DNA of 49,009 bases from an uncultured Oscillospiraceae bacterium (GTDB taxonomy: Bacteria; Bacillota; Clostridia; Oscillospirales; Acutalibacteraceae), in assembly GCA_948471095.1 (NCBI GenBank), contig CAOKRG010000013.1:1-49009 (forward strand). The letters run 5' to 3'. How positions within the stretch are numbered: the first letter of the stretch is position 1; every line of letters starts with the position of its first letter. A program made the translations under genes and the position numbers. Below are positions 1 to 49,009 of the stretch, piece after piece. The notes below the pieces were generated by a model. The model had not been told where the DNA came from, made no database searches, and saw only the letters and a list, made by a program, of their open reading frames with translations.

Positions 1-627
1 CCCCATATCACAAACAAAGACCTCCCGGAAAAGGGACAGCGCAAGCGGGAGTATAAGAAAGTACGGGAGAAACGGCCTCCAAGGGACCGGAGTATCGAGG
101 AGCGCCCGCCGGAGATAGAGACCCGCGAGGAGGTCGGACATTGGGAGGGCGATACCGTCGTCGGAAAGAAAGGCTCAAGGGCAAGGCTCCTCGTATTCTC
201 CGAGAGGGCTACCCGGAACGAGATTATTATAAAAATCCCGGACGGCACTACAAAGAGCGTCGTCCGGGCGCTGGATAGACTCGAGAGGCGTTTCGGCGCA
301 GACTTCCCGAGGATATTCAAGTCGATTACTTTCGACAACGGCTCCGAGTTCGCAGATTGCGACGGCCTCGAGCGGAGCCGCCGGAGGAAAGGGAAAAAGC
401 GGACGACCGTTTACTATTGTCACCCGTACACAGCTTGCGAGCGGGGGACAAATGAGAATATTAACCGCATGATACGCCGCAAGTTCCCGAAAGGTACGGA
501 TTTCGACAAGGTAAAGACTGCCGAGGTCAAAGCCGCCGAGACATGGCTCAATAATTATCCTCGCGGGATTTTGGGCTATCGGAGCGCCGCGAGCGTGTTC
601 TCCGAGGCCGTCGGCCTTGCCGCGTAA
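1..627 (+). CDS. IS30-family transposase, C-terminal part (5' end outside window)
   Basis: The frame is open from base 1 to the TAA at 625-627 and gives 208 residues. It is the catalytic half of an IS30-family DDE transposase: HWEGDTVVG carries the first Asp, TFDNGSEF the second Asp, and the ERGTNEN stretch the catalytic Glu, followed by a typical RRKFPKGTDF tail. Full-length family members have about 320-350 residues, so the DNA-binding N-terminus lies to the left of the window. The gene converges on rpoC and stops 68 bases from the rpoC stop codon. AGG and ATA codons are frequent, unlike the neighbouring genes, which fits an acquired element. A relative, badly truncated, lies at 47095-47385 on the other strand. 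The family call is firm; whether this copy is active cannot be judged. Confidence 0.93.
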   Translation, partial: PHITNKDLPEKGQRKREYKKVREKRPPRDRSIEERPPEIETREEVGHWEGDTVVGKKGSRARLLVFSERATRNEIIIKIPDGTTKSVVRALDRLERRFGADFPRIFKSITFDNGSEFADCDGLERSRRRKGKKRTTVYYCHPYTACERGTNENINRMIRRKFPKGTDFDKVKTAEVKAAETWLNNYPRGILGYRSAASVFSEAVGLAA

Positions 628-670
628 AATATTTTATAGTTTTTTCGCATAAATTACTTGACATTTGCCC
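628..670 (+). repeat. Right end of the IS30 element, probable terminal inverted repeat
   Basis: The A+T-rich tail after the transposase stop runs into TTTTTTCGCATAAATTACTT and then GACATTTG, where sequence turns G+C-rich. The minus strand near 47055-47090 has almost the same series (AAATATTTCAATTTTTTCGC, then ATTTACTCTTGACATTT) after the other IS30 relic. Conservation of this noncoding end in two copies marks it as the element's terminus. The exact last base is not certain. Confidence 0.65.
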
Positions 671-695
671 CCGGCCCGCCGCCAAATCCGGCGTC

Positions 696-4337
<3,642 letters not shown>

Positions 4338-4377
4338 TTACCTTTCTCGCAAATTCAAACTGAAGATGTGTCAAGGC

Positions 4378-8091
<3,714 letters not shown>

Positions 8092-8189
8092 GCAGCGCAG
8101 CCACTCCTATCCTTGAATTTCTTCCGGGGCTCCCCCCTGGCTCTCATCCATAAATTTACACAAAAAAACAGTTTTTTTGCGCCAGCCTC

Positions 8190-8218
8190 TTGACTCCTTT
8201 TTTCTCCTGTGCTATACT
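8190..8218 (+). promoter_or_regulatory. SigA-type promoter, likely for the GNAT gene
   Basis: TTGACT (8190-8195) and TATACT (8213-8218) are 17 bases apart on the plus strand. It points to the acetyltransferase that starts at 8438, leaving a long leader of about 215 bases that crosses the divergent rpoBC promoter. The two promoters therefore face each other and overlap in transcription. Confidence 0.6.
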
Positions 8219-8269
8219 GATTTCCATAAGGCAAGGGGCCGCTTTTTATCGATGACGATACAGTATATT

Positions 8270-8298
8270 ATTGTAAACCAAGGATACTGTATTGTCAA
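8270..8298 (-). promoter_or_regulatory. SigA-type promoter of rpoBC with an inverted repeat across it
   Basis: Read on the minus strand, TTGACA (8293-8298) and TACAAT (8270-8275) are separated by exactly 17 bases. A perfect 9-base inverted repeat, ATACAGTAT (8258-8266) and ATACTGTAT (8284-8292), places one arm inside the spacer and the other just past the -10, a layout typical of a repressor operator. No known operator consensus was recognised. The transcript would have a leader of roughly 180 bases before rpoB. Confidence 0.8.
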
Positions 8299-8437
8299 GG
8301 CTTTCCTGCAATTTTTTTGCCCTTTTGTATAGAAATTTCTCCTTCCCGCGCCTTGCGCCACCGGCAGGCTGTGGGAGGGGTTTTTGTATGCCCTGGCCCC
8401 GCCATGGTTCTATTTCTTCTTTTGGGAGGCGCTTTTT

Positions 8438-8977
8438 ATGAATTTCACCATCCGCCTCGCCGGGCCCGCCGACTTGGACGCCGTGGCCCAGCTGTACGGC
8501 GCGGTCTGCGACGGACTCCGGGACAAGCCCTATAATCCCGGCTGGCGGCGGGAGGGTTTTCCCACCGCCGCCAACGCCCGGAAATACCTGGAAGAGGGCG
8601 CTTTGCTTCTGGCCTGGGCTGGGGAGCGTCTGGCCGGCTCGGTGGGCTTTACCCCCAACCCCAGCGCTGAGGCGGAAGAGGACGGCGAGGCCTTCCACAA
8701 CGTCTTCGCGCCTGCGGGCGCGTGGTATATCCACGTCTTGGCGGTCCACCCGGACTTTCTTCGCCAGGGCCTGGCCTCCCGGCTGCTGGCCCAGGCGCAG
8801 GAAGCGGTCCGGACCCGAGGCGGAACCGCCCTGCGCCTCTATGTCTGGGAGAACAACGCGCCCGCCGTCTCCGCCTATGAGAAAAACGGATACGCCCGCC
8901 TGGAAACCGGCGTGGACATCGGCTTGAGCGAATTCGGCCTAGAGCGCTTCTCCCTGTACGAAAAGGCCCTGATCTAA
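8438..8977 (+). CDS. GNAT-family N-acetyltransferase
   Basis: A 179-residue protein of the GCN5-related acetyltransferase fold, moving an acetyl group from acetyl-CoA to an unknown amine. Motif A is seen as YIHVLAVHPDFLRQGLASRL (hydrophobic strand, then the Q-x-x-G-x-A/G acetyl-CoA loop), and motif B as the ALRLYVWENNAPAVSAYEKN segment with the usual Asn-Ala-Tyr ending. The ATG at 8438 is chosen because GGGAGG lies nine bases upstream and the family fold begins at once (MNFTIRLA); the frame extends upstream but without a ribosome site. It diverges from rpoB and ends before a strong terminator. The substrate cannot be told from the sequence. Confidence 0.9.
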   Translation: MNFTIRLAGPADLDAVAQLYGAVCDGLRDKPYNPGWRREGFPTAANARKYLEEGALLLAWAGERLAGSVGFTPNPSAEAEEDGEAFHNVFAPAGAWYIHVLAVHPDFLRQGLASRLLAQAQEAVRTRGGTALRLYVWENNAPAVSAYEKNGYARLETGVDIGLSEFGLERFSLYEKALI

Positions 8978-9008
8978 CGGCTGCGGCGCAGGCGGACAGA
9001 CAATTAAG

Positions 9009-9042
9009 AAACGCGTTTGGGAATCGATCCCCAAACGCGTTT
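9009..9042. terminator. Bidirectional rho-independent terminator
   Basis: Arms AAACGCGTTTGGG (9009-9021) and CCCAAACGCGTTT (9030-9042) form a 13-base-pair perfect stem with short T-rich tracts on both sides. It lies between the convergent GNAT gene and the endonuclease Q/UvrD fusion and can serve both. Confidence 0.88.
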
Positions 9043-9059
9043 TCGATTATCTCATTCAT

Positions 9060-12000
9060 TTAAAAGAAGCTCATCTGCCTGTCCGCCTCCGCTTTCTGGG
9101 CCGAACGGGCCTGTTCCCGCTCCGCCAGCTCCGGGGGGAGCTCCCGCAAAAAGCCGGACGGCTCCGGGGACGAGGTGAGGATCAGCGCCTCTTTCGCCCT
9201 GGTGAGGCCCACGTAAAACAGGCGGCGCTCCTCCTCTTCCTCCAGGGCGCCTCCCTCCCCAAAGGGGATCAGCCCCTTGCGGACCCCGTAAAGCATCACC
9301 ACCGGGAATTCCAGTCCCTTGGCCCCGTGCAGCGTGGCCAGCGTGACCGCCCCGGCCGTGTACGTCTTTCCGCCGCAGCGCTTCAGGTCGCTCTCCACCC
9401 CGGTTTCCAGGGCCTCCAGAAATTCCGGCATTTTCTGGTAGAATACCGCCGTCTGGCAGAGCTTCTCCAGCTCCTTCTTCCCCTCCAGCTTCTGGTCCCT
9501 CTGCCATTCTTCCAGAAGCTTTTGGGGCTTTCCCCGGTTCAGCCGGGGGCCGTACTTTTCCGCCATCTGGCAATACGCCGCCATGGCCCGGTCTTCCGGC
9601 TCCCCGTCCCAGAGCAGCCGCCTTGCCGTCTGAGCGGCCAGCCGGTCCCCAGGCTGCAGCAGAGACTTAAAAAAGCAGACGGTCCCCCGCACGGCCTCCT
9701 CCTGCAAAAAGGAATCCCTTCCCGCCGCCACATAGGGAATGCCCTCCCTTTTCAGGCAGTCCTCCAACATGCCCGCCTGCCGGTGGGTCCGGTACAGCAC
9801 GGCGATGTCCTCAAAGGCCCAGAACTCCCCCTTTCTCGCGGGCTGCAGCGCATGGGCCTCCAGCATCCCGATTCCCCCGGTCAGGCGGTTGATCTCCTTG
9901 GCCACGAAAATGGCCTCCTCCCGCGGGCTGTCCGCCTCCACCAGGCGGACCGGGGCCCCTTTTGGCCGGTTGGGGCGCAGAATCCTCTCCCCGCCCGGGT
10001 TTTGGGAGATCACCCGGGAGGCCGCTGTCAAAATCTGGGGCGTGGAGCGGTAATTCTCCTCCAGGGTAATCTGGCGCGCCCCTGGAAAATCCTCCGCCAG
10101 CCTTTGGAAGCACCCGGCGTCCGCCCCACGGAAGCCGTAAACGGCCTGGTCCAGGTCCCCGATGGCGAACAGCTCCCGGCCCCCCTGGTTCCACGCCTTA
10201 AGCAGCCGGTACTGCAGGGGGTTCACGTCCTGGAACTCGTCCACCAGCAGGTAGGAGAACGCGTCCGCGTCCCCCCTGCCCCGGCCGGGACCCTCCTCCT
10301 GGGCGGTCCGCAGGGCCTCCAGCAGGACGTCGTCAAAGTCCAGGGCCCCCCACTGCCGCAGGCTGTTCTGGTATGCCTCCAAAACCTCCCGCCCCAGGGG
10401 GAACTCCCCCTCCTTCATCCCCGTCTTCCAGTTGGAGATCTCCGTAAGCAGCCGGGAGGCGGAGCATTCCAGGCCGAATTCCCGCTTCAGCCGGCCCGCC
10501 AGCTCCCTGGCCTCCATTTCCCCGGCCAGGGTGAAATCCGCGCCCCTGTCCTTCAGCCGCTTCCAGGCAATGGCGTGGAAGGTTCCGGCTTGCAGCTTCC
10601 TGGCCGGGGCCTTTCCCAGCTGCCTCTCGATCCGCTCCCGCAGCTCCTTGGCCGCTTGGTTGGTAAAGGTCACCGCCGTGACGCGGGAGGGGCTCACCCG
10701 CCTGGTTTCCAGCAGGTGGAGGATGTGCGCGGCCAGGGTGCCGGTCTTCCCCGTGCCGGGTCCGGCCTTTACCACCGTGACCCGCTCCATGGACTCGATG
10801 GCCTGCCGCTGCCGCTCGTTCCAGGCGGGCTCGGGCCGGACGGCCGGGGCCCCTTGTACCGGCGGGACGGGCGGCTTCGGGCCGTGGGTCCCGTGTTTCT
10901 CCGGGCTACGGACGGCCCCCGCCTCCGCTTCGGGCTCCGGCCCCGCTCCAAACAGGCTGGTCTGGCCGCTCAATCCTTCCAGCTCGCCCCGGGTGAACAG
11001 GCAGAGCCTGCCGTATTCCCCGTCAAAGCCCGGCTTCCAGCTGAGCTGGCCCCTCCGCAGCCGGCCCACGCCCTCGGCGATCAGGCCTCCCGCCGCGCCG
11101 CGGATCTCTTCTAAGGGAATCTCCCGCAAAATGGGGAACTCCGGCCCCAGCTTCCGCAGCATGCCCCGATAAACCTTCTCCGCCTTGGCGCTGGCCGGGG
11201 AGCACCCCAAAGCCGCACCCACCACCTCCGGCAGGGGGACCAGGCTTTCAAATTTTGCCGCCTGGGCCCGCCGGTACCCCTCCGGCCGGTCCGCCAGCTG
11301 GGCCACGCGGTGGGACACGCCCACGGTCAGCTTTCCTCCGCAGACCGGGCAGATTCCCCCCAGCCGCTCCGTCTCCCCCGGCGTTAGGCAGAGGCCGCAT
11401 TTCCGGTGGCCGTCATAGTGGTATTTCCCCTCCTCCGGGAAAAACTCGATGGTACCGGCCAAGCCCTCCCCGGTCTGGACCGCCCTGCGCAGGGCCTCAT
11501 AGCTCAGGTCCGCGTCGAGAAGATTGGCCTCCCGGCCCAGCTTGGCCGGGGAGTGGGCGTCCGAATTGGAGAGGAGCTGGTAGCGGTCCAGGGCGGACAC
11601 CCGCCAGATCATGGGCGGGTCCGAGGAGAGCCCGGTTTCCATGGCGTGGATGTGCCCGGACAAATCCCCAAAGCACTCCTCCACGGAGTCGAAGCCGGAA
11701 AAGGCCCCGAACAGGGAGAAATGGGGCGTCCAGATGTGGGCCGGAACATAGACCGCCTCCGGGCACAGCTCCAGGAGGATTTCCAGCAGGTCATGGCAGT
11801 CCAGCCCCAAAATGGGCCTGCCGTCGGAGTGGATGTTCCCAATGGCCTCCAGCTTGCGGGAGACCAGCTCCGCGGCCTCCAGGCCGGGCAGCAGGATCAG
11901 GCTGTGCACCTTCCGGACCCGGCCGTCCTTTTTATAGATGGAGCTGATCTCCCCCGTTATGACAAAACGGGGCGGTTCCCCGGCGGAAGAGCCCTCCAGG

Positions 12001-12209
12001 CGGAACTCCTTTTTCAGAGTATAGAACCCGTTTCCGGCGGGCTCCAGCTTCTCCTCCAGCTCCCGCCGCCAGGCCGGGTGGGTAAAGTCCCCGCTGCCCA
12101 CCAGGCCGATGCCCTTCCGCCGCGCCCACAGGTCCAGATGCTCCGGCGTACAGTCCTTGCTGGTGGCCCGGGAATAGTGGGAATGAATGTGCAGGTCCGC
12201 AAGATACAT
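9060..12209 (-). CDS. Endonuclease Q-like (PHP) domain fused to a UvrD-type helicase
   Basis: A 1049-residue two-part protein. Residues 1-310 form a PHP metal-dependent phosphoesterase (DLHIHSHYSR at 5-14, GDFTHP near 40, SNSDAHSP near 214-221), followed by a zinc finger (CGLC at 271-274, CPVCGG at 287-292) as in endonuclease Q, the enzyme that nicks 5' of deaminated bases. Residues about 460-1049 are a superfamily 1A helicase: Walker A AGPGTGKT (482-489), LLVDEFQDVNP, GDLDQAVYGFRG, ENYRST, TLHGAKGLEF and VGLTRAKEAL. A sliding-clamp-like motif QTSLF (416-420) sits at the junction, and the protein ends in QMSFF. The ATG at 12207-12209 is chosen for GAGAGGG seven bases upstream. It is last in a unit with the TIGR03915/03916-type genes. 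The endonuclease Q assignment rests on domain pattern, not assay. Confidence 0.87.
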   Translation of the reverse strand: MYLADLHIHSHYSRATSKDCTPEHLDLWARRKGIGLVGSGDFTHPAWRRELEEKLEPAGNGFYTLKKEFRLEGSSAGEPPRFVITGEISSIYKKDGRVRKVHSLILLPGLEAAELVSRKLEAIGNIHSDGRPILGLDCHDLLEILLELCPEAVYVPAHIWTPHFSLFGAFSGFDSVEECFGDLSGHIHAMETGLSSDPPMIWRVSALDRYQLLSNSDAHSPAKLGREANLLDADLSYEALRRAVQTGEGLAGTIEFFPEEGKYHYDGHRKCGLCLTPGETERLGGICPVCGGKLTVGVSHRVAQLADRPEGYRRAQAAKFESLVPLPEVVGAALGCSPASAKAEKVYRGMLRKLGPEFPILREIPLEEIRGAAGGLIAEGVGRLRRGQLSWKPGFDGEYGRLCLFTRGELEGLSGQTSLFGAGPEPEAEAGAVRSPEKHGTHGPKPPVPPVQGAPAVRPEPAWNERQRQAIESMERVTVVKAGPGTGKTGTLAAHILHLLETRRVSPSRVTAVTFTNQAAKELRERIERQLGKAPARKLQAGTFHAIAWKRLKDRGADFTLAGEMEARELAGRLKREFGLECSASRLLTEISNWKTGMKEGEFPLGREVLEAYQNSLRQWGALDFDDVLLEALRTAQEEGPGRGRGDADAFSYLLVDEFQDVNPLQYRLLKAWNQGGRELFAIGDLDQAVYGFRGADAGCFQRLAEDFPGARQITLEENYRSTPQILTAASRVISQNPGGERILRPNRPKGAPVRLVEADSPREEAIFVAKEINRLTGGIGMLEAHALQPARKGEFWAFEDIAVLYRTHRQAGMLEDCLKREGIPYVAAGRDSFLQEEAVRGTVCFFKSLLQPGDRLAAQTARRLLWDGEPEDRAMAAYCQMAEKYGPRLNRGKPQKLLEEWQRDQKLEGKKELEKLCQTAVFYQKMPEFLEALETGVESDLKRCGGKTYTAGAVTLATLHGAKGLEFPVVMLYGVRKGLIPFGEGGALEEEEERRLFYVGLTRAKEALILTSSPEPSGFLRELPPELAEREQARSAQKAEADRQMSFF

Positions 12210-12253
12210 AATAACCCTCTCCCTTCCGTCAGACCGGCCGCCCCGCGCCTCTC

Positions 12254-12279
12254 GGGCGGAGGGCGGCAAGCCTCCGCCC
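12254..12279 (-). other. Intercistronic hairpin
   Basis: GGGCGGAGG (12254-12262) pairs with CCTCCGCCC (12271-12279) in the 93-base gap between the TIGR03915-type gene and the helicase fusion. There is no T run, so it is more likely an RNA-processing or stability structure than a terminator. Confidence 0.5.
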
Positions 12280-12302
12280 AAAGCGCTTGCCGCGCCAATC
12301 TT

Positions 12303-13058
12303 CTACCGCTGAAACTCCGTCATATTCTTCCAATACCGCATGGGCATCATGCCCCGGCGGAGCTTGGGGTTTACCCGGCCCTCCACCGCGATGGTGTCGT
12401 AAAACTTCCGCCACAGGGCCTGGTAGCGGGCCTCCTCCTCGCTGGGCTCGGGCAGGTCCACCGCGTCCGCGTGGAAAAATTCCCCCTCCCGCGCCCCAGG
12501 CCGGTACACAAAGCCCATGCCGTGGGTCTTGTCAAAGATCATGAACCGCTCCGTATTCAGCCGGGCCGTGAAATGCCCCACAATCAAGGGCAGCACCCGG
12601 TTGTTGGGGGTGATCATGCCCGCCAGAAAGCCCCCGCAGTCCGCGAAGCGCAGGAACTCCACATGGAAATGGGCCTCGTTCTTTAGGTACAGCAGGGCCT
12701 TGTTTATGGCGTGCACGTCCGGGTGGACGCTCATGGCCAGGGCCCGGGCCCCGTGGCGGTAGCCCAGCAGAATAAAGCGGATCAGCCGCAGCTCCTTTTC
12801 CTCCATGCAGGTGAGAAAACCCTGCTGGACCATGCCCAGCGCGTCCGGGCACACCTTCTCCCGAATGGAGTCCTCCACCCGCCGGGCCAGGGCCGGGTCC
12901 GCCTCCACCGCCCGCACGCCGAACAGGGTGGCCTGGGGCTCGTCCAGCAGCTGCACGCCCTGGGGGAGCCTTTTATCGAAAAAGCACTGGGCCACGCAGC
13001 AGAGAAAGCCCTGGTAGCTGCCGTCGTAGCGGTAGACTAGATTTGACCGGTCAGACAT
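12303..13058 (-). CDS. TIGR03915-type DNA metabolism protein (partner of radical SAM protein)
   Basis: A 251-residue protein beginning MSDRSNLVYRYDGSYQGFLC, the characteristic opening of the TIGR03915 (DUF4130-containing) family, which as known travels with a TIGR03916 radical SAM protein and in some genomes is fused to a uracil-DNA-glycosylase-family domain. The C-terminal PKLRRGMMPMRYWKNMTEF segment is also typical. The ATG at 13056-13058 lies inside the end of the radical SAM gene (22-base overlap), so translation is probably coupled. The family has no proven reaction; linkage here to an endonuclease Q/helicase fusion and to dinB supports a DNA repair role by context only. No truncation or frameshift is seen. 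Confidence 0.88.
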   Translation of the reverse strand: MSDRSNLVYRYDGSYQGFLCCVAQCFFDKRLPQGVQLLDEPQATLFGVRAVEADPALARRVEDSIREKVCPDALGMVQQGFLTCMEEKELRLIRFILLGYRHGARALAMSVHPDVHAINKALLYLKNEAHFHVEFLRFADCGGFLAGMITPNNRVLPLIVGHFTARLNTERFMIFDKTHGMGFVYRPGAREGEFFHADAVDLPEPSEEEARYQALWRKFYDTIAVEGRVNPKLRRGMMPMRYWKNMTEFQR

Positions 13059-14338
13059 TTCACACCGTCCTCCTTTTGGGGCGCGAACAGGCTCAGCTGC
13101 TCCGGCGCGTCGATCTTCTGCCGCTGAACCGGGGAGCGCTCGCAGATGGCCCCGGCGATGACCGCCGGGTCGTCGGTGGGCAGGGGCGAGGCGGACTTGC
13201 CCATGCACACGATGAAAAACCGGGCCCGCTTGAGCACCACGCCCAGCTTTTTCAGGGCGTCGAAGTCCAGCCGGGCGGTGCGCCGGGCGGCCCGGATGCG
13301 CTGGGCGCTCTTGACCCCGATGCCCGGCACCCGCAGGAGCATCTCATAGGGGGCCCGATTCACCTCCACGGGGAAGAGCTCCATGTGGTTCACGGCCCAG
13401 TTGCACTTGGGGTCCAGGAAGGGGTTGAAGTCCGGGTTGGCGTCGTCCAGAATCTCCCCGGCGGTGAAGCCGTAAAACCGCAGCAGCCAGTCCGCCTGGT
13501 AGAGCCGGTGCTCCCGCAGCAGGGGCGGGGGCGAGTTCAGGGCGGGCAGGGCCCGGTCCTCCACCACGGGCATGTAGGCGGAGAAGAACACCCGCTTGAG
13601 GGCGTACTTTTTATACAGCCCCTCGGTCAGCCGGAGGATCTGCACGTCGTGCTCCGGGGTGGCCCCGATGATCATCTGGGTGGACTGCCCCGCCGGGACG
13701 AACCGGGGCGCGGCCCGGTATTTTACCAGCTCCTTGGCGTTTTGGGCGATGCCGTCCCGGATCTGCCCCATGGGGGCCAGAATCTTCTCCTTGGACTTCT
13801 GGGGGGCCAGGCGCTTCAGGCTCTCCCCGCTGGGCAGCTCGATGTTCACGCTCATCCGGTCGGCGTAAAGGCCCAGCTCCTCGGTCAGCCGGGGGCTGGC
13901 CCCGGGGATGGCCTTGACGTGCACATAGCCCCAAAAACCGCAGTCCTCCCGGAGCATCTTCACCGCGGAAAGCATGAGCTCGCAGGTATAGTCCGGGTTT
14001 TTCACCACCGCCGAGGACAGGAACAGCCCCTCGATGTAGTTGCGGCGGTAAAACTCCATGGTGAGGGTGCACAGCTCCCGGGGGGTGAAGCTGGCCCGCC
14101 GGCAGTCCGTGGTGCGGCGGTTCACGCAGTAGGCGCAGTCAAAGGCGCAGTCGTTGCTCATGAGCACCTTTAACAGGGAGATGCACCGGCCGTCGGCGGC
14201 AAAGCTGTGGCAGATGCCCGCCTTGACCGCGCTGCCCAGCTTGCCCTTCTGGGCGGGCCGGTCCACCCCGGAGGAGGTGCAGGCCACGTCGTACTTGGCC
14301 GCGTCGGTGAGAATTTCCAGTTTTTCCATCAGGTCCAT
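13037..14338 (-). CDS. Putative DNA modification/repair radical SAM protein (TIGR03916 type)
   Basis: A 433-residue radical S-adenosylmethionine enzyme. The 4Fe-4S motif CAFDCAYC (Cys-x3-Cys-x2-Cys) lies near residue 64, preceded by a CHSFAADGRC segment. A helix-hairpin-helix DNA-binding motif (LLRVPGIGVKSAQRIRAAR) sits near residue 340. The C-terminal tail carries QLSLF (414-418), a canonical bacterial sliding-clamp-binding pentapeptide. The ATG at 14336-14338 has AAGGAG eight bases upstream. Family knowledge (TIGR03916) gives a putative DNA repair or modification role and pairing with TIGR03915, which is the next gene. It heads the minus-strand unit radical SAM, TIGR03915, endonuclease Q/UvrD. 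The chemical step is not known. Confidence 0.9.
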   Translation of the reverse strand: MDLMEKLEILTDAAKYDVACTSSGVDRPAQKGKLGSAVKAGICHSFAADGRCISLLKVLMSNDCAFDCAYCVNRRTTDCRRASFTPRELCTLTMEFYRRNYIEGLFLSSAVVKNPDYTCELMLSAVKMLREDCGFWGYVHVKAIPGASPRLTEELGLYADRMSVNIELPSGESLKRLAPQKSKEKILAPMGQIRDGIAQNAKELVKYRAAPRFVPAGQSTQMIIGATPEHDVQILRLTEGLYKKYALKRVFFSAYMPVVEDRALPALNSPPPLLREHRLYQADWLLRFYGFTAGEILDDANPDFNPFLDPKCNWAVNHMELFPVEVNRAPYEMLLRVPGIGVKSAQRIRAARRTARLDFDALKKLGVVLKRARFFIVCMGKSASPLPTDDPAVIAGAICERSPVQRQKIDAPEQLSLFAPQKEDGVKCLTGQI

Positions 14339-14365
14339 GTTGGCGGCTCCTTTCCAGGGAGGACT

Positions 14366-14603
14366 ACCACCCAGTTAAAGGTGGACAACGTACGCGGTCA
14401 AGGGGCGGGGAAGATTGCCAGTGGCAATCGTTCTGACCCGGTCTACGCTGCCGCTCCGGTCGGTGCTGAACGTGTGCTGTACTTGGCGCAGCCAAGTACC
14501 CGGCACACAGCACCCGAGTCGGCAGACGAGACAGGCCCCTTGCAGGGTTCTTAGGGTGACTTGGCGAAGCCAATGTCATGAGCCCCTAAGCCGCCGGCGG
14601 CGG
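14366..14603. repeat. Mosaic hairpin repeat, copy 1
   Basis: This lies upstream of the radical SAM gene. It contains the shared framework pieces GGGTTCTTAGGG and GCCCCTAAGCCGCCGG. Hairpins occupy the slots: GATTGCC/GGCAATC with loop AGT (14413-14429), TACTTGGC/GCCAAGTA with loop GCA (14480-14498) nested inside a GTGCTG/CAGCAC pair, and TTGGC/GCCAA with loop GAA (14561-14573). No gene is supported here. Confidence 0.75.
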
Positions 14604-14954
14604 CCTTGCCCTTAAAAGGCGGCGCAGTGAAAATGGATAGTGCACAATACCCAAACATTCCTCCGAGTCCCCTAGCGCATTTATGCTGCGCCGCCGTCCT
14701 TTGTAACGCATTAGAGCGAAGCGAATAACAGTGGACTGCTTCCCCCCGGTTAGCTTTTGAGGGATGAGCCACCTGTTCCGCAAGGGGGGCGGCAGCAAGG
14801 GAGTTAGCCGCATCGAGGAGTCCGCTATTCATCGCTTCGCTCGAAGACGCTATAGGGGGCGGCGGCGCAGCAGGGGGGCGCTATTTTCCTTTTGTGTGAT
14901 GATTTGGCTCGCCGCTCTACCCTGTTTTACTGCGCCGCCTTTTTAGGGGCAAGG
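14604..14954. mobile_element. MITE-like 351-bp element with 30-base terminal inverted repeats
   Basis: The ends 14604-14633 and 14925-14954 are inverted copies of each other, with one gap and a couple of mismatches; both carry CCTTGCCC and GGCGGCGCAGT. A second inverted pair lies inside (GAGCGAAGCGA near 14712; TCGCTTCGCTC near 14831). No transposase or credible gene lies inside, so it is probably a nonautonomous foldback or MITE-type element inserted in the gap between dinB and the radical SAM gene. Confidence 0.65.
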
Positions 14955-15025
14955 TCGCGAGACTCTGTCTCGCGCTCTGCCACTTTTGAAAAAGTGGACA
15001 AAACTTTTACTGTTGCGCTGAGTTG
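14955..15025. repeat. Mosaic hairpin repeat, short B-type copy
   Basis: This short variant holds CGCGAGAC/GTCTCGCG, then CCACTTTTGAAAAAGTGG, then AAAACTTTTACTGTTGCGCT. The same order of G+C-rich hairpin, A+T-rich hairpin and AAACTTTT tail occurs at 44930-45005 and 25808-25895. It sits just downstream of dinB. Confidence 0.6.
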
Positions 15026-15034
15026 GCGGTTTCT

Positions 15035-16243
15035 TTACTTCCCATGCTTGGACGCTTCCCCGGCCTCTTCCCCCTTGACCAAAAAGGCCCGCCGCAGGCT
15101 CTCACCCCCATAGCGCTCCCGCACCCGGTCCACCGCATCTTCCAGGCGCTCCCGGCGCTTGCGGCCTTCCCCGTCCTCAAACAGGCTGATCTGCTCCTCG
15201 TCCTCCCGCACCAGACGGCCCGCCCGAATCCCCAGCAGGCGCACCGCCCAGCTTTTGCTTTCCTTTTTATAGAGCTCCCAGGCGGCCCGGTACAGGGCGT
15301 CCGAATCCCGGGCCGCGCAGGGCAGGCGCTTCTGGCGCTGAATCTCCTGGAAGTCGCTGGACCGGATGGTGATTTGCACCTCCTGGGCCCGCATTTTGTG
15401 GCGGCGCAGGCGGGCGGCTACCGTCTCGGCCAGGCCGTACAGGGTCTCCCGCACCTCCCGGTCCGTGGTCAGGTCCCGGGGCAGGGTGGTGCTGTTGCCA
15501 ATGGTCTTGGGGTCCTCCTGGGCGTCCACGTTCTGCACCGGGCTGTCGTCCAGGCCGTTGGCATAGACCCACAGGGTCTCCCCCATGCGGCCCAGCAGAG
15601 AGCGCATCACCCCGGGCTCCATATGGGCAATGTCCCCAATGGTGTGCAGGCCGTAGCGCCGGAGGGTCTTATTCGTGCTGGGGCCCACCAGCAGCAGGTC
15701 CGAGCAGGGCATTTTCCAGATGATCTCCTCCATCTCCCGGCGGCCGAACTCCGTGACCGCGTCGGGCTTTTTGTAGTCGCTGCCCAGCTTGGCGAAAATC
15801 TTATTAAAGGACACGCCGATGGAAACCGTCAGGCCCAGCTCCTCCTTCACCCGCCGGCGGATGGTCTCGGCAATGGTCCGCCCGTCGCCGAAGAGCAGGC
15901 CGCTGCCGTACACGTCCAGCCAGCACTCGTCCAGGCTGAAGGCCTCCACCCGGTCGGTGTAGTCCTGGTATATCTTCTTGGCCAGCTCTGAAAAATGGGC
16001 GTAGCGCTCGTGGTGGGGCGGCAGCAGCCGCAAGTCCGGGCACTTGCGCATGGCCTGCCAGATGGGCTCGGCGGTCTGCACTCCCTTGGCCTTGGCCAGC
16101 ATGTTTTTGGCCAAAATGATGCCGTGCCGGCTCTCCTTGTCCCCGGCCACGGCCATGGGCACGTCCCGGTATTCCGGGGCATACAGGGTCTCCACGGAGG
16201 CGTAGAAGTTGTTCATGTCCACATGCAGAATCCCATTTTCCAC
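15035..16243 (-). CDS. dinB: DNA polymerase IV (Y family)
   Basis: An error-prone translesion polymerase of 402 residues. The catalytic signatures are present: HVDMNNFYASVE at the start (first metal-binding Asp) and FSLDECWLDV (Asp-Glu pair), then a GPSTNKTLRRYGLHTIGDIA helix-hairpin-helix and a little-finger domain. The clamp-binding motif QISLF is at 351-355. The start is GTG at 16241-16243, with GGGAGG eight bases upstream; an upstream extension of the frame would lie inside the promoter. The promoter carries a LexA box, so SOS induction is likely. It reads toward the radical SAM unit but is separated from it by about 700 bases of repeats. Confidence 0.95.
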   Translation of the reverse strand: MENGILHVDMNNFYASVETLYAPEYRDVPMAVAGDKESRHGIILAKNMLAKAKGVQTAEPIWQAMRKCPDLRLLPPHHERYAHFSELAKKIYQDYTDRVEAFSLDECWLDVYGSGLLFGDGRTIAETIRRRVKEELGLTVSIGVSFNKIFAKLGSDYKKPDAVTEFGRREMEEIIWKMPCSDLLLVGPSTNKTLRRYGLHTIGDIAHMEPGVMRSLLGRMGETLWVYANGLDDSPVQNVDAQEDPKTIGNSTTLPRDLTTDREVRETLYGLAETVAARLRRHKMRAQEVQITIRSSDFQEIQRQKRLPCAARDSDALYRAAWELYKKESKSWAVRLLGIRAGRLVREDEEQISLFEDGEGRKRRERLEDAVDRVRERYGGESLRRAFLVKGEEAGEASKHGK

Positions 16244-16274
16244 CGGCGCCGCCTCCCTCTTGAATGCCGTCCTT

Positions 16275-16303
16275 ATTATAGAACACTTGTTCGCATTTGT
16301 CAA
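16275..16303 (-). promoter_or_regulatory. SigA-type promoter of dinB with LexA (SOS) box
   Basis: On the minus strand, TTGACA (16298-16303) and TATAAT (16275-16280) are 17 bases apart. The spacer holds CGAACAAGTGTTCT (16280-16293), which fits 13 of 14 positions of the Bacillus-type LexA consensus CGAACRNRYGTTYC. Repressor binding here would block polymerase directly, so dinB should be induced by DNA damage. Confidence 0.88.
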
Positions 16304-16340
16304 GAGGGAATTTCTGCCGGAAAGCGCTCCCGCCCACGAA

Positions 16341-16367
16341 GAAGGCCCCGGCGCAGCCGGGGCCTTC
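16341..16367. terminator. Terminator between DUF1062 gene and dinB promoter
   Basis: GAAGGCCCCGGC pairs with GCCGGGGCCTTC around a GCA loop, a perfect 12-base-pair stem. It lies 17 bases past the stop of the minus-strand DUF1062 gene. T tracts are short on both sides. Confidence 0.75.
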
Positions 16368-16383
16368 TTTATGGTTTTCCGGT

Positions 16384-16689
16384 TTATCCTTTCGCCAGTT
16401 CGTAGCCCTTCCCTTTGAAAAAGCCCCGGTCCCCGGCGTATTGCCGGACCAGCTCCTGGTCGTTGTCCAGAAATCCCTCGTACTGCCCCGCGGGGAGCTT
16501 TTCCGGGGAAATCCGCTCAAACAGGGGGACGTTCCAGGTGCGGCCGCACCGCTGGCAGCGGTAGATCAGCCAGACGTCCAGCCGCCTGCCGTTGGCGTTC
16601 ACGCGGAACTTTCCCGCGCATTCAAAAACCATTTTCTTTCCGCATCCGCCGCAGCGGCGGATGATCTTACATTCCTTCGCATAGCCCAT
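16384..16689 (-). CDS. DUF1062-family protein, possibly C-terminally shortened
   Basis: A 101-residue protein with two Cys-x2-Cys pairs that look like a small zinc ribbon (CGGCGKK, CQRCGRTW) and the DUF1062 hallmark of a Trp-rich strand (DVWLIYRC, TWNVPLFERI), then FLDNDQELVRQYAGD. Known DUF1062 proteins are, as far as remembered, nearer 180-200 residues, so the C-terminal half seems absent; the stop is followed at once by a terminator. Function is unknown. The ATG at 16687-16689 has no strong ribosome site. It is last in the minus-strand series downstream of rpoD. Confidence 0.75.
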   Translation of the reverse strand: MGYAKECKIIRRCGGCGKKMVFECAGKFRVNANGRRLDVWLIYRCQRCGRTWNVPLFERISPEKLPAGQYEGFLDNDQELVRQYAGDRGFFKGKGYELAKG

Positions 16690-16736
16690 GGCGTCATATC
16701 GAGAAAAACTTGGGCGGCTTCTCCGCCGGACGCGAC

Positions 16737-16794
16737 GGCTATTGCATTATGTTCTGATTTTTTCTCTTTCCTCGCTTGTGGATTTGCAATAGCC
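16737..16794. repeat. 10-base inverted repeat upstream of DUF1062
   Basis: GGCTATTGCA (16737-16746) and TGCAATAGCC (16785-16794) are perfect inverted copies 38 bases apart. They lie in the otherwise empty 160-base gap between the 66-residue gene and the DUF1062 gene. The role is unknown; it could be an operator or an RNA stem. Confidence 0.45.
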
Positions 16795-16848
16795 CTCGCT
16801 ATGCAAACCGCTGGGGTTGTCTTCCTTTGAAGGCGAACGCACTTCCTT

Positions 16849-17049
16849 TCATTTCAGCAAATAATATTTTTCGTCTACGCTGGCAATGGTCTTCTCCCGC
16901 AGCATCATGGCAAGCAGGCCCGGGTAGTTCCGGTCCCCCTTGGCTACGCCCGCCGCCTCCAGGTCCAGCGCCGTCTGGGGCGAAACCGCCCCAGCCCTTT
17001 TCAGTTTCTCCACGATCCGATTCCGCTTAATCAGCACCAATGGTACCAT
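16849..17049 (-). CDS. Conserved 66-residue hypothetical protein
   Basis: A small basic-acidic protein that begins MVPLVLIKRNRIVEKLKRAG and ends KTIASVDEKYYLLK. It looks like a single winged-helix-sized unit (helix, AVSPQTALDLEAAGV, helix, short strand pair), but no family name is claimed. The ATG at 17047-17049 is chosen because AAGGAG lies nine bases upstream and because an earlier start would overlap most of the Rrf2 tail. It overlaps the end of the Rrf2 gene by 23 bases, so the two are probably coupled in translation and may act together. Confidence 0.7.
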   Translation of the reverse strand: MVPLVLIKRNRIVEKLKRAGAVSPQTALDLEAAGVAKGDRNYPGLLAMMLREKTIASVDEKYYLLK

Positions 17050-17488
17050 CGCCGCCGTCTCCTTCCCTTTGGCATAGGTCCGCCGGTTTTTCGGGCGCTT
17101 CTCCGCAGATGGCGTCAAAGGTATAGGCGTCCAGCTCACGGCGCACCGTGGCGCTCACCTTTTCATATATGTTATGCAGGCGGCAGTGCTCCCGGCCGCA
17201 GCTGTACTCGTCCTTTTGGCAGCGGCTGAGCATATAGGGCCCCTCTACGCTCTCGATCACCTGCAGAAGGGTGATCTCCTCCGGCGGCTTCGCCAGGCTG
17301 TAGCCGCCCTTGGCCCCCTTGAAGGAGCACACCAGCTCCCGCTGCACCAGGCCCCGCAGAATCTTTAGGCAGAAGCGCAGGGGCACCTGCATTTTTTCCG
17401 AGATGGTCCTGGCGTCCCAGCGCCCCGGATGCTTGGTCAGATATTCCACAATCCGCACGGCGTAGTCCGCCTCTAATGTCATTACCAT
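17027..17488 (-). CDS. Rrf2-family transcriptional regulator
   Basis: A 153-residue winged-helix regulator. The N-terminus (MTLEADYAVRIVEYLTKHPG) and the GLVQRELVCSFKGAKGGYSL wing are typical of Rrf2/IscR. Three cysteines at 90, 97 and 102 (spacing Cys-x6-Cys-x4-Cys) sit where IscR and NsrR bind an iron-sulfur cluster, so it may sense iron-sulfur status, nitric oxide or redox. The spacing differs slightly from IscR. The ATG at 17486-17488 has GGAG seven bases upstream. It overlaps the 66-residue gene and follows the small membrane protein gene after 32 bases. No isc or suf genes are nearby, so the target is unknown. Confidence 0.9.
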   Translation of the reverse strand: MVMTLEADYAVRIVEYLTKHPGRWDARTISEKMQVPLRFCLKILRGLVQRELVCSFKGAKGGYSLAKPPEEITLLQVIESVEGPYMLSRCQKDEYSCGREHCRLHNIYEKVSATVRRELDAYTFDAICGEAPEKPADLCQREGDGGDGTIGAD

Positions 17489-17520
17489 GCTAAGTCTCCG
17501 TTTCCTCCCGGGGGTCCGGT

Positions 17521-17844
17521 CTATGACCCCCTATGGCCCGCTTCACCCAAGGGGGGAGATCCTCCCGTCCGCATGTTCCTGTTCTGATTCCGCTTTTCCT
17601 CCATGGCAATCTCATTCAGCACCTTGTCCTGATGCGCCTCAACGGCCAATAAGATCAGCAAGGCCGCAAGCACGGCCCCAGCCAAGAGCAGCAGGATGAC
17701 AGAAAGCCGCCGCCAGCCCGCCGCCCAAAACAGTACGCCGGCCAAAAAGAACGCTCCGACGATTTTCACCATCACAAGTCCCGGTTCAAGCATATTCAGC
17801 TTGTGTTTGTAGCGGCTCTCATAGCTTGCATGCCTGCGCCTCAT
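17521..17844 (-). CDS. Small two-helix membrane protein
   Basis: About 107 residues with two predicted transmembrane stretches (LVMVKIVGAFFLAGVLFWAA, then LSVILLLLAGAVLAALLILL), a basic N-terminus (MRRRHASYESRYKHK) and a polar C-terminal tail. The start at 17842-17844 lies 17 bases after the rpoD stop, so it is probably cotranscribed; the ribosome site is weak (a GGGGG run). No family is recognised and no function is proposed. Confidence 0.6.
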   Translation of the reverse strand: MRRRHASYESRYKHKLNMLEPGLVMVKIVGAFFLAGVLFWAAGWRRLSVILLLLAGAVLAALLILLAVEAHQDKVLNEIAMEEKRNQNRNMRTGGSPPLGEAGHRGS

Positions 17845-17861
17845 CCCCCGCCCGTCCCCCG

Positions 17862-18950
17862 TCAATCCAGGAAGTCCTTGAGCTTTTTGGAGCGGCTGGG
17901 GTGGCGCAGCTTGCGAAGGGCCTTGGCCTCAATCTGCCGGATGCGCTCCCGGGTCACGTTGAACTCCTTGCCCACCTCTTCCAGGGTCCGGCTCCGGCCG
18001 TCCTCCAGGCCGAAGCGCAGCCGCAGCACCTTTTCCTCCCGAGGGGTCAGGGAGTCCAGCACATTGCCCAGGGTCTCCTTTAAGAGGGTGTGGCTGGCCG
18101 CCTCCTGGGGGGCGGGGGCCTCGTGGTCCTCGATGAAGTCGCCCAGATGGCTGTCCTCCTCCTCGCCGATGGGGGTCTCCATGGAGACCGGCTCCTGGGC
18201 GACCCGCATAATCTCCCGCACCTTGTCGATGGGCATTTCCAGCTCCTCGGCGATCTCGTCGGCGCTGGGCTCCCGGCCGTTTACGTGCAGCAGCTGGCTG
18301 GAGGCCTTCTTCACCTTGTTGATGGTCTCCACCATGTGGACGGGAATGCGGATGGTCCTGGCCTGGTCCGCGATGGCCCGGGTGATGGCCTGGCGGATCC
18401 ACCAGGTGGCGTAAGTGGAGAACTTAAACCCCTTGGTGTAGTCGAACTTCTCCACCGCCTTGATCAGCCCCAAGTTGCCCTCCTGGATCAGGTCCAAAAA
18501 CTGCATGCCCCGGCCCAGGTAGCGCTTGGCGATGCTGACCACCAGGCGCAGGTTGGCCTCGGAAAGGCGCTTTTTCGCGGCCTCGTCCCCGTTGATGATG
18601 CGCACGGCCAAGTCCACCTCTTCCTCGGGGGTCAAAAGCGGCACCCGGCCGATCTCCTTTAGGTAGACCTTTACCGGGTCGTCGATGGCCACGCCCTCGC
18701 CGCCGGCTTCCAGCTCCGCCACCTCGCTGGTCTTCACCAGGTCCGCGTCGTCCAGCTGCATCTCGTCGAAATCCTCCACGATCTCCACGCCCTGGCTTTC
18801 CAGGGTGTCGTAGAATTTCTCGATCTGCTCCGGGTCAAAGTCGAGCTCCCCCAGAGCGTCTAAAATTTCCTTTGTGCTCAGCTGGCCCTTGGCCTTGCCC
18901 ACCTCTACTAAATCTTTGATCACGCTTTTTTTGTCCGGCTGTGCGCTCAT
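17862..18950 (-). CDS. rpoD: Primary RNA polymerase sigma factor (SigA)
   Basis: The housekeeping sigma factor, 362 residues. Region 1.1 is short; region 1.2 begins [22 protein letters not shown]; region 2 has [43 protein letters not shown] for -10 melting, and region 4.2 has [20 protein letters not shown] for -35 binding. The ATG at 18948-18950 is chosen because GGAAGG lies nine bases upstream; an ATG three codons earlier directly abuts that site. It follows dnaG in the common Firmicutes order dgt-dnaG-rpoD, but a 374-base gap with a mosaic repeat now separates them. The strong TTGACA/TATAAT promoters in this window fit recognition by this factor. Confidence 0.97.
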
Positions 18951-19042
18951 AGCTTCCATCCTTCCTTTTCATTTCCCAGAAAATGAATTTCAATACAACC
19001 TTTTCCCGGCCCTGCGGGGAGTGGGAGGCGTTTTTAATGGGA

Positions 19043-19315
19043 GTGTTACGGAGTGGAGTCTCGCCTCCCGGCTCGGTCGGTTCGCAGCTTGTCTGCCACT
19101 GGCAGACGCTCACCCTCCGGCGGCCAAGTTCATCTTTGATGAACTTGCGGGGCTTATGACATTGGCTTCGCCAAGTCACCCTAAGAACCCACGAGTTATC
19201 CTTTGGATAACTCGTCAACCTCTTGAAAAGGGCGACAATCGCCAGTGGCGATTGTCGCCGACCGAGACGGCAGTCGAGAATGACGAAACTTTTGCTGGCT
19301 CACTGACTGAGCTGT
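19043..19315. repeat. Mosaic hairpin repeat, copy 2
   Basis: This fills the dnaG-rpoD gap. Framework in order: TTACGGAGTGGAGTCTCGCC, CTCCGGCGG, GGGGCTTATGAC, CCCTAAGAACCC, CTTGAAAAGG, ACGAAACTTTTGC. Hairpins in the slots: GTCTGCC/GGCAGAC loop ACT (19091-19107), AAGTTCATC/GATGAACTT loop TTT (19126-19146), TTGGC/GCCAA loop TTC (19162-19174), ACGAGTTATCC/GGATAACTCGT loop TTT (19191-19215), and CGACAATCGCC/GGCGATTGTCG loop AGT (19233-19257). All these stems are perfect. Confidence 0.85.
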
Positions 19316-19324
19316 TTCCCTTTA

Positions 19325-21118
19325 TCAGCGCGTTTGGTCACTCCCAGCCCTGCGCCGCTTCTGCTCCTGGCTCAGGCGGGCGATCTCCTGCTGGACCTCC
19401 TGGTCCGAGGCCGTCTTCATCCACTCCGCGCCGGCCCGGCCTCCCTCCCGAAGGATGAGCCGCACGTATTCCTTGGCATCCGCCCCGCTGACCGGCGGGT
19501 CCCGGTGCTGGGCCAGCATCCGGCTCAGCTCCCCCATCTCCGCGGGGCTCAGTTCCCCGCCCAAATCCGCCAGGGTGGCCGCGCCATGTATAGTTTTGCC
19601 CAATAAGGCGGCGTATACTCCACGGTTAAAGGCGGTGACGAATTTTTCAGGCGGCAGCAGCTTTTGCAGGGCCTCCGCCTTGTCCTGGTGCAAAAACAGG
19701 TAGGCGATCAGCCCCTCCTCGGCCAGCGCGGCCCGCATGTGACCCTTCTTCTCCGGGTTGGCGGCGGATTCCGCCCCCGCTATCTTCATCTCTTCCCGCC
19801 GGAGCTTTTTCTGCTCCTTTTGGACCTCCCGGCGGGAAAGCCCCCCCGCCGCCGCCAAAATGCGGTCCTTGCCCACGCCGGTCTCGCCGGAGAGCTTGCC
19901 CGCGTATATGTCCTGCTCCATAGGGTCCCGCAGCTTGCTGAGCACCTGCCCCACCGCATCGCCCAGGTAACGGGTCCGGCCCTCTTCCGTTTCCAGGTCG
20001 TACTGGTCCCGCAGCTTTGAGAGCCGGTATTCCACGTCCGTGCCGCCGCCTTCCAGCAGCTGCTTGAAGCGCAGGGGCCCGTCCTTTCCGTAGTTGCGCA
20101 TAAACTCGTCCGGGTCCTTGCCCCCGGGCACCGTGACCACCTTGACCCGCAGGCCCGCGTTCTTTAAAATGGGGATGGCCCGCTGGGTGGCCTTCTGCCC
20201 CGCCTCGTCCGAGTCGTAGCAGATCACCGCCTCGTCGGCATAGCGCTTCATAATGCGGGCCTGCTCCTCGGTCAGGGACGTGCCCAGGGAGGCGATGGCG
20301 TTGGAAAAGCCCGCCCGGTGCAGGGCGATCACGTCCATGTAGCCCTCGGCCAGAATGAGCTGCCGGGAGTCGGAATTCTTGGCCAGGTTCATGGCGAACA
20401 GCCCGCTGCTCTTGTGGTACACCGGCGTGTCCGAGGTGTTGATGTACTTGGGCTTCTCGTCCGTCAGCACCCGGCCCCCGAAGGCCACCACATTGCCCCG
20501 CAGGTCGAAGATGGGGAACATCACCCGGCCCCGGTAGCGGTCGTAGGGGTTGCCCCGCTGGGAGAGCCGGGCCACGTCCGCCTGGGTCATCTCCTCCACG
20601 GTATAGCCCTTGGCCCGCAAATGGTTTGTAAGGCCAAAGCCGCTTTCCGGGGCATAGCCCAGGCCGAACTTTTTAATGGTGCCAGGGTCCAGCCCCCGGC
20701 CCCGGAAATAGTCCAGCCCGGCCCGGCCCTCCGGGGAGGCCAGGGTCTGGTAAAAGAACCGCCCGGCCTCCCGGTTCACCTCCAAAATCCGCATCCGCAG
20801 CTTGGAGAGGCTGTCGTCCCAGCTCTGCTCCGGCAGGGCCATGCCCGCCCGCTGGGCCAGCCATTTCACAGCCTCCACAAAGTCCAGCCGCTCCGCGTCC
20901 ATCACGAAGTTGATCACCCCGCCGCCCTTGCCGCACCCGAAGCAGTAGTAGGAGTTATTCCCCGGGTAGATGTTGAACGAGGGGGTCTTCTCGCTGTGGA
21001 AGGGGCACAGGCCCGTCAGGTTTTTGCCCCGCCGCTTTAAGTTTACATACCGCCCCGCGATCTCCTCGATCCGGCTGCGGTCTTCCAATTCCCGCAGGAA
21101 TTCCGGGGGAAATGCCAT
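19325..21118 (-). CDS. dnaG: DNA primase
   Basis: Makes RNA primers for chromosome replication; 597 residues, the normal length. The N-terminal CHC2 zinc site is complete (Cys38, His41, Cys59, Cys62 in CPFH and CFGC). The catalytic core has the RNA polymerase domain (GRVMFPIFDLRGNVVAFGGR) and the toprim motifs (LAEGYMDVIAL, VICYDSDEAGQKA). The C-terminal part is a helicase-binding domain. The ATG at 21116-21118 has AAGGAGG six bases upstream. It lies between dgt and rpoD in the usual macromolecular-synthesis order; mosaic repeats occupy both intergenic spaces, so transcripts of this operon would contain their hairpins. Confidence 0.97.
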   Translation of the reverse strand: MAFPPEFLRELEDRSRIEEIAGRYVNLKRRGKNLTGLCPFHSEKTPSFNIYPGNNSYYCFGCGKGGGVINFVMDAERLDFVEAVKWLAQRAGMALPEQSWDDSLSKLRMRILEVNREAGRFFYQTLASPEGRAGLDYFRGRGLDPGTIKKFGLGYAPESGFGLTNHLRAKGYTVEEMTQADVARLSQRGNPYDRYRGRVMFPIFDLRGNVVAFGGRVLTDEKPKYINTSDTPVYHKSSGLFAMNLAKNSDSRQLILAEGYMDVIALHRAGFSNAIASLGTSLTEEQARIMKRYADEAVICYDSDEAGQKATQRAIPILKNAGLRVKVVTVPGGKDPDEFMRNYGKDGPLRFKQLLEGGGTDVEYRLSKLRDQYDLETEEGRTRYLGDAVGQVLSKLRDPMEQDIYAGKLSGETGVGKDRILAAAGGLSRREVQKEQKKLRREEMKIAGAESAANPEKKGHMRAALAEEGLIAYLFLHQDKAEALQKLLPPEKFVTAFNRGVYAALLGKTIHGAATLADLGGELSPAEMGELSRMLAQHRDPPVSGADAKEYVRLILREGGRAGAEWMKTASDQEVQQEIARLSQEQKRRRAGSDQTR

Positions 21119-21179
21119 GGCGCGCCTCCTTCCGAATGAATATTACTTTTGCCCCAAACGATTAGGAAAAGCACAGTCG

Positions 21180-21345
21180 AAACTAGGTCCCGAAAGGGCC
21201 TACGGCCCAGGAGGTACTATTAAGGCCTCCGGCGGCTTAGGGGCTTTGAGTCTCGCCTACCGGCTCGGTCGGCGACGGGAAATCGCCACCGGCGATTGTC
21301 GCCCCCTAAGAGCCCCACCAGGGCCTAACGCCCCTGGACCGCGCC
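21180..21345. repeat. Mosaic hairpin repeat, copy 3
   Basis: This sits between dgt and dnaG. CCTCCGGCGG is followed by CTTAGGGGC (21236-21244), a long insert, and GCCCCCTAAG (21301-21310). The insert holds GTCTCGCCTACCGGCTCGGT and a hairpin built on AATCGCC/GGCGATT with loop ACC. After it comes CCAGGG/CCCTGG around CCTAACG. Compared with copy 8, this is a loop insertion within the CTTAGGGGC palindrome. Confidence 0.75.
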
Positions 21346-21380
21346 TTATTTCCTACAGTTTAGAGCATGGAGTAATAACC

Positions 21381-22376
21381 CTAGGGGTTCCAGGACTTGG
21401 GGATGAACAGCTCCTGATAAGCCGCCACGGCAAAGTGGTCGCTCATGCCCGCCACATAGTCCCGGGCGGCCATGTCCGCGCCCTCTTCGGCGGCGATCTT
21501 CCCCATGTAGTCCGGCAGGCGGGCCGGGTCCCGGTAGTGCCGCCACAGGCTCTCGATGATGTGGGGGACCTTCTTCTCCTCGCTTTTGGCGTACTCGTTG
21601 CGGTACACCTTGTCATACATAAAGGCGTGCAGGGCCTGGTAGGCCTCGAAGGAGGCCGGGTCCATGCCAATGCGCCCCTCCCGGCTGTTCTCCACCAGGG
21701 AGAGGATCAGGGACGTGATGCGCTGGGTCTTGCTGCCGCCCAGCTGGGCCACAATGTCCCGGGGAATGTCCGCCTCGGTGAGCACCCCGGCCCGGATGGC
21801 GTCGTCGATGTCGTGGTTTATGTAGGCGATCTTGTCCGCCCAGCGGACGATGCGGCCCTCCACGGTAGCGGCCTCGGCCCCTTCGGTGTGGCAGGCCACG
21901 CCGTTGAGCACCTCCCAGCAGAGGTTCAGCCCCCGGCCCTCCTTTTCCAGCCGGTCCACCACCCGGACGCTTTGCAGGTAGTGGTGGAAGTCCCCCGGGG
22001 GCAGGGCGTTCAGGGCCCGCTCCCCCGCGTGGCCGAAGGGTGTGTGGCCCAGGTCGTGGGCCAGGGCGATGGCCTCGGTCAGGTCCTCGTTGACCCGCAG
22101 GGCCCGGGCAATGGTCCGAGCGATCTGGCTCACCTCCAGGGTGTGGGTCAGGCGGGTGCGGTAGTGGTCCCCCTCGGGCGCCAGAAACACCTGGGTCTTG
22201 TGCTTCAGCCGCCGGAAGGACTTGCAGTGGATGATCCGGTCCCGGTCCCGCTGAAAGGCCGTGCGCAGGGGGCATTCCGGCTCCTCCCGGGCACGGCCCC
22301 GGCTCTGGGCCGACTGGGCCGCCCAGGGAGCCAGGGTCTGGCTTTCAATCAGCTGATACCGTTCTCTTACGGTCAT
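21381..22376 (-). CDS. dgt: Deoxyguanosinetriphosphate triphosphohydrolase-like protein
   Basis: An HD-domain dNTPase of 331 residues that splits dGTP (or other dNTPs) into deoxynucleoside and triphosphate, controlling the nucleotide pool for replication. Metal ligands are visible: RTRLTHTLEVSQ (His78), AHDLGHTPFGH (His-Asp at 107-108) and WADKIAYINHDIDDA (Asp near 191). The SFRRLKHKTQVF segment before the HD site is the usual family signature. The ATG at 22374-22376 has GGGAGG eight bases upstream. It is the first gene of the dgt-dnaG-rpoD series. Substrate preference cannot be read from sequence. Confidence 0.93.
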   Translation of the reverse strand: MTVRERYQLIESQTLAPWAAQSAQSRGRAREEPECPLRTAFQRDRDRIIHCKSFRRLKHKTQVFLAPEGDHYRTRLTHTLEVSQIARTIARALRVNEDLTEAIALAHDLGHTPFGHAGERALNALPPGDFHHYLQSVRVVDRLEKEGRGLNLCWEVLNGVACHTEGAEAATVEGRIVRWADKIAYINHDIDDAIRAGVLTEADIPRDIVAQLGGSKTQRITSLILSLVENSREGRIGMDPASFEAYQALHAFMYDKVYRNEYAKSEEKKVPHIIESLWRHYRDPARLPDYMGKIAAEEGADMAARDYVAGMSDHFAVAAYQELFIPKSWNP

Positions 22377-22592
22377 GGTTCCCGCCTCCCTTGGTCCATA
22401 TTCGCGCGGGGACCGCCAACAGCGGCTCCCGCGCGGCGCTTCATCTTGTTATACGTGGAAAGGAGCTGAAAATACTTCTTTTTTCCAATGATTTTATTCG
22501 CCGCTATTTCTAATGGAAATACCCGGCGCTTACATCGCGCCCTTTGCCCAGCCAAGGGCCAAAACCGGCCCCGCCTCAGCCCACCGGCTTGC

Positions 22593-23228
22593 CTAGTCTG
22601 CCTCCCCCAGCGGGAAGGGGTACCACCCGCGCCCGGCCTCTTGCAGGGCGGCCCGCCCGGCCGTGGCGTCGGCCAGACGCCGGGCCAGGGCCTCCCGGGC
22701 CTCCGGCTCCAGCCGGAAGCGCACCGTGACCTGCTCCAAAAAGGCCGTGTCCTCCACAATGCCCCCGCACTCCGGCACCAGGGCCTGGACCCGCCCATAT
22801 TGGTCGTACCCGCAGGAGGCCTCCAGCAGCAGGCACTCCTTCATGCGCACCTTTTCCGCCGCCGCCAGGGCGATGCTGGCCGTGTGGGAGTAGGCGCGGA
22901 TCAGCCCCCCGCCGCCCAGCAGAATGCCCCCAAAGTACCGGGTGGCCACCACCACCGCGTCCACCACCCCGGACTTTTTCAGGGTCTCGATGACCGGGAT
23001 GCCCGCCGTGCCCTGGGGCTCCCCGTCGTCGGAAAAGCGCTGGATTCCGCCCTCCCGCAGCACATAGGCGTACACATTGTGGGAGGCGTCCCAATACTGG
23101 GACTTCTTCGCGGCGATAAAGGCCAGGGCCTCCTCTTCGGTCTTCACCGGCCGGCAGGAGCCGATGAACCGGGACTTGCGCTCGATGAACTCGTCCGCGC
23201 CCTCTTGGCGGACGGTAATGTATTCCAT
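22593..23228 (-). CDS. yigZ: YigZ/IMPACT-family protein
   Basis: A 211-residue member of the UPF0029 (IMPACT) family. The N-terminal domain shows the typical KSRFIGSCRPVKTEEEALAF, SHNVYAYVL, RFSDDGEPQGTAGIP and VVVATRYFGGILLGGGGLIRAY motifs; the C-terminal DUF1949-like ferredoxin-fold half is present but less conserved. The family is linked to translation control in eukaryotes; its bacterial role is unclear. The ATG at 23226-23228 has GGGGTGG upstream. It stands alone between dgt and the rpmE pair. Confidence 0.93.
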   Translation of the reverse strand: MEYITVRQEGADEFIERKSRFIGSCRPVKTEEEALAFIAAKKSQYWDASHNVYAYVLREGGIQRFSDDGEPQGTAGIPVIETLKKSGVVDAVVVATRYFGGILLGGGGLIRAYSHTASIALAAAEKVRMKECLLLEASCGYDQYGRVQALVPECGGIVEDTAFLEQVTVRFRLEPEAREALARRLADATAGRAALQEAGRGWYPFPLGEAD

Positions 23229-23348
23229 ATTTCCACCCCGCTGTGTAAAAACCTGTTATTCATAGCTGGAAATTCCTGGACGAGGGGCCCCGCCGTGTAA
23301 GGCCGCTGGGGCGGCAACCCTGCGGGCTAAAGCGGAAGCGCCGCACAC

Positions 23349-23377
23349 AAAAAAGACGGCGCGATCGTCACGCCGTC
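23349..23377 (-). terminator. Rho-independent terminator of the rpmE-DUF2087 unit
   Basis: On the minus strand GACGGCG pairs with CGCCGTC (23355-23361 with 23371-23377) and is followed by six T residues (23349-23354). It begins eight bases after the DUF2087 stop. Confidence 0.85.
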
Positions 23378-23384
23378 CTCTTGT

Positions 23385-23687
23385 CTATCTTGGTACCGCC
23401 GCAGGCCCCTGCTGGGCTGGGCCGCAAGCTTCGCCGGACCGCCGGTAAGACCGGCCATAGGGGTCCCGGTCCAGAAAACGGCCGTCATACAGGGCGCGGC
23501 GCAGAGTGGCGGGGTCGCCAAAGGTATGCCAGCGGTTCAAAAGCTCGTTGACCTCCCGCTCGCCATACTCCCTCTCCGGCTGGAATTTCTCCGCCAGATA
23601 AGCCAGCGCCTCCTGCTGCATGGCCCGCCGGGCGGGAAATTTCACCAGGCGGCCCTCCTGGTCGAGAAAGTTCGCCAGCTGCTTCAT
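23385..23687 (-). CDS. DUF2087-domain protein
   Basis: A 100-residue protein matching DUF2087: EGRLVKFPARR, LAEKFQPEREYGEREVNELL, RWHTFGDPATLRRALYDGRFLDRD, and a closing YGRSYRR. The domain is helical and winged-helix-like, of unknown function, and is found alone or joined to regulators. The ATG at 23685-23687 begins four bases after the rpmE stop, so translation is likely coupled to that gene; it has only a weak ribosome site of its own. The last 15 residues are low-complexity and not part of the domain. Confidence 0.85.
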   Translation of the reverse strand: MKQLANFLDQEGRLVKFPARRAMQQEALAYLAEKFQPEREYGEREVNELLNRWHTFGDPATLRRALYDGRFLDRDPYGRSYRRSGEACGPAQQGPAAVPR

Positions 23688-23691
23688 AGGC

Positions 23692-23892
23692 TTACTTCAA
23701 GCCATAGCGCTTCTTGAACATATCCACGCGGCCGCTGGTGTCCACCAGCTTCTGCTTGCCCGTAAAGAACGGGTGGCATTTGGAACATATTTCGACTTTG
23801 ATATCCTTCTTGGTGGACCGGGTGTGGATCACGTTGCCGCAGGCGCACGTGATGGTGGTCTCGTGGTAGTCGGGATGTATATTCTCCTTCAT
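23692..23892 (-). CDS. rpmE: 50S ribosomal protein L31, zinc-binding type
   Basis: A 66-residue large-subunit ribosomal protein. The four zinc ligands of the C+ form are present: Cys16 and Cys18 in CACGN, Cys36 and Cys39 in CSKC. Forms without these cysteines replace it during zinc starvation in many bacteria; no such paralogue is in this window. The ATG at 23890-23892 has GAGGTGA nine bases upstream. It has its own promoter and is followed by a DUF2087 gene. Confidence 0.97.
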
Positions 23893-23993
23893 CGCTCTGA
23901 TTCACCTCTTTACGGTCAAAAATGGGGGCGCAAACCGGCCCCGGCGGAGTACGCAAACCGCACCCCGCCCGAAGAGCCCATCGCGCTTTGAGT

Positions 23994-24022
23994 ATTATAG
24001 CACGAAGTTCCCAAAAAGGCAA
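23994..24022 (-). promoter_or_regulatory. SigA-type promoter of rpmE
   Basis: On the minus strand TTGCCT (24017-24022) and TATAAT (23994-23999) are 17 bases apart, about 100 bases upstream of the rpmE start. Confidence 0.7.
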
Positions 24023-24054
24023 GATAAAGTTTTTTGGGAGGACTTTGCAAACGC

Positions 24055-24415
24055 GTGTTTTAACTGAGAAGCAAGCTTACTAAGCGAAACCGTAAAAGTT
24101 TCGTCCTTCTCGACTGCCGTCCCGGTCGAGTTGAGGAAGTCAACTCGTGCGCTGAACGGTCGCTCTACTTGGCTTTGCCAAGTAACCGGCGACCAGCGCC
24201 CTTTTCAAGATGTGGACGAGTTATCCAAGGGATAACTCGTGGGTTCTTAGGGGGTGAGCGTCTGCCGTACGCTGTGAACCGAGCGGAAAGCCTGCGCCTC
24301 ACACCCATAATAAACGTGTAAAAGTTTTTGAAGGTTCTGCGACTTCATTTTCAATGAAGTCGGAAACTTCTTTTCAAAAAGTTCCCTAAGCCGCCGGAGG
24401 CCATCCCACCGTCAT
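24055..24415. repeat. Mosaic hairpin repeat, copy 4 (most elaborate)
   Basis: This occupies the rpmE-aminotransferase gap. Hairpins: CGAGTTGA/TCAACTCG (24127-24147); TACTTGGC/GCCAAGTA loop TTT (24166-24184), itself enclosed by GGTCGC/GCGACC; ACGAGTTATCC/GGATAACTCGT loop AAG (24216-24240); GACTTCATT/AATGAAGTC loop TTC (24341-24361). Framework pieces GGGTTCTTAGGGGGTGAGCG, CTAAGCCGCCGGAGG and AAGCGAAACCGTAAAAGTTT are present. The stretch 24416-24464 shows nothing further. Confidence 0.8.
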
Positions 24416-24464
24416 TAAATACCTATTCTGGCCACTCCCTTTTAGGAGCGCTCCGCGGCCCCGC

Positions 24465-25739
24465 CTAACGCGCCGCCTGGCGCACAGCCTCTTTCAAAAT
24501 GTCCAGGCCCCGGCGCAGGGTGGGCTCGTCAATAAGCAGCTCGGGCATCACCTTCACCACCGCGTTGCCCCGGCCTACCCGCTCCACGATCAGCCCGTTG
24601 CGGAAGCTCTCGTCCAGCACCCGCTTGCTGGCCGCGCCAGGGGTATCGGGCCCGTCGCAGCCCGCCAGGTCCACGCCCCACACAAAGCCGACGCCCCGGG
24701 TCTCGATCTTCTCCGGCGCGATGGCGCGGATCTCGTCCATATACTGGGCGATGATGGTTTCCTTCTCCCGGACCCCCGCTTCCACATGCTGGTCCAGCAT
24801 GATCTCCAGGCCCGCCTTGGCCGCCACCATGCTGAGCTGGTAGCCCCGGAAGGTGCCGTTGTGCTCGCCGGGCTCCCAAAGGTCCAGCTCCGGCTTAAAG
24901 AGCACCAAGGCAAAGGGCATGCCGTAGCCGCCGATGGACTTGGACTGGGTGACGATGTCCGGCACAATGCCCGCCCGCTCAAAGGAGAAGAACCAGCCGG
25001 TCCGGGCGCAGCCCACCTGCACATCGTCCACAATCATCAAGATGTCGTGCCGGTCGCACAGGGCCCGCAGGCCCCGCAGCCACTCTACCGGGAAGGGGTA
25101 GATGCCGCCGTCCGCCTGCACGGTTTCCAGAATGATGGCGGCGGGCTTCTCCACGCCGGAGTGGTCGTCGGTGAGAAGGGTCTCGATATAGTTCAAGGTG
25201 TCCAGCCCGGGGAACATATAGGGGGCCGGCACATGGGTCACGTTGCAAAGGGGGACCCCCGCCCCGGCCCGGCTGGCCGCGTCGGTGGTCAGGGCGATGG
25301 AGCCCAAAGTCATGCCGTGGAAGCCGCCCATCATGGCGAAAATATTGGTCCGTTTTTTCACCTTGCGGGCCAGCTTCAGCGCGGCCTCCACCGCGTTGGT
25401 GCCCGTGGGGCCGGGGAACTGGATTTTATAATTGAGCCCCCGGGGCTTCAAAATCTTTTCCTCGTAAAATTCAAGAAACTCCCGCTTGGGCCGGGTGTAC
25501 ATGTCCAAAGCGTGCATCACGCCGTCTGTTTGCAGGTACTCCACCAGCCGGTCCCGGATCAAATCCGGGTTGTGGCCGTAATTCAGCGCCCCGGCCCCGC
25601 AGAAGAAGTCGATATACTCCCGGCCCTCCTCGTCATAGAGGAAGGGGCCCTTGGCGGTGGTGAACACCGCCGGGAAGTTGCGGCAGTAGGAGCGCACCTC
25701 AGATTCGTAATTCTCAAAGGCTTTGACATTGGAACTCAT
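24465..25739 (-). CDS. EctB-like class III aminotransferase without ectA/ectC
   Basis: A 424-residue PLP enzyme closely resembling L-2,4-diaminobutyrate:2-oxoglutarate transaminase (EctB): FENYESEVRSYCRNFPAVF at the start, then FPGPTGTNAVEAALKLARKV, GFHGMTLGSIALT, DDVQVGCARTGWFFSFERAG and TQSKSIGGYG with the PLP-binding Lys, then GEHNGTFRGYQLS. EctB makes diaminobutyrate from aspartate semialdehyde, the first step to ectoine, but ectA and ectC are not here, so the product may be used otherwise or the substrate may differ. The ATG at 25737-25739 is chosen since it fits the family N-terminus and GAAAGG lies upstream. It is flanked on both sides by mosaic repeats and stands alone. Confidence 0.82.
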   Translation of the reverse strand: MSSNVKAFENYESEVRSYCRNFPAVFTTAKGPFLYDEEGREYIDFFCGAGALNYGHNPDLIRDRLVEYLQTDGVMHALDMYTRPKREFLEFYEEKILKPRGLNYKIQFPGPTGTNAVEAALKLARKVKKRTNIFAMMGGFHGMTLGSIALTTDAASRAGAGVPLCNVTHVPAPYMFPGLDTLNYIETLLTDDHSGVEKPAAIILETVQADGGIYPFPVEWLRGLRALCDRHDILMIVDDVQVGCARTGWFFSFERAGIVPDIVTQSKSIGGYGMPFALVLFKPELDLWEPGEHNGTFRGYQLSMVAAKAGLEIMLDQHVEAGVREKETIIAQYMDEIRAIAPEKIETRGVGFVWGVDLAGCDGPDTPGAASKRVLDESFRNGLIVERVGRGNAVVKVMPELLIDEPTLRRGLDILKEAVRQAAR

Positions 25740-25796
25740 AGGGTTTACCATCCTTTCTACCACGGGAGCTGCCCGTGATTCAGCGATCATCGGCTG

Positions 25797-26110
25797 GGGC
25801 GAAGGCCGCGGGCTCTGCCCGCACCCGCAAACTTTTTGAAAAGAAGTTTAAGACGTTACCTTCGGTAAGTCTCAAAAACTTTTACACGTTTTTTCGGGGA
25901 TGAGGCGGCAAGGTTAGCGCTCGGTTTGGGGATTAGCGGGAACAGGGACCTCTGATTCCGCACTTTACTTGTACCCGCTCTGGTTACCCATTCGCAAATC
26001 CGAAAAAACGTAAACATTAAAGTTTTCGTCCACCTTTTTCAAAAGGTGGTGGGGTTGTAGGGGTGAAACCCCTACGGCCTTCGCCCTGCCGGGGCTGTTC
26101 GCTTTTTCGG
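25797..26110. repeat. Mosaic hairpin repeat, copy 5
   Basis: Parts seen: GCGGGC/GCCCGC loop TCT (25808-25822), the AAACTTTTTGAAAAGAAGTT hairpin, a nested GTTACC/GGTAA hairpin with loop TTC (about 25855-25868), CTCAAAAACTTTTACACG, then CCACC/GGTGG and GTAGGGGT/ACCCCTAC loop GAA (26056-26074). The order G+C hairpin, AAACTT hairpin, AAACTTTT tail matches the B-type copies. The rest of the 500-base gap shows no gene. Confidence 0.7.
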
Positions 26111-26184
26111 GTGAAAAAGCCAGCGGCAAGGGCCAATTGACATAATTTTATTTTGGCCTAAAAGCATTCTACCACAAAGCGCCA

Positions 26185-26230
26185 AAAAAGGGAAGCCTTT
26201 GAAAAAAATTTACAAATGGCTTCCCTTTTA
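26185..26230 (-). terminator. Rho-independent terminator
   Basis: AAAAGGGAAGCC (26187-26198) pairs with GGCTTCCCTTTT (26219-26230), a 12-base-pair perfect stem with a T run on the minus strand. It starts six bases past the stop of the minus-strand acetyltransferase. Confidence 0.88.
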
Positions 26231-26235
26231 TTCGG

Positions 26236-26733
26236 TTATGTGGAGAAGAAGAACACGTCCCCCGCCGTGCCGTCCGGGTAGGCCACATCGGCGCGGCTTT
26301 CTACCCGGTAGTCGCCGTGGGTGTACTCGCCCACCGCCTTGTCCCAAAAGGCCACGGAGGGCAGGTTCTTGGGGTGGCGCTTTAGCTGCCAGGTCCCCTT
26401 AAAGCGGTCGAAAAGCTGCCAGGCCGCCCATTTGCCCAGGCCGCAGCGGCGGTATTTGTACATCACGAAAAATTCCGATATGCAAAAGTCCGTCTTGCCC
26501 GCCTCCGGGTAGTCGTTGACCATGGCCAAGCCCGCCAGCCTGCCGTCCACTTTTAGGAAGAAAGCCCAGCGGCCCTCTTCAGTCCAGTAGCCGTCCAGAT
26601 AGCTGTAGCCGTAAAGGCCCAGGGGGTTCACGTCTTCCAGCTCGTATTGGGAAAATTCATATAGATATTTTTCCAGCAGATTGCGCAGGATCTCCTTTTC
26701 ATCCTCGCGCACGGGGACTATCTCAAAATTCAT
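26236..26733 (-). CDS. GNAT-family N-acetyltransferase
   Basis: A 165-residue acetyltransferase-fold protein: AGLAMVNDYPEAGKTDFCIS strand region, EFFVMYKYRRCGLGKWAAWQL acetyl-CoA loop (R/Y-R-x-C-G-L-G), and the PSVAFWDKAVGEYT segment. The layout (Phe-rich N-terminus with YLYEFSQYE, long insertion GYSYLDGYWTEEGRWAFF) recalls predicted acetyltransferases of the COG5628 kind, but the substrate is unknown. The ATG at 26731-26733 has AAGGAA six bases upstream. It is alone between terminators and repeats. Confidence 0.88.
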   Translation of the reverse strand: MNFEIVPVREDEKEILRNLLEKYLYEFSQYELEDVNPLGLYGYSYLDGYWTEEGRWAFFLKVDGRLAGLAMVNDYPEAGKTDFCISEFFVMYKYRRCGLGKWAAWQLFDRFKGTWQLKRHPKNLPSVAFWDKAVGEYTHGDYRVESRADVAYPDGTAGDVFFFST

Positions 26734-26785
26734 GGCTGTTTCCTTTTCATCTTTAAGAAAAAAATTTTTTGAGCAATAAAAAGTC

Positions 26786-26870
26786 CTCCGGGCCAAAGGA
26801 CGGCCCTGCGGCAAGACCGTGGGACTCTGTCCCACACCCTGGAAGGGGCCTAACGCCCCTTCACCGCGTC
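26786..26870. repeat. Mosaic hairpin repeat, short copy
   Basis: This holds GTGGGAC/GTCCCAC with loop TCT, ACCCTGGA, then GAAGGGGC/GCCCCTTC around CCTAAC, and TCACCGCGTC with a T6 tract. The order equals 44930-44960, so it is a shortened form. The final hairpin may also stop plus-strand transcription. Confidence 0.6.
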
Positions 26871-26874
26871 TTTT

Positions 26875-27330
26875 TTATAGATCGATCCAGATGCCCTCGT
26901 CCCGTATCACCGCGCCTTCCATGGACCGGTAAAAGCGCTGGGCCTCTTCGTTGCTGGCGATGAGCCCCACCAGCGTGACAGCCCCTTGTTCTTTCAGCCG
27001 GCGGCGGAGCTCCGCCATCAGCGCCTGGGCCGCGCCCTGGTGGCGGCAGCTTTTCACCACGCAGATCCAGTCCAAGTAACCGTTGAAAACGCCCTCAAAA
27101 TGGGTGGCAATCAGCGCGGCGTCAATCCGGCCCACCACCTGCCCGTCCGCGTAGGCCAGCAAAGTCAGGGCGTTGGCAAAGCGGGGGTCGGAAAAGCTCT
27201 TTCGCACCCGCCTTTGGTAGGCTTCGCCGATTTCCCAACCCCAGTCCGGCTCTTCCTGGCGCAGGCGGCGTTCAAAGTCTAAAACATCCTCCAGCCGTTC
27301 TTGGGTAAACGGGCGGACGTCAAATTCCAT
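26875..27330 (-). CDS. GNAT-family N-acetyltransferase
   Basis: A 151-residue acetyltransferase. Motif A reads LDWICVVKSCRHQGAAQALM (hydrophobic strand, then R-H-Q-G-A-A), motif B LVGLIASNEEAQRFYRSMEG with the Asn and Tyr typical of the fold. The ATG at 27328-27330 overlaps the prfB stop as TGATG, so translation is coupled to prfB. This suggests it may act on the translation machinery (as RimI-type enzymes do), but that is inference from position alone. Confidence 0.88.
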   Translation of the reverse strand: MEFDVRPFTQERLEDVLDFERRLRQEEPDWGWEIGEAYQRRVRKSFSDPRFANALTLLAYADGQVVGRIDAALIATHFEGVFNGYLDWICVVKSCRHQGAAQALMAELRRRLKEQGAVTLVGLIASNEEAQRFYRSMEGAVIRDEGIWIDL

Positions 27331-28457
27331 CACTCGATGTCCTCGCCCAGCGTCCCCTGGCTCTGAGCGGTAAGATAGGCGTTGATGAAGCCGTCCAGGT
27401 CGCCGTCCATCACTCCGTTCACGTTGCCGGTTTCAAAGCCGGTGCGGTGGTCCTTCACCATAGTGTAGGGCATGAAAACATAGGAGCGGATCTGGCTGCC
27501 CCAGGTGATCTCCTTCTGCTCGCCCTTAATGTCGGAAATCTTCTCCAGGTTCTCCCGCTCTTTGATCTCCACCAGCTTGGAGATCAGCATCTTCATGGCC
27601 ACTTCCCGGTTCTGGGTCTGGCTGCGCTCCACCTGGCAGGAGACCACAATGCCGGTGGGAATGTGAATCAGCCGCACGGCGGAGGAAGTCTTGTTGACCT
27701 TCTGCCCGCCCGCGCCGCTGGCCCGGTAGACCTCCATCTTGATGTCGTCCGGGTTGATCTCCACGCTGTTGTCCTCCTCGATCTCCGGCATCACTTCCAG
27801 GGAGGAGAAGGAGGTGTGCCGCCGCCCCGCCGCGTCGAAGGGGGACACCCGCACCAGCCGGTGCACCCCGGCCTCGGACTTGAGATAGCCGTAGGCGTTC
27901 TCCCCCTCCACCAGAATGGAGGCGGACTTGAGCCCGGCCTCGTCCCCGTCCAGGTAGTCCAGGGTGGTCACCTTAAAGCCCCGGCGCTCGGCCCAGCGGT
28001 TGTACATACGGAAGAGCATCTCCGCCCAGTCCTGGGCCTCGGTGCCGCCGGACCCGGCGTGGAAGGTGAGAATGGCGTTGTGGCCGTCATACTCCCCGGT
28101 GAGCAAAGTGGAAAGGCGCATGGCGTCCATCTGGGCCCCCACCGCGTCGATCTCCTCCTGTATCTCGGCTATCAGGCTCAGGTCCTCGGCCTCGTCCCCC
28201 AGCTCGATGAGGGCGGCGGCGTCCTCGCACCGGGCGCAGAGCTTCTGGAAGCTCTCGTCCTTGGCCTTTAAGGCCGCCATGCGCTGGGTGATTTTCTGGG
28301 CCTGCTGCATGTTGTCCCAAAAGCCGGGCTCCGCCGACTTGTGCTCCAGCATTTCCACTTCCTCCCGCAGGCGGGGCAGGGCCAGGGACTCGCCCAGAGC
28401 GGCCAGGCCTTCCTGGCGGGCGTCCAGCTGGCGTTTCAGTTCCTCAAATTGAATCAT
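27330..28457 (-). CDS. prfB: Peptide chain release factor 2, no frameshift
   Basis: Releases finished proteins at UGA and UAA codons; 375 residues. The UGA-reading SPF motif (VRVSPFDAAGRR) and the catalytic GGQ (ASGAGGQKVNKTSSAV, near residue 250) are both present. In many bacteria prfB needs a +1 frameshift at an in-frame UGA near codon 25; here that region (LGESLALPRLREE) is open in one frame, so this autoregulation is absent. The ATG at 28455-28457 (MIQFEELK) matches the family start; a TTG 33 bases upstream is possible but no good ribosome site serves either. It is followed by a coupled acetyltransferase gene. Confidence 0.95.
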   Translation of the reverse strand: MIQFEELKRQLDARQEGLAALGESLALPRLREEVEMLEHKSAEPGFWDNMQQAQKITQRMAALKAKDESFQKLCARCEDAAALIELGDEAEDLSLIAEIQEEIDAVGAQMDAMRLSTLLTGEYDGHNAILTFHAGSGGTEAQDWAEMLFRMYNRWAERRGFKVTTLDYLDGDEAGLKSASILVEGENAYGYLKSEAGVHRLVRVSPFDAAGRRHTSFSSLEVMPEIEEDNSVEINPDDIKMEVYRASGAGGQKVNKTSSAVRLIHIPTGIVVSCQVERSQTQNREVAMKMLISKLVEIKERENLEKISDIKGEQKEITWGSQIRSYVFMPYTMVKDHRTGFETGNVNGVMDGDLDGFINAYLTAQSQGTLGEDIE

Positions 28458-28548
28458 ATCGGATTCGCTCGCTTTCTGAGTATCCGGCAAAACGCGCCGC
28501 GCCCGGGCGGAACGCGGCCGGTCTCCCTGGATTTACGGTTTTACTTTT

Positions 28549-28838
28549 CTTAGAAGCTGTATTCACAACCGGAGAACGATTACGCTGACAGATAAGAGTA
28601 GGGAAAATACGCAGTCCAGGGGCGTTAGGCCCCTGGCAGGGTTCTTAGGGGGTGAGCGTCTGCCAGTGGCAGACATGCTGCGAACCGACCGAGCCGACAG
28701 GCGAGACCCAGAGCCCCTAAGCCGCCGGAGGCCAAACATTGCAAAATGGGGCCGTTAGGCCCCCTTCGGGACCTAGTCCCGACCCAGACGTTCCCCCCTT
28801 ATCTACTGGCGCAGCAATTTATGAATACAGCTTCTTAG
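28549..28838. repeat. Mosaic hairpin repeat, copy 6, bounded by inverted repeats
   Basis: AGAAGCTGTATTCA (28552-28565) and its exact inverse (28822-28835) bound the unit. Inside are GGGGC/GCCCC around GTTAG, GGGTTCTTAGGGGGTGAGCG, GTCTGCC/GGCAGAC loop AGT (28658-28674), GACCGAGCCGACAGGCGAGA, GCCCCTAAGCCGCCGGAGG, GGGGCC/GGCCCC and GGGAC/GTCCC. A similar end (AAGAACCTGTATTCATA) occurs at 33487-33503 beside copy 8. Confidence 0.75.
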
Positions 28839-28934
28839 TTGGCTATAACAAATATTATACCGGATTGAGCGGAAAAAGTAAAGCGCGGGCCCGCAAAAGT
28901 TTTTGGCTTCTTCGCCGCGCCTAGGGGCCCTGAG

Positions 28935-29010
28935 AGCCGAAAAAAGGGAACGCCCTTTACACTGGCGCCGCCAAACGAATGTTGGCTCCGCCAAGTGGGC
29001 GTTCCCTTTT
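28935..29010 (-). terminator. Large two-level hairpin, probable terminator of yceD-rpmF
   Basis: The outer stem is AAAAGGGAACGCCC (28942-28955) with GGGCGTTCCCTTTT (28997-29010), 14 perfect pairs; inside is a second, imperfect stem (TGGCGCCGCCAA with TTGGCTCCGCCA). On the minus strand a T6 run follows. It lies about 180 bases past rpmF; the gap between (29011-29188) holds nothing recognisable. Confidence 0.7.
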
Positions 29011-29188
29011 CTCACCCGCAACGGGGTTCCGAACCGAACCGGCAGTAGATTGCGCCCGCCTTTCCAGCGGACAGAGCCGCGGCCCTGCCAAGCGCAGGGC
29101 TTCCGCCGCCGCAGGGCCAACGTCCCCGTTCCCTGCCGGCGGCCGGATTCTCCCGCAAAGCCAGGCGCAAACCCTACCGATCCCGGTT

Positions 29189-29371
29189 CTAAGCTTCTCT
29201 GTCTACCACTTTCCGGCCGTTGTAATAGCCGCAGGTGGGGCAAACCCGGTGAGGCGACTTGTAGCTGCCGCACTGGGAGCATCTGGCCAGGGCGGGGGCC
29301 TGCAGCTTCCACACATTGGAACGCCGCTTGTTCTGCCGCGCGCTCGACACCTTTCTCTTGGGTACCGCCAT
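29189..29371 (-). CDS. rpmF: 50S ribosomal protein L32
   Basis: A 60-residue large-subunit ribosomal protein starting MAVPKRKVSSARQNKRRSN, with the zinc-type ligands Cys31, Cys34, Cys44 and Cys47. The ATG at 29369-29371 is fixed by AAGGAGG eight bases upstream. It follows yceD after 39 bases, the conserved yceD-rpmF pair. The plsX/fapR lipid genes that often come next in Firmicutes are missing; a long gap with repeats follows. Confidence 0.97.
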   Translation of the reverse strand: MAVPKRKVSSARQNKRRSNVWKLQAPALARCSQCGSYKSPHRVCPTCGYYNGRKVVDREA

Positions 29372-29410
29372 CCTCAGCACCTCCTTATACTAAATCAAAC
29401 CATCACGAAT

Positions 29411-29905
29411 TTAAAGCAGCTGCCGCAAAACCTCCAACCTGGGGTCCACCTCCGGCTCATAGCAGCCGCAGGGCCCCTCGTTCCAGTTTTTGCCGCATCG
29501 TGGGCACAGGCCCTTGCAGTCCTCCCTGCAAAGGAACTGGCCCGGCATGTCCAGCAGGACGTCCTCTAAAACCAGCCGCTCCAGGTCCAGCTCTTCCTCC
29601 GGAACCGGGATCAGCTCGTCCGCGTCCTCCCCGTTTTCCAGTTCCCGCACGAGAACGTGGAAAAACTCCTTTCGGTACTCCCGGACGACTTCCGCCGCGC
29701 AGCGGTCGCAGGGCATGGCCAGGGTGAACCTCGCCTCCAGCTCCAGCTCCACCGACCCCGCGAAACTTTTCAGCCGGGCCTTCGCTTCTACGGGCGCACA
29801 AAACGGCTTGACGCCGCCCAATTCCACCCCGGAAAAGTCCAGCTCTTGACAGACGGTTTCTTCGGCCCCGTCCGACTGAAACAATTTTCGCAAATCCATC
29901 GCCAT
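29411..29905 (-). CDS. yceD: YceD family protein (DUF177), 23S rRNA accumulation factor
   Basis: About 164 residues. DUF177 features are visible: MDLRKLFQSDG start, the RFTLAMPCDRCAAEV strand with a Cys-x2-Cys, and the C-terminal CREDCKGLCPRCGKNWNEGPC zinc-like cluster. The family is needed for normal 23S rRNA levels in some bacteria and plants and is nearly always paired with rpmF, as here. The start is taken as the ATG at 29903-29905, because GAGG lies six bases upstream; an ATG two codons later is also possible. Its promoter lies just upstream and overlaps the 5' end of the reading frame region. Confidence 0.92.
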   Translation of the reverse strand: MAMDLRKLFQSDGAEETVCQELDFSGVELGGVKPFCAPVEAKARLKSFAGSVELELEARFTLAMPCDRCAAEVVREYRKEFFHVLVRELENGEDADELIPVPEEELDLERLVLEDVLLDMPGQFLCREDCKGLCPRCGKNWNEGPCGCYEPEVDPRLEVLRQLL

Positions 29906-29930
29906 AGTATACCTCATGCCGTACCGGTCC

Positions 29931-29960
29931 ATTATACTGTACCGGCCGGGCCCTTGTCAA
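29931..29960 (-). promoter_or_regulatory. SigA-type promoter of yceD-rpmF
   Basis: On the minus strand TTGACA (29955-29960) and TATAAT (29931-29936) are 18 bases apart, placing the transcript start about 20 bases before the yceD ATG. Confidence 0.82.
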
Positions 29961-30004
29961 GGCTTTTTTTACTTGAGAGTGTCCACACGCGCGTTTTATA
30001 GAAA

Positions 30005-30235
30005 TCAGAAAGTCCACTAAGCGCAACCATAAAAGTTTCGTCAACCTTTACAAAGGTTGCGGGGTTCTTAGGGGACTTCGCGCAGCGAATGTCGTAAGTC
30101 CCGCAAGTTCATCTTTGATGAACTTGGCCGCCGGAGGGGGAAGATTGCCAGTGGCAATCGTTCTGACCACGAATTGACTTTGTCAACTCGACCGAGCCGG
30201 CAGGCGAGACTCCACTCCGTAATACTTTTAAAAAC
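30005..30235. repeat. Mosaic hairpin repeat, copy 7
   Basis: This lies between the P-loop gene and the yceD promoter. It holds CAACCTTT/AAAGGTTG, GGGTTCTTAGGGG, a TTCGC/GCGAA hairpin with loop GCA, AAGTTCATC/GATGAACTT loop TTT (about 30106-30126), GATTGCC/GGCAATC loop AGT, TTGAC/GTCAA loop TTT, and GAGACTCCACTCCGTAA. In the CTTAGGGG slot the tip is TTCGC/GCGAA, where copies 1 and 2 have TTGGC/GCCAA in the same flanks. Confidence 0.8.
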
Positions 30236-30260
30236 TACTTTTGGACAATCTCTTTTACTT

Positions 30261-30674
30261 TTATTTGAGAACGCAGTCGGAAACCGCCTCAGGGATGTCC
30301 TCGTCAGCCGCGGAGATGGACAGCACGAAGTTGGTGTCCGCAGAGGCGCTGAGCTTCTTGAGCTCGGGCACCAGGTAGGCGCAGGCCTCGGCCCCGGTGC
30401 CGGTGATCTTCAGGGTGGAATCCACAAAGATGTCGGTCACGTCGTAGTTTCCGGCGCAGATGCCGCTGACAAAGCCCAGGAGGGCCTCCTGGCCCTTCAC
30501 GTCATAGGCGTCGGAGTCCACCAGGCGGGCGGAGTAGGGGATGTTGAAGGTCATCTGCTTGCCCTTCTCAATGACCACCACGTTGCCGTTGGACTTTTCC
30601 AGGGCCGCGTTTACCATCTCGATGAGCCTCTTGGTCTTGCCGGAGCCTTTTTTGCCTGTTAAAAGAGTAACCAT
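30261..30674 (-). CDS. Conserved small P-loop protein, function unknown
   Basis: A 137-residue protein that opens with a Walker A motif (TGKKGSGKTKRL), then NVVVIEKGKQMTFNIP, YDVTDIFVDSTLKITG (a Walker B-like hydrophobic strand ending in Asp) and a C-terminal FVLSISAADEDIPEAV strand. Close relatives in Clostridia are often loosely labelled twitching motility protein PilT, but the protein is far too short and lacks the PilT boxes. It is predicted cytosolic; the ligand is unknown. The start has a GGAG site upstream. It lies just after pgi on the same strand. Confidence 0.75.
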   Translation of the reverse strand: MVTLLTGKKGSGKTKRLIEMVNAALEKSNGNVVVIEKGKQMTFNIPYSARLVDSDAYDVKGQEALLGFVSGICAGNYDVTDIFVDSTLKITGTGAEACAYLVPELKKLSASADTNFVLSISAADEDIPEAVSDCVLK

Positions 30675-30751
30675 TTGAACTCTCCTTTGATTTTATTTAT
30701 TTCCTGCGGACAGTGCCGCGTGGGTCGCGTTCTTAGGATTCAGGCGCGCGC

Positions 30752-32092
30752 TCAGCCGTTCAGGCGCTCTTCCAGAGCCGCCTTCTGGTCCTCGTAGCCG
30801 GGCTTGCCCAAAAGGGCGAACATGTTCTTCTTATAGCTCTCCACCCCGGGTTGGTCGAAGGGGTTCACGCCCAGCAGGTAGCCGGAAATGGCGCAGGCCT
30901 TCTCAAAGAAATAGATGATCTGGCCCAAAGTGTCCTCGGAGAAGTCCGAAGCGTGGATGAGGATGTTGGGCACGCCGCCATCGCTGTGGGCCAGAACCGT
31001 GCCCTCCATGGCCTTCTGGTTGATATAAGCCATAGTGCGGCCCTCCAGGTAGTTGAGGCCGTCCACATTGGCCGGGTCGTTGCCCAAGGTTACCTGGTGC
31101 CGGGGCTCGTCGATGAGCACCACGGTCTCGAACAGCTGCCTGCGGCCGTCCTGGATATACTGGCCCATGGAGTGCAGGTCTGTGGAGAACACCACGCTGG
31201 CCGGGAACAGGCCCTTCTGGTCCTTGCCCTCGCTCTCGCCGTAAAGCTGCTTCCACCATTCGTTCATCATGGTATAGCAGGGCTCGTAGCTGACCATAAC
31301 CTCCACGGACTTTCCCTTGCGGTACAGAATGTTCCGGATGGCGGCGTATTTGTAGCAGTCATTTTCCTCCATATTTGTGCTGGTATAGGCCTTCATGGCC
31401 TTGCGGGCCCCGGCCATCAGGGCGTCGATGTCGCACCCGGCCACGGCGATGGGCAGCAGGCCCACGGCGGTAAGCACCGAATAGCGCCCGCCCACGTCAT
31501 CGGGCACCACAAAGGTCTCATAGCCCTCCGCGTCCGCCAGCTGCTTCAAGGTGCCCCGGGCCCGGTCCGTGGTGCAGAAGATGCGCTCCCGCGCGCCCTC
31601 CTTGCCGTACTTCTTCTCCAAAAGCTCCCGGAATACCCGGAAGGCGATGGCGGGCTCGGTGGTGGTGCCGGACTTGGAGATCATATTGATGGACACGTCC
31701 CTGCCCTCGCAGAGCGTGACCAGCTCCTGCAAAGAGGAGGAGCTGATGGAGTTCCCGGTAAAGTAGATGTCCGGGGTATCCTTGGGCAGGGCGTTGTACC
31801 GGTCGGACTTTAAAAACTCGATGGCCGCCCGGGCTCCCAGGTAGGAGCCGCCGATGCCGATGACGATGAACACGTCCGAGTTCTCCTTCACCCGCCGGGC
31901 CGCGGCCTGGATGCGGGCGAACTCCTCCTTGTCATAGTCCTCGGGCAGGGTGACCCAGCCCAAGAAGTCGCTGCCCGGGCCCTTGCCGGAGGCCAGCAGC
32001 TCCCCGGCGGCCTTGACCTGGGGGGCGATGGCCTGGTACTCGTGCTGGGAAATAAAGCCTTTTAAATACCTGTCGTCTAGTTTTAGCGGCAT
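30752..32092 (-). CDS. pgi: Glucose-6-phosphate isomerase
   Basis: Interconverts glucose-6-phosphate and fructose-6-phosphate in glycolysis and gluconeogenesis; 446 residues, the short Gram-positive type. Visible motifs are [27 protein letters not shown] (phosphate binding), [17 protein letters not shown], and the C-terminal [19 protein letters not shown] with the catalytic Lys region. The ATG at 32090-32092 has AAAGGAG eight bases upstream; a longer open frame upstream is leader sequence. It has its own promoter and precedes the small P-loop gene. Confidence 0.97.
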
Positions 32093-32217
32093 TTTCAAAA
32101 CTCCTTTGCTCAAAACGGTTTCATTGGGGGGGGAAGCGGCCAAGGGGCGGGCTTTGGAAAGCGCGCGGAGCCGGCCCGTTCCGGCCGCCCGGGGCTTGCC
32201 CCTGCTTCGTTTCTTAT

Positions 32218-32246
32218 ATTTTACAATAATCCCCGCCGATTTGCAA
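32218..32246 (-). promoter_or_regulatory. SigA-type promoter of pgi
   Basis: On the minus strand TTGCAA (32241-32246) and TAAAAT (32218-32223) are 17 bases apart, giving a leader of about 115 bases with a GGGGC/GCCCC hairpin. Confidence 0.65.
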
Positions 32247-32288
32247 GGCAAGTTTCCAAAATGGCGGAAAAATCTTTCAGCCCCCGGC

Positions 32289-33422
32289 TCAGAGCCGCAG
32301 GAATCCCCCCAGCAGATACCGGAACGCCGAGGAGAAGGTCACCGCCTCCACGCTTCCGGCGGCGGTCAGGTCCACCCTTGCCGCCTCTTTGCCCCCCACG
32401 CTGTAAATGATGCGGCCGACCACGTCCCCCTCCTCCACCGGGGCGGTAAGCTTTTCCTTCCAGACAATGGACTCCTCCACCTGGCCGGCCTCGGAGGCCT
32501 TCATCAAAATCTCCGGCATGGCCCCGGCCCGGACCTCCACGGTCTCCTCCATGCCCCCCAGCACGGGCACGGGGGCAAGCTCCGGCGCTTCCGGCACCGT
32601 GACGGACCACCCGGCAAAGCCGTAGTCCAGCAGCGCCGCCGCGTCCTTAAAGCGGTCGTCCGTGCTGCCCGCGCCCAGCACCACGGCGATGAGCCGCAGG
32701 CCCCCCCGCTCCGCCGTGGCCGTGATGCAGCTGCCCGCCTGGGAGGTGGTGCCCGTCTTCAGCCCGGTAATGCCCTTGTAGCTGCGGATGAGCTTGTTGG
32801 TGTTCACCAGCTGGGTGGCCCCGTCCCGCACCGAGTCCATCCAGGTCAGGGTGTAATCTTTAATCTTCTCATACTTTATCAGCTCCCGGCTCATCAGCGC
32901 CACGTCGTAGGCGCTGGTCACGTGGCCCTCCTCGTCCAGGCCGTTGCAGTTTTTAAAGGTCGTCTCCTTCATGCCCAGGGCCGCCGCCTTCTCGTTCATC
33001 CGGGCCACGAAGGCCTCCTCGCTGCCCGCCACGTTCTCCGCCAGCACCACCGCCGCGTCGTTGGCGCTCATAATCACCGTGGCCTTAATCAGGTCGTCCA
33101 CGCTCATCTGCTCCCCCTCCTTGAGCCAGATGTCCGAGCCGCCCATGGAGGCCGCGTGGGCCGAGGCGGAAAGCTGGTCTTCCAGACTGAGCTTCCCCTG
33201 CTCCATGGCCTCGAAGGTCAGGCACAGGGTCATCACCTTGGTGATGGAGGCGCAGGCCCGCACCTCGTGGCTGTTCTTCTCAAAGAGCACCCGGCCGGTC
33301 CCGGCCTCCATCAGCACCGCCGCCGGGGCGGAGACCTCCAGCTCCTCCCCGTGGACCGTGAGCCCGGGCAGGCCCAGGGCCGCGGCCAGCAAAACCAGCA
33401 GAAGCGCGACTTTCTTTTTCAT
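32289..33422 (-). CDS. dacF: D-alanyl-D-alanine carboxypeptidase (low-molecular-weight PBP)
   Basis: Trims the terminal D-alanine from peptidoglycan pentapeptides outside the membrane; 377 residues. It has an N-terminal signal peptide ([20 protein letters not shown]), the active-site SITK (Ser59 to Lys62), the SAN motif near residue 119 and the KTG box (GLKTGTTS) near residue 225. A C-terminal beta-domain (DUF-PBP5_C) and an amphipathic end ([11 protein letters not shown]) for membrane attachment follow. The ATG at 33420-33422 has AGGAAGG upstream. DacF versus DacA type cannot be fixed; the symbol is the best guess. A mosaic repeat and a phage cassette lie upstream. Confidence 0.9.
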
Positions 33423-33483
33423 ATGGCTACCATCCTTCCTAGGGTTTCGTTCTTATCTTCATATGTATGTACAGGCGGGCGCG

Positions 33484-33690
33484 CATAAGAACCTGTATTC
33501 ATACATTGTTCGGCCAATAAACGACCGGGATGCTTTGGTCGGGACAACGTCCCGAAGAGGGGCCTACGGCCCTGTAAAAGAATGTATTGGCCTCCGGCGG
33601 CTTAGGGGCTTTGCCCCTAAGAACCCTACCAGGGGCCGCGACTTCGCGCAGCGAAGGTCGACGCACCTGGACCGCGCACATTGCTCACCG
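33484..33690. repeat. Mosaic hairpin repeat, copy 8 (minimal form)
   Basis: This copy shows the uninterrupted core: CCTCCGGCGG, then CTTAGGGGC/GCCCCTAAG with loop TTT (33601-33621), then AACCCTACCAGGGG. The next palindrome, CCAGGGG/CCTGG, has a hairpin CGACTTCGC/GCGAAGGTCG loop GCA (33639-33660) where other copies have CCTAAC. An AAGAACCTGTATTCATA end lies at 33487-33503. Confidence 0.8.
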
Positions 33691-33734
33691 TTAGCTGAGT
33701 GATAATTCTTCACAGCTTATATAGGAAACACACT

Positions 33735-33833
33735 TAATAATCGGTAGGCACCGATTTTTAAGCTGGGCAGCTATGCTGCCTGGTTCAAAAGAGGCATTCT
33801 ACCTCTTTTGAACTGTGTTAACTATAAAACAAA
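33735..33833. repeat. Hairpin array left of the baseplate genes
   Basis: Three hairpins in a row: ATCGGT/ACCGAT, GGCAGC/GCTGCC loop TAT, and TTCAAAAGAGG/CCTCTTTTGAA, then CTGTGTTAACTATAAAACA. The last two hairpins and the TTAACTATAAA tail are matched, inverted, at 37566-37665 on the other side of the baseplate genes. The area is A+T-rich compared with its neighbours. Confidence 0.65.
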
Positions 33834-33867
33834 AGATGGGCTCCCCGCCAAAGGCGAAGGCCCATCT
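33834..33867 (-). terminator. Terminator of the phage-derived operon
   Basis: AGATGGGC pairs with GCCCATCT and is followed on the minus strand by TTTGTTTTATAG. It lies 27 bases past the stop of the last baseplate gene. Confidence 0.82.
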
Positions 33868-33893
33868 CTGCGCTGTGTCTATTCTGCGGCGCT

Positions 33894-34355
33894 TTATTGC
33901 GCCTCTATCTCCCATTCCAGGTGGGAGGGCAGCAGCCGGTCCAGCATCCGCCGGGCCTCCTGGGCCGTTACGCCCTGGTATTCTTCCACGGCCACCAGCA
34001 GCTTCCCGCCCTCTTCCCGAACGCTCCCCTTCACGCCCGCCGCGGCCAGCAGGCCCCGCATGGCGGCCAAATTGGCGGGCCGGTTCCAGGCGGAGAAGGC
34101 CTGGCGCAGGGCCTCCCGCCGCTCTTCCAGGCTGGCCGTAGAGCCCTGGGGCCGCAGCAGCAGCTCCCAGCCCTCCAGGCGCTCCGCCGGGGCGCTGGCC
34201 AGGAAGAGCCCCGCTTCCAGCTCCGCCAGGGCGGCTTCTGCCTGGTCCAGGCCCGCCTCATAGGCGTCCGCCTCCCAGTCCACCGGCGAGCTGCCCGTCA
34301 GCCGGTAAATGCCCGTGGCCTCCAGCAGCCGCCGGATGTTTTCGCCCCCGCTCAT
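33894..34355 (-). CDS. Phage tail protein, Mu gp48-like (DUF2313)
   Basis: A 153-residue protein of the DUF2313/Mu gp48/PBSX XkdU kind, which caps the baseplate next to the J-like protein. It begins MSGGENIRRLLEATGIY and has the family's Leu/Ala-rich helices (LDQAEAALAELEAGLFLASA), LEERREALRQAFSAW and a C-terminal LLPSHLEWEIEAQ. The ATG at 34353-34355 overlaps the previous stop as ATGA; the open frame runs farther upstream but inside that gene. It is the last gene of the cassette: no tail fibre, chaperone or lysis gene follows, only a terminator. Confidence 0.85.
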   Translation of the reverse strand: MSGGENIRRLLEATGIYRLTGSSPVDWEADAYEAGLDQAEAALAELEAGLFLASAPAERLEGWELLLRPQGSTASLEERREALRQAFSAWNRPANLAAMRGLLAAAGVKGSVREEGGKLLVAVEEYQGVTAQEARRMLDRLLPSHLEWEIEAQ

Positions 34356-35413
34356 GCGCCGTTCCCCAGGGCCACGCTGCCCAGCGTTGGGATGACTCCC
34401 GCCGCCGCGGGCACGTCCTTGGTCACCGCCGCGAAGGTCACGCCGCACACCGCCGGGTCCTCCAAAATCACCCGGCTCAGGTCCCCCAGATACACCGGGT
34501 CCCCTACCTGCCGCTGGCCGAACCACTCCGCCAGGGCCTCCTTGGCCCGGGCTTCGGCCTGGGCGTGCGCCGCGCCGGGCCGGGTTTTTAGAAAGCCGCC
34601 GACGTTCACCTTTTTGGCCGTCGCCGCTTTTACGGAAACCGTCACGCCCACTTCCCGCAAGGCTTCCATCTCCTGGCCCAGGCTGTCCAGCAGCTCCTGC
34701 CCGGGCGCGGCCCCCTGGCCCCACACATAGACGCTCACCGTGCCCGGCCCGTCCTCCCGGGGCACGGTCTGGGCCGAGGCCACCTCCGGATGGCCCAGGG
34801 CCAGTTCCTCATAGTAGGCGGCGTTGCCGCACTGGACCACCCGGCCGTAAGCCGCCAGAAGCCGGCGGCGGTAGGGCTCGTCCTCCTCCCGGTCCGCGCC
34901 GCCGGTAAAGGCCTGCTGGTTCGTCACCGTGTTCAGGCCCGTCTGGGCGGTCACCAGCGTGCCGATGCGCCCCGCCGCCGCGTTGCCCCCGCCGCCGGCC
35001 TCCACGGCCTGGGCGGGCACGTCCACGCTGGCCTGCCCCGCCGGGAGGACTGCTTCCTCTGTGGTCTCATACTCCACGGCCTCATCCCCCGCCGTGGCGC
35101 ACAGGGTCCCCTTGGGAATGGCCAGGTCCCGCTCCAGCGGAATGTACCGGGAAAAGGTCAGCGTCCCCCGGGCCCGCAGCGCGCCCAGGCGCTCCACGCC
35201 CCGCTGGGCCCCGTGCAGGTCCAGCTGGTCCCCGCAGGCGGTCTGGGGAAAGGCCTGCCGTTCCAGCCAGTCCGTCCGGGCCTGCAGCCGGTACAGCTCC
35301 CCGGCCAAAATCTGCAGCCGCAGGCCCGCGTCCGAAACGTCCTCCGGCGGGCTCCCGCTTTTTTCCTCATATTTCTCCCGCATCCGCCGCAAAATCGCCT
35401 CATAGCTCTCCAA
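34352..35413 (-). CDS. Baseplate J-like protein (Mu gp47 / XkdT)
   Basis: A 353-residue wedge protein of contractile-phage baseplates. Seen are the N-terminal YEAILRRMREKYEEKSGSPP and LERQAFPQTACGDQLDLHGAQ, the LTFSRYIPLERDLAIPKGTL beta region, and the GGADREEDEPYRRRLLAAYG segment typical of the J family, then a repeated alpha/beta C-terminal half. Length and motifs are normal, with no frameshift. It overlaps the gp46-like gene by 14 bases and the gp48-like gene by four. In a phage it would form the outer baseplate ring; no sheath or tube genes are in this cluster. Confidence 0.93.
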   Translation of the reverse strand: MESYEAILRRMREKYEEKSGSPPEDVSDAGLRLQILAGELYRLQARTDWLERQAFPQTACGDQLDLHGAQRGVERLGALRARGTLTFSRYIPLERDLAIPKGTLCATAGDEAVEYETTEEAVLPAGQASVDVPAQAVEAGGGGNAAAGRIGTLVTAQTGLNTVTNQQAFTGGADREEDEPYRRRLLAAYGRVVQCGNAAYYEELALGHPEVASAQTVPREDGPGTVSVYVWGQGAAPGQELLDSLGQEMEALREVGVTVSVKAATAKKVNVGGFLKTRPGAAHAQAEARAKEALAEWFGQRQVGDPVYLGDLSRVILEDPAVCGVTFAAVTKDVPAAAGVIPTLGSVALGNGA

Positions 35414-35732
35414 GCTCGATCTCCCCCTCTCCCAAAGGCGTGGCGATGTGAAAGGCCAGCCCGCCGTCCGTCATCCGCGCCGAGACGGCCCGCACGCCCC
35501 GCAGGCCCAAAAGGGCCTCGTTGGCCAGGGCCAGGGCCCGGTCCTCCGCCCGGTCCTCCTGGGGGCTCCACTGTCCCAGGCCGCTGCCCAGCTCCCGGTT
35601 ATAGGGCAGCGACCCCCGCCGGAGGGTCAGCCGCAGCCGGGCATACTGCAAAAGCTCTTCCAGCCCCTCCACGGTTTCCGGCAGGCCGGTGGGGCCCAGC
35701 ACATAGCCGCCGTTTTCCACCTTCACGTCCAT
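35400..35732 (-). CDS. Baseplate protein, Mu gp46-like (XkdS / DUF2634-type)
   Basis: A 110-residue protein (MDVKVENGGYVLGPTGLPET, then LRLTLRRGSLPYNRELGSGL, RALALANEALLGLRGVRAV). This pattern fits the small gp25/gp46-type wedge protein found just before the J protein in Mu- and PBSX-like clusters. The ATG at 35730-35732 overlaps the previous stop, so translation is coupled; a longer frame upstream lies within that gene. Family assignment relies on pattern plus position. Confidence 0.82.
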   Translation of the reverse strand: MDVKVENGGYVLGPTGLPETVEGLEELLQYARLRLTLRRGSLPYNRELGSGLGQWSPQEDRAEDRALALANEALLGLRGVRAVSARMTDGGLAFHIATPLGEGEIELGEL

Positions 35733-36061
35733 CAGCCCGCCTCCTTTGGGGGGAAGCTCTGGCCGTTGACCACCACCGTGCCGTCCCGCTTGAGCAGGAT
35801 CTCCGCGCCCCCCGCCGAGTAGAGCCGCACCTCGCCGGGCAGCAGGCTCTGGTCCGGGGCGCTGCATAGGCCCGCGCAGTAGCCGTCCAGCATCACCGCC
35901 CGGCCCCCGGCCTCGGCCGCGCTGGAAAACCCATAGGGCAGCAGCTGCTCCGGCCTCTCATACCGGTTCTCCCCCTGGACGGCAAAGGCCTCCCCGTCCT
36001 CCACCAGGCCGCTGCGCAGCCGCACGCCGCCCTCATCCGCCAATTTCCGGGTCAGCCACAT
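35732..36061 (-). CDS. Baseplate spike-type protein, Mu gp45-like
   Basis: A 109-residue protein with the beta-strand repeats of Mu gp45/gpV-type spikes: AVMLDGYCAGLCSAPDQSLL, GEVRLYSAGGAEILLKRDGT, VVVNGQSFPPKEAG. It starts inside the end of the hub gene (overlap 29 bases). PBSX has XkdR (DUF2577) in this position, which is the alternative. It is shorter than Mu gp45 (about 200 residues), so only the core spike strands are present. Confidence 0.75.
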   Translation of the reverse strand: MWLTRKLADEGGVRLRSGLVEDGEAFAVQGENRYERPEQLLPYGFSSAAEAGGRAVMLDGYCAGLCSAPDQSLLPGEVRLYSAGGAEILLKRDGTVVVNGQSFPPKEAG

Positions 36062-36947
36062 CCGCCGCCCCTCCTTTCTCCAAAACCAGCCGGGTCCGCT
36101 CCCCGTTTTTATCCCGGTAATAGGAGGCCCGCAGCACCGGGCAGTCCTCGTACCGCCCCGCCAGGGGGACCGCCACGCTGGCCAGGCCCCGGGCGGGCCA
36201 CCAGCTCCCCGCGCAGATCACGGTGAGCCGGAAGCTCTCCCGCTCCGCCTCTTCCAACAGCTGCCGGGGCCGGGCCCCGTTCTCCATGCTCAGGTACCGC
36301 CGCCGGGGGATTCCCCCCTCGCCGCCGCTGTACAGGGTATCATATCCGCCCAGGCAGCCCTGCTTCCACACGGCGCTCAGCCGCTTGCAGGGCAGCTGGG
36401 CAACCTCCGCCGAGACCACCTGCCCCAGTTCCAGCCGTTCGGACTCCCGGCCCTCCCAGCGCACCGCGCCCTCGAAGTCCACATAGGGCTCCGTGCCGAA
36501 GTAGTCCCGGCAGAAGCCCGCCAGCACCGCCCAGCAGGAGGTCCCCTTCGGGATGAAGAGCTCTCCCGCCGCCGGTTGTCCTCCTCCCGCGGCCCGCAGG
36601 CCCAGGGGCTCCAGCAGCCGCCGGCCCAGAGCCTCCCAGGAGGGGCGCTTTATGGTCCCGGGCTCCGCCTCGTTATCCAGCAGCAGGGCCTCCCGGCTCC
36701 GGCACACCAGCTCCACCGAAAGCCCCGAGGCGGCCAGCCGGGTGTTCTGCTCGTCCACAATGCCCCGAAACACGCCCGTTCCGTCCCGGTATATCAAAAC
36801 CTCCAAAAGCTCCGGCCAAATCCGGTCCGCGGGGAACACCGCCTTCAGCTGGTCCGCCGGGGCGTCCCGGTCATAGGAGAGCGCCGCCTCCTCCGGATCT
36901 CCCAGCAGCATCTGGCTGCCGTCCCGCAATGTGCCCCAATAGGTCAT
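36033..36947 (-). CDS. Baseplate hub protein, Mu gp44 / XkdQ-like
   Basis: A 304-residue hub protein. Features: DQLKAVFPADRIWPELLEVL, then YRDGTGVFRGIVDEQNTRLA, LSVELVCRSREALLLDNEA, IPKGTSCWAVLAGFCRDYFG and a C-terminal YYRDKNGERTRLVLEKGG, which follow the order of the gpD/gp44-type hub fold. The ATG at 36945-36947 overlaps the preceding stop as ATGA. The frame is open farther upstream but within the LysM gene. Family membership is inferred from pattern and position between the LysM and spike genes. Confidence 0.82.
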   Translation of the reverse strand: MTYWGTLRDGSQMLLGDPEEAALSYDRDAPADQLKAVFPADRIWPELLEVLIYRDGTGVFRGIVDEQNTRLAASGLSVELVCRSREALLLDNEAEPGTIKRPSWEALGRRLLEPLGLRAAGGGQPAAGELFIPKGTSCWAVLAGFCRDYFGTEPYVDFEGAVRWEGRESERLELGQVVSAEVAQLPCKRLSAVWKQGCLGGYDTLYSGGEGGIPRRRYLSMENGARPRQLLEEAERESFRLTVICAGSWWPARGLASVAVPLAGRYEDCPVLRASYYRDKNGERTRLVLEKGGAADVADPEIGG

Positions 36948-37459
36948 GGGGAACGCACCTCCTCTCCCTCTCTTAGGTCCGCAATGTCCCGAATGTGCGG
37001 GTTCGCCCGGCGCAGGGCCTCCATGTCCCAGCCGTAGCGCCAGGCGTAGTCCCACAGGCTCTCTCCCGCGGCGGCCTTGTGGACGCCCTGGCCCCGGTAG
37101 GCCTCCCCGGCCTTGTGCTCGGTAAAGCCGAAGCCGTACTTCACCAGGTCCTTCCCCGGCTCGCCCAGCAGCTTCAGGCTGTCCATCACCGCCCAAAAGG
37201 GCTCCTGGCCGGGCAGCTGCAGGCTTCCCGGCCCGCCCTGGGCGAAGAGGGCCTCCAGCTCCCTCCACTGCTCCATGGCGTCCGGCCCGGTAAACCAGCC
37301 CTGCCCCGTGACCCGCCGCTTTTTTGGGCCCAGGTCCACGGTTTTGCCCGGGGCGAAGGGCAGCAGGGCCTCCTTCACGTTCCGCTGGCACTCCACGTTC
37401 AGCTGGGTGGGGTTCACCCGCCAGGTAAACCCCCGAAAGCGCATGGCCATCCAGTTCAT
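36944..37459 (-). CDS. Tail protein with C-terminal LysM (XkdP / Mu gp43-like)
   Basis: A 171-residue protein with an N-terminal MRFRGFTWRVNPTQLNVECQ strand block, FWAVMDSLKLLGEPGKDLVK, and a C-terminal LysM (AGESLWDYAWRYGWDMEALR, then RANPHIRDIADLREGEEV) that may touch peptidoglycan. This domain order is that of XkdP-like tail proteins, encoded in phages just after the tape measure gene. Here no tape measure precedes it; instead there is a 27-codon frame and a hairpin array. The ATG at 37457-37459 has only a weak purine-rich site upstream. Confidence 0.85.
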   Translation of the reverse strand: MNWMAMRFRGFTWRVNPTQLNVECQRNVKEALLPFAPGKTVDLGPKKRRVTGQGWFTGPDAMEQWRELEALFAQGGPGSLQLPGQEPFWAVMDSLKLLGEPGKDLVKYGFGFTEHKAGEAYRGQGVHKAAAGESLWDYAWRYGWDMEALRRANPHIRDIADLREGEEVRSP

Positions 37460-37472
37460 AGCGCGCCCCCGC

Positions 37473-37556
37473 TCACAGCGCGCCGGGGTAGCGGCGGCTG
37501 TCCCGCTCGATCTCCCGGCTCAGTTCTTCCGCCCGTTCCATACTCTCCACGGTCAT
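37473..37556 (-). CDS. Very small frame in the tail-gene gap
   Basis: MTVESMERAEELSREIERDS followed by seven residues and a stop (27 codons). AGGAGG lies one base from the ATG but seven bases from a GTG two codons inside, so the GTG at 37548-37550 is the better start. The Arg-Asp-Ser-Arg-Arg-Tyr ending resembles short helical tail accessory proteins of contractile phages, remembered rather than checked. It may be real or a remnant of a larger lost gene. Confidence 0.4.
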   Translation of the reverse strand: MTVESMERAEELSREIERDSRRYPGAL

Positions 37557-37565
37557 TCCTCCTCT

Positions 37566-37652
37566 GCTTTATAGTTAATTAAGTTCAAAAGGTTCTTTTG
37601 AACGAGGCGGCAAAGCCGCCTAACTTTAGAGCTGACTTTGTCAGTTCTAAAG
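37566..37652. repeat. Hairpin array right of the baseplate genes
   Basis: In order: TTTATAGTTAATTAAG, TTCAAAAG/CTTTTGAA (37585-37603), AGGCGGC/GCCGCCT loop AAA, and CTTTAGAG-type outer stem with GCTGAC/GTCAGT loop TTT. Inverted, this repeats the order at 33770-33833. It is the one noncoding, A+T-rich interval inside an otherwise overlapping operon, exactly where sheath, tube and tape-measure genes would be. Confidence 0.65.
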
Positions 37653-38318
37653 TCAATTTACTATAGTTTCCGACTGAAACACCCCCGCTCCGTTTCCGGA
37701 GAGGCTCTTCCACCGGCAGTTCCGGTAGACCTCCGGCCTGCCCGCCAGCTGGGCGGAGAAGCCGTCCGCCAGGGCCTGGGCCCCGGCGCCCAGGCCTTGC
37801 AGCTCCACGGTATACACCCGGCCTCCGCTGTAGGCAAAGGGCTCCTCCTCGCCCACGGCCACCAGGGCCTTGCCGGCCTCCCCGGCGCTCAGCTTCCAGC
37901 CGGAGACTTGATACTCCCGGCCATTGAGCAGCACCGGGAAACGCCCGGCTACCGCGCCCCCTCCCTCTTGGAAGGTCACGGTCAGCCCGGCGGAAACCAC
38001 GCCCAGCGCTTTGTCAACCGCCGCCGCGCCCCGCTCCACCGAGGCCTGAGGATACCGGGCCAGCGCCCGCTCCGCCAGGGTTTCCAGCAGAGGGTCCGCC
38101 CTGCCCCCGCCCCAGCCCTGGGGCAGGTACAGGGTAAAGCCCAGCTTGGCCTCCCAGCCCTCCCCGGCTGTGGACTCCTTCAAAACCCGGCCCACCGCCA
38201 CTGGCCGGGCAAGCCTCCGGGAGGCGGGCTCCATGGCGTACGCCTCCCGGAAGTCCGCCTGGGGCGCGGCCTCCCGAAAGTCCGCCAGCAGCGCCGCCAG
38301 CGCCTCACTCGCCCTCAT
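37653..38318 (-). CDS. Tail-completion-like protein with extra C-terminal domain
   Basis: 221 residues. The first half (MRASEALAALLADFREAAPQ, RLARPVAVGRVLKESTAGEG, LGFTLYLPQGWGGGRADPLL) looks like a head-tail completion or tail-terminator protein of the XkdJ place in the order. The second half (FPVLLNGREYQVSGWKLSAG, EPFAYSGGRVYTVELQGL, YRNCRWKSLSGNGAGVFQSE) is a separate beta-rich domain that may be a tube-like unit, so this could be a fusion. The ATG at 38316-38318 has GGAGG seven bases upstream and overlaps the previous gene. No firm family name is claimed. Confidence 0.6.
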   Translation of the reverse strand: MRASEALAALLADFREAAPQADFREAYAMEPASRRLARPVAVGRVLKESTAGEGWEAKLGFTLYLPQGWGGGRADPLLETLAERALARYPQASVERGAAAVDKALGVVSAGLTVTFQEGGGAVAGRFPVLLNGREYQVSGWKLSAGEAGKALVAVGEEEPFAYSGGRVYTVELQGLGAGAQALADGFSAQLAGRPEVYRNCRWKSLSGNGAGVFQSETIVN

Positions 38319-38634
38319 GCTCCGGCCTCCTCTCCATCACCAGCCGCAGGCCCAGCCTCATGGGGCCCAGGGCCAAGGGCTCTGCCCCCAGCACCGTATA
38401 TTCCACCCCGTCCTGTTCCAGCACGTCCCCGGGCTGGGCCGAGTCCAGCCCGCCCGTAAACACATAGAGGGGCCGGCACAGCTCCCCCGTTTCATGGGGC
38501 AGGCCGCTGGCATAGTCCCCGGCCTGGGCCTTTCGACGCACCACCGCGCCCCGGCAGGGGGTTTTCGTTCCGTCCGCGCCGGTCAGCACCGCCCGGCCCA
38601 GCAGGCGGTATAGATTCTTCGAACAGTCCCTCAC
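38305..38634 (-). CDS. Phage head-tail joining-type protein
   Basis: A 109-residue protein with a small beta-barrel look (PCRGAVVRRKAQAGDYASGL, LCRPLYVFTGGLDSAQPGDV, YTVLGAEPLALGPMRLGLRL), which fits head-closure or joining proteins near XkdH/I. It starts with GTG at 38632-38634 and has AGGAGG upstream. It overlaps the tail-completion gene by 14 bases. Assignment is by size, position and fold impression. Confidence 0.6.
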   Translation of the reverse strand: MRDCSKNLYRLLGRAVLTGADGTKTPCRGAVVRRKAQAGDYASGLPHETGELCRPLYVFTGGLDSAQPGDVLEQDGVEYTVLGAEPLALGPMRLGLRLVMERRPEHEGE

Positions 38635-38646
38635 AGCCTCCTCCTT

Positions 38647-39018
38647 TCAGGCCCGGCCAAAGTAAAAGCCCTCCTGGGCCAAAAAGCGGCCGCAGGCCCT
38701 GCGCTTTTCCGCGCGGAGGGAGGCCGCGTGGCGGGCCCGGTCTCCCAGCTCCACCTTCAGCTCCGGCGAGGCCACCGCCTCCGGCCCGGCGGACTGGTCC
38801 AGCAGCGCCAGCTGGTAAAAGGCCTCCGCCGCTGCCAGGCTCTCCGCCTTTGCGGCGGCGGACGCGGGGGCGTCCGGCCTGGCCCGCTCCAGCACCCAGT
38901 CCGCGCACTCCTGGCACAGGGCCCTGCACAGGGCGTCCCGCTGGGGCTCCCCTCCGTCCAGGGCCTCGCCGCTGTAGAGCTGAAATTTCTTCATCACATT
39001 TTCCTGGCTGATCTCCAC
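38647..39018 (-). CDS. Phage head-tail connector-type protein
   Basis: A 123-residue mostly helical protein (EPQRDALCRALCQECADWVL, AAAKAESLAAAEAFYQLALL, ELKVELGDRARHAASLRAEK), the size and helical pattern of head-completion adaptor proteins that follow the capsid gene. It starts with GTG at 39016-39018, six bases after AAGGAG. No specific family is recognised. Confidence 0.6.
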   Translation of the reverse strand: MEISQENVMKKFQLYSGEALDGGEPQRDALCRALCQECADWVLERARPDAPASAAAKAESLAAAEAFYQLALLDQSAGPEAVASPELKVELGDRARHAASLRAEKRRACGRFLAQEGFYFGRA

Positions 39019-39086
39019 AAAAAACTCCTTCCCGCCGGTCCGTCCGGCTGTCCTGGCGTTCCCTGCGCCGGTCCGCGGGCCCCGGC

Positions 39087-40151
39087 TCAGGTCCCGGCGG
39101 AGCAGTCCAGCCCGGCGGCGGCGTCCTCAAAGATCCGGGCAAAGCCGCTGATCACGCTGATGGCGGCCCGCTCCAGCTGCCGGTCGATGAGCCGGTCCAC
39201 ATCCGTGCGCACCTCGCCGGACTGGATCATCTCCAAGGCGCAGTTCTTGTCCAGCACGATGATCTTGTCCGCCGCCATGCCCGGCACATGGATGAGCTTG
39301 GCCCCCAGCGGGGTGCACAGGCGGCCCGTGCCCTGGAAGTTCAGGCCCGCCTGGGCGTCCTTAAACTCGGCAACGTTCAGCAGCTTCTGCATGGCGGCGG
39401 TCCCGGCCAGCACCGTGTTCAGCTGGTAGGGGGCCAGCTGGGCCCACAGGGCGATAAAGTCCGCATAGTCCGGCTTGCCGCCCTTGGTAAATTCCACCCC
39501 GCCCTTGCTGCCGTCGCCGTTTACCAGCACGTCCACCGCGTCCTTGATCTGGGCCCCGGCAATGTACGCGCCGATCTGGCGCAGGGTGACGGTGAACAGG
39601 TCCAGCTTCTGGAAGCGCAGGGCCTCGTAGGAGCTGACCAGCATGCGGCCCCGCTTTTTCAGGTTCACCAGGTTCTTGTTGGTGCGGATGACCGTGCTGG
39701 GCAGCTCGGCCCCCTCCTCCACCGCCTCCAGGCCCGCGCCGCTGGAGCTGGTGGAGGAACCGCTCTCAGAGCCGGTCTCCGCAGCCGTGCTGGCGGAACT
39801 GTCGCTGGCCGTAATGGGGCGGTAGTCCAGCGCGTCGATTTTCGTCACCGTGGCCACCAGGTCCTCCACCTTGTTGGCCTCCTCCATGCCCAGCTTCACC
39901 GCCCGGGCCACATACTCGGGGAACAGCGCGGCGCTGGAGCCGCACTGGAAAAAGCTCTCCACACTGCCGGACTCCGGCCCGCCCACCTTGATGTCGAAGC
40001 GCTTAAGCTGGCGCTGGTAGGCGTCCAGCCCCTCCAAGGGGGTGCCCCGGTAGTTTTCGCTGTGGTCCAGCTCCTCCAACACCTGGGTGAAGCTTTTGCC
40101 GGGCACATGGTACATGCCCTTCTCCAAAGAAATATTCTCAAAATATGCCAT
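39087..40151 (-). CDS. Phage major capsid protein (HK97-like)
   Basis: 354 residues. The N-terminal part is helical (SFTQVLEELDHSENYRGTPL), followed by a low-complexity Ser/Thr/Gly stretch (about 115-135), the capsid-core SAALFPEYVARAVKLGMEEA and RGRMLVSSYEALRFQKLDLF helix, then QIKDAVDVLVNGDGS and YQLNTVLAGTAAMQKLLN with a C-terminal RTDVDRLIDRQLERAAISVI. This arrangement is that of HK97-fold major capsid proteins of siphoviruses and PBSX-like elements. The ATG at 40149-40151 has AAGGAG nine bases upstream. The gene is complete, with no decay visible. Confidence 0.87.
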   Translation of the reverse strand: MAYFENISLEKGMYHVPGKSFTQVLEELDHSENYRGTPLEGLDAYQRQLKRFDIKVGGPESGSVESFFQCGSSAALFPEYVARAVKLGMEEANKVEDLVATVTKIDALDYRPITASDSSASTAAETGSESGSSTSSSGAGLEAVEEGAELPSTVIRTNKNLVNLKKRGRMLVSSYEALRFQKLDLFTVTLRQIGAYIAGAQIKDAVDVLVNGDGSKGGVEFTKGGKPDYADFIALWAQLAPYQLNTVLAGTAAMQKLLNVAEFKDAQAGLNFQGTGRLCTPLGAKLIHVPGMAADKIIVLDKNCALEMIQSGEVRTDVDRLIDRQLERAAISVISGFARIFEDAAAGLDCSAGT

Positions 40152-40173
40152 AGCTCTATACTCCTTTTTTGTT

Positions 40174-41118
40174 TTATATGATAAACTGGCCGTTTTCCGG
40201 TTCTCCCTCCTGCCGCCTGGGAGCCAGCTGGGGGGCCAGGGGCAGGGCCTTCTGGGCCATCTGGCGGTAGGTCTTCTCCATCTCCCGCAGTTCTTCCAGC
40301 GCCAGGCCCTTTACGGCGGATTCCATCACCGCCCGGGGCATGGCCGGCTGGACGATGGCGCTGTAGCGCAGCGCCCCGGCCTCCAGCTCCCGCCGGTAGG
40401 CCTGGCCCCACAGGGCCTGCTGGCGCAGCTCCCGAAAGCGCTTTCCGATCTCCCGGGTCTGGCTCTTAGTCAACAGCACCTCCTGGGGCGGCCCTTCCAG
40501 CAGCTTGTCCAAACCGCCTGCCCCAAAGCGCTTCACCACCCCCGCGCCCCGCTGGGCCGGCACCGCCACAAAGGAGCACTCGTAGGCGTCCGTGGGTTCC
40601 AGCAGCACCCAGTGGGCCGGTTTGCCGCCGTAGAGCTTCCCCTTTTCGTGCTGGCAGCTCTCCCTGCCGCATGCGCTGCAAACCTTCCGCTTCACGCTGC
40701 AGCTGACGCTCACCTCCTTGAGAATGCCGCTCTCAATGAGCTCGATCACCTCCTGGCTGCCGCTGGTCCGGGGCAGGTAAGCCCGGGCGGTCAGCCGCAC
40801 CAGCTCCTCGCCCGCCTGGGTGGTCTTCTCCGGCACGCGCTCCAGGCCGGTGCGGTAGATACGCGCCGTCTGGTTGGCGCTTTTGCGCTCGTGGTCGAAA
40901 ATGCAGGTCTTGCCCAAAAACAGCTCCTTAAGCGCCTCCAGGCTCTCCACCGCGAACCTCTCGTTGTCCCGGTCCACCTCGTTGTCACAGAGCACCAGGG
41001 AGAAGGCGTAAACCTCCTCCGGCTGGTAGGTCCGGCGGGTGTACCGGTTGATCTCCTCCATCTCTTCCGGCCCCAGCCCCTCCGGGGCCTTCCGGACCAG
41101 TCCCTCTTTTGTGTTCAT
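40174..41118 (-). CDS. Phage prohead protease/scaffold-like protein
   Basis: 314 residues, placed between portal and capsid as prohead proteases are. The N-terminal 200 residues (AFSLVLCDNEVDRDNERFAV, KTCIFDHERKSANQTARIYR, ILKEVSVSCSVKRK, AYECSFVAVPAQ) fit a protease domain with the His of FDH and the Ser of SVSCS as candidate catalytic residues; a Cys-rich insert (CSACGRESCQHEKG) may bind zinc. The C-terminal 100 residues are helical and may scaffold the capsid. The ATG at 41116-41118 has AAAGGAG upstream. Protease function is inferred. Confidence 0.72.
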   Translation of the reverse strand: MNTKEGLVRKAPEGLGPEEMEEINRYTRRTYQPEEVYAFSLVLCDNEVDRDNERFAVESLEALKELFLGKTCIFDHERKSANQTARIYRTGLERVPEKTTQAGEELVRLTARAYLPRTSGSQEVIELIESGILKEVSVSCSVKRKVCSACGRESCQHEKGKLYGGKPAHWVLLEPTDAYECSFVAVPAQRGAGVVKRFGAGGLDKLLEGPPQEVLLTKSQTREIGKRFRELRQQALWGQAYRRELEAGALRYSAIVQPAMPRAVMESAVKGLALEELREMEKTYRQMAQKALPLAPQLAPRRQEGEPENGQFII

Positions 41119-41196
41119 TCAGCTTTCTCCTTTCCATTCGCCTCGTGCCATTCCGGCCAGCCGGACCCGTGGGGGCCCAGCCAGCCCGGCCGCCGG

Positions 41197-41233
41197 CCCC
41201 GGCTTCGCCGGGGCGCGGGGGCTCCGCCCCCGC
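41197..41233. repeat. Two G+C-rich hairpins in tandem in the portal-protease gap
   Basis: CCCCGGC/GCCGGGG loop TTC (41197-41213) and GCGGGGGC/GCCCCCGC loop TCC (41215-41233). Both are perfect and have 3-base loops, like the modules of the intergenic mosaics. The 147-base gap between the genes holds nothing else. Confidence 0.6.
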
Positions 41234-41265
41234 CTTCCGCCTGGGGCGGAAGCGGCGGCCTCCCC

Positions 41266-42396
41266 TCAGCCTGCGGGCCGCGCCCCGCTCTCCTCCATCT
41301 CCCGCTCCAGCTTTTTGGCCCGGGCGGTCAGGTAGCGGGCGTTGGCGTGGTCCACCTCGTCCTGCATGGTGATCTCGTCCCACACCACCCGGCACTCCGT
41401 GGAATACCCCGCCAGCGCCAGCCAGGTCCCGCAGATCTTCCGGGCCACCGGAGCCAGCACCCGCCGGTAGGCCTCCAGCTCGCTGGTCAGCACGTCCGCC
41501 TGCTGGCTGGACATCCGCTCAGTGGAGGACCAGGACAGCCCCAGCAGAAAGGGCGGCAGGCCCAGCTTGGCCACAATCTGCTCCAGCATCTGGCGCACCG
41601 GGGCCTCGCTCTCCATCACCTGGCCGTCCGCGCCAATGGCCTGAATGGCCACGTCCCCCACAGCGATAAAGTCCCGGGGCTCCCGGCTGGTCATGGCCGC
41701 CTTCCACTCCTCCGCCATCTGGCGGGCCCGCTCCTCCGCGCCACCCAGGGCCCCGTCCGCGCGGCAGGTCACCGCGAAGCGCACATTGCCCATGCGCTCC
41801 CAGTTGACCCCCAAGGTGCGGTAGATTTTCAGCAATACGTCGCTCACCCCCGGCAGCCCCCGCAGCAGCGAGACCCCCCAGGGGGACCCGGCCTCCGGGT
41901 TCAGCGCCGAAACCAGCAGCAGCTCCGGATAGGGGCAGGCCCGCCGCCCCTCCCGGTCCAGCACCGAAACCTTCACCCCCAGGGCCCCGTCCTCTTCCAG
42001 GCAGAGGTTCCGCAGCCCCGCGTTGTACAGGGCCCCCACCTGCCCGCCGGAGAGCACCATCTCCCCCACGGCGGTGCCGTAGGTGATCAGCTCCTCCAAG
42101 TAGATTCCCAGAAATTCATGGATTCCGGCCCCCGCCGCGTTCACCTGCACGCTGGCCAAAAACTCCTCCAGCCCCTTCTGCGCCGCCGGGTCCGGGCACT
42201 CCACCCGGAATTCCCCGATGAGCCGCCGCAGCTTGTAGATGGCCGCGTCAATCACCGGCACCGCCTGGCGCAGGGCCCGGTACAGCTCCCGTTCGCTGGC
42301 GCCCATGGGCAGGGCGGTCCGGGGCCCCAGTGGGCGGGTCTGCACGCTCACCGCCGCTTGGGCCCCTTTCCCCGGCTTTTTCCGAAACTCGAACAA
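41266..42396 (-). CDS. Phage portal protein
   Basis: About 376 residues. The portal pattern is clear: VIDAAIYKLRRLIGEFRVEC, IYLEELITYGTAVGEMVLSG, SALNPEAGSPWGVSLLRGLP, RTLGVNWERMGNVRFAVTCR, LGLPPFLLGLSWSSTERMSS and the C-terminal QDEVDHANARYLTARAKKLE helix. It would form the dodecameric DNA gate of a capsid. The frame continues to a TTG at 42418-42420; a TTG at 42394-42396 is preferred because AGGAGAGGA lies just upstream. No terminase gene precedes it; a terminator-like hairpin and a promoterless gap lie upstream, then cellular genes on the other strand. Confidence 0.88.
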   Translation of the reverse strand: MFEFRKKPGKGAQAAVSVQTRPLGPRTALPMGASERELYRALRQAVPVIDAAIYKLRRLIGEFRVECPDPAAQKGLEEFLASVQVNAAGAGIHEFLGIYLEELITYGTAVGEMVLSGGQVGALYNAGLRNLCLEEDGALGVKVSVLDREGRRACPYPELLLVSALNPEAGSPWGVSLLRGLPGVSDVLLKIYRTLGVNWERMGNVRFAVTCRADGALGGAEERARQMAEEWKAAMTSREPRDFIAVGDVAIQAIGADGQVMESEAPVRQMLEQIVAKLGLPPFLLGLSWSSTERMSSQQADVLTSELEAYRRVLAPVARKICGTWLALAGYSTECRVVWDEITMQDEVDHANARYLTARAKKLEREMEESGARPAG

Positions 42397-42530
42397 GTCC
42401 TCTCCTCTCCTTCCCAACAAAAATGTGAAGACGCTCCGGCCCTCCGTCCGGACCTGATTTTCCCTCCCTTCTCCTTTTCTCTCAAGCTTCCCTCCCGCGA
42501 AAACCTCCTTTCATACACCCCTCAAAAAAC

Positions 42531-42561
42531 AAAAAAATTTGCCCTCTCGAAGGCAAATTTT
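42531..42561 (-). terminator. Hairpin with T run upstream of the portal gene
   Basis: AAAATTTGCC (42534-42543) pairs with GGCAAATTTT (42552-42561) and is followed on the minus strand by a T7 run. It faces into the portal operon, so it would stop minus-strand transcripts from farther upstream. Between it and the portal start are two ribosome-binding-like sequences without a frame. No further feature is seen in 42397-42665. Confidence 0.75.
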
Positions 42562-42665
42562 GGAGGAAAAAGGTAAATTTCTTTCCATTTTTTTCGAAAC
42601 CCCTGCCAAAGGCCTGCAAATCCCTTTCAACACATTACGAATCCCTTACTTTTCCCTCCCCCCTC

Positions 42666-42694
42666 TTGCGTCCCCGCTTGGTTCATGGTAAGAT
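42666..42694 (+). promoter_or_regulatory. Probable SigA-type promoter of the TM2 genes
   Basis: TTGCGT (42666-42671) and TAAGAT (42689-42694) are 17 bases apart, about 60 bases before the first TM2 gene. Confidence 0.5.
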
Positions 42695-42758
42695 AAGGGC
42701 AAGATCAAGAAAATCCCGCCTTACACACAACGCGTGAAGAAAGGAACGTGGTTCTCAC

Positions 42759-43094
42759 ATGGCAGATTACAATAACAGCGGCTACCAGCCCCAGGGCCAG
42801 CAGCCCATGTACAATCCCCCCCAATACCAGCCCCAGGCCGGCATCGATCCTCCCCCGGGCTACGTGCAGCGCAGCCGTCTGGCAGCGGGGATCCTGGCGA
42901 TCCTTCTGGGCACCTACGGCGTCCACAGCTTCTACCTGGGCAACACCTCCCGGGGCCTGATGCAGCTGCTCATCTCCCTGCTCACCTGCGGCTTCGGCGC
43001 CATCTTCATCATGATTTGGGGCATTCTGGACGGCGTCAAGCTTCTGGACGGCCGCATCAACACCGACGCCAACGGAGTCTTCTTGAAAGACTGA
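42759..43094 (+). CDS. TM2-domain membrane protein
   Basis: A 111-residue protein with a Gln/Pro/Tyr-rich N-terminus (NSGYQPQGQQPMYNPPQYQP) and a TM2 domain: RSRLAAGILAILLGTYGVHS, FYLGNTSRGLMQLLISLLTC and GFGAIFIMIWGILDGVKLL. The two membrane helices joined by a short YLGN-type turn define the family; its function in bacteria is unknown. The ATG is preceded by AAAGGAA at a long distance. It forms a tandem pair with the next gene, 48 bases downstream. Confidence 0.9.
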   Translation: MADYNNSGYQPQGQQPMYNPPQYQPQAGIDPPPGYVQRSRLAAGILAILLGTYGVHSFYLGNTSRGLMQLLISLLTCGFGAIFIMIWGILDGVKLLDGRINTDANGVFLKD

Positions 43095-43142
43095 CCGGCG
43101 GACCCCGCCTCCCACACTTTTTTGAAAGGAAGGATTCCCTCT

Positions 43143-43814
43143 ATGAGCGATCTTGAAAATAAGGACCTGAATTCCCAGCCCGCGGAAACCCCCGCGCCGG
43201 AGCAATCTGCTCCAGAGCATCCTGCTCCCGAGCAACCGGCCGCCCCCGTGCCGGAGGGCAAGCCCATGCCCCAGCTGACGCTGGAGCCGGATCCGCCCGC
43301 CCCCTCCATCCAGTTCCCGGACCCGCCCCGGGCCCCGGAGCCTCCCGCGCCCGAGCCGGAACCCGCTCCCCAGGGCCAGTACAGCTACAGCGGCAGCCAG
43401 GTCCGCCAGGACCCGCCCTACCAGCAGCCGCCCCAGCCGGAGCAAAATTACCAGCAGCCCTACGCCCAGTCCTACCAGACCAACTACCAGCCCCCCAATT
43501 ACACCGCCCAAAGCTACCAGCCCGTCCAGCCCCAGCAGCCCAAATACACCACCCCGCCCGTGGGCTACCAGCAGAAGAGCCGTCTGGCGGCGGGCCTTCT
43601 GGCCATCATACTGGGCGTCTTCGGGGTGCACAACTTCTACATGGGCTTCAACACCCGGGCCACCATTCAGCTGGTGCTCAGTCTGGCGGGCGGGCTTCTC
43701 ACCTGCGGCCTGGGCACCGTGGCCGCGGCCGTATGGGGCTTTATCGAGGGCGTGATGATCCTCTCCTCCAACGGCCCCCGCTTCGACGGCAACGGCGTCA
43801 TCATGCGGGACTAA
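43143..43814 (+). CDS. TM2-domain membrane protein with long Pro/Gln-rich N-terminus
   Basis: 223 residues. The first 150 are low complexity: an acidic Pro/Glu part (PAPEQSAPEHPAPEQPAAPV) and a Gln/Tyr/Pro part (NYQQPYAQSYQTNYQPPNYT). The TM2 domain follows: SRLAAGLLAIILGVFGVHNF, YMGFNTRATIQLVLSLAGGL, GTVAAAVWGFIEGVMIL. It is a duplicate of the upstream gene with an enlarged cytosolic or surface linker. The ATG at 43143-43145 has AAAGGAAGG nine bases upstream. The function is unknown; such tails often bind WW/SH3-like or other partners in other organisms, which is only analogy here. Confidence 0.88.
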   Translation: MSDLENKDLNSQPAETPAPEQSAPEHPAPEQPAAPVPEGKPMPQLTLEPDPPAPSIQFPDPPRAPEPPAPEPEPAPQGQYSYSGSQVRQDPPYQQPPQPEQNYQQPYAQSYQTNYQPPNYTAQSYQPVQPQQPKYTTPPVGYQQKSRLAAGLLAIILGVFGVHNFYMGFNTRATIQLVLSLAGGLLTCGLGTVAAAVWGFIEGVMILSSNGPRFDGNGVIMRD

Positions 43815-43859
43815 CAGAGACCGCGCCGAAGCCAGGAAGCGTCCGAAGGAAAGAGTGGA

Positions 43860-44125
43860 ACCCCAAAAGTTCCAGAGAGCGAACCGTAAAAGTCTTGTCC
43901 ACTTTTTCAAGAAGTGGACGAGTTATCCAAAGGATAACTCGTGGGTTCTTAGGGGGTGAGCGTCTGCCAGTGGCAGACATGCTGCGAACCGACCGAGCCG
44001 GCAGGCGAGACCCAGAGCCCCGCAAGTTCATCTTTGATGAACTTGACCGCCGGAGGGGGAAGATTGCCAGTGGCAATCGTTCTGACCCGACCGAGCCGGT
44101 AGGCGAGACCCACTCCGTAAAACTT
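43860..44125. repeat. Mosaic hairpin repeat, copy 9
   Basis: This follows the TM2 pair. Seen are CCACTT/AAGTGG, ACGAGTTATCC/GGATAACTCGT loop AAA (near 43917-43941), GGGTTCTTAGGGGGTGAGCG, GTCTGCC/GGCAGAC loop AGT, GACCGAGCCGGCAGGCGAGA (twice, about 43991 and 44088), AAGTTCATC/GATGAACTT loop TTT (near 44023-44043) and GATTGCC/GGCAATC loop AGT. The module series equals parts of copies 2, 6 and 7 joined together. Confidence 0.82.
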
Positions 44126-44162
44126 CAAACCGCTCCCTTTGGACACTCCCACAAAAAGACCC

Positions 44163-44197
44163 AAGCCCCGGCCTTTTGGAATAAGCCGGGGCTTTTT
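44163..44197 (+). terminator. Rho-independent terminator
   Basis: AAGCCCCGGC (44163-44172) pairs with GCCGGGGCTT (44185-44194), then T residues. It ends plus-strand transcripts from the TM2 genes and the repeat, 40 bases before the DUF3267 gene. Confidence 0.82.
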
Positions 44198-44238
44198 GCT
44201 GTTTTAAATCCTTTAGTTTTTTTAGAAAGGAGTTCCGC

Positions 44239-44814
44239 ATGAAGCTCCACTACAGAGGAAAATATAATCTGGACCCCGCCTCCATCCCCCACGGGGAGCA
44301 CCGCCCCGGGGCCGTGCCCTTCCGGGAATTCCAAAGCGCCAAAGCCCTGGCCATTGCCGCAAACCTGGCGTCTTTTGGAGTTTTGGCCCTTCTGCTGGTC
44401 CCCGCCCTCTTCCGCGCGCCCTTTCTCCAGCACCGCTTACAGATGATCCTGGGCTTCACCACCCCTCTGGCGGCGCTGGTCCCCCACGAGCTGCTCCACG
44501 CCCTATGCTTTAAAGGGGACGTGTATTTTTACACCAACCTGTCCCAGGGCATGCTCTTCGTGGCCGGTCCGGAGGATATGTCCAAAGCCCGCTTCGTGTT
44601 CATGTCCCTGCTGCCCAACCTTGTTTTTGGGTTTCTGCCCTATCTTTTGGGAATGCTTTTTGGCGTGCCCTTCCTGCTGGCCTTCGGGGCCCTGTCCGCC
44701 AGCATGGGCGCGGCGGACTATTTCAACGTCTTCAACGCCCTGACCCAGATGCCCCGGGGCGCGCGGACCTACCTCTACCAGTTCAACTCCTATTGGTACA
44801 TGCCAGAGCGGTGA
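44239..44814 (+). CDS. DUF3267-family membrane protein with HExxH-like motif
   Basis: 191 residues. Helices: KALAIAANLASFGVLALLLV, VPHELLHALCF with a metalloprotease-like HELLH, and FVFMSLLPNLVFGFLPYLLG, then a YFNVFNALTQMPRGARTYLY end. The DUF3267 family is thought to contain membrane-embedded zinc metalloproteases; activity is unproven. The ATG at 44239-44241 has AAAGGAG nine bases upstream. It stands alone between a terminator and a mosaic repeat. Confidence 0.85.
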   Translation: MKLHYRGKYNLDPASIPHGEHRPGAVPFREFQSAKALAIAANLASFGVLALLLVPALFRAPFLQHRLQMILGFTTPLAALVPHELLHALCFKGDVYFYTNLSQGMLFVAGPEDMSKARFVFMSLLPNLVFGFLPYLLGMLFGVPFLLAFGALSASMGAADYFNVFNALTQMPRGARTYLYQFNSYWYMPER

Positions 44815-44894
44815 GGAGGCTGTTCTCCTGAATGAGCGGAATAGCAGAGAGCCAGATGAATTGCGCGGTCAAGGGGCGTTTGTTATAGAAGTAT

Positions 44895-45060
44895 TAGAAG
44901 GCCTCCGGGGCCAAAGGGCGGGCCCACTCCGGCAAGACCGTGGGGCTCCGCCCCACACCCTGCAACCTTTGAAAAGGTTGACGAAACTTTTGCTGTTGCG
45001 CTCAGGGAGCTTTCTCCGTATGAAACACGCGTTTGGCCACTCCCCCGGCCGAACCGGCAG
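44895..45060. repeat. Mosaic hairpin repeat, B-type copy
   Basis: This holds GGCCTCCGGGGCCAAAGGGC, GTGGGGC/GCCCCAC loop TCC, ACCCTGC, AACCTTT/AAAGGTT, then GACGAAACTTTTGCTGTTGC. It lacks the CTTAGGGG block. The order is the same as at 26786-26870 and 14955-15025. Confidence 0.65.
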
Positions 45061-45150
45061 CTGAGGCCGCGCCCTTTGCGCCCAGAGGCCATCTATTCCT
45101 CAACAAATCTATTTTGACAAGAAATCCATTGAATTATTTTCCCATCCATC

Positions 45151-45179
45151 TTGCAAAATTCCTTCCGGCCGTATATAAT
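45151..45179 (+). promoter_or_regulatory. SigA-type promoter of the ECF S component-coaX operon
   Basis: TTGCAA (45151-45156) and TATAAT (45174-45179) are 17 bases apart, about 125 bases upstream of the first gene. Confidence 0.75.
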
Positions 45180-45185
45180 AGGAAC

Positions 45186-45302
45186 CGCCCAAAAGCGTTG
45201 GGGCCGGCCTGTACCTTTGGACAGGACTGGCACACAAAACGCCGGGGCAAACAACTAACGCGCCGCATCCGGCTGAAGGAGCGGCAGCAGGAGGTAATTT
45301 TT
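45186..45302 (+). promoter_or_regulatory. Structured leader before the ECF S component gene
   Basis: The leader of about 120 bases contains CCTGT/ACAGG enclosing CCTTTGG and a longer-range GCGTT/AACGC pair, then GGAGG before the ATG. Vitamin transporter genes are often under leader control, but no known riboswitch class is recognised. Confidence 0.4.
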
Positions 45303-46034
45303 ATGACAAATTCCGTCCCCAAACCCCAGAGCGCCCAAAAGCTGCAAGGCCTGGTGCTCACCGCCCTGTTCACGGCCCTGCTTCTTGTCATGGGCTTCAC
45401 GCCACTGGGCCTCATCGACCTGCCCATTATCAAGGCCACCATCCTTCATGTGCCGGTGATCATCGGTTCGGTGCTGCTCGGCCCCAAGAAAGGCGCTTTC
45501 CTGGGCGGCGTGTTCGGGGCCATCAGCCTGTGGAAAAACACCATGGCCCCCAGCCTCTTGAGCTTCGCTTTCTCCCCGCTGGTCCCCCTGCCCGGCGAAA
45601 GCCGCGGCTCCCTCTGGGCGCTGGCGATCTGCTTTGTGCCGAGGATTCTGGTGGGCGTGCTGCCCTGGTTCGCGGTAAAGCTCTTTGCGCGCCTGCCCGG
45701 GAACCGGACCGCCCTGAAAGCGGCGGGCTATGCCTTTGCGGGGGCGCTGGGCTCGGCGGTCAACACCGGGCTGGTGATGGGCCTGATGGGGCTGACCCTG
45801 GGCGGCTCCTTCGCGGCGGCCCAGGGCATTGCCGGAGACGCGGTGTGGGGGGGCATCCTCGCCATCGTGTTTGCCAACGGCGTGCCCGAGGCCATCGCCG
45901 CCGCCGTGCTGGCCCCGGTGGTCTGCCTGGGGCTGGACCGGGTCTTACGGGCCGGCCGGGTTCTGCAAAAGCTGGACCAAGCCCTGCCGGAGCATCCCGC
46001 GCAAAAGGAGAAAACCGATGATACTCACCATTGA
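45303..46034 (+). CDS. ECF transporter S component, probably pantothenate (PanT-like)
   Basis: A 243-residue integral membrane protein with about six helices (LVLTALFTALLLVMGFTPLG, LHVPVIIGSVLLGPKKGAFL, GVFGAISLW, ALAICFVPRILVGVLPWFAV and others). The N-terminal Ala-rich helix that docks on the EcfT subunit and the GPKKGAFLGGVFGAISL segment fit the S-component fold. Overlap with coaX, which phosphorylates pantothenate, points to pantothenate as the substrate; this is inference. The ATG at 45303-45305 has GGAGG nine bases upstream. The shared EcfA/T energy module is not in the window. Confidence 0.82.
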   Translation: MTNSVPKPQSAQKLQGLVLTALFTALLLVMGFTPLGLIDLPIIKATILHVPVIIGSVLLGPKKGAFLGGVFGAISLWKNTMAPSLLSFAFSPLVPLPGESRGSLWALAICFVPRILVGVLPWFAVKLFARLPGNRTALKAAGYAFAGALGSAVNTGLVMGLMGLTLGGSFAAAQGIAGDAVWGGILAIVFANGVPEAIAAAVLAPVVCLGLDRVLRAGRVLQKLDQALPEHPAQKEKTDDTHH

Positions 46035-46797
46035 CATTGGCAACACCAACACCGTGCTGGGCTGCTGGCAGGGGGAAAAGCTCATCCTCACCGTGCGGCT
46101 GCACACCAACCGGGACCAGACCGCCGACGAATACTGCCTGCTGGTAGCGGGCCTGCTGAAAAACCGGGGCATCGCCCCGGGGGAGATTTCCGGCGGCATT
46201 TTGTCCAGCGTGGTGCCGGAGCTGAGAAAGGTGATGAAGGACGCCATGGAGCTGATGACGGGCCGCGGCTTCCTCTGCGTGGGCGCGGGGCTCAAGACCG
46301 GGCTGAACATCCGCATGGACAACCCGGCCCAGCTGGGCGCGGACCTGGTGGTGGACGCGGTAGCGGCCCTGGCCAAGTATCCGCCGCCGCTGGCGATTTT
46401 CGATATGGGCACCGCCACCACCATGTCCGTCATCGATGAGACCGGGGCCTACCTGGGGGGCATGATCATCCCCGGCCTGCGCCTCTCGGTGGACGCCCTC
46501 AGCGCCCGGGCGGCCCAGCTGCCCTACATCCACCTGGGCCCGCCGGAGCGGTTCATCGGCAGCAACACCATCGACTGCATGCAGTCCGGCGCGGTGTACG
46601 GCAGCGCCCTGATGATCGACGGGCTGATCCGCCGGACCGGCGAAGAACTGGGCCGCCCGGTGACCGCCGTGGCAACCGGCGGGCTGATGGCCGTGGTGCA
46701 CCCCTTCTGCCGGGAGCCCCTGCATTACGATGAAAACCTCATGCTGGAAGGCCTATATCTGCTCTACAAAAAGAACCGCACGCGGGACGCCGCGTAA
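46018..46797 (+). CDS. coaX: Type III pantothenate kinase
   Basis: Phosphorylates pantothenate, the first step of coenzyme A synthesis; 259 residues. The ATP-binding ASKHA motifs are seen: LTIDIGNTNTVLGCW at the N-terminus, ADLVVDAVAALAKY, IFDMGTATTMSVIDETGAYL and VATGGLMAVVHPF. The ATG at 46018-46020 lies inside the end of the transporter gene, with AAAAGGAG just upstream, so the two are coupled. Type III enzymes are not inhibited by CoA in known cases. A terminator follows. Confidence 0.96.
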   Translation: MILTIDIGNTNTVLGCWQGEKLILTVRLHTNRDQTADEYCLLVAGLLKNRGIAPGEISGGILSSVVPELRKVMKDAMELMTGRGFLCVGAGLKTGLNIRMDNPAQLGADLVVDAVAALAKYPPPLAIFDMGTATTMSVIDETGAYLGGMIIPGLRLSVDALSARAAQLPYIHLGPPERFIGSNTIDCMQSGAVYGSALMIDGLIRRTGEELGRPVTAVATGGLMAVVHPFCREPLHYDENLMLEGLYLLYKKNRTRDAA

Positions 46798-46815
46798 AAC
46801 CATGTCTACGACAGG

Positions 46816-46843
46816 AGGGGCCGCATCCGCGCCCCTTCTTTTT
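46816..46843 (+). terminator. Terminator of the coaX operon
   Basis: AGGGGC (46816-46821) pairs with GCCCCT (46831-46836), followed by TCTTTTT. Confidence 0.75.
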
Positions 46844-46862
46844 GTCCCTTCGCTTCCCCATG

Positions 46863-46979
46863 GGGTCTGTTTGAAAAATCGAAATCGCCGTCTTTCTGCC
46901 CATAGCCAGACGCTTTCCGCCTGGAAGCCGCCTGCCCTTGGGGAAAAGTTTGACATTCCCTCTCTTTTCAAACAAACCC
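46863..46979. repeat. 117-bp inverted-repeat element, MITE-like
   Basis: GGGTCTGTTTGAAAA (46863-46877) and TTTTCAAACAAACCC (46965-46979) are inverted copies with one mismatch. The interior has no frame. TTTTGAACAAACCC at 47522-47535 resembles the right end. The rest of 46980-47094 shows only IS30 end sequence near 47055-47090. Confidence 0.5.
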
Positions 46980-47094
46980 TAGAGCGTGTTTTATTACCGG
47001 AGAAAAGCCGGATCATTGCCAAGCGTCAGGCGGTTTCAAGGCGAAAACCGCAGCGGAAATGTCAAGAGTAAATGCGAAAAAATTGAAATATTTT

Positions 47095-47385
47095 TCAGAG
47101 GGCGGCGACGGCGGCGCGGAATAGCATTTCAGACGTTTTCCAGCCTAAAATTTTACGTGGATAGTTGGCAATCCAGCTTTCCGCGCGCTTGACTTCTGCG
47201 GCGGTCACTTTCCCGAAGTCCGTTCCTTTCGGGAAGTGCCGCCGAATTATTTTGTTTTCGTTCTCATTGCTTCCCTGCTCGTAACTGCTGTATGGGTGGC
47301 AATAGTAAACCTTCGTGCGCTTGCCCTTTGTCAGCACGGAACGTTCCAGCCGTTCCACGTCCGCGAATTCCCCGCCGTTGTCAAC
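47095..47385 (-). pseudogene. IS30-family transposase remnant
   Basis: Only the last 95 or so residues remain: VDNGGEFADVERLERS, then KVYYCHPYSSYEQGSNENEN and IIRRHFPKGTDFGKVTAAEV, ending in MLFRAAVAAL. It carries the second catalytic Asp and the Glu region but lacks the first Asp and the DNA-binding domain; upstream of DNGGEF the reading frame continues into unrelated sequence, so a deletion ended there. It differs clearly from the copy at 1-627, so it is not a recent duplicate, although the noncoding right end is conserved. Inactive. Confidence 0.88.
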
Positions 47386-47451
47386 GCACCCCCGTTCCGC
47401 ATAACGTGCTTCATTTTGGTGTCCTCCTTTGATTTCCCGGCCCGGATATAC

Positions 47452-47497
47452 AAAAAAATTAGGTTACACAGGCCGTTTGACCTTGTGTAACCTAATT
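47452..47497 (-). terminator. Strong hairpin with T7 on minus strand
   Basis: AATTAGGTTACACA (47457-47470) pairs with TGTGTAACCTAATT (47484-47497), 14 perfect pairs, with T7 at 47452-47458 on the minus strand. It lies between the IS30 relic and the tRNA promoter. It could be a terminator for minus-strand readthrough or part of the relic. Confidence 0.75.
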
Positions 47498-47535
47498 GTA
47501 ATGCTTGCCCATTTCAAAATCTTTTGAACAAACCC

Positions 47536-47564
47536 TTGACATTTGTCGCGGAAGGGATTATAAT
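47536..47564 (+). promoter_or_regulatory. Consensus promoter of tRNA-Arg
   Basis: TTGACA (47536-47541) and TATAAT (47559-47564) are 17 bases apart, ending 16 bases before the mature tRNA. Confidence 0.9.
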
Positions 47565-47580
47565 AAGGAAGTTGAGACAA

Positions 47581-47657
47581 GCGCCAGTAGCTCAGCTGGA
47601 TAGAGTGTTTGGCTACGAACCAAAAGGTCGGGGGTTCGAATCCCTTCTGGCGTGCCA
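47581..47657 (+). tRNA. tRNA-Arg (anticodon ACG), CCA encoded
   Basis: The 77-base gene folds as a cloverleaf: acceptor GCGCCAG with CTGGCGT (first pair G-U), D-arm AGCTCAGCTGGATAGAG, anticodon loop with ACG, T-loop GGTTCGAATCC and a genomic CCA. The A at the first anticodon base is normally edited to inosine. Its 3' half is the likely integration core for the integrase to the right. Confidence 0.96.
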
Positions 47658-47660
47658 GCA

Positions 47661-47697
47661 AAAACCCAGGAAACAAGTCGTTTCCCGGGTTTTTTTC
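47661..47697 (+). terminator. Terminator of tRNA-Arg
   Basis: AACCCAGGAAAC pairs with GTTTCCCGGGTT (one mismatch), followed by TTTTTTC. It directly follows the tRNA and may also face the integrase gene from the other side. Confidence 0.8.
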
Positions 47698-47738
47698 TTT
47701 CTTTTACAACAAAATTTAGGGGTCGGTTTGGCCCCTGA

Positions 47739-47796
47739 GTTCAACTATAATTCAACTTTTGGATATCCAGCGGTCAGTTCAACTCTGAGTTCAACG
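47739..47796 (+). other. Four direct repeats near the attachment site, likely integrase arm sites
   Basis: GTTCAACT occurs at 47739 and 47777, ATTCAACT at 47750 and GTTCAACG at 47789, in two pairs 11-12 bases apart. They lie between the tRNA 3' end and the integrase stop, where arm-type binding sites of tyrosine integrases are found. Confidence 0.55.
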
Positions 47797-47809
47797 GAAC
47801 CCCAAAGAC

Positions 47810-49009
47810 TTACGCTTTTTTCAAGAAAATTTCTCCCAGGATATCCGCTGATTTCTGGTCGGCAGCTTCTATGACATGGGCGTAGATGTCAGCGGTGGTA
47901 CTTACTTGCGCGTGACCCAAGCGGGCGGAGATACTTACGCTGTCCACACCGGCGAAGTAGAGCATACTTGCCATTGTGTGGCGGAAGGCATGGGGATTGA
48001 TATGGGGCAGGCCGTGGCGCTTACTGAAACGGTCGAGCCAAGTGGTCACACTGTCGGGGTGCATGGGCTCGCCGGTGTCTTGGGCGAACACAAAGTCACG
48101 GTCCTCGTAGTAGTCTCCCAGCCGCAGGCGCTCCGTGTTCTGCCAGATGCGGTACTCCCCCAACAAGTCCATAGTCTTGCGGGACAGAGCAATCGTCCAG
48201 CGGGATTTTTCTGTTTTGGGAGTGGTTTCGTATATGCCGCGGTCAGGGCTGTAAATCACGTTGTTATTTATGCGGATGGTACAAGTGTCGAAGTCTACTT
48301 TAACCCATTTCAAGCCGAGCAATTCACCACGGCGCATACCTGTGATTAGCAGTAGGTGTGTGATCGTTTTCCACTTGAGAGGCTCGCTCTCCAAAGCTTC
48401 GCGGATAGCGGCAACCTCGTCTGGCTGGAAGAACTGCACCTCTTTCTTCACTTGGCGAGGGACGGTAGCGCGGTGAGCGGCATTGTACAGTACCAGCCCC
48501 TCCCGGACAGCCTGCTCCAGCACGGTGGAAATGAACACGTTACACTCCTTGATGGACTTGGGTGACAGCGGCCCGCCGGTGCGGGAGTTTGCTCCGGGCT
48601 GGTTCAGAGAAGCATAGAACTGATTGAGGTGCTGGGGGCGAAGCTCGGTGATTCGTATGTGCCCAATGGCTGGGTACACCCTTTTGGCTGAGGACTGATA
48701 GGCTCTGATTGTGGTGTGTTTCACACCTGTTTGCTCTTTGAGTTGCAACACATACTCAGCATACTGCTGAAAGGTTTGCCGGGTATCAGCGTGCATACCC
48801 TCCCGGCACTCTTTCTCAAAAGTCGCGGCAAAAGCCTCGGCTTTCTTTTTTGCGCTCTTTTCTGTCCAGGTTGGCTTGACCTCAAATGTAGCTGTGTAAG
48901 GCTTTAATTGCTTACCATCCGGCCCTCTGCCTCGGTGGACGCGGATGGAGTAGCTAACTGGCTTCCTGCCAATCCCCGATATGCTATGTATGGATAAACT
49001 CTGCGTTGC
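47810..49009 (-). CDS. int: Phage/ICE-type tyrosine integrase (N-terminus outside window)
   Basis: 399 residues are in the window and the frame is open at the right edge. The order is an arm-binding N-terminal domain (SYSIRVHRGRGPDGKQLKPY), a SAM-like core-binding domain (FQQYAEYVLQLKEQTGVKHT), and the catalytic domain with Arg in TGMRRGELLGL, His-x-x-Arg in HAFRHTMASML, a His in LGHAQVSTTADIYAHV and the nucleophile Tyr in the same stretch. The stop lies about 150 bases from the tRNA-Arg 3' end, the classic place for an integrase at one end of its element, so the element extends to the right. Base composition is lower in G+C than the chromosome. Prophage and conjugative element cannot be told apart from this gene. 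Confidence 0.95.
   Translation of the reverse strand, partial: ATQSLSIHSISGIGRKPVSYSIRVHRGRGPDGKQLKPYTATFEVKPTWTEKSAKKKAEAFAATFEKECREGMHADTRQTFQQYAEYVLQLKEQTGVKHTTIRAYQSSAKRVYPAIGHIRITELRPQHLNQFYASLNQPGANSRTGGPLSPKSIKECNVFISTVLEQAVREGLVLYNAAHRATVPRQVKKEVQFFQPDEVAAIREALESEPLKWKTITHLLLITGMRRGELLGLKWVKVDFDTCTIRINNNVIYSPDRGIYETTPKTEKSRWTIALSRKTMDLLGEYRIWQNTERLRLGDYYEDRDFVFAQDTGEPMHPDSVTTWLDRFSKRHGLPHINPHAFRHTMASMLYFAGVDSVSISARLGHAQVSTTADIYAHVIEAADQKSADILGEIFLKKA

Follow-up and report, generated by a model that had tools for sequence, protein, structure and literature searches.

Palindromes within palindromes: MITE-like frames and a structured, probably mobile hairpin module in a Clostridia genome

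Palindromic repeats that enter genes or one another have been described in several systems. The Rickettsia palindromic elements (RPEs) are palindromic repeats of ~150 bp inserted in frame in unrelated Rickettsia genes (PMC10969869). Short palindromic repeats of Volvox organelles, found in intergenic regions and introns of these algal mitochondria and plastids, average 50 nt, are often nested and usually have loops of 3–5 nt (PMC2670323). REP/BIME sequences are presented as mosaics of palindromic units (PMC2817692), and the insertion sequences IS1397 and IS621 target REPs, so that palindromes serve as landing sites (PMC1525189).

A preliminary description of the window analysed here (the whole stretch of 49,009 nt) had proposed one shared framework whose slots hold interchangeable hairpins. 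The copies and modules that it listed are present in the window, including the insert-free core (CTTAGGGGCTTTGCCCCTAAGAACCC) at 33540. The framework as a single unit is contradicted: it is carried by at least two MITE-like frames, type A (GGGAGTGTCCAAA) and type B (GAACCTGTATTCATAA), each with its own terminal inverted repeats (TIRs). The shorter B-type forms are present; in some of them the shared framework is only partial, as at 26786, which lacks the ACGAAACTTTTACGG part. We show that the mosaics are composites, in which MITE-like outer frames carry palindromes that hold a structured module, M. The frames in the window are as follows.

29975..30252, minus strand: complete, MITE-like type A frame with TIRs and the 8-bp duplication TTTTACTT on each side
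43835..44150, minus strand: type A frame with TIRs and two M copies (44109-44056, 44011-43955)
28553..28834, no strand assigned: type B frame, TIR GAAGCTGTATTCA, with TTA at 28550-28552 and 28835-28837
33487..33720, plus strand: type B frame, left TIR at 33487, insert-free CTTAGGGGCTTTGCCCCTAAG core at 33601 (right end undefined)
19030..19345, plus strand: type A frame, right TIR at 19345 (left end approximate)
24028..24439, minus strand: type A-like frame, TIR at 24439 (other end approximate)

TIRs stand at both ends of the outer frames, as in MITEs, and target-site duplications lie at the frame edges. In type A, duplications of 8–9 bp flank 9 of 16 elements (18 elements minus three mis-paired stretches, plus window 29975-30252), against 256 of 30,037 controls, with at most one mismatch allowed at 8 or 9 bp; none is recognisable at 43835..44150. 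In type B, TTA was read from the flanks on both sides of window element 28553-28834 and of a second element, L028. These outer TIRs and target duplications had been overlooked in the preliminary description. As to contents, frame 29975..30252 contains M-type stretches and a caagttcatc hairpin, 28553..28834 has one M within the CTTAGGGG hairpin, 19030..19345 holds M at 19058-19114 and a reversed M at 19280-19231, and 24028..24439 includes a degraded M at 24107 plus nested hairpins. The stretch 28551-28836 folds better than its shuffles (z -5.59). The 30.0-kb copy has 79 blastn matches in its own genome (E up to 1), and the 43.9-kb copy has matches in 30 of the 60 genomes searched, its own included, 26 of these 30 being genus members.

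An IS5-like remnant, a degraded DDE_Tnp_1 gene between type B TIRs, was found in a congener (L154). No partner of the type A frames emerged among IS256-, IS5- and IS1595-type transposases: PF00872, PF01609 and PF12762, respectively, have no match in the own genome, PF12762 has none in 29 genomes, and no pair of type A TIRs occurs in the 43 transposase loci fetched (L123-L165), a set outside which many PF01609 matches lie.

Module M has the form GTCTC-(NNC TGCC GNN)-TCGGTC followed by a two-tier hairpin with the apex CC-ACN-GG, and is mostly 50–75 nt long. It occupies three framework positions, in both orientations, and also lies within M itself. The preliminary description had not recognised GTCTCGCC...CACC as a single discrete module. 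Its copies in the window are listed below.

21250..21303, plus strand: M with aatcgcc stem, within the CTTAGGGG hairpin; top score in the window, 74.2 bits
43955..44011, minus strand: M with gtctgcc stem, CTTAGGGG slot
44056..44109, minus strand: M with gattgcc stem, slot preceding CCTCCGGCGG
28651..28707, minus strand: M with gtctgcc stem, CTTAGGGG slot of a type B frame
19058..19114, plus strand: M with gtctgcc stem, slot preceding CCTCCGGCGG
19231..19280, minus strand: reversed M, third slot
30138..30210, minus strand: M with an additional gttgac hairpin (30210-30171 and a weak match 30168-30138, E 0.0041)
14441..14532, no strand assigned: double-headed M, its heads facing each other about a gtacttggc hairpin
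24107..24146, plus strand: degraded M head with nested hairpins (E 4.5e-5)

A covariance model gave 152 M matches in the own genome, partial ones included (150 of 2938 candidates scored); counts per genome by exact pattern, or by a strict filter that scored no more than 14 candidates in each genome, give minimum values, and the exact pattern missed one M-bearing genome, G181. The unpaired GTCTC, TGCC and TCGGTC are conserved while the stems covary. In an alignment of 22 copies (all but L015 of 23 sequences, each 54 nt long), 352 pair cells comprise 73 two-sided changes, one one-sided change and 13 unpaired cells; pairing reaches 96.3%, against 74.9% in shuffles, a score that leans towards the structure because this was derived from the same sequences. 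The CC-ANN-GG apex, together with at least two of five outer pairs, occurs in 172 of 212 M heads, 119 of the 172 being distinct; 26 distinct perfect 7-bp stems were seen, and 595 pairs divide into 579 Watson-Crick, 7 G-T, 4 A-C and 5 others.

Two loci of one genome (L404 and L405 in G692) have, in the comparison made, a 55-bp stretch at 100% identity as their sole match: M is identical at 53 of 53 positions, and the flanks, compared over 60 bases each, coincide at 19 and 14 positions. The same 53 bp recur in a different genome (L409). To the left of M this locus and L404 are also related in their host sequence (81% over 123 bp, M included), and thus not every identical copy sits in unrelated flanks. 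More generally, M is found in numerous relatives among gut bacteria and in some phages, and at times lies in frame within genes, namely topoisomerase III, a relaxase, TnpV, a phage methyltransferase-like gene and an ORF with no Pfam family (L202). The relaxase gene has M in L204 and L369 and lacks it in L370, L371, L372/L376, L374 and L375, the last being a paralogue of the filled L369 in the same genome. In the methyltransferase-like gene, site 1 is filled in L217, L214 and L270 and empty in L222, L229, L230 and L231, and site 2 is filled in L214 and L222 and empty in L217. Taken together, L404/L405, the homologous genes with and without M and the differences between paralogues indicate, from comparison of sequences, that M is mobile as a discrete unit.

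M begins with GTCTC and ends with CC, which form no terminal inverted repeat, and target duplications are absent from the empty/filled pairs, so that M itself lacks the hallmarks of a MITE. In these pairs 1–3 host bases appear to have been replaced, which, with no target duplication, is untidy if a precise transposase acts. The 3' end of M usually adjoins a C; where an intrinsic terminator would have a T-run after its GC-rich hairpin, the bases that follow M are mostly C. At all six in-gene sites seen, the coding strand is the complement of M, although it is on the M strand that three open frames are more frequent (98 of 136 distinct M, against 26 of 136). Three loci with M near N-termini (L213, L215, L243) were excluded from the in-gene count because the true start may follow M, and a tally of copies inside ORFs was set aside because greedy ORF calls are noisy in GC-rich DNA.

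Only 3 of the 80 methyltransferase-bearing viral loci have a recognisable M head, which in one of the three lies in another gene. With the third pair left free, the pattern returned 15 viral stretches, of which seven have complementary triplets, one (L212) nearly so, and seven resemble chance. Three annotated phage records carry M; in two of these a small annotated CDS overlies it, which we think is spurious, and the third has no annotation. No M was found in annotated plasmids (E up to 0.1). L186 and L214 are one piece of DNA found in two collections, as are L202 and L216.

Small palindromes had been proposed to enter the loops of larger ones, and M is indeed found in the loops of other hairpins: in another M's head hairpin (L198, L318 and L319) and in other GC-rich hairpins. 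Inverted arms of at least 6 nt surround 56 of 167 flank pairs, against a mean of 19.4 and a maximum of 31 in 50 re-dealings, when the last two C of M are assigned to the host; otherwise the share is 21%, against 9% and 8% in controls. The 167 pairs have a defined 3' end, miscalled for some outside the genus, and distinct flanks. By these tests a host palindrome is visible in at most a third of flank pairs, with the fewest outside the genus (14%).

The main interchangeable cassette is a structured module that reaches far beyond the framework, into genes and phages. The hairpin GTCTGCC/GGCAGAC occurs in different slots: at 19.1 kb it precedes CTCCGGCGG, whereas at 28.7 and 44.0 kb it occupies the CTTAGGGG slot; only the copy numbering first given was slightly off. 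Exchange of hairpins independently of the framework is borne out between paralogues of the own genome, but nine pairs of closer species yielded no clear intergenic swap. Over ~240 bp, L011 and L019 differ in one hairpin alone, with one further change just outside, in the loop of an M head. A 72-bp palindromic module is present in L004 and absent from L005, and L023 lacks both a hairpin of L021 and one of window element 43835-44150; each is a gain or a loss. Such paralogues, differing by single hairpins, support slot exchange between paralogues. M stems likewise differ on both sides at once with their surroundings unchanged. Presence and absence at homologous sites were seen only for M within genes; in the 13 relatives displayed, the spacer at dnaG is either empty or occupied by other repeats.

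We favour, at a probability of roughly 60%, composite frames together with M as a non-autonomous DNA element moved in trans. Some enzyme would mobilise M by recognising its folded single strand or cruciform (GTCTC, TGCC, TCGGTC, CC-ACN-GG) and would join it beside C-runs, preferably in hairpin loops. Arm pairing may then be re-established if one arm is copied from the other, or if a different hairpin replaces the old one. Stem exchange could also be explained by gene conversion or template switching, and the swaps amid identical surroundings in L011/L019, like the strict Watson-Crick pairing expected of copied arms or patches, fit these processes. That they alone built the mosaic from existing repeats, with no small transposing element, seems unlikely to us: M is the sole sequence common to L404 and L405, and where relaxase or phage genes differ by a single M, no surrounding repeat is visible for recombination.

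It is just as improbable, in our judgement, that M is a functional structured RNA (a regulator, terminator-like element or ribozyme) with base pairing under selection and only incidental spread. Conserved unpaired motifs beside covarying stems would suit such an RNA, as would the coding strand being the complement of M at six in-gene sites, although three open frames are more frequent on the M strand. Selection for RNA pairing usually leaves G-U intermediates, and such steps are few here (7 G-T against 4 A-C in 595 pairs; one one-sided change in 352 cells). M is also found in either direction with respect to frames and adjacent ORFs (rough ORF calls), and Rfam has no match at M, either in the window at gathering score, where a tRNA is the sole match, or at four loci (L189, L190, L203, L205) with E up to 1.

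Mosaics in REP/BIME are built of palindromic units, and M resembles a REP-type unit in being a small hairpin in many copies, without target duplication and with C favoured on one side only; the own genome has one Y1 gene. Movement by a RAYT or IS200-like Y1 transposase is nevertheless the least probable of these readings. Y1_Tnp, in which RAYTs are pooled with other Y1 enzymes, has matches in 9 of the 17 genomes that carry M, against 153 of 394 overall; the eight without a match include G051, with 10 M heads, and the locus of the own Y1 gene (L042), which ends at a contig end, has no M head by pattern. Y1 transposases were thus rejected as the mover of M for want of consistent co-occurrence, and no mobilising enzyme was found.

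The favoured reading, of M moved in trans, has a bolder form, which we hold tentatively and would rather doubt than expect: M may represent a minimal class of mobile DNA, an independent hairpin of ~54 nt that has an enzyme of its own, prefers C-runs in hairpin loops, spreads through Clostridia and their phages and nests recursively. Its tolerance in conserved genes in one orientation would possibly reflect removal or skipping at the RNA or translation level. If this smallest reading is true, ~54 nt of folded DNA suffices for mobility. As an instance of bacterial palindromes inserted recursively, the locus is clean and countable, and the in-gene presence/absence pairs make both the mobilising enzyme and the fate of in-gene copies testable.

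Among described systems, M appears to behave like the RPEs, by analogy of in-frame palindrome insertion in unrelated genes. It differs from them in being mostly 50–75 nt rather than ~150 bp and in occurring in Clostridia and phages rather than Rickettsia, as well as in its conserved unpaired motifs, covarying stems and position in hairpin loops. The outer frames resemble bacterial MITEs in their TIRs and target duplications, and the congener's IS5-like remnant carries type B TIRs; here, in contrast, the inner palindromes and M modules are common to two frames with unlike TIRs. Palindromic landing sites and mosaic palindromic units recall what is reported for REP/BIME and IS1397/IS621, but the inserted thing is M itself, of ~54 nt, and Y1 genes do not track it. 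Like the Volvox repeats, M copies are short palindromes that can be inserted within one another; unlike those repeats, M belongs to bacteria, its unpaired head is conserved and it enters genes too.

Module M, the mobile hairpin of about 50–75 nt that is the main interchangeable cassette of the mosaic, has discrete edges, is present or absent at given sites, nests, and changes its stems on both sides. The preliminary description held that one hairpin appears in different slots, and this was borne out when the contents of the three slots were tabulated for 45 places in the genome: M, with varying stems, was found in all three, namely before CCTCCGGCGG, in the CTTAGGGGC...GCCCCTAAG loop and, reversed, in the third slot. 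In this genome, closely related paralogues differ by single hairpins. Over about 240 bp, loci L011 and L019 are the same apart from GCTTCCC-ACT-GGGAAGC versus GGTCCCC-ATT-GGGGACC, with greater divergence at the outer ends. The aligned parts of L004 and L005 have 92.4% identity, and a 72-bp double-headed module is present in L004 and absent from L005. Similarly, the hairpin TGAGTTGGC-GAA-GCCAACTCA is present in L021 and absent from L023, and ACGAGTTATCC-TTT-GGATAACTCGT occurs in the 43.8-kb element of the window and not in L023, the stem also differing between these two. In the double-headed modules (window 14441-14532 and the first slot of L004), two heads stand opposite each other with a single gtacttggc hairpin between them, as though that hairpin were common to two modules.

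The head of M reads GTCTC-NNN-TGCC-NNN-TCGGTC, with mostly complementary triplets, and is usually followed by a two-tier hairpin with the apex CC-ACN-GG (an apex of this type is present in 172 of 212 non-redundant heads). The 119 distinct head-plus-apex versions have 595 outer pairs, of which 579 are Watson–Crick (7 G-T, 4 A-C, 5 other), compared with 46% after arms were re-dealt; 26 distinct perfect stems were counted, a few of which may be neighbouring hairpins. When 22 versions of 54 nt were aligned, 96.3% of 352 cells were paired (74.9% in shuffles, and at most 47.7% with the partner slid by 1–3 columns), with 73 two-sided changes, one one-sided change and 13 unpaired cells. That one-sided and G-U steps are so few suggests that DNA was exchanged or copied, rather than slow selection acting on an RNA.

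Identical copies can also lie in differing flanks. In genome G692, L404 and L405 have a 55-bp stretch in common that is 100% identical, and nothing else; L409 (genome G675) carries the same 53 bp, and to the left L409 and L404 are related as well (81% over 123 bp, including M). The base 3' of M is C in 50/52 records from the window's own genome, 71/72 congener records and 29/43 others. Of 167 records, 21% have inverted arms of 6 nt or longer on the two sides of M (controls, 9% and 8%); with the last two C of M assigned to the host, such arms are found in 56/167 (control mean 19.4, maximum 31), and arms of at least 7 nt in 26/167 (control 5.3, maximum 11). In L318, L319 and L198, one M is nested in the TG/CC loop of a second M's head, and in families other than that of the window M interrupts a different palindrome, CACCTCATC...CTT / CTCAAGG...AAGG, a common repeat in gut Clostridia (L409, L356, L358, L418, L419, L194 and L206).

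In addition, M sits in frame within genes for topoisomerase III (L188), relaxase (L204, L369) and TnpV (L189), in an ORF assigned to no Pfam family (L202) and at two sites in a phage C5-methyltransferase-like gene. In the topoisomerase, 23 residues stand opposite 2 in a solved-structure alignment, of which the N-terminal piece alone is weak (3.4 bits); the Pfam Toprim match runs across M. Relaxases without M (L370, L371, L372/L376, L374, L375) read MWG-D-RFQ, which becomes MWG-[23 residues]-P-RFQ when filled, and the empty L375 and filled L369 belong to the same genome. The modules of L204 and L369, which differ in one apical pair (C-G versus T-A), may derive from a single common insertion; the second hairpin of L369 contains a mismatch. 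Site 1 of the methyltransferase-like gene is empty in L229 and L230 (87% and 89% protein identity to L217), L231 and L222, and site 2 is empty in L217 and filled in L214 and L222; combinations of occupancy of the two sites differ among L214, L217, L222 and L270. M was recognised in 3/80 viral loci carrying the methyltransferase: L228 (the L217 contig), L270 and, in another gene, L243. The in-gene copies (6/6 sites) have their complement as the coding strand, although the M strand is more often open in all three frames (98 of 136 distinct M, versus 26 of 136 for the complement).

Target duplications, for which the preliminary description had proposed a test at the cassette edges, were found at the ends of the frames and not at M in the empty/filled gene pairs. 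Followed outwards beyond the framework first described, both frames end in TIRs (GGGAGTGTCCAAA for type A and GAACCTGTATTCATAA for type B). With one mismatch allowed, an 8- or 9-bp duplication borders 9/16 paired type A elements, compared with 256/30,037 re-dealt flank pairs. Duplications in the window include:

29975-30252, type A copy, TTTTACTT at both flanks
28553-28834, type B element, TTA at both flanks

In genome G021, a degraded DDE_Tnp_1 (IS5-type transposase) gene lies between type B TIRs (L154 1345-1924), with TAA at both flanks. Three elements were folded as ssDNA and compared with shuffles: z was -10.77 for L013, -5.59 for the type B copy and -2.65 for L009.

M would move as folded DNA, with an enzyme acting in trans. 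The one-sided base preference, with no duplication at M, would fit a single-strand enzyme; the 1–3 host bases apparently replaced at in-gene copies do not fit one. Y1_Tnp, the obvious candidate, has no match in 8/17 M-bearing genomes, and its sole match in the window's own genome is:

G000:C4:84587-84868, Y1 transposase gene (L042), near a contig end

That genome comprises 2.5 Mb in 83 contigs, the window being contig C13. Repeats occupy both spacers around:

window 19328-21118, dnaG, with an HD-domain gene on one side and a sigma-70 gene on the other

The nearest match of the dnaG protein is in Acutalibacter sp. 1XD8-33 (80% identity), which would place the genome in that group. Among the 13 relatives shown, dnaG spacers hold other hairpin repeats in L043, L046 and L056, and no hairpin repeat was recognised in the remaining 10. 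The hairpins of L043, L046 and L056 are GC-rich; their linkers are similar (CGGGT, TAGGGT, ACCCTACC) and their stems differ.

The exact head pattern occurs in at least 17/394 genomes and at least 12/168 genera of the order (71 matches in the window's own genome, 149 in G021, 52 in G001), where the backward pattern gave 0 matches. A covariance model of M matched at least 26/391 genomes and at least 20/223 genera of the class, with 14 matches in the window and 152, some partial, in its genome at E up to 0.01. Three phage records match M, and 8/15 viral M-like stretches look genuine; annotated plasmids gave none at E up to 0.1. Rfam held no family at M (the window at gathering score, four loci at E up to 1). 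In an open-licence library, subscription papers being mostly outside its coverage, we found no title describing M and no paper joining Acutalibacter or Faecalibacterium with palindromes. Of other systems, Rickettsia palindromic elements (RPE), Volvox palindromes and insertion sequences in REPs are treated in passages of PMC10969869, PMC2670323 and PMC1525189, respectively.
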